Below are positions 1-29,426 of a DNA stretch of 29,426 nucleotides, piece after piece. How positions within the stretch are numbered: the stretch's first letter is position 1; every line of letters starts with the position of its first letter. Below the pieces are notes generated by a model. That model was not told the origin of the DNA, did not search any database, and saw nothing but the letters and a program-made list of their open reading frames with translations. The position numbers were made by a program, and so were the translations under genes. The stretch lies in the IMG/VR virus record IMGVR_UViG_3300025759_000472, positions 1 to 29,426 of that record. The stretch is one strand, 5' to 3'. This DNA comes from a virus.

Positions 1-85
1 CCCCCAAGTCTGCCGCCACAGCCAAGCGTGATGCCGCCCGACTTGCTTGCTCCACCACCTGAGTGGCCGTGATTTCATTATCCAT
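1..85 (-). CDS. Unidentified small protein, 3' end outside window
   Basis: Only the first 28 codons are visible, running off the left edge. An AGGAGG Shine-Dalgarno lies at 96-101 (complement). Two ATGs follow it, at 90 and 85; the second opens a frame with ordinary amphipathic composition (MDNEITATQVVEQASRAA), whereas the first gives a Trp/Arg-rich frame typical of noise, so I chose 85. It would be the next member of the leftward micro-gene cluster. No family recognised and no function can be given. Confidence 0.55.
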   Translation of the reverse strand, partial: MDNEITATQVVEQASRAASRLAVAADLG

Positions 86-141
86 CTCATTGGTTCCTCC
101 TATCAGCCGCGAATAGACGGCCCACACGTTCTCGGGGCCAT

Positions 142-345
142 TCACAGGCGCGACCGGCTCATCAGTACGCGGTGGTTAAATTCGTCGTTCACACGCTCGT
201 AGTAGTCAGGCGTACCGAAGCGGGCCACTGGCGTAGGCCAACCGCTGATCCATGTGTGGCGCTTCTCGTCCAGCGTCTGACGAATCTTTTCAATGCTCTC
301 GTCTGAGAGTGAATTGAAGCCGCGCTGGTTGCCTGATTTGTTCAT
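142..345 (-). CDS. Small hypothetical protein (67 aa)
   Basis: A 67-residue soluble protein beginning MNKSGNQRGFNSLSDESIEK, followed by a Trp/Pro-containing segment (TWISGWPTPVARFGTPDYY). Its ATG overlaps the TGA of the upstream 46-residue gene as ATGA, so translation is probably coupled. It belongs to a run of very small, tightly packed leftward genes typical of phage early or accessory regions. I recognise no family and see no catalytic motif, signal peptide or membrane segment. Confidence 0.65.
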   Translation of the reverse strand: MNKSGNQRGFNSLSDESIEKIRQTLDEKRHTWISGWPTPVARFGTPDYYERVNDEFNHRVLMSRSRL

Positions 346-482
346 CGTGTTTCATCTTGCGGGCAGTACACGCCGCCGCACTCCTGGAAAATACGCTGGT
401 GCTCGCTGATAGCGTCTAGCGCCAGATAAGCCGTGCCGAAGGCGGCAAAGGCAAGAAACAGCCCGGTGGCAAACATTTTCAT
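342..482 (-). CDS. 46-aa single-span membrane or secreted micro-protein
   Basis: Below a 60-residue cut-off but well supported: ATG at 482, stop at 342, with ATGA overlaps to the genes on both sides. The product starts MKMFATGLFLAFAAFGTAYL, a short basic N-terminus followed by about 18 hydrophobic residues, i.e. a signal anchor or signal peptide. The tail has two cysteines (QECGGVYCPQD) that would be outside the cytoplasm if the N-terminus is inside. Possible roles are a membrane-acting early protein, exclusion protein or lysis accessory; none can be chosen from sequence. The reading frame is judged real from its overlap geometry and composition. Confidence 0.6.
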   Translation of the reverse strand: MKMFATGLFLAFAAFGTAYLALDAISEHQRIFQECGGVYCPQDETR

Positions 483-613
483 TTCGCTTCTCCCATCAAC
501 TTGAATGCGTCACAGTAACGTATCTCAGCGTTAAGCACGAGCCACTGAACGGCGTCTGTGTAGTCAATCTCACCGCGTTTGATCCGGTCCTTGAGGATTT
601 CAACATATGTCAT
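479..613 (-). CDS. 44-aa hypothetical protein
   Basis: Starts MTYVEILKDRIKRGEIDYTD. A longer in-frame extension to 766 exists but runs antiparallel-coded through the whole neighbouring gene 622-867 and is Arg/Cys-rich, so the internal ATG at 613 is the better start; it leaves an 8-base gap to the stop of that gene. The end overlaps the next start (482) as ATGA. The sequence is compatible with two short helices (ILKDRIKRG and YTDAVQWLVLNAEIRY). No family recognised. Confidence 0.6.
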   Translation of the reverse strand: MTYVEILKDRIKRGEIDYTDAVQWLVLNAEIRYCDAFKLMGEAK

Positions 614-621
614 GGCGCACC

Positions 622-867
622 TCAAGTCGCGTAAATGGTGGCATGATCGAGACGAGCGATTTCCCGCAAATCCTCGGCGAAGCTGTCGCTCTGGAGATAC
701 TGGATCATCTCGATGGTTTTTTCCTTGTCGCCTTCCGCAACGATCATTGCCGCAGCCATTGTCCATAGCTGAGTATCGGTCAGCGTTTCCGCGACCTCAA
801 CGAGATGCTTGTCGCCACTGGCGAGAAGGTTGGCGCGGAAGGTGGAAAGTTCTTTATCATTCATCAT
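622..867 (-). CDS. Small helical hypothetical protein (81 aa)
   Basis: Product begins MMNDKELSTFRANLLASGDK and is mostly alpha-helical and acidic (EVAETLTDTQLWTMAAAMIV). The start follows AGGAG (complement of 877-881) at 9-base spacing, and this ribosome site is part of the shared early leader (877-895). It lies 45 bases downstream of the zinc-ribbon gene 913-1467, so it is probably co-transcribed from the promoter at 1.5 kb; no operator copy lies directly upstream. I recognise no family; role unknown. Confidence 0.7.
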   Translation of the reverse strand: MMNDKELSTFRANLLASGDKHLVEVAETLTDTQLWTMAAAMIVAEGDKEKTIEMIQYLQSDSFAEDLREIARLDHATIYAT

Positions 868-876
868 TGTGATACG

Positions 877-895
877 CTCCTGTTGGCGTTGTTGA
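877..895 (-). repeat. Early leader repeat, copy 1 (divergent)
   Basis: Complement reads TCAACAACGCCAACAGGAG, one substitution from the leader found before the genes starting at 1467, 4372, 4727 and 8063. It supplies the Shine-Dalgarno of 622-867. No AATGTACC box accompanies this copy, so it seems to act as a translation leader in an operon-internal position. Confidence 0.7.
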
Positions 896-907
896 AAAAG
901 TTGGCAG

Positions 908-922
908 GGCGCTTATTGCGCC
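908..922 (-). other. Stop-codon hairpin, copy 1
   Basis: On the complement: GGCGC, loop AATAA, GCGCC, with the TAA stop of 913-1467 in the loop and CTGCC following. The perfect 5-bp GC stem recurs at the ends of 4491-4727, 8063-8299 and 8326-8532. There is no U-run after it, so it is not an ordinary intrinsic terminator; an RNA-stability, processing or translation-termination role is inference. Confidence 0.75.
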
Positions 923-1467
923 GCTGCCTTTACTTGCTCAAATGCTTGTCTTGCCTTATCCCCCAAAATATCCACGACGATTTCTTCGCCGCGAGGGGTT
1001 GGAAGGATGCCCCGCTCCAGATCACGAGCCACGCTATCGCGGAAGCCGCCCTTACCATCTTCCAGTTCCGCCGCCAAAGCGACAACCGGAGCCATGCGCT
1101 TGAGGTGGTCCCGCTGCTCCTGCTCACGGCGCTGCTCTGCTAGTTCGAAATCGGTCAGCCCCCCGTTGCGGTCACGCTGCTCTTGGAACATGGCTTGACG
1201 GCGGGCCTCTTCCTTGGCCCAGCGGGCCTCGCGTTTGCGACGATTGACCTCGGCCTTCACTTTATTGATCAGGCCTTTGTCGCCGGTCTTGGATACACAG
1301 GTGGTCCCGACCTTGGAGATGATGCCATCAGCCGAGCGCACAATGCACTGGGTGCGGATGGCGGTGCCGCAATGAGCGCAACCCGTGCTGCCCTCATCGA
1401 TCCCGATGAACGTGAACGGGGCTTTGCCCATGCCGCTCTCAGTGAATGCGTGTGTTACGTTGGTCAT
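913..1467 (-). CDS. Early zinc-ribbon-like phage protein with coiled coil (184 aa)
   Basis: The N-terminal third contains a putative metal site: CAHCGTAI (about residues 31-38) then VGTTCV (about 53-58), spaced like half-ribbons seen in phage early proteins. The middle is a highly charged helix rich in Arg/Glu (RRKREARWAKEEARRQAM), probably coiled coil, and the C-terminus ends in KAAAQ. The start at 1467 follows GGAG in the conserved early leader. The gene has all three cassette elements: AATGTACC boxes upstream, the leader, and the stop hairpin. The KAAAQ ending is shared with 4491-4727 (KAAAQ) and 8063-8299 (QAAAQ) because the 3' DNA is conserved. Function unknown; nucleic-acid binding is a guess from the zinc site and charge. 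Confidence 0.8.
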   Translation of the reverse strand: MTNVTHAFTESGMGKAPFTFIGIDEGSTGCAHCGTAIRTQCIVRSADGIISKVGTTCVSKTGDKGLINKVKAEVNRRKREARWAKEEARRQAMFQEQRDRNGGLTDFELAEQRREQEQRDHLKRMAPVVALAAELEDGKGGFRDSVARDLERGILPTPRGEEIVVDILGDKARQAFEQVKAAAQ

Positions 1468-1474
1468 CTGTCGT

Positions 1475-1493
1475 CTCCGTTTGCGTTGTTGAT
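1475..1493 (-). repeat. Early leader repeat, copy 2
   Basis: Complement reads ATCAACAACGCAAACGGAG, continuing into ACGACAG and the ATG at 1467. The same leader including ACGACAG precedes the plus-strand gene 8063-8299. It carries the Shine-Dalgarno GGAG. Confidence 0.85.
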
Positions 1494-1498
1494 ATGTA

Positions 1499-1546
1499 AA
1501 ATGTACCAGACTTTAAGATTAACGCAACAACAAAATGTACCGTCAA
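1499..1546 (-). promoter_or_regulatory. Leftward early promoter with two AATGTACC boxes
   Basis: AATGTACC occurs at 1500-1507 and 1534-1541, 34 bases apart. Reading leftward, TTGACG (complement of 1541-1546) abuts the upstream box, and TACATT (complement of 1500-1505) in the downstream box fits a -10, with TTGCGT (complement of 1522-1527) as a weak -35 at 16 bp. Which pair is used is uncertain. The promoter would drive the zinc-ribbon gene and the micro-gene cluster; boxes overlapping both elements suggest repression. Confidence 0.65.
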
Positions 1547-1971
1547 TTAAAATAATTTGCTTCTCGCTCTAGGTCTTCTGGCGGAACTCCGAGGACGCGA
1601 GAAATCACTAAGATTGCGTGTTCGTAAAACGGCTCAAATTCTTTTTGATCCATGCTCTCAAAGTTTATTGATTTCGGTATTTTCCACGCGCCCTTTTTAG
1701 TCTGCACAACATCGTAATGGCCACCGGATATTTTAATGGCACCGAGAAGACCCTCTATCGTGGTCGGCTCATCCCCCGGCCAGTTGTCTATGGCGATCTT
1801 CAATAGGGCAAATAGCTTTTTATGGTGCTGTAGGTTGCGAGGGCGGCGAGGCTCGATCATTACGCCTTGGTTAAGTTTTGTCTTCCCTAGCCAGTTTAGC
1901 GCATCAGGGCAGTCAGGGACGAGGCATTCTGTCCCGTGGATCAGTGTCTTTTTCCAAAGCGTCTTGCTCAT
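1543..1971 (-). CDS. DUF1367 family phage protein
   Basis: 142 residues. The hallmark is RPRNLQHHKKLFALLKIAID (about residues 43-62), characteristic of the DUF1367 family found in early or Nin-like regions of many proteobacterial phages, followed by an ISGGHYDVVQTKKGAWKIPK segment and a C-terminal helix. The biochemical role of the family is not established. Its ATG overlaps the TGA of the HNH gene (ATGA, 1968-1971), so the two are translationally coupled. The C-terminus reaches into the operator region of the next promoter (TTGACG at 1541-1546). Confidence 0.8.
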   Translation of the reverse strand: MSKTLWKKTLIHGTECLVPDCPDALNWLGKTKLNQGVMIEPRRPRNLQHHKKLFALLKIAIDNWPGDEPTTIEGLLGAIKISGGHYDVVQTKKGAWKIPKSINFESMDQKEFEPFYEHAILVISRVLGVPPEDLEREANYFN

Positions 1972-2297
1972 CGCTTTAGCTTTGCTCTGTGTGGCGACTT
2001 GGCGGCAAACTCTTCGGCCAACGCTTTCATGTCAATAAAATGCCGTTCTTCAAACGGCCTTTCCCCAACGCTGTGTTGTTCGGCGTGATGATCTTGGCAC
2101 AGGCTAATGACCCAGCAGTCGTCTGGCTTCATACCCATACCGCCACCCGTTCCGGTCCTAACGTGAGCCGCTTCGACCGGTAGCTTGTTGCAGCCGGGAA
2201 CGCAGCAATGATGCTCTCGGACCCATTTGAGATGGGCGGGGCATCGTATGCGTTTTTCTCTGGTCGGCGATGCGTCTTTTATTTTACGGGGTAGCAA
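1968..2297 (-). CDS. HNH-type nuclease-like protein (DUF968/Ref-like)
   Basis: About 109 residues from a TTG start at 2297, placed 7 bases after GGAGGG; the reading frame stays open to 2312, but its first TTG lies on the Shine-Dalgarno itself. The motif order is CxxxC-like CCVPGC (about 31-36), AAHVR (about 43-47), then SLCQDHHAEQH (about 65-75), the Cys/His arrangement of HNH/beta-beta-alpha-metal nucleases such as DUF968 and P1 Ref. These act in phage recombination or junction processing, consistent with its place downstream of SSB, exonuclease and annealing protein. Activity is inferred; the exact subfamily is uncertain. Confidence 0.75.
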   Translation of the reverse strand: MLPRKIKDASPTREKRIRCPAHLKWVREHHCCVPGCNKLPVEAAHVRTGTGGGMGMKPDDCWVISLCQDHHAEQHSVGERPFEERHFIDMKALAEEFAAKSPHRAKLKR

Positions 2298-2318
2298 TAT
2301 GGTTCCCTCCAAATAAAT

Positions 2319-2343
2319 GCCGGGGTATTAATCCCGCCCCGGC
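2319..2343 (-). terminator. Possible weak intrinsic terminator after SSB
   Basis: Perfect 7-bp inverted repeat GCCGGGG (2319-2325) and CCCCGGC (2337-2343) with an 11-base loop. On the leftward transcript it is followed by ATTTATTT, a broken U-rich tail, then the ribosome site of the HNH gene. It could attenuate transcription between the recombination genes and HNH/DUF1367. The 2313-2421 gap has no credible start codon. Confidence 0.45.
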
Positions 2344-2421
2344 TCGGGCGGTTTAGGGGTCAACGGCGGTTTAACAGAACTCGCCTTCGGCGCTTTCGCT
2401 ATCCTCTCCCCTTGCCAATAT

Positions 2422-2868
2422 CTAAAACGGAATTTCGTCGTCCAGATCGGGCGGCGGCTGGGTGCTGTTACCCTTGGCCTCGTTGTGGCTGTCCATAGGC
2501 TTTTGAGCGCCACCTTGCCCGTCCAGCATTACGAGAGAACCCCCAAAACCCTGCACGACAATCTCGGTGGTGTATTTCTCAACGCCTGAGTTGTCGGTCC
2601 ATTTCCGCGTTTGAAGTTTACCTTCGATATAGACCTTGCTGCCTTTCTTCAGCCATTTCTCAGCGACGGATGCCACCCCCCCGTTCTGACCGTCCCATAG
2701 TGTGACACGGTGCCATTCGGTGCGTTCTTTCTTTTCGCCCGATTGCTTGTCCGTCCATCGCTCACTGGTGGCGACGGATAGGTTGGCGACCTTCCCACCG
2801 TTCTGTGTCGAGCGAACCTCGGGATCATTTCCAAGGTTGCCAACGATGATGACTTTATTGACGCTCAT
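2422..2868 (-). CDS. ssb: Single-stranded DNA-binding protein
   Basis: 148 residues of bacterial-type SSB. The OB-fold covers about residues 1-110: [20 protein letters not shown], then [33 protein letters not shown] and YTTEIVVQ. A Gly/Gln-rich linker follows, ending in the acidic tip DLDDEIPF, the conserved partner-docking tail. It coats ssDNA and recruits repair and replication proteins in the cytoplasm. It is the last gene of the ERF-YqaJ-SSB recombination module, starting one base after the exonuclease stop. Length and ends match the family; this is one of the most secure calls here. Confidence 0.97.
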
Positions 2869-2869
2869 T

Positions 2870-3487
2870 TTATTCCCCTTTCAGAAGGCTGAGAGCATAG
2901 TCTCTTGTTTGCATGATGCTGTCCAAGGCCGCATCAAGGGTGGCCATGTATTTCTCGTTTGGTTCGATCTTGGCCGCAACGAGAGGGCATTTTGGGCAAT
3001 AGAACACAAGGTCGCACCATGCCCGTCCAGCGACAAGCATCTGGCCCATGACTTGTGGGATGTACTTGTCATCGATCTGACGATCCTGTTCCCACTTGAG
3101 CAGAGCAGCCATGTACCCGTCAGGCTTGAGGCACTTAATCTCAATCATGCCATCGTCGCCGATCAGACCATCAGGCGAGCATCCCCTGCCTTTGTCGTCA
3201 GTGATGAACCCGACCTCTCGGACATCGACATCATAGACTAGGCCATATTGCGCTCTAGCCTCGTCCTCAAGTTCCTTACCGCGCTCCATCCATTCTGATT
3301 GGAAGAAGTCTCCACAGGTTTCCCCGGTAAAAATTTCGTATGCCAGCTTGCCCGCAAACTTTGTCGATTGCGTTGACAACTCGCCCTTCTTTGGCGTGAC
3401 GGCTTTGTCGTATTCTGAGGCTGTCGGCACACCCAAACGTAGGGCGTACCACTCGTCACTGCGTTGCTCGACGTTATGAATTTTCAT
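2870..3487 (-). CDS. YqaJ-type (lambda Exo-like) recombination exonuclease
   Basis: 205 residues from ATG 3487, preceded by GGAGAG; an ATG at 3520 is in frame but overlaps the ERF gene more deeply. Motifs of the lambda-exonuclease/YqaJ nuclease fold: [17 protein letters not shown] (about 8-24), [11 protein letters not shown] (about 68-78), then [17 protein letters not shown] (about 103-119) giving catalytic Asp106, Glu116 and Lys118, and [20 protein letters not shown]. It resects double-stranded ends 5' to 3' so that the partner annealing protein encoded just upstream can load. The pair forms a phage SynExo system. The stop is two bases from the SSB start. Confidence 0.92.
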
Positions 3488-4082
3488 CTTGGCTCTCCAC
3501 TGCTTTGACCTTTTGCTCAAGTTTATTCATGGCGTCAGCGAATTTGTCCATCGGCAGGTGGGACAAATCCTCAATGCCGTATGCTTTCAAGAAGCGGTCC
3601 TTGTTGGCTCCGGTGGCTTCGATCTTTTCTTCAAGCACCACCAGCAGACTGTCGCCGATCAATTTGCTCTCAGCCTCTGCTGCTTCAAGGTGAGGGTCTT
3701 CCTCTGCGGCAATACAGGCTAAAGCGCAAAGCGCAGTGCGTCGAGCCGAAGTGACGTTGGCCATCATCTTGATGGGGTTGTTGTTGTCGCCAGGGATGGG
3801 CGATCTGTTGGTCACCGATGCGCCACCAGTGTGCGTAAGGGTGGTGTCAAGTAACGTGATCCCACCATCAACCGTAACCGATTGCACAATCCCGATCCCG
3901 TTGGCCGAGAAGACTTTACGGACAGTGTTTGAGATTTCCGCAAGGTCAGCGTACTTCGACTTGAAGTGCGGGTTGGTGCGGTTGAACTGTGCGTTTTTAA
4001 CCTCGGCCTGAGCTTTGGCGATGGCTGCGTTCATCGCCTTAGCTGCAAGCCACCGCTCTTTTTCGATATTAAAGTCACTCAT
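3474..4082 (-). CDS. erf: ERF-family single-strand annealing protein
   Basis: 202 residues. The conserved ERF core spans about 10-140: AIAKAQAEVKNAQFNRTNPH, FKSKYADLAEI, TVRKVFSANGIGIVQSV, then MMANVTSARRTALCALACIA. The C-terminus (about 150-202) is a charged, helical region probably used for oligomerisation or partner contact. ERF proteins pair complementary single strands during phage recombination and circularisation, replacing RecA. The gene opens the annealase-exonuclease-SSB operon; its 3' end overlaps the exonuclease start by 14 bases. Confidence 0.93.
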   Translation of the reverse strand: MSDFNIEKERWLAAKAMNAAIAKAQAEVKNAQFNRTNPHFKSKYADLAEISNTVRKVFSANGIGIVQSVTVDGGITLLDTTLTHTGGASVTNRSPIPGDNNNPIKMMANVTSARRTALCALACIAAEEDPHLEAAEAESKLIGDSLLVVLEEKIEATGANKDRFLKAYGIEDLSHLPMDKFADAMNKLEQKVKAVESQDENS

Positions 4083-4093
4083 GTTTCTTCTCC

Positions 4094-4372
4094 TTAATTG
4101 CTGTGAAGCGCGGCGGCGATGTCGGCAGGGACATCTGCGGCGCAGTGATATTGATGACGGTATGCGCGACCTTCCGAAGCCCAGCCTTCATGGGTCTTGT
4201 GGTATTTCAGCGTCTCGCGCATGTCGGAAACAAAAACCGGACGATCACCGCGAGAGCCAATTCGATCACGGAACACGACAACATCCCGACCGGCGAGAGT
4301 GTCCATTGTGACATTGACCACGATGATTTCCGGGCCTTTATGCCGAAGGGCATTTTTGATTGCTGCGTTCAT
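4094..4372 (-). CDS. Early hypothetical protein (92 aa)
   Basis: Starts MNAAIKNALRHKGPEIIVVN at 4372, after AGGAG in the shared early leader (4381-4400); the in-frame ATG at 4423 lies inside the promoter and is rejected. Predicted alternating beta strands (EIIVVNVTMD, DVVVFRDRI, RPVFVSDMR) suggest a compact alpha/beta or beta fold; the second half is His/Tyr-rich. It sits first in the transcript leading into ERF, exonuclease and SSB. Unlike the neighbouring cassette it lacks the stop hairpin. No family recognised. Confidence 0.75.
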   Translation of the reverse strand: MNAAIKNALRHKGPEIIVVNVTMDTLAGRDVVVFRDRIGSRGDRPVFVSDMRETLKYHKTHEGWASEGRAYRHQYHCAADVPADIAAALHSN

Positions 4373-4380
4373 TATGTTTA

Positions 4381-4400
4381 CTCCTGTTTGCGTTGTTGAT
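4381..4400 (-). repeat. Early leader repeat, copy 3
   Basis: Complement reads ATCAACAACGCAAACAGGAG, then TAAACATA before the ATG at 4372. The core matches the copies at 1475, 4735 and 8036, but the bases between Shine-Dalgarno and start differ. Confidence 0.85.
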
Positions 4401-4407
4401 GTCTTGG

Positions 4408-4450
4408 AATGTACCGCAAGCATCAGGTGGGTGTCAAATGTTTTTGTACC
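4408..4450 (-). promoter_or_regulatory. Leftward early promoter of the recombination operon
   Basis: Consensus TTGACA (complement of 4432-4437), 18-bp spacer, TACATT (complement of 4408-4413) as -10. The -10 lies inside an AATGTACC box at 4408-4415; a variant TTTGTACC lies at 4443-4450, 35 bases away. A protein on the proximal box would block polymerase. It drives 4094-4372 and probably ERF, exonuclease and SSB. Confidence 0.75.
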
Positions 4451-4485
4451 ACCAGCCCGTGCCTGTTTCGGTCACACATGACAGG

Positions 4486-4500
4486 GGCGCTTACTGCGCC
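4486..4500 (-). other. Stop-codon hairpin, copy 2
   Basis: On the complement: GGCGC, loop AGTAA, GCGCC, followed by CCTGTC. The TAA of 4491-4727 is in the loop, as in the other three copies. It lies between this gene and the next leftward promoter. Confidence 0.75.
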
Positions 4501-4727
4501 GCTGCCTTTTCCCGAATAACTTCAAAATTGAAAGCCCCCTTGCGCTCCACTATCAACCGCACCGGGCCTTCGGTTGCGTTGAAAAGTTTCCGGGCCTCTT
4601 TAATAGCCTCGGATTTCGTCTGGCACCAAATCGGCTCGTCCGTATCCATGCCATTTTCGTCCCATCGGCAAACATCCCATGTGTCTCCGGTGCTACATAC
4701 TGCAATTTCATGCAATTGGTTATCCAT
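4491..4727 (-). CDS. First leftward early protein (78 aa, DUF2188-like?)
   Basis: Begins MDNQLHEIAVCSTGDTWDVC at 4727 after GGAG of the conserved leader; an upstream in-frame ATG at 4790 lies within the operator region and is rejected. The pattern of a WDV strand, PIWCQTKSEAIKEARKLF helix and VRLIVER strand resembles small DUF2188-type domains, a weak impression only. It ends EKAAAQ over the stop hairpin. It is nearest the divergent hub and should be the first leftward transcript expressed after infection. Host-takeover or regulatory roles are possible but unproven. Confidence 0.75.
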   Translation of the reverse strand: MDNQLHEIAVCSTGDTWDVCRWDENGMDTDEPIWCQTKSEAIKEARKLFNATEGPVRLIVERKGAFNFEVIREKAAAQ

Positions 4728-4734
4728 CTGTTTT

Positions 4735-4753
4735 CTCCGTTTGCGTTGTTGAT
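4735..4753 (-). repeat. Early leader repeat, copy 4
   Basis: Complement reads ATCAACAACGCAAACGGAG, continuing AAAACAG to the ATG at 4727. Identical in its 19-base core to the copy at 1475-1493. Confidence 0.85.
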
Positions 4754-4758
4754 GATGT

Positions 4759-4787
4759 AATGTACCAAAGGTTAAATAGCTTGTCCA
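4759..4787 (-). promoter_or_regulatory. Leftward promoter of the divergent hub
   Basis: TGGACA (complement of 4782-4787) and TACATT (complement of 4759-4764) are separated by exactly 17 bp. The -10 lies inside the AATGTACC box 4759-4766 and a second box (4794-4801) lies just upstream of the -35. It would start the leftward early programme at 4491-4727. Confidence 0.75.
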
Positions 4788-4828
4788 CAAAAAAATGTAC
4801 CTTGGCAGAATTTTTTTTTCGGTGTACC
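4759..4828. promoter_or_regulatory. Three-site operator array of the divergent hub
   Basis: AATGTACC at 4759-4766 and 4794-4801 and the variant GGTGTACC at 4821-4828, all in one orientation, spaced 35 and 27 bases. The array spans promoters for both directions and lies immediately before the Cro-like gene 4837-5067. Three graded sites between divergent early promoters recall lambda oR/oL. The binding protein is not shown by sequence; the adjacent HTH protein is the obvious candidate. Confidence 0.7.
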
Positions 4829-4830
4829 AA
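4802..4830 (+). promoter_or_regulatory. Rightward promoter of the HTH gene (possibly leaderless)
   Basis: TTGGCA (4802-4807), 17-bp T-rich spacer, TACCAA (4825-4830). The -10 is poor, but the initiation point would fall near 4837, the ATG of the regulator, and there is no Shine-Dalgarno before that ATG. The -10 overlaps the third box (4821-4828), suggesting autoregulation. Confidence 0.45.
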
Positions 4831-4836
4831 TCACTA

Positions 4837-5067
4837 ATGAAAAACGAACCTTGGCATCCTCATGGCCACGCCATTGAGAAGGTCGGGTCAACGCTGGCGG
4901 TTGCGGCGTTGCTCGGCGTCATCCCACAGTACGTGAGCAAGTGGAAGCGGAGAGGCATCCCGACACACAGGCTGCGCGATTTTATTAAGGCGGCGAAGCG
5001 TGTCGGTGTGCGGCTTGATCTGGAGGAACTAAAACGTGCCAAGCAAGTACCGAAACAAAAAGACTGA
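4837..5067 (+). CDS. Cro/YdaS-like helix-turn-helix regulator (76 aa)
   Basis: Start chosen at the ATG giving MKNEPWHPHGHAIEKVGSTL; an in-frame ATG at 4795 lies inside an operator box and also lacks a ribosome site. HTH at about residues 15-45: AIEKVGSTLAVAALLGVIPQ followed by YVSKWKRRGIPTHRL, i.e. two helices, a GV turn, a recognition helix with a basic end, and the GIP step typical of Cro/YdaS repressors. No oligomerisation or peptidase domain, so it resembles Cro rather than a full CI repressor. It is divergent from the left operon, beside three operator boxes, and its 3' end overlaps the next gene by 32 bases. It probably controls the AATGTACC promoters (inference). Confidence 0.85.
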   Translation: MKNEPWHPHGHAIEKVGSTLAVAALLGVIPQYVSKWKRRGIPTHRLRDFIKAAKRVGVRLDLEELKRAKQVPKQKD

Positions 5068-5359
5068 GGTTGATGGCATCGTCTTCGACAGCAAGGCCGA
5101 GGCCAAGAGGTATCAGGAATTGAAACTCTTGGAACGGGCGGGGGTAATAACTCACCTTCAGTTACAGCCAGAATATAAATGCATCATCGACGGCAAGCTG
5201 GTCTGCAAGTACAGGGCAGACTTTCGATATATCGACCACGAAAGGCAATGCACTGTCGTTGAGGATGTGAAGGGATACAGGACTGACGTTTATCGGTTGA
5301 AGAAAAAACTGGTCGAGGCTCTGTACCCTGGGACAGTGATTGAGGAGATATCAAAATGA
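5036..5359 (+). CDS. DUF1064 family predicted nuclease
   Basis: 107 residues from a GTG at 5036 with GGAGG ten bases upstream. Begins MPSKYRNKKTEVDGIVFDSK, then AEAKRYQELKLLERAGVI, the DUF1064 signature. YRADFRYID (about 59-67) and VVEDVKG (about 74-80) supply a PD-(D/E)xK-like Asp62, Asp77 and Lys79. The family is common in phage replication/early regions and is predicted to be a DNA endonuclease; the substrate is not established. It overlaps the regulator at its 5' end and the next gene at its 3' end (ATGA), so all three are one operon. Confidence 0.85.
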   Translation: MPSKYRNKKTEVDGIVFDSKAEAKRYQELKLLERAGVITHLQLQPEYKCIIDGKLVCKYRADFRYIDHERQCTVVEDVKGYRTDVYRLKKKLVEALYPGTVIEEISK

Positions 5360-5850
5360 GCGAAATAGTTCTAAGCGCCGCAGAGATTATTCATGGCGCA
5401 CAAGCTGGCGTGATGCGTCGAGTGAATAATATCAAAAACAATCGGCATCAAAAATATGGGGCTGATGCCTATGACGCCTGGACGATGGATATAGAGGGCG
5501 CACTTGGTGAGATGGCCCTCGCTAAATATCTCGGCGTATACTGGGAAGGCTATGGAATTAAGGCGGGATCAGACGTATCCGGCGATGATGTTCGCACCAC
5601 TAAGTACAGCAATGGCAGATTGATTATGCACCCGGACGATCACGATGACCGGAGGTATTGGCTCGTCACGGGTCAGAGTGGAGCCTACAATATACGCGGC
5701 TGGATTATGGGATATGACGGCAAACACTCAGATTACTGGGAAGACCCGCAAGGAGGGAGGGCTGCTTATTTCGTACCCCAATCTCGCTTATACAAAAAGC
5801 CCCCGGCACTAGGCCGAGGGCTGAGTTACAGGGAGGAAACATCCAAGTGA
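5356..5850 (+). CDS. Phage protein with possible restriction-endonuclease-like fold
   Basis: 164 residues, start MSEIVLSAAEIIHGAQAGVM coupled to DUF1064 by ATGA. The middle has an ordered pattern: EGALGEMALAKYLG (about 47-60), GSDVSGDDVRTTKYSNGRLI (about 71-90), then YWLVTG and GWIMGY strands. An acidic helix residue, a DV turn and a charged strand are what PD-(D/E)xK-like phage proteins show, but the Lys is not clearly placed, so the fold is tentative. The last about 17 codons run through a GC-rich hairpin (5798-5822), and the C-terminus is otherwise low in conserved features. Function unknown. Confidence 0.75.
   Translation: MSEIVLSAAEIIHGAQAGVMRRVNNIKNNRHQKYGADAYDAWTMDIEGALGEMALAKYLGVYWEGYGIKAGSDVSGDDVRTTKYSNGRLIMHPDDHDDRRYWLVTGQSGAYNIRGWIMGYDGKHSDYWEDPQGGRAAYFVPQSRLYKKPPALGRGLSYREETSK
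5798..5822. other. GC-rich hairpin inside the 3' end of 5356-5850
   Basis: Nine base pairs with one C-A mismatch around loop ACTAG: AGCCC-C-CGGC against GCCG-A-GGGCT. On the plus transcript there is no U-run; on the minus transcript five T residues follow. It may be a leftward terminator, or a residual bidirectional one now inside a coding frame. Confidence 0.4.
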
Positions 5851-5896
5851 TGTATCGAGTGGGATGCTCGATCCTGGTATTGTTGCATAAAAAAGT

Positions 5897-5925
5897 TTGT
5901 ACGCAACACAAAATTTTGATATAGA
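5897..5925 (+). promoter_or_regulatory. Candidate rightward promoter for replication genes
   Basis: TTGTAC (5897-5902), 17-bp AT-rich spacer, TATAGA (5920-5925) in an extended TATAGAAT. The -35 overlaps TTTGTACG, a weak relative of the early operator, and is flanked by the inverted repeat GTTGC (5882-5886) and GCAAC (5903-5907). It would start an approximately 95-base leader before the replication protein. Confidence 0.55.
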
Positions 5926-5945
5926 ATTTTTGCGGCGAAAAAAGC

Positions 5946-6009
5946 ATCGGCTCGCTACCGATGTCGGCTTCGCACTCTCAGCCCGTCGCCCCCTTTTTTT
6001 TGAGAGTGC
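5946..6009 (+). ncRNA. Structured 5' leader, possible attenuator
   Basis: Three inverted repeats lie between the candidate promoter and the ATG at 6030: ATCGG/CCGAT (5946-5950, 5958-5962), the overlapping CCGA/TCGG (5958-5961, 5964-5967) that excludes the first, and GCACTCTCA/TGAGAGTGC (5972-5980, 6001-6009; 9 bp, 20-base loop ending in a T-run). Mutually exclusive hairpins suggest attenuation or translation control. The ribosome site is the weak GAGAG just after the last stem. No named RNA family recognised. Confidence 0.4.
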
Positions 6010-6029
6010 ATAGATGAGAGAGTGACATC

Positions 6030-6539
6030 ATGACACCAGAGTTCCGTGACAGCGCCGAATACGCTTTGCAGAGATTGGTTCGCCAAGTCATCCGCAAAAA
6101 CAAAAACCTTTCCGCCCACCAGCGAAACATCCTTATCGCAATCTGCAACGATTGGTTCTTTCATAAAAACGGTCCAAAAAAGCACATTCACCCCGGCAGA
6201 AAGCGACTTGCCAAAAAAGCCAACACCACGGTCATAACCGTCGCCAGAGCCTTAAAGCTATTTCGAGAGGCTGGTATTGTCCATGTTGTGGCAAGGCCAA
6301 GAGGCGAGGGCCAGAAGCCAACTCAATATGTTGTTGATGAAGTTGCTATCCTTAAATTCTGTGGCTGCGATATCCCCGAAACAGTGTCAGCGGCAATCAT
6401 AGAATTCCCCCAAAATGATACACCACTTGTCCCGCCAAATGATACACCACTGGCGTATCAAAATGATACACAGTATAAGGGTGTAAACACCCACCGTTGC
6501 CAGAGTGAGGTTATTTGTTTTTCGGAGTATAACCGATGA
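6030..6539 (+). CDS. Winged-helix replication initiator-like protein
   Basis: 169 residues. The N-terminal two-thirds is a winged-helix domain: YALQRLVRQVIRKNKNLSAH, RNILIAICNDWF, then HPGRKRLAKKANTTVITVAR and ALKLFREAGIVHVV (recognition helix and wing). This is the plan of O-type phage replication proteins and related initiators that bind iterons. The C-terminal part (about 127-150) reads as three NDTP-like repeats because the DNA beneath is three 24-bp iterons. It precedes a helicase (ATGA overlap) and, further on, a primase, giving a replication module. The helicase-loader type C-terminus is not evident. A purely transcriptional role is possible. Confidence 0.75.
   Translation: MTPEFRDSAEYALQRLVRQVIRKNKNLSAHQRNILIAICNDWFFHKNGPKKHIHPGRKRLAKKANTTVITVARALKLFREAGIVHVVARPRGEGQKPTQYVVDEVAILKFCGCDIPETVSAAIIEFPQNDTPLVPPNDTPLAYQNDTQYKGVNTHRCQSEVICFSEYNR
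6413..6471 (+). repeat. Three 24-bp iterons, candidate replication origin
   Basis: AAATGATACACCAC at 6413-6426 and 6437-6450, and AAATGATACAC at 6461-6471, exactly 24 bases apart. They lie inside the coding region of the winged-helix protein, as lambda origin iterons lie inside gene O. A palindrome follows at 6479-6492. Origin function is inferred. Confidence 0.65.
6479..6492. repeat. Perfect palindrome beside iterons
   Basis: GGGTGT, AA, ACACCC: a near-uninterrupted 14-base dyad starting 8 bases after the third iteron. It could be a further binding site at the origin or an operator for the initiator. Confidence 0.5.
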
Positions 6540-8005
6540 ACATGATCCGTACCGAGAAGACGCTTCGCCCTTACCAAGAGGATGCGATCAACAAACTCAG
6601 ATCATCTTTTGGCACCGGCAATAAGAAGGTTGTGATGCAAGGCGCAACAGGTTTTGGGAAAACACTTGTAGCAGCAAAGATCATCCAAGGAGCCTTGGCT
6701 AAGGGGAACAGGGTAGCCTTTACCGCACCAGCGATCACTCTCATCGATCAGACCGTTAGCGCATTTGAGGCAGAGGGTATCTACGACATCGGCGTGATGC
6801 AGGCAAACCACCCGCGAACGAACATGATGGCAAAGGTTCAGGTCTGTTCTCTGCGAACACTGGCACGGCGTGATGGCATGCTGCCGCCTAGCCTGATCAT
6901 CGTGGACGAGTGCCACATCCAAGACGAGATGATCCCGAAAATGATGGAGACGTATCCCGATGCATATTTCGTCGGCCTGAGCGCGACACCGTGGGCTAAG
7001 GGCATGGGGCTGCTTTGGGATGATCTGGTGGTGTCGGCTACGATTGGCGATCTGATTAAGCAGGGATACCTGTCAGAGTTTAGAGCGTTTGCTCCTAGCG
7101 TTCCCGATCTAACGGGCGTGAAAAAAATGGCCGGTGATTTCAACGAGAAGCAGTTGGAAGAGGTCATGCGGGATAAGAAGCTGGTCGGCGATGTTGTGCA
7201 GACATGGCTTGAGAAGGGCGAGAATAGGCCAACGCTGTGCTTCGGCGTGAACCGCGCCCATGCGGGTATGCTCAAGGGTGCCTTTGAGGCTCACGGCATT
7301 TCTGCGGCCTACTGTGACGCCTTCACAGACAGGATTGAGATGAAGGGGATTGAGCGGGACTTTCGCAATGGTGATGTCTCCGTGGTTTGCTCAGTACGCA
7401 AGATTACGACCGGCGTTGATTGGCCAGTTGGATGCATCATAGACGCGGCCCCCACGATGAGCGAGATGCTGCACGTTCAGAAGATCGGTCGAGGGCTGCG
7501 GGTAAACCCAGGCACCGAGGATTTGATTATTCTGGATCACGCCAGCAACAGCCTTCGCCTTGGTCTGGTAACGGATATCCACCATAGTGAGTTGGACGCT
7601 ACACCGAAGGGAGAGAGGCAGCAGAAGACGACGAGCGAGAAGCTGCCGAAGCCTTGCAGCAAGTGCGGTGTTCTTCACACGGGCCTGATATGCCCAGCCT
7701 GCGGCCATGAGAAAAAGCCTGTGGCCGGGGTTGATGTCGAGGACGGAGAACTGCGCGAGGTCGGCGGGAAGGAGAAAAAGGATCGTTGGACTAAAGAGGA
7801 TAAGCAGCGGTTCTGGTCGATGGCCTTGCATCTTGATGACAGCAGATCGAAGCACGGGAAGCTGGCGAAGGCGTTGTACAAGTCTCGGTTTGGCGTATGG
7901 CCGAAAGGCATAGAAGACGCCAGAATTGTACCGGATCAGGCTTTTATGAATTACGAAAAGTCCCGGCGGATAGCGTATGCGAAGAGGATGCAAAAAAATA
8001 GTTGA
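6536..8005 (+). CDS. Superfamily 2 DNA helicase with C-terminal zinc finger
   Basis: 489 residues. Motifs in order: LRPYQEDA (about 10-17), Walker A GATGFGKT (36-43), DECH box (124-127), SATP (149-152), TTGVDWP (291-297), motif VI QKIGRGLR (315-322). This is the DEAD/H, type III restriction/UvsW-like helicase arrangement. A C4 zinc finger follows, CSKC (374-377) and CPAC (386-389), then a charged C-terminal region. It presumably unwinds DNA at the phage origin or recombination intermediates, using ATP. It overlaps the initiator stop by ATGA, and its end contains the -35 of the next promoter. Family call is secure, precise role inferred. Confidence 0.9.
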   Translation: MNMIRTEKTLRPYQEDAINKLRSSFGTGNKKVVMQGATGFGKTLVAAKIIQGALAKGNRVAFTAPAITLIDQTVSAFEAEGIYDIGVMQANHPRTNMMAKVQVCSLRTLARRDGMLPPSLIIVDECHIQDEMIPKMMETYPDAYFVGLSATPWAKGMGLLWDDLVVSATIGDLIKQGYLSEFRAFAPSVPDLTGVKKMAGDFNEKQLEEVMRDKKLVGDVVQTWLEKGENRPTLCFGVNRAHAGMLKGAFEAHGISAAYCDAFTDRIEMKGIERDFRNGDVSVVCSVRKITTGVDWPVGCIIDAAPTMSEMLHVQKIGRGLRVNPGTEDLIILDHASNSLRLGLVTDIHHSELDATPKGERQQKTTSEKLPKPCSKCGVLHTGLICPACGHEKKPVAGVDVEDGELREVGGKEKKDRWTKEDKQRFWSMALHLDDSRSKHGKLAKALYKSRFGVWPKGIEDARIVPDQAFMNYEKSRRIAYAKRMQKNS

Positions 8006-8030
8006 CGGCAAAAATGTACCGCGCTACTAT
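8002..8030 (+). promoter_or_regulatory. Rightward early promoter with operator in the spacer
   Basis: TTGACG (8002-8007), spacer of exactly 17 bp, TACTAT (8025-8030). AATGTACC occupies 8013-8020, midway between the elements, where bound repressor would exclude polymerase. It drives the cassette gene 8063-8299 and possibly the primase. Confidence 0.8.
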
Positions 8031-8035
8031 GCATC

Positions 8036-8055
8036 ATCAACAACGCAAACGGGAG
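8036..8055 (+). repeat. Early leader repeat, copy 5
   Basis: ATCAACAACGCAAACGGGAG followed by ACGACAG and the ATG at 8063. The same leader as on the opposite strand at 1475-1493, with one extra G. Confidence 0.85.
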
Positions 8056-8062
8056 ACGACAG

Positions 8063-8299
8063 ATGATTAAGCAAAGCGGATTAACGGAATACACTGAAAT
8101 GGTAATCGAGGAAGCCGGTCACGATCTTGCGGAGTTCGTCAACTGGGTCGCTAACGAGTGGAGCGACGGGTATTGCCAGTATCTTTGCACCGAAGCCGAC
8201 ATCGAAGTCGGTAAGCACATGCAGCACGCCAAGGACTTTTTGAACGATAACGCGACGGCGATCCTTGCAGATTACCGGAAACAGGCAGCGGCGCAATAA
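8063..8299 (+). CDS. Early cassette protein, acidic (78 aa)
   Basis: Starts MIKQSGLTEYTEMVIEEAGH; mostly helical and acidic (DLAEFVNWVANEWSDGY, then HMQHAKDFLNDNATAILADY), ending QAAAQ. Complete cassette: promoter with AATGTACC, conserved leader and stop hairpin. Its coding sequence is unrelated to 913-1467 and 4491-4727 except in the last few codons dictated by the shared 3' DNA. Strong acidity is a common trait of phage proteins that bind host enzymes or mimic DNA, but there is no direct evidence here. Confidence 0.8.
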   Translation: MIKQSGLTEYTEMVIEEAGHDLAEFVNWVANEWSDGYCQYLCTEADIEVGKHMQHAKDFLNDNATAILADYRKQAAAQ

Positions 8300-8304
8300 G
8301 CGCC
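8290..8304 (+). other. Stop-codon hairpin, copy 3
   Basis: GGCGC, loop AATAA with the TAA stop of 8063-8299, GCGCC, then CTGCC. Identical to the minus-strand copy at 908-922. Confidence 0.75.
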
Positions 8305-8325
8305 CTGCCGGAAGGGGATAATGAC

Positions 8326-8532
8326 ATGACCAACACGAAACAAAGCCGGATCGGGCAACGTGGCGCGTCTAATCGACAGACGAATGATCTGCGATGCGCT
8401 ATCTACGATTGGTCAAAAAAAACCGGGCGTGACAGCCGGGATTGGTGGAACGCGGCACAGGGTGACGGTTTGACCGCAGGGTGCGGACACAAGGTTGTAA
8501 TGAAGTGGTTTAGGGAGCAGTTGGCGCGTTAA
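8326..8532 (+). CDS. Small basic hypothetical protein (68 aa)
   Basis: Starts MTNTKQSRIGQRGASNRQTN with AAGGGG upstream. Basic and Trp-rich (CAIYDWSKKTGRDSRDWWNA, KVVMKWFREQLAR), possibly nucleic-acid binding. It lacks its own operator and leader but ends in the same stop-hairpin module, so it looks like a cassette appended behind 8063-8299. No family recognised. Confidence 0.75.
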   Translation: MTNTKQSRIGQRGASNRQTNDLRCAIYDWSKKTGRDSRDWWNAAQGDGLTAGCGHKVVMKWFREQLAR

Positions 8533-8537
8533 GCGCC
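8523..8537 (+). other. Stop-codon hairpin, copy 4
   Basis: GGCGC, loop GTTAA containing the TAA stop of 8326-8532, GCGCC, then CTGCCG. The stem is invariant with the other copies while the loop differs. Confidence 0.75.
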
Positions 8538-8557
8538 CTGCCGTATGGGAGAGGCTT

Positions 8558-9496
8558 ATGTTTCACACCAAGACAATCGACGCAGCCAAGGGTAAATGGA
8601 GAGGCATCCTAATGGCCCTTGGTGTGCCTGAGAAGTTCTTAGTGAACCGACACGGTCCTTGCCCCCTTTGTGCTGGTGAGGATCGCTTCCGTTGGGACAA
8701 TAAGATGGGCAGCGGATCGTACATCTGCGGCCAGTGTGGCGCTGGTGATGGTATGGAATTGGCTAAGAAATTTACTGGTGAAGACTTCCTTATCGTCGCC
8801 AATAAGATTGACGCTATCATCGGCAACATAAAACCGGACGCAGACCATCACGTTGACACAGGGATGTCTGACGATGATCGACGGGCAATGCTTCGGGCTG
8901 CATACGCTGACAGCAAGCAAGCCGTGAAAGGTGATTTGGTCGATAGGTATCTGACTAGCCGGGGCTTACATAACGCGACATATCCGAAGGCGCTACGCTT
9001 TGCGCCGAGCCTCAAGGATGGTGGTGGAGGGCTTAAGCCTTGCATGCTGGCGATGGTTGTTGATGCAGAGGGCAAGCCTGTGACCATGCACCGCACGTTC
9101 TTGGCCGAGGATGGCTCTGGCAAGGCAACTATGCCATCTCCCCGTAAGATGATGCCAGGGGCGCTCCCTGATGGCGCTTGTGTACGCTTGACGGATGGCG
9201 ATATACCAAAGCACATTGGGATTGCAGAGGGCATAGAGACAGCTATGGGCGCAACAGCTTATTTCGATATGCCTGTCTGGGCGTGTCTAAGCACAGCCCT
9301 AATGAAGAAATGGACCCCACCAGAGGGCGTTGAAGAGGTAACCATAATGGCCGATAATGATCTGAAGTTTGGCGGGCAAGCTGCCGCATACGAATTAGCG
9401 CATAAGTTGGCTGTGAAGGGTTTTAAGGTTGACGTTCAGGTGCCACCTATGCCTGGGACCGATTGGAATAACTACACCAAACGGAAAGTGGCATGA
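8558..9496 (+). CDS. Zinc-ribbon/Toprim DNA primase
   Basis: 312 residues. N-terminal zinc-binding domain CPLC (about 35-38) with EDRFRWDNK and YICGQCGAGDG (about 55-65), matching the P4-alpha/phage primase zinc ribbon (GPCPLCAGEDRFRW). A central linker (about 100-210) is followed by a Toprim-like domain: HIGIAEGIETAMGATAYF with catalytic-type Glu, then EVTIMADNDLKFGGQAAA with the DxD pair. No helicase domain follows, so unwinding would come from the SF2 protein at 6536-8005 or the host. It makes RNA primers at the phage fork. Its 3' end overlaps the next start by four bases. Confidence 0.9.
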   Translation: MFHTKTIDAAKGKWRGILMALGVPEKFLVNRHGPCPLCAGEDRFRWDNKMGSGSYICGQCGAGDGMELAKKFTGEDFLIVANKIDAIIGNIKPDADHHVDTGMSDDDRRAMLRAAYADSKQAVKGDLVDRYLTSRGLHNATYPKALRFAPSLKDGGGGLKPCMLAMVVDAEGKPVTMHRTFLAEDGSGKATMPSPRKMMPGALPDGACVRLTDGDIPKHIGIAEGIETAMGATAYFDMPVWACLSTALMKKWTPPEGVEEVTIMADNDLKFGGQAAAYELAHKLAVKGFKVDVQVPPMPGTDWNNYTKRKVA

Positions 9497-9693
9497 ATAG
9501 ATCGCTCACAACCATCAGTAAGGTTAAAACCCAATTCGGCACGATGTACGTCCAGATTGATAGGGATTTACAGGGCGCGGCTGTTGGCGGTAATATCTCA
9601 TGGCACCGTAAAGAGCCGGATAGTCAGATCAGCTTGCTGATTGAAGAACTATCGGATGGATTAAGAAGGGCGTTAGAAGATGCCAGCGGGTAG
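9493..9693 (+). CDS. Small hypothetical protein (66 aa)
   Basis: Coupled to the primase by ATGA. Sequence TQFGTMYVQIDRDLQGAAVG then DSQISLLIEELSDGLRRAL: two strands followed by a C-terminal helix. The plan loosely resembles TSCPD-type small domains, but the similarity is by eye only. Its end overlaps the terminase small subunit start by 14 bases, linking replication and packaging genes. Function unknown. Confidence 0.65.
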   Translation: MNRSLTTISKVKTQFGTMYVQIDRDLQGAAVGGNISWHRKEPDSQISLLIEELSDGLRRALEDASG

Positions 9694-10063
9694 ACCAAGC
9701 AAATACACAAAAGCACTCGCAGATAAAATTTGTGCGCGTATTGCTCAGGGCGAAAGTCTTCGCAAAATTTGTGAGGACAAGGCGATGCCAAACATCGCAT
9801 CAGTCATCAACTGGCGTCGAGAAAAGCCAGAATTTTTCGCACATTACACGAAAGCGCAAGAAGATCGCGCAGACCACTACGCTGATGAGATTGTTGAGAT
9901 TGCCGACACGGCAGAAGATGCGGCTAAGGCTAGGCTCCAAGTTGACGCCCGTAAGTGGGTTGCGTCTAAGCTGAAATCCAAAGCTTATGGCGAGAAGGTG
10001 ACGCAAGAACACACAGGCGGCGTCAGCATTCAGGTGGTAACTGGTGTCCCAAGAAACGATTAA
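9680..10063 (+). CDS. terS: Terminase small subunit
   Basis: 127 residues beginning MPAGRPSKYTKALADKICAR, the usual opening of this small-terminase family, followed by an HTH (GESLRKICEDKAMPNIASVI) that would recognise the packaging site, then a helical oligomerisation segment (AHYTKAQEDRADHYADEIVE) and LQVDARKWVASKLKSKAYG. It forms the ring that selects phage DNA and loads the motor. It directly precedes and overlaps (20 bases) the large subunit, the usual arrangement. The pac or cos site was not identified. Confidence 0.9.
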   Translation: MPAGRPSKYTKALADKICARIAQGESLRKICEDKAMPNIASVINWRREKPEFFAHYTKAQEDRADHYADEIVEIADTAEDAAKARLQVDARKWVASKLKSKAYGEKVTQEHTGGVSIQVVTGVPRND

Positions 10064-11321
10064 CCTTGGCTACGTCTCAAGGGAGCAGTTTGTCCCATAC
10101 CATAAGCGAAAAGAACGGTGGGCCTGTATCGTCGCCCACCGTCGCGCTGGCAAGACCGTCGCTTGCATCAACGACCTAGTGGATGCTTGCCTTAGATGCA
10201 CTGAGCACAATCCCCGCATGGCTTACATTACGCCGCTATATGCTCAGGCCAAGGATGTCGCGTGGGTTTACCTCAAGGAAGCAATAGCCCCGCTTATCGC
10301 TCACGGGGCAACCATTAACGAAGCTGAACTGCGTGTCGATCTGCCCAACGGTGGCAGGGTTCGTCTTTATGGTTCCGACAACTATGACCGGATGCGTGGT
10401 ATTTACCTTGATGCTGTTGTTCTCGATGAGTATGGCGACATGGACCCAAGGGCGTGGCCAGAGGTCATCCGCCCTGCGCTATCAGACCGTAAGGGCAGCG
10501 CGACATTCATCGGAACGCCAAAGGGCGAGAACGCTTTCTTCGATCTATGGAACGAGGCACAGGACGATCCAGAATGGTTCACGCTTATGCTCAAGGCGTC
10601 AGAGACGGGGATTGTCGATGAGGAAGAACTGATAGCAGCCAGACGCCAGATGACAAATGACCAGTATCGGCAGGAATACGAATGCTCATTCTCAGCCAGC
10701 GTCATCGGTTCATATTACGGCAGCATGATTGAGGCGGCAGAAGAACAGGGCCGCATTACGTCAGTGCCGCACGAGGCTGAGTTACAAGTCAACACGGTAT
10801 TCGACCTTGGCATATCTGATAGCACGGCGATCTGGGCCTACCAGCAAGTCGGCAAGGAAATACGGATCATCAACCATTACGAGGCGAGCGGTCACGGGCT
10901 GGCGCATTACGCTGAGAAGCTGACGCAGTGGCGAGATGAGTTAGGTTATAGGTATAATCGACACTGGTTTCCGCATGACGTTGAGGTGCGCGAACTTGGC
11001 ACAGGTAAGACCCGAGTTGAAACCCTCAAGGAATTAGGTATCCCGGCGTCTGTTGTGCCAAAGCTGAGTGTGGACGATGGTATCAACGCCGTTAGGCGCA
11101 TCCTGTCGCGGTGTTGGTTCGATAAGGACAAGTGTAAGGACGGGCTGAAAGCTTTAAGGCAATACCGGACGGAATACGACGATAAGCGCAAGACCTTCCG
11201 AAAGACGCCGCTACACGATTGGTCTAGCCATAGCGCCGATGCTTTCCGTTATTTGGCTGTGTCATTGAAAGAAAATAAGGTGACGAAGCCGCTGGTTTAC
11301 TCCAACGCTGGTATCGTGTAA
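10044..11321 (+). CDS. terL: Terminase large subunit
   Basis: 425 residues from a GTG at 10044 with AGGTGG upstream. ATPase: HRRAGKT Walker A (about 32-38), VVLDE Walker B (125-129), FIGTPKGENAFF coupling region. Nuclease: FDLGISDSTAIW (first acidic residue), WFPHDVEVRELGTGKTRVET, and SSHSADAFRY near the C-terminus (last acidic residue) form an RNase H-like headful or cos nuclease. It pumps DNA into the procapsid through the portal encoded next and cuts the concatemer. Length is normal for the family and no key residue seems missing. Confidence 0.95.
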   Translation: MSQETINLGYVSREQFVPYHKRKERWACIVAHRRAGKTVACINDLVDACLRCTEHNPRMAYITPLYAQAKDVAWVYLKEAIAPLIAHGATINEAELRVDLPNGGRVRLYGSDNYDRMRGIYLDAVVLDEYGDMDPRAWPEVIRPALSDRKGSATFIGTPKGENAFFDLWNEAQDDPEWFTLMLKASETGIVDEEELIAARRQMTNDQYRQEYECSFSASVIGSYYGSMIEAAEEQGRITSVPHEAELQVNTVFDLGISDSTAIWAYQQVGKEIRIINHYEASGHGLAHYAEKLTQWRDELGYRYNRHWFPHDVEVRELGTGKTRVETLKELGIPASVVPKLSVDDGINAVRRILSRCWFDKDKCKDGLKALRQYRTEYDDKRKTFRKTPLHDWSSHSADAFRYLAVSLKENKVTKPLVYSNAGIV

Positions 11322-11332
11322 TATGTCTTGAC

Positions 11333-11346
11333 CCGCTGAGAAGCGG
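11333..11346 (+). other. GAGA-tetraloop hairpin between terL and portal
   Basis: CCGCT, GAGA, AGCGG: a perfect 5-bp stem with a GNRA loop, 11 bases after the terL stop. No U-run, so probably a processing or stability element rather than a terminator. Confidence 0.4.
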
Positions 11347-11370
11347 CATTGCCCATTGGTGGAATAGCAC

Positions 11371-13602
11371 ATGGCTGAAATGAAAGATCACGAACTCTTG
11401 GCAATGGTGCGGCGGGAAAGCCAAGCCGCGCAGTCTTATATCACTTCCGAGATTTCCCAAGACCGCGAAGATGCGATGGACCGCTATTTTGGGCGGGATT
11501 ACGGCGACGAGCAAGCGGGCCGCTCCAAAGTTGTGATGCGTGATGTCCTGGAAACTATCGAGTGGGTTATGCCCTCTCTGCTTCGCATTTTTGTCTCTGG
11601 CGACGATATTGTTAGCTATGATCCAGAAGGGCCAGAAGATGAGCAATTTGCAGAACAAGCCACAGACCTCGCCAACGTAGTTTTCTATAAAGACAACAAC
11701 GGTTTCTTAATCCTCCACACTTGGTTTAAGGACGCGCTCCTACAGAAGATGGGTGTTGTCAAATCTTTTTGGGACGAGAGCGAAGTAACCAAACGTGAAA
11801 CTTACACCGACCTTGATGCTCAGACTTTCGTCGCCCTTGTGTCGCCCGATAACGTGGAGGTGGTCGAGCATACAGAGCGCACCCTTGACGGAGAAGAGTA
11901 CCAAGAGCCGGAAGAAGAAGATGAAGACGGTTTAATCCTGTTTGATCGACCGCAGACAACACACGATGTTACGCTTATCAAGACGCAAGAAAAGCAGCGG
12001 ATTGTTATTGAGAACATCCCTCCTGAAGAATTTTATATGTCGTATGACGCGGCAGACCCAGACAAGGCAAGGTTCCTAGAACATAAAGTCCAGAAGACCC
12101 GCAGCGACCTTATCAGCGACGGCTTTGATAAAAAGCTGGTAATGATGATCCCCGGTATGCACGAGGATGACGAGAACGGGGAAGCCCAGGCTCGTCACGG
12201 TTCTGCTATCACTGGCCGCGATGACGCAGCAGACCCGATGATGGAAGAGGTCGAGCTACACGAGAGTTACCTGTACGTTGACACTGATGGTGACGGCGTG
12301 GCCGAGTGGACCCGCGTGTTGTGGGGTGGCTCTATGATCTTGGAGCGCGACCAAGTGGATAAGCAACCGTTCTCGGTTGTCTGCCCCATCCTTATCCCCC
12401 ACCGCGCCTATGGCTTGTCCCTGGCCGACTTGATTATGGATTTGACCCGCATCCGTACCGTTATTATGCGTCAGACGCTTGATAGCCTATATCTTGCGAA
12501 CAACCCGGAGAGAGAAGTTGACGTTAATAAGATCGTTGATATGGATGATTTCCTCACGACTCGCTCGGGCGGAATTAAGCGTGTCGAACAAATTGGTGCG
12601 AGCCGCGAAATTGCACATCCTTTTGTCGCCAAAGAGAGTTTCGCAATGCTGGACGGGTTGGATGCGCTAGAGACTAAGCGCACTGGCGTCTCTGATATGG
12701 CGATGGCGGTTGATGCTGAAATCCTCCAGAACCAAACTGCTACTGCATCCAACAACGGCATGGCTGTGAAGAACCAGCGTGTCGAAATGATTGCCCGCAT
12801 CTTTGCGGAGACGGGCGTTAAACACCTATTCCGTCGCATTCTCCATTTACTCGTTGAGAACCAGACTAAAGAGCGTGTTGTCCGCATCCGCAATGAGTGG
12901 GTGCCTATGAACACAAACGGCTGGAACCCTGAGATGGATGTCAGCATCAATGTTGGCCTTGGGCATGGCTCCCGTGACCAGCAGATGATGTTCTTAAACG
13001 GGCTTTTACAAATCCAGAAAGACCTCATCCAATCGCCACAGATGCGGATGGTCAGACCTAAACACGTTTACAATACGGTTGAACAGTTGACGCGGAATAT
13101 CGGGTATAAAAACCCCGACAAGTTCTTTGACGACCCTGGCGACCAGCCGATTGAGATGCCGCAACCTGGGCCTGATCCGAATGAGATGATGATCCGGGCG
13201 CAGATGCAAATTGAGCAACTAAAGGCGCAAGTTGCTATGCAGAGGGCACAGCTAGATAACGAGAACACCGACAACAAGCTGCGTCTATCGCACCACGAGG
13301 CAATGCAGAAGTTGGAACTCGAAAGCGAGCGGCTTGAGATTGAGCGCGAGAAGATTGCCGCCAGTATGCAAGAGGTGGCCGCTAAAATTAGAAGCGACGA
13401 GGCGAAGGCGGCAGCGCAGCTTGAGGCTAACGCGCAGAAAGTTCTATCGGAGAAAGAAGAAAAAGAGCGGGACCGCGAGTCGAACGCTATGGAAAGGGAA
13501 CGTGAACGTGCGGCGCAGATTGAGGCTGCTAGGTCTAGAACATCTCGCAGCGTTAGCGTCGAGCGTAACGAAGACGGCTCTTTAAGCGGGAGCATTGATT
13601 AG
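11371..13602 (+). CDS. Portal protein, P22 gp1 type
   Basis: 743 residues, near the 725 of P22 gp1. N-terminal region EISQDREDAMDRYFGRDYGD, KVVMRDVLETIEWVMPSLLR and IFVSGDDIVSY is diagnostic of this portal family. The core includes IVIENIPPEEFYMSYDA and CPILIPHRAYGLSLADLIMD; DMAMAVDAEILQNQTATASN precedes the stem/crown. From about residue 595 to 725 there is a long charged coiled coil (barrel-like C-terminus). Twelve copies form the unique vertex through which DNA enters and leaves. It follows terL with a 49-base gap and a GGTGG ribosome site. Confidence 0.95.
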   Translation: MAEMKDHELLAMVRRESQAAQSYITSEISQDREDAMDRYFGRDYGDEQAGRSKVVMRDVLETIEWVMPSLLRIFVSGDDIVSYDPEGPEDEQFAEQATDLANVVFYKDNNGFLILHTWFKDALLQKMGVVKSFWDESEVTKRETYTDLDAQTFVALVSPDNVEVVEHTERTLDGEEYQEPEEEDEDGLILFDRPQTTHDVTLIKTQEKQRIVIENIPPEEFYMSYDAADPDKARFLEHKVQKTRSDLISDGFDKKLVMMIPGMHEDDENGEAQARHGSAITGRDDAADPMMEEVELHESYLYVDTDGDGVAEWTRVLWGGSMILERDQVDKQPFSVVCPILIPHRAYGLSLADLIMDLTRIRTVIMRQTLDSLYLANNPEREVDVNKIVDMDDFLTTRSGGIKRVEQIGASREIAHPFVAKESFAMLDGLDALETKRTGVSDMAMAVDAEILQNQTATASNNGMAVKNQRVEMIARIFAETGVKHLFRRILHLLVENQTKERVVRIRNEWVPMNTNGWNPEMDVSINVGLGHGSRDQQMMFLNGLLQIQKDLIQSPQMRMVRPKHVYNTVEQLTRNIGYKNPDKFFDDPGDQPIEMPQPGPDPNEMMIRAQMQIEQLKAQVAMQRAQLDNENTDNKLRLSHHEAMQKLELESERLEIEREKIAASMQEVAAKIRSDEAKAAAQLEANAQKVLSEKEEKERDRESNAMERERERAAQIEAARSRTSRSVSVERNEDGSLSGSID

Positions 13603-13727
13603 TGGTTGAACAGGTTAAAGAGAGTTTCATTCCTGTTGCTGGAACGCAAACAAACCTAGAGACTATTGAAGTCACCAATGATCGCGGCGAAAAAGTCCAC
13701 CGCGAAGCCGTTTTTATGGGCGGCTAA
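13602..13727 (+). CDS. 41-aa micro-protein downstream of portal
   Basis: GTG start overlapping the portal stop (TAGTG) with GGGAG ten bases upstream. Product begins MVEQVKESFIPVAGTQTNLE and ends with EKVHREAVFMGG. VHREAV-type endings occur in small virion-operon proteins of other phages, as far as I recall. Without it there would be a 138-base coding gap in a very compact operon. Role unknown; a minor capsid or assembly factor is possible. Confidence 0.65.
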   Translation: MVEQVKESFIPVAGTQTNLETIEVTNDRGEKVHREAVFMGG

Positions 13728-13956
13728 CGGTGCATTGACCATGGGGCTTCTTAACGACACACCAGCGCAGGGGCTTTTGTCTGAGATGAACCGCACTGAC
13801 GCGATGCGTCGGGCGAGGCACCGCTCATTCCAACAGACTGGCGGGACGCCTTGGGTTGATATTGCGAACGGCGTCTTAGGCATGATTGCGGAGCCTATTG
13901 AGGCAATGAAGGCTGATGCAATGGCGCAGTATTACGGGATGCCATCAACAGGGGAA
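13727..13956 (+). repeat. Duplicated 5' module, copy 1
   Basis: Covers the junction ACGGTGCATTGAC and the first about 72 codons of 13741-15135. It is closely similar at DNA level to 15135-15363; protein similarity continues weakly to about residue 105. A tandem duplication followed by C-terminal replacement explains it. Confidence 0.85.
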
Positions 13957-15135
13957 ATCCCGAAAAACATTATCCAAGGTATTGGGGGTGCTGGTTTAAG
14001 CGCGGGGGCTTTGGGGCTTCGCCTCATGCCGCGTGGGGCGTTGGCGGCTAACGTGTGGCAGGGTTCGCCGCACAAGTATGGCCCTGAAGGTGCGCGTGAA
14101 TCGCTCAAGCATATCGGCAAGGGCGAAGGCGCTCAGGCTTACGGTTGGGGCCGGTATGATGCGGGGGCGCAGAGTGTCGGGGAACAGTATAAGCGCGCTC
14201 TACAGCGGGGTTTCGAAACAGCCGACGAGGCCGCTGGATTGTATCTAAAGGAAATGGGCGGGGACCGGCTATCTGCACTTGCTGCAATGAAAGACCACGC
14301 TCGCGGCGGATTAGGGTATTCTGCAAAGGAAAACGCAGCATTGCGAGATGGGATTAAACTCCTAGAGAGCGGGGCGGATGTACCTGATGTGGAATTGGGC
14401 TACCTCTACAAGCACGACCTCCCTGACGAGGACATAGCGCGTTATATGGATTGGGATGCGCCGTTGAGTGAGCAGCCGGAGAGTGTGCAGATTGCTTTAG
14501 GGTTAAAGCGGGACGCTGCCCGTGATGCTCAGATCAATAAACGCCTGAACGAGATTGACGCTGAAATGAAAGCGAACGCACCAAAGGGCGACACATACGA
14601 CGATCTTTTTGGTGATAATGGCGGTGATATTGATTGGGCGGCATTGCAGATGGAAAAGTCTGCGCTTGAGCGAGAGATAAATAATCAATCTGTTTTTGAC
14701 GTTCTGGGTAATGTCAGTCCTGACCAAGTAACGGGTCGGTGGCTTTACGAAGAATTGATGAACAGGAATGGTGCTATTGATTGGCCTTTAGACGCCACGG
14801 CAGACATGAGGGCGGCAGCAAGAGGCTCTAGTAGACAAGCCGCCTCCGAAGCCCTCGCCCGCGCTGGCATCCCCGGCCTTAAATACTATGACGGATCAAG
14901 CAGAACGGCAGCATCCCCGAAGGTTGTTAAGGCAGATGACGGGTATGATGTTTTTTGGGGAAATGACCCGCGCCCCGTTGATAGGTTTAAGACTAAAGCG
15001 GAAGCCGAAGCGGTGGCGGCGGAAATTGATGGCAGAACCCGAAACTACGTCACCTGGGACCAAGACGTTCTGAACCGCATGAAGTTGCTGGAGCGGAACG
15101 GTGAGCCTATGGGACTTTTGGATACAGTGGAATGA
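13741..15135 (+). CDS. Probable virion-delivered protein with ART-like domain
   Basis: 464 residues from ATG 13741 (the frame opens earlier but the paralogue shares this start and its upstream bases). Residues 1-105 are the shared module (MGLLNDTPAQ, RARHRSFQQTGGTPWVDI, GMIAEPIEAM). From 106 the protein resembles ADP-ribosyltransferase-like domains of phage polyvalent proteins: WQGSPHKYGP (106-115), GEGAQAYGWGRYDAG (128-142), then GIPGLKYYDGSSR (376-388) and RNYVTWDQDVL (434-444). The usual His of HGS is Gln here, so activity is uncertain. Residues 389-433 interrupt the conserved SR...NYV junction with a small insert. Placement between portal and scaffold suggests packaging and injection. Confidence 0.7.
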   Translation: MGLLNDTPAQGLLSEMNRTDAMRRARHRSFQQTGGTPWVDIANGVLGMIAEPIEAMKADAMAQYYGMPSTGEIPKNIIQGIGGAGLSAGALGLRLMPRGALAANVWQGSPHKYGPEGARESLKHIGKGEGAQAYGWGRYDAGAQSVGEQYKRALQRGFETADEAAGLYLKEMGGDRLSALAAMKDHARGGLGYSAKENAALRDGIKLLESGADVPDVELGYLYKHDLPDEDIARYMDWDAPLSEQPESVQIALGLKRDAARDAQINKRLNEIDAEMKANAPKGDTYDDLFGDNGGDIDWAALQMEKSALEREINNQSVFDVLGNVSPDQVTGRWLYEELMNRNGAIDWPLDATADMRAAARGSSRQAASEALARAGIPGLKYYDGSSRTAASPKVVKADDGYDVFWGNDPRPVDRFKTKAEAEAVAAEIDGRTRNYVTWDQDVLNRMKLLERNGEPMGLLDTVE

Positions 15136-15363
15136 CGGTGCATTGACATGGGACTGCTTAACGACACACCAGCGCAGGAATTGCTTGCGGAGCGTAACCG
15201 TTTCGATGTGAGGCGTCGGGCGAGGCACCGCTCATTTCAGCAGACGGGTGGCACACCATGGGTTGATATTGTCAATGGCGTTTTAGGCATGATTGCGGAA
15301 CCTATCGAAGCAATGAAGTCTGACGCAATGGGTCAGTATTACGGTGAGCCTTCCTCGGGTGAA
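15135..15363 (+). repeat. Duplicated 5' module, copy 2
   Basis: Second copy of the ACGGTGCATTGAC junction and first 72 codons, beginning at the stop of the first paralogue. Many third-position differences from copy 1 indicate that the duplication is not recent or was acquired by recombination with a relative. Confidence 0.85.
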
Positions 15364-16686
15364 GTCACGAAGAACTTGATTGCGAATATTGGTGGCACAG
15401 GTCTGGCCGCTATGTCCGGCCTACGGATGATGCCTGAAGGGATTTTGGGCGCAAATGTTGGTGGTAAGATTGCTCCAGCAAAAATCGGCCAAGGTAAGAG
15501 TTTTTTAGATGATGAAGTGGCGCTAGGGTTTGATGATGCCGTCAGGGCGCGGCGTAATTATTTTGATGAACAGAGCCGCATCTCAAGAGAGGCTTTAGAG
15601 AAAGCCGAAGACCCGTCAAACAAAAGAGTGGTTGGCACGAAGCCTTCGTATGGCGGCACTTTCGGTGGCGATAAAGTTATCCCGCTTGAGCGGCAACGCG
15701 CATATGACGCTGGGCTTGTGACGGAAGCGCACCCTAAAGCGGCTGACTTCATACAAAACACGCTTCCGGTTGAGGCGTTTGAGGGGCGAAGATTTGTCGC
15801 TCTCCCTGGCGATCAAACAGATGTCGCGCAAATTAAGCGGGTGATGGGGAAGGATGTTGACGAAGAAAACCTTGGCGGGTCACTCAATTCGCTGTTCGGG
15901 GAGGGCTGGCAATCGGGTCGCGTTAAGATGAACCCCTTGGCAAAGGTTGTTGAAAAGTTTGACGATGAAGAAGTTTTAGGTTCGTTTTTGACGATGGGCG
16001 GGGCATCAAGTGACTTTCAGCCAGTGACATCGCGTCTGCTTTCTGCTGTTGCAGACCCAGAGGCAATTTCAAAAGAAGGCGCGGCGGTCATTGATAAACT
16101 TGTGAGGTTAAACAAAAACGCAAAAGGCGAGCTAAAATTTGCAGGGTATCCGGGGGTTAAGTCTTCTGAATTTGCGCCTTGGCTTCTTGGCCTGTCAAAT
16201 ACAAAAAGATCAGGGTTTTTGAAGGCTCTTACAAAATTTCCAGCGGCGCTTAAGGATGAAGTGCCAACAGGCATGGCACCATATGAGTTGATACCGGGAT
16301 TTGACATCCCCGCTGTGCGTCACGCAATTACTCGTCCAGAGATGAGAAATAAGATACTGCATCCGAGTGACCCGTCGCTTGGAGACGTTAACTTCTTCCA
16401 GCAGGGCGGAAAATTGCGAAAATCTTCCGAAATAGGGACGCCACATGATGCGTTTGACCTTGCCCTCCCCGGTGGCAGAGAGGGAGAGTTTGAGAAGTCG
16501 TTTGAATATCCTATGAGCCTGTTGTTTGATGACTATATAGCCGATAGGCGTGCAGTCGGGTCCACAGGAAATGATTTCAGCCCGCTATTTATGAATATGC
16601 TTAATGTTGATGAGCCTGTTTCAGTCATGACACCAGAGAAAGTGGAGCGATTTAAACGGTACGAAAAGATTTGGAATGAGCGTTAA
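15148..16686 (+). CDS. Paralogue sharing N-terminal module, unknown C-terminal domain
   Basis: 512 residues. Residues 1-105 match the preceding protein (MGLLNDTPAQ, RRARHRSFQQTGGTPWVDIV). The remainder is unrelated to it: a linker with DDAVRARRNYFDEQSRISRE, GGTFGGDKVIPLERQRAYDA, LSNTKRSGFLKALTKFPAAL, VRHAITRPEMRNKIL and HDAFDLALPGGREGEFE. The TKRxxFxKAL...R.AIT.PxMR pattern recalls large polyvalent-protein-associated domains, without certainty. A role as an internal virion or injected protein is inferred from the shared module and location. Its TAA shares TTAA (16683-16686) with the stop of the convergent gene. Confidence 0.7.
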   Translation: MGLLNDTPAQELLAERNRFDVRRRARHRSFQQTGGTPWVDIVNGVLGMIAEPIEAMKSDAMGQYYGEPSSGEVTKNLIANIGGTGLAAMSGLRMMPEGILGANVGGKIAPAKIGQGKSFLDDEVALGFDDAVRARRNYFDEQSRISREALEKAEDPSNKRVVGTKPSYGGTFGGDKVIPLERQRAYDAGLVTEAHPKAADFIQNTLPVEAFEGRRFVALPGDQTDVAQIKRVMGKDVDEENLGGSLNSLFGEGWQSGRVKMNPLAKVVEKFDDEEVLGSFLTMGGASSDFQPVTSRLLSAVADPEAISKEGAAVIDKLVRLNKNAKGELKFAGYPGVKSSEFAPWLLGLSNTKRSGFLKALTKFPAALKDEVPTGMAPYELIPGFDIPAVRHAITRPEMRNKILHPSDPSLGDVNFFQQGGKLRKSSEIGTPHDAFDLALPGGREGEFEKSFEYPMSLLFDDYIADRRAVGSTGNDFSPLFMNMLNVDEPVSVMTPEKVERFKRYEKIWNER

Positions 16687-16841
16687 CGCATGATCCCAAG
16701 CACATCAGCGACTTCAAACAAAAAATCTTTTATTTCTTGTTCGCTTTTCGCGTCAACGGTTATGCCAGCCCATAGTGGCGGCACGATTTCGGCGAACCAT
16801 TCTTCGCGCTCGTCCTGTCCCATCTCGTCGAATTTTGCCAT
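16683..16841 (-). CDS. Reverse-oriented 52-aa moron-like gene
   Basis: The only leftward gene in the late region. ATG at 16841 after a strong AGGGAGAG; product starts MAKFDEMGQDEREEWFAEIV and is acidic and helical (SEQEIKDFLFEVADVLGIMR). It has its own promoter with an AATGTACC box just upstream (16863-16896), the early-type control. Its stop codon overlaps that of 15148-16686 in opposite orientation. This is the profile of a moron: a self-contained accessory gene expressed out of phase with its surroundings. Function unknown; anti-defence or superinfection roles are possible guesses. Confidence 0.7.
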   Translation of the reverse strand: MAKFDEMGQDEREEWFAEIVPPLWAGITVDAKSEQEIKDFLFEVADVLGIMR

Positions 16842-16862
16842 TTTATCTCTCCCTAAATTGAC

Positions 16863-16896
16863 GGTACATTGTATAGAGTTGACGGCATAGACGCAA
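16863..16896 (-). promoter_or_regulatory. Promoter and operator of the reverse gene
   Basis: TTGCGT (complement of 16891-16896), 17-bp spacer, TACAAT (complement of 16868-16873; 5 of 6 to consensus). The -10 is followed directly by GTACC, so AATGTACC (complement of 16863-16870) overlaps the -10 and start region. TTGCGT is also a possible -35 at the 1.5 kb promoter. Confidence 0.7.
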
Positions 16897-16935
16897 GTAA
16901 ATCCTTGTGTTACATTATATCGGAAAGGTTCGATT

Positions 16936-18216
16936 ATGGCTTACAGTTGGCAATCAAGACAGGTAGCGCAGCCGTTGCTAGGTAATACGTCGCTTGACGT
17001 TGCGCCTAATGCTGCTATTGGCAACCCGTATATCCCAGTGGATTATCTGTCTAGCTACCTGGACAGAAACAATGCCTTTCGCATCCCGCAGCGCGATTAT
17101 CAGCAATGGTATTTGCAGAACGATGAGCCAGAAGCCCCGAAGAAGGGCTTGGAACGTGGGCTGCTAGGGAACGAGGATGTATTTGGAAAGAGGGAGGACG
17201 ACCGTGGACGGGATGATTACGCTGATCCGAATGCTGATCGAGTTACTGTAGGCTACGACGATATGCCTGGGTTCATCGCTGACCCGCTACAGGCATTTGA
17301 TGAAAGTCTGGTTGGGCTTTCCACGAACATTAATAACGGGCTGGCCGATGCCTTTGACAATCCGTTTGGCGGGATTAAAGACGCTATCGAAGACCCTGTT
17401 GGGACTTATGCATCACTCGATCCTTCTACAAAACTTTCTGCCGCTAGCTTACTCGGCTCATCCCTCACAGGAATGCCGGGTGTCGGGCTAATTGCAGAGG
17501 GCGTTCTTGGTGCTGTTGACCCTGATGTTCCGGGTCAAGTCACCACGGGGTCAATTCTTGGGCAGTTAGCTGGTTTCGGTCTGCTTGGTCTTCCTGGCAT
17601 GATTGCGGGTGGGTATTTAGGGCGGAATATGGGGGCGTCTAACGCCATGCAAGACACCCTTGGTATGGTTGGCCCTAACGCTCCGGGCTGGGGCGGCGGC
17701 TGGAGAGGTGCGCTAGGCTTGGATAGCGTAGCCGACCAGATGGAGAATTATTACAGCCAAAACAAGGCTTGGAGCGACTTTGACGCCAAGAATGATCTAG
17801 GCCGAAGTGGGTTTGACGCCATGAGTGTGGATGTTGGTGGCTATGACCCAGGCATCGACGCCCAAGGTCAGGCGACGGGCCAGGATGATGGGTACGGAGT
17901 TAGCGACTCTGACGCGAATGACGACAAGATTGTTTGTACGGCCATGAACGAGCGTTATGGCTTCGGCTCATTCCGAAATGCTATTTGGCTTGAGTATGGG
18001 CGAAAGATGGCCCCTGAGTATCAAAAGGGATATCACGCTATATTCCGACCACTTCTCAAAGTGAAGGCGTTGCAGCCAATCCTCGAGCATATTGCGCGTC
18101 ATCGCACAGCAGATATTTGGAAGCAGAAGAGAGGGAAGCGTTCCCCTCTCGGGGCAGCGTATCGCGCTGTTTTGGAGCCGCTTTGCTATATGGTAGGAAA
18201 ATACATTGCCAAATAA
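16936..18216 (+). CDS. Probable virion protein with conserved C-terminal phage domain
   Basis: 426 residues, start after GGAAAGG. The N-terminal half is low-complexity and acidic (LERGLLGNEDVFGKREDDRG). A Gly/Ala/Leu-rich central part (about 165-235: SAASLLGSSLTGMPGVGLIA, GQLAGFGLLGLPGMIAGGYL) may insert in or cross a membrane. The C-terminal about 100 residues form a conserved domain found in phage virion proteins: DDKIVCTAMNERYGFGSFRN, GYHAIFRPLL, LEHIARHRTADIWKQKRGKR. Its role is not known to me; an internal or ejection protein fits the membrane-like stretch and location. The 94-base upstream gap holds the reverse gene's promoter and possibly a weak rightward one. Confidence 0.7.
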   Translation: MAYSWQSRQVAQPLLGNTSLDVAPNAAIGNPYIPVDYLSSYLDRNNAFRIPQRDYQQWYLQNDEPEAPKKGLERGLLGNEDVFGKREDDRGRDDYADPNADRVTVGYDDMPGFIADPLQAFDESLVGLSTNINNGLADAFDNPFGGIKDAIEDPVGTYASLDPSTKLSAASLLGSSLTGMPGVGLIAEGVLGAVDPDVPGQVTTGSILGQLAGFGLLGLPGMIAGGYLGRNMGASNAMQDTLGMVGPNAPGWGGGWRGALGLDSVADQMENYYSQNKAWSDFDAKNDLGRSGFDAMSVDVGGYDPGIDAQGQATGQDDGYGVSDSDANDDKIVCTAMNERYGFGSFRNAIWLEYGRKMAPEYQKGYHAIFRPLLKVKALQPILEHIARHRTADIWKQKRGKRSPLGAAYRAVLEPLCYMVGKYIAK

Positions 18217-18490
18217 CAAAGAAATAAAATTACGCGAAGAAATCCAGGCTAGCGTCGAGGCCCAACGCATATTGGCTTCGGCTGAGTTCTCTGATATTAT
18301 GAAAAAATTAGAGGGGCTTTATCTTGACACGGCTTTAGCCCTTCCAGTTGAAGACGATCTTGGTCGCTTCCGGTACTTGGAGGGGATTAAGGTTATAAAA
18401 ATGGTATCCCGCCACCTCGGCAAAATTGCAGAGAGCGGGAAACTGTCGAAGGCGGACCTGAAACGGTTAGAGGATGGTCAGCTTAATTAA
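18206..18490 (+). CDS. Small helical protein before scaffold (94 aa)
   Basis: TTG start at 18206 with TAGGA upstream, overlapping the previous gene by 11 bases. Sequence MPNNKEIKLREEIQASVEAQ, RILASAEFSDIMKKLEGLYL, then a C-terminal helical stretch (KMVSRHLGKIAESGKLSKAD). Entirely alpha-helical and charged, suggesting an assembly or oligomerising protein of the head operon. No family recognised. Confidence 0.75.
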   Translation: MPNNKEIKLREEIQASVEAQRILASAEFSDIMKKLEGLYLDTALALPVEDDLGRFRYLEGIKVIKMVSRHLGKIAESGKLSKADLKRLEDGQLN

Positions 18491-18495
18491 ACGGA

Positions 18496-18535
18496 GCGTC
18501 GAGAGACGCCCTTAACCCAGCGCCCCTTCGGGGGC
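18496..18535 (+). other. Paired tetraloop hairpins before the scaffold gene
   Basis: GCGTC-GAGA-GACGC at 18496-18509 and GCCCC-TTCG-GGGGC at 18522-18535, one GNRA and one UUCG loop, both very stable. No U-run follows. They sit before the highly expressed scaffold and capsid genes, so may protect or process the transcript. Confidence 0.55.
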
Positions 18536-18551
18536 CAGATGGAGACTTAAA

Positions 18552-19538
18552 ATGAGCAATAACCCGCAAGGGACTGCCCATGAAGGGCCGCTAACAAACG
18601 ATCAGGCGGCTGCACTGCTTGTTGGTTCGATGGAGGACAGCAAAAACGCTGCACCCGTCAACGAACCTGATAGCGAAATTGTTGAGGACGAAGAACAGTC
18701 CTCCTTCACCGGAATCGAAGATGCAGATGACACGGCAGAGGTTGCCGCTGATGACGATGATGGGGAAGAGTATGAAGCCGCTGAAAGCGATGAAGACGGC
18801 GACGAGGCATTTGTCATCGAAGTAAACGGTGAGCAAATTACCCTTGACGAAGTTGAGAAGTCTTATTTTCGGCAGCAAGATTACACCAAGAAGACGCAAG
18901 AACTAGCTGCACAGCGAAAGGCTATGGAGCAAGAGGCGGCGTCTATCGCAGCGGAGAGACAGCACTTAAAGCAAATGCTGGACGCTCTTAGCAACCAACA
19001 GGCCCAGGAAGAAAATATCGACTGGGTTAAGTTAGCGGAAGAAGACCCGCTTGAATATACCCGCCAACGGGCGATCTATGACGCGACGGCAGCGCAGCGA
19101 CAAGCTGTAGAGGCAGAGCGGCAGCGCATTGCTCAGTTGGAACAGCAGCAATACCAGCAGCAGATGGTTCAGTATGCCCAAGAGCAAGCTGAACGCATCA
19201 AGGAAGTGATCCCTGAGTTTGCTAGCAAGGAGACTGCGCCAACGTACAAGGCCAACTTGGTCAAGTACATGGAGGGTATCGGCTACTCGAAAGAAGAACT
19301 GAACCAACTTTATGACCACCGTGCGGTTGTTATCGCGGACAAGGCTCGTAAGTATGACGAGTTGATGTCCAAAGATAAGGTCGCTGCCAAAAAGGTCAAA
19401 GGTAAGGCAAAGGTTCTTCGCCCCGGCAAGCCGAAGACTAGCAAAATGGTTGCCCAGAACAACGTCCAGAAGCAAAGGGCTAAACTCCGCAAATCAGGTT
19501 CGCCCAATGATGCAGTTGCATTGCTCATGGGTAATTGA
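18552..19538 (+). CDS. Scaffold-like head assembly protein
   Basis: 328 residues with scaffold architecture rather than a recognisable catalytic motif. Residues 35-90 are extremely acidic (EIVEDEEQSSFTGIEDADDT, ADDDDGEEYEAAESDEDGD). A short folded segment follows (FVIEVNGEQITLDEVEKSYF). From about 120 to 220 there is a Gln/Glu/Arg coiled coil (QRQAVEAERQRIAQLEQQQY). The C-terminus is basic (KKVKGKAKVLRPGKPKTSKM), typical of capsid-binding scaffold tails. It lies immediately upstream of the major capsid gene. It would guide procapsid assembly and then leave. Confidence 0.85.
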   Translation: MSNNPQGTAHEGPLTNDQAAALLVGSMEDSKNAAPVNEPDSEIVEDEEQSSFTGIEDADDTAEVAADDDDGEEYEAAESDEDGDEAFVIEVNGEQITLDEVEKSYFRQQDYTKKTQELAAQRKAMEQEAASIAAERQHLKQMLDALSNQQAQEENIDWVKLAEEDPLEYTRQRAIYDATAAQRQAVEAERQRIAQLEQQQYQQQMVQYAQEQAERIKEVIPEFASKETAPTYKANLVKYMEGIGYSKEELNQLYDHRAVVIADKARKYDELMSKDKVAAKKVKGKAKVLRPGKPKTSKMVAQNNVQKQRAKLRKSGSPNDAVALLMGN

Positions 19539-19563
19539 AACGCTCATTTTAGGAGTTTGAAAA

Positions 19564-20505
19564 ATGGCACAGCCAAGCAACACGTTCTCGTCGTATGACG
19601 CGATTGGGAACCGAGAAGACCTCGCAGACGTTATCTATGACGTTTCCCCGTGGGAGACGCCGTTCATGTCGAAAATGCCGAAAGTTTCGGCTACCGCTAC
19701 TCTGCACGAGTGGCAAACGGACGCTTTGGCATCGCCGAGCGGTTCCAACTGGGTCATCGAAGGTGACGATGCAACGACTGACGCATCGACGGCTTCTGTT
19801 CGCCTGACCAACTACTGCGGTATTTCTGATAAAGTGGCTCGTGTCACTGGCACCCAGGAAGCCGTGGACAAAGCTGGCCGTTCCTCGGAAATGGCTCACC
19901 AGATGGTCAAGCGTGGCCGCGAGTTGAAGACGGACATCGAAACGGCGATGTTTGCCAACAACGCTAAAGTGGCTGGCACGGACACCCTCGCTCGTGAGGT
20001 TGGCGGTATCGAAGCATGGCTTGATACCAACACCTCTGCTGGCTCGGGCGGTTCTGACGGTTCGCTCGGTTCCACGGCTCGCGGCGATGGTACGCAGCGC
20101 GCTTTCACCGAAAGCCTTCTGTTGGACGTTCACCAACTTGCGTGGGATAACGGCGGCATGCCTGACACCCTGTACGTTGGCCCGTTCAACAAGCGTGTGG
20201 CTTCCGGCTTCACGGGCGTTGCAACGAAGTTCAAAGACGTTGACGATAAGAAGATCATCGCATCTGCTGACATTTACGTTTCTGACTTCGGTGAGTTGCA
20301 AATCGTCCCGTCGCGTCACTGCCGCGCACGTTCCGCTTACTTGATCGACCACGACCACGTTGCGATGGCTGCGCTCCGCAACATGGAGACGGTTGACCTT
20401 GCGAAGACGGGCGATAGCGAGCGTAAGCAGATCATCTGCGAATGGACGCTGGAAGTACGCAACGAGAAAGCCCACGGCATCGTTGCTGACCTCACCACCT
20501 CGTAA
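19564..20505 (+). CDS. Major capsid protein, SU10/DUF5309 type
   Basis: 313 residues. MAQPSNTFSSYDAIGNREDL, ADVIYDVSPWETPFMSKMPK, then HEWQTDAL and SNWVIEGDDA are characteristic of the SU10 major head protein family (HK97 fold). Mid-protein RGRELKTDIETAMFANNAKV is the long spine helix, and LYVGPFNKRV with IYVSDFGELQIVPSRHCRAR is the P/A-domain region. The Gly/Ser-rich stretch near 160-175 is probably a flexible loop. AGGAG precedes the ATG, and a strong hairpin follows the stop. It builds the icosahedral head. Confidence 0.95.
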   Translation: MAQPSNTFSSYDAIGNREDLADVIYDVSPWETPFMSKMPKVSATATLHEWQTDALASPSGSNWVIEGDDATTDASTASVRLTNYCGISDKVARVTGTQEAVDKAGRSSEMAHQMVKRGRELKTDIETAMFANNAKVAGTDTLAREVGGIEAWLDTNTSAGSGGSDGSLGSTARGDGTQRAFTESLLLDVHQLAWDNGGMPDTLYVGPFNKRVASGFTGVATKFKDVDDKKIIASADIYVSDFGELQIVPSRHCRARSAYLIDHDHVAMAALRNMETVDLAKTGDSERKQIICEWTLEVRNEKAHGIVADLTTS

Positions 20506-20514
20506 TCTGACTGA

Positions 20515-20536
20515 GGGGAAGGCTTCGGCCTTCCCC
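20515..20536 (+). other. Strong UUCG hairpin after the capsid gene
   Basis: GGGGAAGGC, TTCG, GCCTTCCCC: perfect 9-bp stem ten bases beyond the MCP stop. No U-run follows, so it probably protects the capsid mRNA or terminates only partly. Confidence 0.6.
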
Positions 20537-20562
20537 AACGTCTCTGACTAGGAGATAAAAAA

Positions 20563-20928
20563 ATGTCAGATATTCTATCAATCGACCACACTACGCTGAC
20601 GGTCACTGAGACTGATGTTTCCACGGCTGGCAGCGTCTGGGTTGTTTCCCCGACTGACGGTAAAATCGTCTACTTTGCTTCTGTCATTGATGGCGCTATC
20701 GCTACCGCTAACGCCGCTATCACGATGGAAATTGGTGGAACTGCTGTCACGGGCGCGGCCTTGACCATCACTCACGCCAGTTCGGCTGCTGGTGACGTAG
20801 ACAGCGCGGTCCCAACCGCACTGAACCACGTTACCAAAGGTCAGGCTATTGAAATCATCACGGACGGCGCATCGGCCAATACGGTTTCTGCGACCTATAC
20901 CGTAGTGATTAAACACTCGACCAACTAA
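20563..20928 (+). CDS. Small beta-rich head protein, possible decoration protein (121 aa)
   Basis: AGGAG then ATG. The sequence is Thr/Val/Ala-rich with alternating strands (TTLTVTETDVSTAGSVWVVS, KIVYFASVIDGAIATANAAI, TYTVVIKHSTN), few charged residues and no cysteine. Lying between MCP and a terminator, it is probably a major structural component such as a cement or decoration protein. The family is not identified. Confidence 0.7.
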   Translation: MSDILSIDHTTLTVTETDVSTAGSVWVVSPTDGKIVYFASVIDGAIATANAAITMEIGGTAVTGAALTITHASSAAGDVDSAVPTALNHVTKGQAIEIITDGASANTVSATYTVVIKHSTN

Positions 20929-20934
20929 GGAAGC

Positions 20935-20959
20935 GGGGCTTCGGCCCCCTTCTTTTTTT
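20935..20959 (+). terminator. Intrinsic terminator after the head genes
   Basis: GGGGC, TTCG loop, GCCCC (20935-20948) followed by CTTC and seven T residues (20953-20959). It is the only textbook rightward terminator in the late region, and the next ribosome site (AGGAG) starts directly after it. It probably reduces transcription of neck genes relative to capsid genes. Confidence 0.8.
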
Positions 20960-20971
20960 AGGAGATTTTGA

Positions 20972-21196
20972 ATGCCCCCGAAAAAGTCTCAAGCCCAAGA
21001 AGCCCCGGCAGAGACGCAGATTGTGTTGATCCTCGTCCCTAACGTCTGGGCTGTCGATGTTAAGTGGCGTCTGCATGACGTTGTTGAGTTGCCTAGCGAT
21101 CAGGCTGAACTTCTAATTTTGAACAAACAAGCCAAGGCGACGAAAGACGATGTTACGCACGTTAAGGGCGAGCAAGGCCAGCGAGTAGCATTGTAA
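20972..21196 (+). CDS. Small hypothetical protein (74 aa)
   Basis: Begins MPPKKSQAQEAPAETQIVLI, a Pro/Lys/Gln-rich start followed by strands (VLILVPNVWAVDVKWRLHDV) and ending TKDDVTHVKGEQGQRVAL. AGGAG at 20960-20964 precedes the ATG. Its stop overlaps the next ATG (TAATG). Small proteins at this position between capsid and neck genes are common in podophages; function unknown. Confidence 0.75.
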   Translation: MPPKKSQAQEAPAETQIVLILVPNVWAVDVKWRLHDVVELPSDQAELLILNKQAKATKDDVTHVKGEQGQRVAL

Positions 21197-21507
21197 TGAA
21201 GTCAGAGAAGGTCACATCGTCGCACGGGATTGACACATACTTTCATTTAGACGGTGACAGGTTGATCGTTGAGAACCGTTTTGACGCTCAACCGATACTG
21301 GATGCGGCCAAGGAGGAGTCAAACCACGGCAACGGGGGTTGGACTGAAAGCCGTAATATGAAAAAGGTGGCGACGGTCCCGCTCGCCCTGTTGCACTTGT
21401 GGGACAGCATGGGGATTAGCCCCAAGAAAGACCCGAAGGCGTTTAGGGCGAAGCTGAATGACGCTGAGTTGAGATATTTTCGCACCGATGGAGGTAGCAG
21501 ACTATGA
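21196..21507 (+). CDS. Hypothetical phage protein (103 aa)
   Basis: Starts MKSEKVTSSHGIDTYFHLDG, continues with DRLIVENRFDAQPILDAAKE and WTESRNMKKVATVPLALLHL, ending LRYFRTDGGSRL. Mixed alpha/beta, soluble. It is coupled by TAATG upstream and ATGA downstream, so production is linked to the neck cluster. I recall similar proteins at the same position in other phages but cannot name a family. Possible head-completion role. Confidence 0.75.
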   Translation: MKSEKVTSSHGIDTYFHLDGDRLIVENRFDAQPILDAAKEESNHGNGGWTESRNMKKVATVPLALLHLWDSMGISPKKDPKAFRAKLNDAELRYFRTDGGSRL

Positions 21508-21611
21508 GCGCACAACAAGAGTTTGAACTATTCCCCGGTGGGGCGCTCGGCACGATTGGCGGCGGCGCAACGCCGACAGTAACCTTCACGATCAAAGGTG
21601 TTAAAAAGTAA
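21504..21611 (+). CDS. 35-aa Gly-rich micro-protein
   Basis: ATGA overlap with the upstream gene and TAATG overlap with the downstream one. Product starts MSAQQEFELFPGGALGTIGG and ends TPTVTFTIKGVKK: Gly-rich centre with a C-terminal beta strand. The double overlap leaves no room for an alternative and supports translation. Function unknown. Confidence 0.6.
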   Translation: MSAQQEFELFPGGALGTIGGGATPTVTFTIKGVKK

Positions 21612-22138
21612 TGCGTCGAGTTGCTGTCATAGGCTGCGGTGGCGGAATGATGGATATCCCCGCTGGGTTTGAGCGGTGGGGTTTGCCGTGGAGCGGTGAC
21701 AGCAGTTACGACCTTTATTTTGAGATGCACGGCAAGGAAGACCCAAGAATAGATGATGCCTACAGGCGAAACCTCAAGGATTTAGAGGTTCCTATCCTGG
21801 TTCGGGAAAAGTTTGATGATGTGCCAAATTCAGAAGAATACCCACAAGGCGCAGTCGATGGTGTCGGCGGATATATTGAGAGTAGCATCGGGTATATTTT
21901 GGCGTATGCAATTCATGAGGGGGTTGACGAAATTTTCATTTGCGGCGTTGGCGCACCTTTCGATCATCATTATCACTATCAAAGAGGGAATATCGAATAT
22001 CTAACCGGGCTTGCTAGAGGCAAAGGTATTACTGTTAACGTGCATGAAGACAGTGAGTTATTAAGTTCATGCTGGCCCGCTGGAATTTATGGGTTCAAGA
22101 TACCAGAAGATTATAAAGGACCGCGACCGTGGCAATAA
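21611..22138 (+). CDS. Rossmann-like MptE/DUF115-related phage protein
   Basis: 175 residues. Opens with a nucleotide-binding-like strand-loop MRRVAVIGCGGGMMDIPAGF, then DLYFEMHGKEDP, VPILVREKFDDVPNSEEYPQ, GYIESSIGYILAYAIHEGVD and EIFICGVGAP, HYHYQRGNIEYLTGLARGKG, ending with ELLSSC and YGFKI. The strand/SSIxxxLAxAI/GVD-I-GV pattern resembles the MptE-like/DUF115 Rossmann domain recurrent in phages. Its enzymatic role is not established. Odd in place: an enzyme-like gene among neck structural genes. Confidence 0.65.
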   Translation: MRRVAVIGCGGGMMDIPAGFERWGLPWSGDSSYDLYFEMHGKEDPRIDDAYRRNLKDLEVPILVREKFDDVPNSEEYPQGAVDGVGGYIESSIGYILAYAIHEGVDEIFICGVGAPFDHHYHYQRGNIEYLTGLARGKGITVNVHEDSELLSSCWPAGIYGFKIPEDYKGPRPWQ

Positions 22139-22764
22139 CAACATATTCAGAATTGCAGACAGCAGCAGCGAATTGGCTACGGAGAGACGGCGACACAGAT
22201 TATGTCTCCCGCGTTCCTGAGTTGATTTCTTTGGCAGAGGCGCAATTCAACCGCGACATCCGCCACCGCCGCATGGAAGCGACCACAGACTTGACGCTAA
22301 CAGCATCGGTCAAGACTGTCGCGCTGCCGACTGATTATGTCGAGGCTCGTGCTGCTGTGTTGCAGTCTGACCCGCTTGTTGTTTTGACGTATGTGACACC
22401 AGTTCAGCTTGACACAAATTGGGCATCTTCTTCGACGGGCAAGCCAACAGAGTACACGATTGTAGGCAGTAATATGAAGGTCGGCCAAGCGCCTGATAGC
22501 GCGTATACCGTTGAGTTGACGTATTATCAAAAAATCCCTGCGCTTTCTGACAGTCAGACATATAATTGGCTGCTTACGAACCACCCGGATATGTATCTTT
22601 ACGGGACGCTTCTTCAGGCAATGCCGTATATGAGCGATGACGAGCGTATCCCTGTGTGGGCTGCATATTATGAACGCGCAAGGGAAGGTTTAAAGAATGA
22701 CGATGCTCGGTCTGCCTATAACGGCGGGCCGCTTTACAGCCGCGTTAATGTTTTCACTGGATAA
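22129..22764 (+). CDS. Head-tail adaptor protein, SU10 adaptor type
   Basis: 211 residues from a GTG at 22129 with AAGGA upstream, overlapping the previous gene. MAITTYSELQTAAANWLRRD, VPELISLAEAQFNRDIRHRR and TVALPTDYVEAR are typical of phage adaptor proteins that dock under the portal, followed by YTIVGSNMKVGQAPD and VELTYYQKIPALSD, then NHPDMYLYGTLLQAMPYMSD. It seals the portal and connects to the tail proteins encoded next. The position after capsid genes and before a gp10-like protein agrees. Confidence 0.85.
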   Translation: MAITTYSELQTAAANWLRRDGDTDYVSRVPELISLAEAQFNRDIRHRRMEATTDLTLTASVKTVALPTDYVEARAAVLQSDPLVVLTYVTPVQLDTNWASSSTGKPTEYTIVGSNMKVGQAPDSAYTVELTYYQKIPALSDSQTYNWLLTNHPDMYLYGTLLQAMPYMSDDERIPVWAAYYERAREGLKNDDARSAYNGGPLYSRVNVFTG

Positions 22765-22767
22765 GCC

Positions 22768-24777
22768 ATGCTATTTGAAAACGGTGAGTTCCTTCCTGAC
22801 CAGCCTGACCTCGGGAACCCTGGCAGCACGGTTGCAAAGAACGTGTACCCAGCCCCGAGGGGCTTTTTGCCGTTTGGGAGCCTGACAGCTTTAGGCCCAG
22901 CTATGGCTACTCGTCCACTCGGCGGGACTTCTGAAACCACATTATCGGGTTTTAGCAAGGTTTACGCTGGAACCGCGTCGAAGCTGTATAGCCTTAGTAA
23001 CGCGACAACTGCCGACCTAACTCGCTCTAATCTAATCCTCCAGAGTGCAGATATTTCTACCACATGGACAAACACTAATTCGACTGACACCACTAACGGC
23101 GACACCGCGCCTGACGGCACCACAACTGCTGATACGCTGACAGAGGACGCGACGGCTTCTGACGAGCACGCTATTTATCAGGACGTAACCATTACGGCGG
23201 CAGAGTACACCTTATCTGTCCACGTTAAAGAGCCGTCCACAAACTCTCGCAGATATGTGACGCTAGAGATATCCGACAGCACAGACGCCGCTAAGTATGG
23301 CCGCGCCACATTTGACATCCAGGGCGGGATTATATCTGCGGGTGCCTCTTCTGCCACTTTCACGGGGGCGTCAGCGACGATCACGGCCTTGGCCAGTGGG
23401 TGGTATCGTATATCGGTCACTGTTACGTCTACCGTGACAACCGGACGCATGAGCCTATACCTGAATGATGATGGCACGGACGGTGGCATCACCTACAATG
23501 GCGACGGCGCTTCTAAGATGATCGTCTGGGGCTTTATGCTTGAAGCAGGCGACACCGTTGGCACATATCAGGGTACAACGACAACGGCTGCTGGGGCATA
23601 CTCGACAGGCACGTTCTGGGACTTTGATGCCTACGGCGACCTCATCATTGGGACAAATTACGTCGATAACCCGCAATATGCGGACATGTCTACTGGTGGG
23701 CGCTTTGCCGATCTAATGACGGACTTTAAGGCTCGCACTGTCGCGACGATCCGGGATTTCCTTGTTTTTGGGGCTACGACAGACAGCACGGACGGGGCTA
23801 AACCGGAGCGGATCAGATGGAGTGCATTAGGTGATATCAAGGACTACACGATCAGCGCCACAACGCAATCTGACTTTCAGGACACCCCTGGTGGCGGTGC
23901 TGTTAAGCGTATATTCGGTGGCGAGTATGGCGTTGCTTTGTTTGACCATGCTATTTATCGGATTAACTATGTGGGCAGTCCAAATGTTTTCCAGTTTGAC
24001 GAGATTGAAACTGAACGTGGCCTGTACGCTAGTGGCGCGGCGGCACAAAACGGCAGCATAATCTACTACCTAGATTCTGACGGGTTTTATGCTTTTGACG
24101 GTAGCCGTAGCCAGCCTATAGGCAATGAGCGGGTTGATAGGTGGTTTTGGTCAGAGTTCGACGCAACGTATCAAGATAGAATTAGCTGCGCCATTGACCA
24201 CGACAGAAAAAGCGTGTGCTGGTCTTTCCCGGCACAGGTCAACACAAGTGGCAAGCCTAATCGGATTTTAATCTTTAACTTTGAGGTAAATCGTTGGTCT
24301 TACGCAGAGATTGACCACGACATGATTATTCCGCTTAACTCCTCGGCCTTCACGCTTGAAGATTTGGACAACCTATACAGCGATGTCGAGGATGCTCCGG
24401 TAAGCATGGACGCGAGGATTTATTTTGAGGGGTCACAGGTTCTTGGCGTGTTCGATAGTTTCACATTGAACGCGAATGTAGGCGAACCACTGACTGCTGT
24501 TATAGAGAGCATGGAAAAGCAGCCCGTGGCAGACCGTAGGGCGCACATGACTGAGGTATGGCCGCTTAATGATGGTGCCACCACAAGCGTCGAGGTCGGT
24601 GTTCGCAATAGACAGGCGGATAGCTATTCGTGGTCTAGCCCTGTCACTGTGAATGCAACTGGATTTTGCCCAGTAAACGCAGAGGGCCGATATTTTCGCC
24701 TTCGCCAGACGTTGACGGGCAACTGGACAATCAGCCAGGGCGCGAACACCAAAGTTAAGGGTAGGGGGCGCTTCTAG
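22768..24777 (+). CDS. P22 gp10-like stabilisation protein with inserted lectin-like domain
   Basis: 669 residues, longer than the about 472 of P22 gp10. Residues 1-84 (LPDQPDLGNPGSTVAKNVYP, SKVYAGTASKLYSL) and 276-669 (YGDLIIGTNYVDNPQ, RTVATIRDFLVFG, GGEYGVALFDHAIYRINYVG, IIYYLDSDGFYAFDGSRSQP) form the gp10-type tail-knob propeller. Residues about 85-275 are an inserted beta-sandwich of the kind seen in phage fibres (NLILQSADISTTW, APDGTTTADTLTED, YTLSVHVK, GWYRISVTVT, VWGFMLEAGDTVGTYQ). Removing it leaves about 480 residues. The core closes the tail tube after packaging; the insert may bind cell-surface sugar or decorate the neck. The ribosome site is weak. Confidence 0.85.
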   Translation: MLFENGEFLPDQPDLGNPGSTVAKNVYPAPRGFLPFGSLTALGPAMATRPLGGTSETTLSGFSKVYAGTASKLYSLSNATTADLTRSNLILQSADISTTWTNTNSTDTTNGDTAPDGTTTADTLTEDATASDEHAIYQDVTITAAEYTLSVHVKEPSTNSRRYVTLEISDSTDAAKYGRATFDIQGGIISAGASSATFTGASATITALASGWYRISVTVTSTVTTGRMSLYLNDDGTDGGITYNGDGASKMIVWGFMLEAGDTVGTYQGTTTTAAGAYSTGTFWDFDAYGDLIIGTNYVDNPQYADMSTGGRFADLMTDFKARTVATIRDFLVFGATTDSTDGAKPERIRWSALGDIKDYTISATTQSDFQDTPGGGAVKRIFGGEYGVALFDHAIYRINYVGSPNVFQFDEIETERGLYASGAAAQNGSIIYYLDSDGFYAFDGSRSQPIGNERVDRWFWSEFDATYQDRISCAIDHDRKSVCWSFPAQVNTSGKPNRILIFNFEVNRWSYAEIDHDMIIPLNSSAFTLEDLDNLYSDVEDAPVSMDARIYFEGSQVLGVFDSFTLNANVGEPLTAVIESMEKQPVADRRAHMTEVWPLNDGATTSVEVGVRNRQADSYSWSSPVTVNATGFCPVNAEGRYFRLRQTLTGNWTISQGANTKVKGRGRF

Positions 24778-25088
24778 TGTATCTAACAGTATCCCCAAAT
24801 GAAGAAAGCCAGCGGAAGCAGAATAACGTCCTGCGGGGCGTGATGGACGGGAAGACCAACAACACGGGGTCTTTCACGTTGACGGCAAGCGTGGCATCAA
24901 CAGCGGTGACGGACTTGCGAGTTGGCGCGGATAGCGTTATACTCGTCTCACCAACAACCGCCAATGCTGCGACGGAATGGGCATCGGGTGGAATGTATAT
25001 TTCATCCGTTGGTAAAGATACGTTCACGGTCACACACGCGAACAACGCACAGACCGACAGGACGTTCAATTACGCAGTGATAGGATAG
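24777..25088 (+). CDS. Small beta-rich tail-associated protein (103 aa)
   Basis: GTG start overlapping the previous stop (TAGTG), product MYLTVSPNEESQRKQNNVLR and then strands GSFTLTASVASTAVTDLRVG, DSVILVSPTTANAATEW, GMYISSVGKDTFTVTHANNA. Compact beta protein of a type common next to tail genes of podophages, with the conserved THANN...DRTF ending. Probably a minor tail structural component; exact function unknown. Confidence 0.75.
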   Translation: MYLTVSPNEESQRKQNNVLRGVMDGKTNNTGSFTLTASVASTAVTDLRVGADSVILVSPTTANAATEWASGGMYISSVGKDTFTVTHANNAQTDRTFNYAVIG

Positions 25089-25097
25089 GCGGTTATC

Positions 25098-25976
25098 ATG
25101 GGTTTTTTAAGCGGATTATTTGGAGGCGGTTCTAGCAGCCCAACTTACCAGACAACCACGGTTTCAGAGGACCCGTGGGGGCCGCAGCAAGAGCATCTAA
25201 AGAACATCTTCTCAGGCGCACAGCAAGCGTATGAGAGCGACAGCCCCTCTTATTTCCCCGATAGCACGGTTGTTGGGTTCTCCCCGCAGACAGAAGCGGC
25301 GCTTTCTGGCATCGAAAACCGCGCCTTGCAGGGGTCTGCATTGCAGAACGCTGGCCAGCAACAGGCGCTTAATACTATCCAAGGCAATTACCTAAACGCC
25401 AATCCGTTTTTAGCTGGCGCGTATCAAGCAGCTTCCGCCCCGGTCATTGAACAGTGGCAAAACCAGATCGCCCCCGGCATTGATAGTTCATTTGCTGGCG
25501 CGGGGCGGCTAGGCTCTGGCCTTTACGCGCAGCAGCGCAATCAGGCAGAGACAACGCTGGGCCGTAATCTTACCGATATGTCGAGCAAGATGGCTTATGC
25601 GAACTATCAGCAAGAGCGTCAGAACCAGCTTGATATGGCTAAACAGGCTGGCGCGATGGCACAGCAAGATTACGGCGATCTAAACAAGCTAATGGCTGTT
25701 GGTGGCGCTAGGGAGGGCATGGAGCAAGCGCAGCTTCAAGACCAGATCAACCGCTACAATTTTGAGCAAAACCGCCCGTGGGATCAACTGGCGCGGTATT
25801 CTTCGCTTATCGGCGGTCAATACGGCGGTCAGTCTTCTACCGCAACACCACTTTATTCTAACCCAGGCGCTAACTTCCTCGGCGGCGCATTGGGCGGTGC
25901 TCAGATTGCCAACCTCGCAGGGTTTGACGGTATGACCGGGGCCATCGGTGGTGGTCTTCTAGGATTGTTGGGGTAA
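25098..25976 (+). CDS. Probable internal virion or tail structural protein (292 aa)
   Basis: Starts MGFLSGLFGGGSSSPTYQTT, then PWGPQQEHLKNIFSGAQQAY, PQTEAALSGIENRALQGS, LAGAYQAASAPVIEQWQNQI and SSFAGAGRLGSGLYAQQRNQ: Gln/Ala/Gly-rich helices typical of podophage internal or ejection proteins. The C-terminus is Gly/Ala/Leu-rich (FLGGALGGAQIANLAGFDGM), possibly membrane-interacting. It is followed by two more proteins of similar flavour, forming an ejection-protein block. Function inferred from context and composition only. Confidence 0.7.
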   Translation: MGFLSGLFGGGSSSPTYQTTTVSEDPWGPQQEHLKNIFSGAQQAYESDSPSYFPDSTVVGFSPQTEAALSGIENRALQGSALQNAGQQQALNTIQGNYLNANPFLAGAYQAASAPVIEQWQNQIAPGIDSSFAGAGRLGSGLYAQQRNQAETTLGRNLTDMSSKMAYANYQQERQNQLDMAKQAGAMAQQDYGDLNKLMAVGGAREGMEQAQLQDQINRYNFEQNRPWDQLARYSSLIGGQYGGQSSTATPLYSNPGANFLGGALGGAQIANLAGFDGMTGAIGGGLLGLLG

Positions 25977-25979
25977 GAA

Positions 25980-27113
25980 ATGGCAAAGGCACCTACATTT
26001 TACCCGAATAACCCTTACGGGACTAATTTTCTAAATAACTTTGCAATGCCAGCGACACAGCAGGGCGGCTACATTAACCCAGCGATGTCGGCAATGGGCG
26101 GCGCTGCACAGGCTATTGCGCCTATGACGGGCTACACGAAGACCCCAACAAGCATGGGTCAAGTCTTGGCGGCTCTAGGCGGCGGCGCTATGCAAGGCCA
26201 AAATCAGGCTACGCAGCAGAACCTATCCATGCAGCAAATCCAGCAGAAGATGCAAGACGCCCAGATAGCGCGAGATATGGCTGCGGCGCAATCCAAAGCG
26301 TTGCAGAATATGGCTGTGAAGATGAACCTTCCTCTCGGCACCCCGCAAGAGGTTATTCTTGAGAGAATGAAGGCATCCCAGGCGGCAGGCAAGTTTGGCG
26401 AACCTAAAAGGGTTGTTAATCCTGATAGTTCGACAGGCTATTCGCTAATGCAAATTGCACAGGACGGCACGACGAGAATAGTGGGAGAGGCTGCGCCACC
26501 AACGCCGCAATTTGATCCAAACGAGGCCAAGAACAAAGGCCGATATGCGGCTGCGTTTGGCAGATACGAAGAAGCTATGTCGCAAGTGAATAGTGCGGAT
26601 AAAATCGTTGGCGACGTTCGTCAAATGATGGACCTTGTTAATAGAGTTGACACTGGCACGTTTGCTGAAACGCGGCTTGGTTTGCAGAAAATGCTCGCTG
26701 CGGCTGGCGTGGATGTAGATATGTCTGCAATCGCTGATGCAGAGGCGCTGCGATCTAAGGGCATGGACTTTATCTTGCAGCGCATTTCTCAGACGAAGGG
26801 GGCCATCTCCGAGAAAGAAATGGCTGCATTTGAAGCCGCGTCAGCAGGCATTAAGAACACGCCAGAAGGCAACCGGATGATCCTTGAATTGGCTCGCAAG
26901 GTTGCCTTGCGTCAACGGGCAGAGGCGCAGGCTGTTCGAGAGGCGTATACTGGAGATAACACAGCCAAGGAACTAGACGATATCCGCCTTCGCGCCAGAG
27001 AGGCGTTCGGCAGTATTGTCCCTGATAGGTCTGAATTGGCCGTCCCTGCTGGCGTTGACCCCGCCATTTGGGACTACATGACCGATGAGGAAAGGGCAAA
27101 ATTCCGTGACTGA
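25980..27113 (+). CDS. Probable internal virion protein (377 aa)
   Basis: Begins MAKAPTFYPNNPYGTNFLNN, a low-complexity start, then Gln/Met/Ala-rich helices (QQNLSMQQIQQKMQDAQIAR) and a helical core (ADKIVGDVRQMMDLVNRVDT, GTFAETRLGLQKMLAAAGVD, MDFILQRISQTKGAISEKEM), ending VDPAIWDYMTDEERAKFRD. The TKGAISEKEMAAFEAASAG segment recurs in internal virion proteins of several podophages, as I recall. Its end overlaps the next gene. Probably ejected with DNA; unproven. Confidence 0.7.
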   Translation: MAKAPTFYPNNPYGTNFLNNFAMPATQQGGYINPAMSAMGGAAQAIAPMTGYTKTPTSMGQVLAALGGGAMQGQNQATQQNLSMQQIQQKMQDAQIARDMAAAQSKALQNMAVKMNLPLGTPQEVILERMKASQAAGKFGEPKRVVNPDSSTGYSLMQIAQDGTTRIVGEAAPPTPQFDPNEAKNKGRYAAAFGRYEEAMSQVNSADKIVGDVRQMMDLVNRVDTGTFAETRLGLQKMLAAAGVDVDMSAIADAEALRSKGMDFILQRISQTKGAISEKEMAAFEAASAGIKNTPEGNRMILELARKVALRQRAEAQAVREAYTGDNTAKELDDIRLRAREAFGSIVPDRSELAVPAGVDPAIWDYMTDEERAKFRD

Positions 27114-28476
27114 TGAGCAGAAATTAATTCTGGAAAAGGCACGGCTGCGCAAGCAGGCGATAGACGCGGCCACCGCTCGTCGCACCGCTGCTGAACGCGA
27201 GATGTCAGGCCAGGGCGGTAAGGGCGAGTTTACATCCCGCCTTGACCCTTCCATTGTTGACCGCTTCACATTCCTGCCTGTTGGCAAGAAAGACACGGGT
27301 GAGTTTACTGCTGCTATCCCGCAAGCTGGGGTTGATTTTTTGAAAGGCGCTGAGTTGCCAGGGAGAGTTTTGAGTGGGCAGCAAGTAACACAAGATGAGA
27401 TGCTTGACGCGGCGACAAATGCTTTTATGCCGGGACTGTCTCAGATGTCTATCAAGAAAGGTTTAAGACTGGGTAAGCCGAAGACATCTGCTGCACTAAA
27501 AAAAGAGGGCGGGCCTTATTTTGACAGGGCGCGGGAGAGTAGTGCAATTGTTGCGCGTAATTCAGTTAAAAGAAGCGTAGACGAATTAAAGATGGATTTG
27601 AACAAGGAGGGGTTTGACCCTGATGTCCATCCAGAGACGGCAAAGGCTTTGCGTGTTCTCGATAGGAAACTTCGTGCCAGCGACAATGGTTTTGACCTTC
27701 AAGACTTGATGAATTTTAGGTCTATTGCCGCTACTGCTGCGGAAAAAACCGCGAACAGTAAGATGAGCGATGTCCGGCTTGGGACTATGCTTGTTGCCCA
27801 CTTTGACGACTTCGTGAACAGGCTTGGCCCAGGCGATTTGCTGGCGGGTAGCCCTGACGCCGCTGGTGCGCTTTTGAAAAAAGGGCGATCTATTTGGACC
27901 CAGATGCATAAGACGCGGACGGTCGAGAAGGCCATTGAGGACGCTGCTTTGGCAGCATCGGGATTCGAGAACGGGCTACGCAGTGAGTTTCGTAAGATAC
28001 TCAAGAATGAAAAGAAAGCTGCGCCATTCACGATGCGAGAGCGCAAGTTAATGAAGGATATTGTTGAAGGCACTATGACGATCAATACCCTCAAGGGATT
28101 GAGTAAGTTGGGTGGCGGCGTTGGTTCGCACAACAACTGGCTTGGCGGGTTCCTTAGTAGTTCTGCCGGGGGCGCTATTGGGGGCGGGTTAGGCGGGCCT
28201 ATTGGCGCTGGCGTGGGGATTGCAGCCCCCCAAATTATTGGTCGCGCTGCGACTGCCCTTGGCAATAAGGCGATGAAGGGGTTAACGGAAGACATTCTGC
28301 GCTCAACGTCTGGTGCCGGAATGGTTCCGGGAGGCGTGATTTCGCGTGGGGCCACGCAAGGTACGGCGGCGATGGGCGCATATTCGGCTGGCCGCATGAG
28401 CGATATCATTGATGCCGAATTAGAGCGCAAGCAAAGAGAAAAAGCGATTTACCCAACTGGCGACGGATGGATTTAA
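27106..28476 (+). CDS. Probable ejection/internal virion protein (456 aa)
   Basis: GTG start chosen at 27106 (overlap GTGACTGA with the previous stop); an ATG at 27085 is in frame. N-terminal charged helices (KLILEKARLRKQAIDAATAR), then FDRARESSAIVARNSVKRSV and a helical bundle, FENGLRSEFRKILKNEKKAA, RKLMKDIVEGTMTINTLKGL, a sequence common in phage internal proteins. Residues about 335-390 are Gly-rich and membrane-like (GGFLSSSAGGAIGGGLGGPI, GAGVGIAAPQI). It ends KAIYPTGDGWI. It would help form the channel carrying DNA across the cell envelope; inferred from the membrane-like stretch and position. Confidence 0.7.
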   Translation: MTDEQKLILEKARLRKQAIDAATARRTAAEREMSGQGGKGEFTSRLDPSIVDRFTFLPVGKKDTGEFTAAIPQAGVDFLKGAELPGRVLSGQQVTQDEMLDAATNAFMPGLSQMSIKKGLRLGKPKTSAALKKEGGPYFDRARESSAIVARNSVKRSVDELKMDLNKEGFDPDVHPETAKALRVLDRKLRASDNGFDLQDLMNFRSIAATAAEKTANSKMSDVRLGTMLVAHFDDFVNRLGPGDLLAGSPDAAGALLKKGRSIWTQMHKTRTVEKAIEDAALAASGFENGLRSEFRKILKNEKKAAPFTMRERKLMKDIVEGTMTINTLKGLSKLGGGVGSHNNWLGGFLSSSAGGAIGGGLGGPIGAGVGIAAPQIIGRAATALGNKAMKGLTEDILRSTSGAGMVPGGVISRGATQGTAAMGAYSAGRMSDIIDAELERKQREKAIYPTGDGWI

Positions 28477-28479
28477 ACC

Positions 28480-29426
28480 ATGGCAGAAATCAACGATCTT
28501 GAAGTCACAGACGATGACAACACCGCCCGTTTCCCAGAAGGGATGCTTATTAGTCAGGTCAATAATCAGGCTCGCAAGCTAGAAGGGATCATCGCTCGAC
28601 ACCATAAGGATAATAACGGCACCATCGCTGTTAGTGGTACTAACACCTATACTGCTAGCATTAACGTCGATAGTGGCTTCGCTCTTTATGATGGCTACAC
28701 AATCGTCGCTGACTTTGCTAACGCAAACACCGGGGCAGCTACGATCAACCTGACGCCTGACGGTGGTTCGGCTCTGGGCGCGAAGGCTATTGTGAAGGGT
28801 CAATCGACGGCACTGGCTGGTGGAGAGATTGCCGCTGGTCAGAAGGTTGCGCTGATTTATAACGGCACCGCCTTTCAGATGATGTCGCCTACCGCATCCA
28901 ACGTCGAGGCGAATGTTGATTATGCGGAAGAGTGGGCGAATAAGGCAGAAGATAGTCTAATTAGCACGGCTGCTGGAGGTGATGGCAGCACAGAATACTC
29001 GGCTCGGCACTGGGCGGCTAAGTCGGCAGCGGATGTTGTCTTAACTAACGCCGATGTCGTTTTGACTAACGCCGATGTCGTTAGCACAAATGCCGATGTT
29101 GTTTCAACTGGGGCAGACGCAGCGGCGGCATCAGCAAGCGCGGCGGCAGCAGCGGCGAGTGAAGCGGCAGCAGCAGCAGCGGCGCAAGGGTGGGCGGATG
29201 TTGTGTCTATCACCGCTGGCACGACGAACATCGAAATTACGGACGCGAACAAGTATTACATCCTCGACGCCAGTGGCGGGTCGATCACGATGAACCTTCC
29301 GGCTGTTGGGACCAGCGATGGCCTGACGCTTGCGTTTGAGGTTCTTGACGCATCCAACAGCATCACGATTGCGCGGGACGGCACAGACACGATCAACGGA
29401 TCGGCGGCAGATTACACCAGCCTTAC
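28480..29426 (+). CDS. Tail fibre/tailspike-like protein, 3' end outside window
   Basis: Open from ATG 28480 to the right edge, 315 codons with no stop. Residues 1-45 (VTDDDNTARFPEGML, QVNNQARKLEGIIARHHKDN) form an attachment domain common in podophage fibres. A beta-rich shaft domain follows (IAVSGTNTYTASINVDSGFA, GYTIVADFANANTGAATINL). Residues about 185-212 are four DVV(L/S)TNA-like heptads, then an Ala-rich coiled coil (ASAAAAASEAAAAAAA), then a new beta domain (ITAGTTNIEITDANKYYILD, GSITMNLPAVGTSDGLTLAF). Trimeric fibre is expected; receptor specificity lies beyond the window. The ribosome site is poor (GGATGG). Confidence 0.9.
   Translation, partial: MAEINDLEVTDDDNTARFPEGMLISQVNNQARKLEGIIARHHKDNNGTIAVSGTNTYTASINVDSGFALYDGYTIVADFANANTGAATINLTPDGGSALGAKAIVKGQSTALAGGEIAAGQKVALIYNGTAFQMMSPTASNVEANVDYAEEWANKAEDSLISTAAGGDGSTEYSARHWAAKSAADVVLTNADVVLTNADVVSTNADVVSTGADAAAASASAAAAAASEAAAAAAAQGWADVVSITAGTTNIEITDANKYYILDASGGSITMNLPAVGTSDGLTLAFEVLDASNSITIARDGTDTINGSAADYTSL
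29032..29115 (+). repeat. Four tandem 21-bp repeats in the fibre gene
   Basis: Units at 29032-29052, 29053-29073, 29074-29094 and 29095-29115, core GATGTCGTTTTGACTAACGC with drift, encoding DVVLTNA, DVVLTNA, DVVSTNA and DVVSTGA. They encode a heptad coiled coil and are followed by a GCAGCAGC-type Ala tract. Unequal crossover here could change shaft length. Confidence 0.8.

Follow-up and report, generated by a model that had tools for sequence, protein, structure and literature searches.

A short box at the early promoters of an uncultured phage as a candidate operator, and a widely shared message leader as a possible joint for gene exchange

The window, an entire IMG/VR record of 29,426 bp that is linear and possibly incomplete, contains three leftward early promoters that each carry two copies of a box, AATGTACC, spaced 34, 35 and 35 bp apart (one of the six being a variant), and at each of these promoters one box of the pair sits over the -10. 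The box is also found in a rightward promoter and at a small reversed gene in the late region. Four of the boxed promoters are followed by ATCAACAACGCAAACGGAG-ATG, with a 20-letter leader at the predicted message start that had not been mentioned in a previous, sequence-only reading of this DNA. The features are as follows.

1468-1493, minus strand: leader ATCAACAACGCAAACGGAGACGACAG, preceding the ATG of gene 913-1467
1500-1507, plus strand: box AATGTACC, read as GGTACATT toward leftward gene 913-1467, giving the predicted -10 TACATT (-14 to -7); promoter assigned by eye
1534-1541, plus strand: distal member of the pair, 34 bp upstream of the 1500 box (-48 to -41)
4373-4400, minus strand: leader ATCAACAACGCAAACAGGAGTAAACATA, preceding the ATG of gene 4094-4372
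4408-4415, plus strand: box over the -10 of leftward promoter PL2 (TTGACA-18-TACATT, consensus scan), gene 4094-4372
4443-4450, plus strand: variant box TTTGTACC, 35 bp upstream of the 4408 box (-50 to -43)
4728-4753, minus strand: leader ATCAACAACGCAAACGGAGAAAACAG, preceding the ATG of gene 4491-4727
4759-4766, plus strand: box over the -10 of leftward promoter PL3 (TGGACA-17-TACATT, consensus scan), gene 4491-4727; kept in relatives L125, L092 and L126
4794-4801, plus strand: second PL3 box, 35 bp upstream of the 4759 box; relative to the predicted regulator promoter it lies at about -43 to -36
4802-4836, plus strand: predicted regulator promoter TTGGCA-17-TACCAA, assigned by eye; transcript start predicted at the ATG at 4837, no Shine-Dalgarno (SD) sequence seen
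4821-4828, plus strand: variant box GGTGTACC, covering the -10 predicted for the regulator promoter
4837-5067, plus strand: 76-aa Cro/YdaS-like HTH protein, the likely binder judging by family matches and a structure model
8002-8030, plus strand: rightward promoter TTGACG-17-TACTAT (consensus scan); kept in L092, L126, L131, L129 and L133
8013-8020, plus strand: box in the spacer of the 8002 promoter (-23 to -16)
8036-8062, plus strand: leader ATCAACAACGCAAACGGGAGACGACAG, preceding the ATG of 8063-8299
8063-8299, plus strand: first gene after the 8002 promoter; other genes take its place in L133 and in L092/L126/L131/L129
16683-16841, minus strand: 52-aa ORF with no assigned function; protein 96% identical in L430
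16863-16870, minus strand: box at -9 to -2 of reversed gene 16683-16841, overlapping its predicted -10 (TACAAT)

The 52-aa protein had no match in the phage collection, nor did megablast of window positions 1-12000 against that collection return one, and Rfam gave no match in the window at the gathering score.

By exact-word search, AATGTACC occurs seven times, at just the coordinates reported by the sequence-only reading, against 0.48 copies expected from dinucleotide shuffling (maximum 3 in 100 shuffles). Copies with one mismatch are not enriched (18 against 16.1 expected), and it is thus the exact word alone that stands out. The two TGTACC variants reported earlier at 4443 and 4821 are real, and the first fits the 35-bp spacing of the pairs. 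The exact boxes had been described as lying between genes, and all seven do fall in noncoding DNA, which makes up 1,418 of the 29,426 bases given the gene starts that we picked; the chance of this under uniform placement is about 6e-10, rising to 2e-8 when ORF 28480-29424, which is open-ended, is taken as noncoding. Equal frequency in coding DNA, previously named as grounds for abandoning the idea of a regulon, was looked for, and no exact copy was found there. Relative to transcription, both directions are represented among the seven. A search for a second half-site around the box gave a best inverted partner and offset at the 95% level of the shuffles. A weak direct partial repeat was also seen at +15, on which we make no claim.

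The proposed overlap of all boxes with sigma70-like promoters is borne out by a consensus scan for those at 4408, 4759 and 8013, whereas the promoters at 1500/1534 and 16863 were assigned by eye. Those at 1500 and 16863 are weak matches, which we count against reading the box as an operator. Over the scanned region as a whole the scan returned 12 sites, compared with 14.3 in shuffles, and by itself it thus proves nothing. The suggestion that one factor coordinates all early promoters exceeds the data, as the 179-bp gap before the gene at 6030 holds no box. One could also suppose that GGTACATT is merely a -10 region favoured by the phage, copied together with duplicated promoter cassettes and bound by nothing: the TACATT within it is the predicted -10 at the three leftward promoters, and the leader has been copied too. 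The distal copies, the spacer box at 8013 and the box at 16863 are, however, placed otherwise, the orientation varies, and the distal box of the pair is exact between relatives despite changed flanks, so that we consider simple copying quite improbable.

In relatives with a 77% identical regulator, boxes are again found at the same positions. Conservation upstream of orthologues, a check suggested at the outset, holds for the 4759/4794 pair and for the 8013 site, which are kept although the adjoining bases change, and the HTH core of the 4837-5067 protein is identical in the relatives that keep the boxes. The variant at 4821 is kept in the near-identical L095 and absent from L125, L092 and L126; relatives have TTGAAT-17-CTATAT where the window has the predicted regulator promoter. 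Counting against the operator reading, the L125 orthologue of 4094-4372 has no box in front of it and L128 is without the 8013 box. The 1500/1534 promoter was in none of the relatives fetched, and the 16863 box recurs in L429 and L430, whose similarity to the window is too great for a strong test; none of the relatives found at 16936-18216 was distant enough for one. Among 28 contigs found, the combination of box and leader was promoter-like in only 3, all close relatives, and as judged from these contigs the box regulon is limited to this phage lineage.

The 76-aa product of 4837-5067 matches YdaS_toxin (PF15943) above the cut-off, P22_Cro below the cut-off and 3bd1 at E 0.0019. Its structure model is a small single domain of five helices, with which Foldseek places Xfaso 1 Cro at rank 3, with weak E-values. 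The boxes at 4759 and 4794 fall in the 4727-4837 gap, the divergent promoter region of the regulator, and by its family, its divergent position and the boxes at its own promoter the protein is a plausible and likely binder of the box. Binding by another phage protein, for instance to boxes acting as replication iterons, has a possible agent in a second HTH protein at 6030-6539 (HTH_Crp_2, E 7e-4, below the family cut-off). Given, however, that this product resembles replication initiators (PHROG 8102), that it is just 31% identical in L092, L125 and L212 while the box is unchanged, and that the boxes are spread over five separate promoter regions instead of forming a single array, such binding seems very improbable indeed. 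The location of the boxes in promoters with sigma70-like hexamers would also suit a site of a host transcription factor borrowed by the phage, but they lie on either side of an HTH gene of the phage itself and persist along with its unchanged core, and among the 28 contigs found a promoter-like box with leader is confined to those three close relatives; we regard a host factor as unlikely.

We favour the reading that a regulator encoded by the phage, most probably the 76-aa protein, uses the box as its operator, and that the leader is a portable start module and a joint for exchange of the first gene, and assign to the two parts jointly a probability of about 0.68. The boxes, their positions and conservation, the family of the regulator, the distribution of the leader and the breaks in homology are directly established; binding, the direction of regulation, the transcription starts, the leaderless start and the way in which exchange comes about are what we infer from them. 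At the leftward promoters one box lies on the -10 and the other 34-35 bp upstream, beyond the -35, so that binding of the regulator would block RNA polymerase; at 8013 the box fills the promoter spacer, and at 16863 it extends over the -10/+1 region of the small reversed gene. The predicted regulator promoter diverges from PL3, with the 4794 box at about -40 and a transcript predicted to begin at the ATG, and the protein may thus control its own synthesis, like lambdoid regulators. At all four early promoters, transcription is predicted to begin at a constant leader, ATCAACAACGCAAACGG(G)AG, with the ribosome site at its end; this leader would be a portable module in many unrelated phages, the first gene being exchanged at the leader joint.

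Operators of Cro proteins are usually palindromic. The Cro/YdaS regulators of lambdoid immunity regions (CP-933P YdaS, P22 Cro, Xfaso 1 Cro) likewise include a small HTH protein divergent from the early operon and several operator copies over divergent promoters, the operators being candidates here. Unlike theirs, the present box is short and has no detectable dyad, which again counts against the operator reading, and it is also found at a rightward promoter some distance away and at a gene in the late region. The regulator promoter looks leaderless by prediction, as reported for cI and paaR2 and not for cro. The YdaS of CP-933P is reported to footprint both promoters (PMC8630535). A second likeness is to the stoperators of Cluster A mycobacteriophages, which are described as asymmetric sites for a repressor, lying between genes and present several times in each genome (PMC3029335, PMC6550527, PMC9283540); our boxes, too, are intergenic and number several per genome, and no second half-site was found around them. 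Stoperators are 13 bp long, number 24-34 per genome, lie mostly outside promoters, point in one direction and are bound by a two-domain repressor, whereas here there are 7 exact copies of 8 bp, at promoters and in both directions, with a candidate protein of 76 aa.

The leader is found in many unrelated phages. At least 117 viral contigs, fetched for carrying the leader, have an exact 16-mer of it, and 81 of the 117 share no protein with the window (E 1e-4). Among 90 distinct contexts, 72 run into an ATG and 53 follow a sigma70-like promoter, compared with 1.6% in shuffles; for the leader written backward the corresponding numbers are 8/42 and 0/42. Leader, SD and ATG come together in 75 distinct cases from 57 protein clusters, and at least one of the 75 (L031, a 5-aa ORF) is plainly a match by chance. 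There are usually one or two copies per contig, and few of the early proteins behind them match known families. The class to which the Hahella match belongs was searched with the leader at up to 2 mismatches (369 genomes), and 17 genomes matched (Hahella exactly, one with 1 mismatch, 15 with 2), as against 12 for the backward control; where bacterial genomes are concerned, our claim thus stops at the Hahella copy. Exact-string and concept searches of open PMC text found no literature on such a leader among the papers listed, which were in part judged by title. Over the same 75 cases, leader plus 30 coding bases has a median MFE of -3.8, compared with -4.85 in shuffles; as it is thus less structured by only a small margin, we do not propose lack of structure as the point of the leader.

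Homology between related contigs often breaks at the leader, whereupon the first gene is replaced: 68 of 401 block ends fall there, counted over 236 contig pairs that are not independent and come from contigs chosen for holding the leader, against 2.1 expected by uniform placement. This is a fairer count than one from hand-picked pairs, since a separate set was picked for similar promoters and dissimilar genes, a choice that in part presupposes a break near the leader. The leader could, alternatively, be common through convergent selection for a good start and ribosome site, with breaks there merely reflecting the swapping of whole genes. Block ends at other SD-ATG gene starts are enriched too (60 against 11.3 expected), many different A/C-rich leaders come after TATAATNNNCACATCAAC, and where TATAAT and CACATCAAC are kept fixed the sequence mostly continues into other leaders, which we count against our reading. 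On the other hand, AACGCAA is the commonest continuation (9/73, with 0.03 expected from composition), and a block that reaches a leader stops there 87 times in 149, as opposed to 127 in 539 at other starts. We take convergence to be a substantial possibility, somewhat short of even odds.

For our part, we read the leader as a start module and an exchange joint at once. In its fullest form the proposal would make ATCAACAACGCAAACGGAG a +1-anchored "socket" at the 5' end of early mRNAs, common to many unrelated uncultured phages, in which transcription start and ribosome loading stay constant while the regulator-specific operator before and the first gene after are swapped. Annealing recombinases of phages would assist in this, and ERF, YqaJ and NinB/Orf proteins are encoded in the window. 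We advance this tentatively, at only a little below even odds. The nearest precedent is the SAS/ESAS of Cluster K mycobacteriophages, which the accessible text of PMC3203893 presents as a conserved sequence with a ribosome site before the starts of unrelated genes, with no assigned function and nearly absent from host genomes; the leader similarly places a ribosome site a few bases before the starts of unrelated genes. SAS is nevertheless another sequence, the leader differing from its printed consensus, and in that text it is internal to one cluster, present many times per genome and without a tie to promoters, whereas the leader stands at the predicted promoter +1, in unrelated phages. Boundary sequences of phage mosaics, for which homologous recombination has been proposed, are short and shared and adjoin exchanged modules, and mosaic junctions are mostly without recognisable shared sequence, according to PMC3029335; the boundary here is a predicted mRNA 5' leader, the same across different promoters and operators.

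With the box, an uncultured phage lineage gains an early regulon open to testing, which a single small Cro-like protein probably controls through an unusually short and apparently asymmetric site. The leader is of broader interest, as a 20-base mRNA start common to phages with different promoters, at which homology breaks far more often than uniform placement would give, and it provides a concrete sequence for studying the trade in early genes and a tag for unknown early proteins. If the socket proposal is true, the leader would mark, in metagenomes, swappable early genes that are mostly of unassigned function.

The sequence-only reading had proposed that one 8-bp word, AATGTACC, is repeated at the promoters as the operator of a regulon, and a word search of the window confirms all seven of its coordinates (1500, 1534, 4408, 4759, 4794, 8013 and 16863). 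These seven exact copies compare with a mean of 0.48 and a maximum of 3 in dinucleotide-preserving shuffles, and since copies with one mismatch allowed are about as frequent as expected (18 vs 16.1), it is the exact word that stands out. The boxes do lie between genes, as had been claimed: none of the seven touches coding sequence, which occupies 28,008 of the 29,426 bases (gene starts were set by us, and the ORF taken as the last gene, 28480-29424, runs off the end). The remaining TGTACC words, at 3112, 5322, 7927, 14379, 22844 and 23572, are all inside coding intervals and look like background. The window spans an entire IMG/VR record, linear and possibly a fragment, of a tailed phage, and encodes an SSB, a YqaJ exonuclease, an ERF annealing protein, a DEAD-box helicase, a Toprim primase, an Sf6-type small terminase, a portal and a NinB/Orf protein. 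Its late region also holds two consecutive ORFs, 13666-15135 and 15148-16686, with ~76% identity over the first 105 residues, a partial tandem duplication; two ORFs of this kind are likewise adjacent in the viral contig L133.

Read along transcription, the three leftward early promoters (PL1, PL2 and PL3) share a common plan. The proximal box reads GGTACATT on the coding strand, its TACATT being the predicted -10, and the distal box lies 34, 35 and 35 bp further upstream, respectively, beyond the -35. Transcription starts are predictions throughout.

Promoters, boxes and leader copies in the window
PL1, leftward, gene 913-1467: boxes at 1500 and 1534
PL2, leftward, gene 4094-4372: boxes at 4408 and 4443 (the latter as TTTGTACC)
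PL3, leftward, gene 4491-4727: boxes at 4759 and 4794
Predicted promoter after the helicase gene, rightward, TTGACG-17-TACTAT: box 8013 in the spacer
Predicted promoter (by eye) of the reversed 52-aa gene 16683-16841, leftward, TTGCGT-17-TACAAT: seventh box overlaps the -10
Regulator promoter, best by eye: TTGGCA 4802-4807, 17 bp, TACCAA 4825-4830; would start transcription at the ATG
Leader copies: 1468-1493, 4373-4400, 4728-4753 and 8036-8062

The gene at 4837-5067, encoding a 76-aa Cro/YdaS-like regulator, is transcribed away from PL3. Its predicted promoter ends 7 bases before the ATG, with the 4794 box at -43 to -36 and the TGTACC variant at 4821 over the -10. Because the predicted start coincides with the ATG and no Shine-Dalgarno was seen before the gene (4802-4839), its mRNA may be leaderless; in this it would resemble lambda cI and CP-933P paaR2, which are said to be leaderless (PMC8630535).

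By sequence, the regulator matches PHROG families of DNA-binding proteins and repressors, as well as Xfaso 1 Cro (3bd1, E 0.0019) and XPH1 (5w8y, E 0.0026). In Pfam it scores above cut-off for YdaS, a family labelled there as a toxin, and below cut-off for P22_Cro. An AlphaFold model (mean pLDDT 82.5, from an alignment of five rows) has five helices, and Foldseek returned 3bd1, P22 Cro and restriction control proteins with it, every E being 0.3 or above. Relatives that keep the box also share an identical HTH core, which differs in homologues of 27-31% identity. The YdaS of CP-933P has been argued to be a Cro analogue binding the divergent promoter region (PMC8630535). The Cro-like protein is the most likely candidate for binding the box. 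Oddly, we found no recognisable second half of the box in the window; asymmetric phage operators are known, namely the stoperators (PMC9283540).

Close relatives were found by protein similarity. One, L095, is near identical to the window, whereas L125, L092 and L126 encode HTH proteins 77% and helicases 68-72% identical to those of the window. These relatives retain the 4759/4794 pair with its 35-bp spacing and the same promoter layout, although much of the sequence between the boxes has changed; their PL3 -35 is TTGACC, and the third word (4821) is not kept in L125, L092 and L126. At the 8013 promoter, AATGTACCGCGCTACTATGC-ATCATCAACAACGCAAACGGGAG is kept in L092, L126, L131 and L129, and L133 retains box and leader with small changes; the box has no counterpart in L128 (helicase 64% identical). 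At least one exact box occurs in 7 of the 12 relative records searched, and none was found in L128, L132, L134, L135 and L139. The L125 ortholog of gene 4094-4372 has no box in front, and the 1500/1534 promoter is absent from all relatives fetched. The 16863 box recurs in L429 and L430, the adjoining protein being 96% identical in L430. Since GGTACATT-N3-9-TCAACAACG is present in 28 viral contigs and promoter-like only in L089, L092 and L095, the regulon appears restricted to one lineage. Overall, the box is real and the regulon proposed from the sequence is supported.

Downstream of each of the four early promoters with boxes comes a common leader, ATCAACAACGCAAAC(G/A)GG(G)AG, and then an ATG. 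Unrelated phages have this leader too, at the predicted transcription start of their early genes. Counted as the exact 16-mer TCAACAACGCAAACGG, it is present in at least 117 stretches of IMG/VR, compared with 43 (full count) for the same letters read backward. The 121 matches listed gave 90 distinct contexts with full flanks after removal of repeats. Among these matches, an ATG follows within 4-14 bases in 72 of the 90, and a sigma70-like promoter (scoring 9 of 12 or more, with the end of its -10 lying 6-8 bases ahead of the leader's T) precedes 53, against 1.6% for shuffled upstream DNA; the -10 ends exactly 7 bases before the T in 40 of the 53. The backward control yielded 8 ATGs and 0 promoters in 42 contexts, and the 18 leader contexts lacking an ATG look mostly like chance matches in coding DNA. 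Still among the matches listed, with the window, L125, L133 and the Hahella locus included, 75 distinct cases with leader, SD and ATG sort into 28 clusters by promoter and 57 by downstream protein. A is the predicted +1 base in 68 of the 75, and 81 of the 117 leader contigs share no window protein at E 1e-4. Many members of the largest promoter cluster (25 of the 75 cases among the matches listed; L009-L122) carry a spacer inverted repeat such as TTCC...GGAA, which suggests putative lineage-specific operators of other kinds at the same place. In L008, L040 and L102 the leader is preceded by a shared TTGCAA and then GCATGTGNGA, with no sigma70-like -10.

A search of 84,980 bacterial and archaeal genomes found a single copy of the 20-mer CATCAACAACGCAAACGGAG, in Hahella sp. 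HN01 (L216:74-93), where it precedes the ATG of a 38-aa ORF. A 33-mer leader query had no full-length exact BLAST match among 50,697 phage records; phages POR1, RS51pmB, BrunoManser, IME-JL8 and PBb001 have variants of it ahead of annotated start codons. When only TATAATNNNCACATCAAC was fixed, the matches listed comprised 109 distinct sequences, 73 with SD and ATG, and contained many different A/C-rich leaders, AACGCAA being their commonest continuation (9 of 73 vs 0.03 expected from composition). The leader is therefore a form that recurs often within a more general style of start region.

The genes behind the leader differ. Three different genes follow the 8013 promoter and leader: one in the window and L095, one in L133, and one in L092, L126, L131 and L129. 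L125 differs from L126 and L212 by one gene between two leader copies, the inner of which has no evident promoter in L125; comparison of L125:1932-2206 with L212:130-152 shows this gene, missing from L212, to be exactly bounded by the two copies. The converse is seen in L038 and L114, which have unrelated promoters but the same gene, shared from -3 of the leader on. Across 93 leader-bearing contigs (236 pairs; blocks of at least 300 bp and at least 75% identity), 68 of 401 right-hand ends of homologous blocks fall at the leader vs 2.1 expected under uniform placement, and 60 of 401 at other SD-ATG starts vs 11.3. Of the blocks that reach a leader, 87 of 149 stop there, compared with 127 of 539 at other starts, a contrast probably inflated because the pairs are non-independent and the contigs were chosen for carrying the leader. 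Several of the selected pairs regain homology past the exchanged gene. The first genes behind the leader in 53 representatives match 2 Pfam families (HicA toxin and GP88) and 10 PHROG families, with one member each; the HicA match is L067:5751-5936.

The regulon represents a known kind of system in a new case specific to one lineage, and its site is odd in seeming asymmetric. The leader, for which a search of open PMC text found no published description, is the more unusual part; its nearest counterparts in print are the SAS elements found in Cluster K mycobacteriophages (PMC3203893) and the short boundary sequences that have been proposed at mosaic junctions (PMC3029335).

Follow-up and report, generated by a model that had tools for sequence, protein, structure and literature searches.

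The locus described here lies in a window of 29,426 nt, i.e. the whole stretch of viral DNA that was analysed, and begins with a winged-helix initiator-like gene on the plus strand (6030–6539; 169 aa). It is followed on the same strand by the gene of an SF2 (ResIII/DEAD) helicase (6536–8005; phrog_16, 1e-80), a conserved neighbour whose start overlaps the initiator gene, and then by a zinc-ribbon/TOPRIM primase gene (8558–9496; phrog_510, 3e-75). The initiator-like protein resembles families of phage replication initiation proteins weakly but consistently: residues 19–104, the N-terminal winged helix-turn-helix (wHTH), match the profile of phrog_8102 'replication initiation protein' with E 5e-6 (PHROG gives no curated cut-off), and the other matches are to phrog_26991 (E 3e-6) and phrog_186 'DnaD-like helicase loader' (E 1e-3). 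The score against HTH_36 (PF13730) is 11.8 bits (E 0.22) and lies below the Pfam gathering score of 25 bits.

The AlphaFold2 model of the protein indicates a wHTH fold in the N-terminal 110 residues, with pLDDT ~90 over most of residues 10–110, and places the predicted recognition helix at residues 68–81 (codons 6231–6272), which include I69-T70-V71-A72-R73. No folded helicase- or loader-binding domain is seen in the model C-terminal of the wHTH. A fold search did not lead to a specific fold family: only generic winged-helix matches were returned, the nearest solved folds being DNA-binding domains of the MarR/CRP type, and the structures of the pSK41 RepA N-terminal domain (4pql, 4pt7) reached Z ~7, not above those domains. 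Ahead of the gene, the intergenic region 5850–6020 is conserved with L006 and holds a CATCGG/CCGATG stem, then GCCCGTCGCC, then a T run; the stem of L006 is CATCGA/TCGATG, i.e. changed on both sides. This element has no Rfam match and is possibly a terminator or attenuator.

The repeat array inside the initiator gene

The 3' part of the initiator gene carries three exact copies of AAATGATACAC on the plus strand (6413–6423, 6437–6447 and 6461–6471), and their spacing of 24 + 24 bp is the regular direct repetition expected of an iteron-type origin. The first two copies are direct half-sites, and the third makes up the right-hand side of GTATCA-AAA-TGATAC (6455–6469), a perfect palindrome in which it is joined to an inverted half unit. 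An earlier, sequence-only reading of the window had overlooked this palindrome; it had reported three units at an exact 24-bp period within a flexible linker. The period is confirmed, and the tail encoded by the iteron region (6402–6536) is predicted to be disordered, in keeping with a linker (pLDDT < 50 for residues 127–140 and 142–169). The same reading had counted GGGTGT-AA-ACACCC (6479–6492) with the iterons. That inverted repeat is present as described, but we place it outside the element: it occurs at chance frequency (inverted repeats with 6-bp arms average 1.0 per 510 bp in the window) and is absent from the nearest relative, L014. A conserved box follows the palindrome GTATCA-AAA-TGATAC (6469–6479, plus strand; CACAGTATAAG in the window, family consensus CACNGTMTWAR), and several columns outside the palindrome hold 0.7–1.9 bits in the anchored comparison of 24 loci.

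The triplet exceeds what chance would give. When the codons of the gene were shuffled 20,000 times, some 11-mer was present in triplicate in 0.00015 of the shuffles; for protein-preserving synonymous resamplings the fraction was 0.00075, and the probability that N, D and T are each written with one codon used three times is 0.0056 under the codon usage of the window. Exact AAATGATACAC is confined to these three positions within the 29,426 nt, and no further copy with up to two mismatches lies within 6 kb; therefore the gene's own promoter is without a site. At the iteron site neither an Rfam family nor a sigma-70-type promoter was found (promoter scan 5800–6700). The A+T content near the array rises in the family to a mean of up to 0.60 at +20 to +40 of the last unit, against ~0.45 around it; a strong AT-rich unwinding element was not seen in the window. 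GC skew is uninformative on the origin, because the genes switch strand near 4.4 kb and the change in skew there follows this switch.

Relatives of the array and the reading frames of its units

Relatives were gathered by IMG/VR scans with the protein, alignments and the neighbouring helicase as queries. The family that was found consists of wHTH genes directly ahead of phrog_16 helicases, the helicase always adjoining, and 24 of its non-redundant members bear arrays: the window, metagenomic phages and one Parvularculaceae contig (L158). When the 24 loci were aligned on the last unit, the array was situated towards the 3' end of the gene and usually comprised 2–3 units 23–26 bp apart, the last of them palindromic with a near-invariant AAA centre. 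The penultimate unit, the counterpart of iteron 2, stands 23–26 bp ahead of the last in 22 of the 24 loci, and a counterpart of iteron 1 stands 47/48 bp ahead in about half. The relative L151/L152, with a 44% identical protein, showed no iterons by the scan used.

Searches by tblastn of named phages (50,697 records) and plasmids (72,556 records) gave only matches of E 0.03–0.3 for the window protein, and at E <= 0.01 there was no match for L017 or L020 in the phages, nor for L014 in the plasmids. Among alphaproteobacterial genomes the family was found only in the Parvularculaceae contig; nine weak order-level matches (1e-4 to 1e-6) proved to be other wHTH proteins, and two loci recovered from genomes by helicase matches (L240, L242) were set aside, being without the wHTH family upstream.

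The relatives make it possible to separate the DNA of the repeat from the peptide that it encodes. One and the same 15-mer, GGGACAAAATGTCCC, stands in frame 2 in L158, in frame 1 in L020, L168 and L179 and in frame 0 in L176, and is translated as GQNVP (L158), DKMSH (L020, L168) or GTKCPT (L176). Counted over all 24 loci, the last unit is in frame 1 at 14, in frame 2 at 6 and in frame 0 at 4. Spacings of 23 bp put units of one and the same gene into different frames in L014, L016, L020 and L022 (two frames in L014), and the window's exact AAATGATAC is read KMI, not NDT, in L023. Since the same 15-mer is read in all three frames across phages, it is the DNA that is constrained and not the peptide, and the comparison of sequences thus supports the notion that the intragenic repeats are maintained for a signal in the DNA and not for a motif in the protein.

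The opposite notion is that an NDTP motif was selected in the tail and that the DNA repeat is a by-product of a recent duplication. Units do share one frame in the window, L014 and L015, giving NDT or NVT, but the other-frame readings in relatives (KMSH, GQNVP, GTKCPT, KLHTT, KMIH) and the predicted disorder of the tail speak against it, and we consider a selected peptide extremely unlikely. The sequence-only reading had proposed that DNA-site function drives the repeat, and had named a peptide kept under drifting DNA as one observation that would contradict this. The relatives present the reverse: the unit is kept while frame and peptide change, and, as described below, changes in the site go along with changes in the recognition helix. 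A repeat in a coding region can in this way be assigned to its DNA, not its peptide, by comparative analysis of sequence alone.

The palindrome itself also behaves as a dyad. At four of its six arm pairs both bases change together, and complementarity is retained in 21–23 of the 24 loci, and none of 2000 shuffles reached the observed pairing.

Recognition helices and iteron arms

In the aligned domains, the recognition helix opens with a stretch in which five residues vary together with the arms of the iterons. ITVAR is found with TGATAC (the window, L014, L021), MTVAR with TGTTAC (L015), K[TA]VSR with TGTCCC (seven loci), RTV[AS][SA] with [TC]TGCAC (four loci) and ATVKR with TGACCC (two loci). 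Between loci, the correlation of arm similarity is r 0.675 with helix similarity and r 0.15 with similarity of the rest of the domain; given the rest of the domain, the partial correlation of helix and arm is 0.67 (permutation p 2e-4). The clearest pair is L015 and L158, 91% identical outside the helix, which combine MTVAR with TGTTAC and KTVSR with TGTCCC, respectively, and differ at all sites. Helix-arm rules were fixed ahead of the last scan, and both new non-redundant loci that they cover (L244, L250) fit, while in L255–L257 the helices are not covered by the rules and the palindromes are new. In a poorly resolved tree of the domain the supported contrasts are all in the expected direction, three independent ones for the K class and two for the R class, numbers too small to allow a sign test.

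Two-sided changes of the arms would suit an RNA stem too, namely a hairpin of the mRNA that controls translation of the overlapping helicase gene. The 15-mer folds with 6 pairs, but the stem is weak (-3.2 kcal/mol), and units 1 and 2 of the window are direct half-sites that are unable to form such hairpins, therefore an RNA hairpin cannot explain the whole array. Additionally, an RNA stem does not predict that the arms change along with the recognition helix of a DNA-binding domain. We regard this explanation as very improbable.

A related pattern was met in named phages. The 15-mer palindrome GTATCAAAATGATAC occurs in at least 119 stretches of IMG/VR, about one third of the occurrences with a second similar site nearby; most of them look like chance. 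The same palindrome is present in initiator genes of Staphylococcus phages, and named phages were searched with the Staphylococcus phage initiator protein, by which 17 loci of a second family were read. These 'O-like' or 'DnaD-like' initiators of Staphylococcus, Bacillus, Hafnia, Pseudomonas, Klebsiella, Pantoea and Erwinia phages resemble the window in having a wHTH followed by palindromic iterons; most of the closer loci have palindromic units at 22/23-bp spacing beyond the wHTH domain, in shifting frames, and the A/T-rich centre and the helix-site relation are likewise shared with the window's family. Unlike the window's protein, they form a separate family of longer proteins, and the next gene, where annotated, is that of a DnaB helicase, a G39P- or DnaC-like loader or a primase-helicase instead of the SF2 helicase.

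Across the two families helix similarity and arm similarity correlate with r 0.63 (p 0.002; p 0.008 without the locus that was chosen by its site), some second-family arms having been assigned by hand once they had been inspected. Hafnia phage yong2 provides the best single case: here KTVSR stands with GGACA-AAA-TGTCC and five of six arm bases are those of seven members of the window's family, and five proteobacterial phages with DT[IV]KR have the common arm TGC[CA]C. This correlation between sequences lends support to a helix-site relation beyond one family and is not a proof of it. The literature searched, which leaves out most subscription journals, contained no account of a residue-level correspondence of helix and site between phage families.

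Type specificity of lambdoid O proteins is known. The observations above suggest a more general scheme, for which we see about even chances: phage wHTH initiators may recognise the palindromic iterons in their own genes by a code that is simple and largely transferable, in which about three variable positions at the helix start (X-T-V-x-x) determine the arms, while the A-rich centre between them is constant. The proposed correspondences are KTVSR with TGTCC, ITVAR with TGATAC, ATVKR with TGACCC, RTVAS with TGCAC and DT[IV]KR with TGC[CA]C. Helix and sites would change together, and related phages would in this way repeatedly gain new replication specificities; as part of the same scheme, the initiator may deliver the SF2 helicase directly and not through a DnaB loader. 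If the helix-site relation is causal, it would become predictable which origins a phage replicon uses, and with this whether co-infecting phages are compatible, and the prediction could be tested by swapping a few residues and a few bases. For the specialist, the interest lies in a residue-to-base correspondence across families that is directly testable.

Probable origin function and known systems

We consider it probable that the array at 6413–6471 represents iterons bound by the 6030–6539 protein and, most likely, the replication origin of the phage. From the array, its dyad symmetry and the helix-site co-variation we strongly infer that the initiator binds the array; by analogy with known replicons, origin firing and helicase recruitment would take place there as well. 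Residues I69-T70-V71-A72-R73 of the recognition helix would read TGATAC in two direct half-sites and one full palindrome, and the bound initiator would recruit or position the adjoining SF2 helicase and TOPRIM primase and so mark the loading place. The protein tail over the array would be an unstructured by-product, its peptide following the DNA because the DNA must be kept. One relative is suggestive with regard to recruitment: in L257 (1333–3291) wHTH and phrog_16 helicase stand in one continuous frame without a stop. This is possibly a natural initiator-helicase fusion, although the helicase may have an internal start, and the continuous frame would fit direct recruitment of the helicase by the initiator.

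The main rival to an origin is an operator, i.e. the wHTH protein would bind the array in order to repress or activate transcription into the helicase-primase genes, or to couple transcription to replication. A TATAA-like conserved box (CACNGTMTWAR) does follow the last palindrome, 60–100 nt ahead of the helicase start, and generic MarR/CRP-type domains are the nearest solved folds. However, the scan of 5800–6700 detected no sigma-70-type promoter, the gene's own promoter is without a site, 2–3 evenly spaced units within initiator genes are typical of origins, and the family matches point to replication proteins. An operator in place of an origin therefore seems unlikely to us, though less so than the other alternatives, and the two roles are not exclusive.

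That initiators may carry their own origin is a well-known principle, established long ago, and the window's family is a new, uncultured family of such initiators with their own iterons and putative origin. The iterons of lambda, each with dyad symmetry, lie inside gene O between the part for the DNA-binding domain and the gene end (PMC7466680), so the initiator gene carries its own iterons as in the window. Unlike lambda O, the window protein is not recognisably an O protein (phrog_678 'O-like' only at E 0.014; with the O family of Pfam, no match at E <= 1) and has no predicted folded C-terminal domain, its neighbour is an SF2 helicase and not a P-type loader, and there is no strong AT-rich block. 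The origin-binding protein of SPP1 likewise binds direct repeats in its own gene 38, at oriL (PMC6316719), but SPP1 uses the loader gp39 and the DnaB-type helicase gp40. The pSK41 RepA_N replicons have an N-terminal winged helix whose binding sites lie midway along its own rep gene, and the origin-encoded protein segment is dispensable; in the initiator of plasmid pPR9 a phage-like pfam13730 HTH has taken the place of both N-terminal domain and origin region (PMC5703833). Both resemble the window in having a winged helix with sites inside its own gene; they differ in being plasmids, with a longer protein and a C-terminal primase-interacting domain, and the window protein has no RepA_N match (PF06970, none at E <= 1).

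Origins of uncultured phages might be sought by a simple rule, i.e. by taking the wHTH gene ahead of a helicase and looking for palindromic units in its 3' part. Within 400 nt ahead of phrog_16 helicases, a direct 9-mer repeat with 14–60 bp spacing is present at 34 of 70 loci against 52 of 375 control windows. Direct repeats are there 3.5 times as frequent as in the controls. Other genes upstream of phrog_16 helicases (L182, L183, L197, L199, L212, L226, L229) also contain repeats, many palindromic, with 21–24 bp spacing, and palindromes ahead of these helicases include GGTGTC-CCACA-GACACC and GGGTCT-AAT-AGACCC.

A few further observations concern the boundary of initiator and helicase genes. 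The stretch CCTAGCCA[AG], read PSQ, is found at the helicase start in L014, L015 and L158 and at the initiator end in L162, L179, L244 and L250. L158 has extra sequence at ~5500–5660, between initiator and helicase start, which is absent from relatives and whose residues resemble part of an HNH-type endonuclease. Finally, two wHTH genes of alphaproteobacterial genomes carry tandem in-gene repeats, AAGGGTGTC in L263 and 24-bp units of the AAAAGGGGTGCAGCAGAGAC type in L266, and are likely another case of intragenic iterons.
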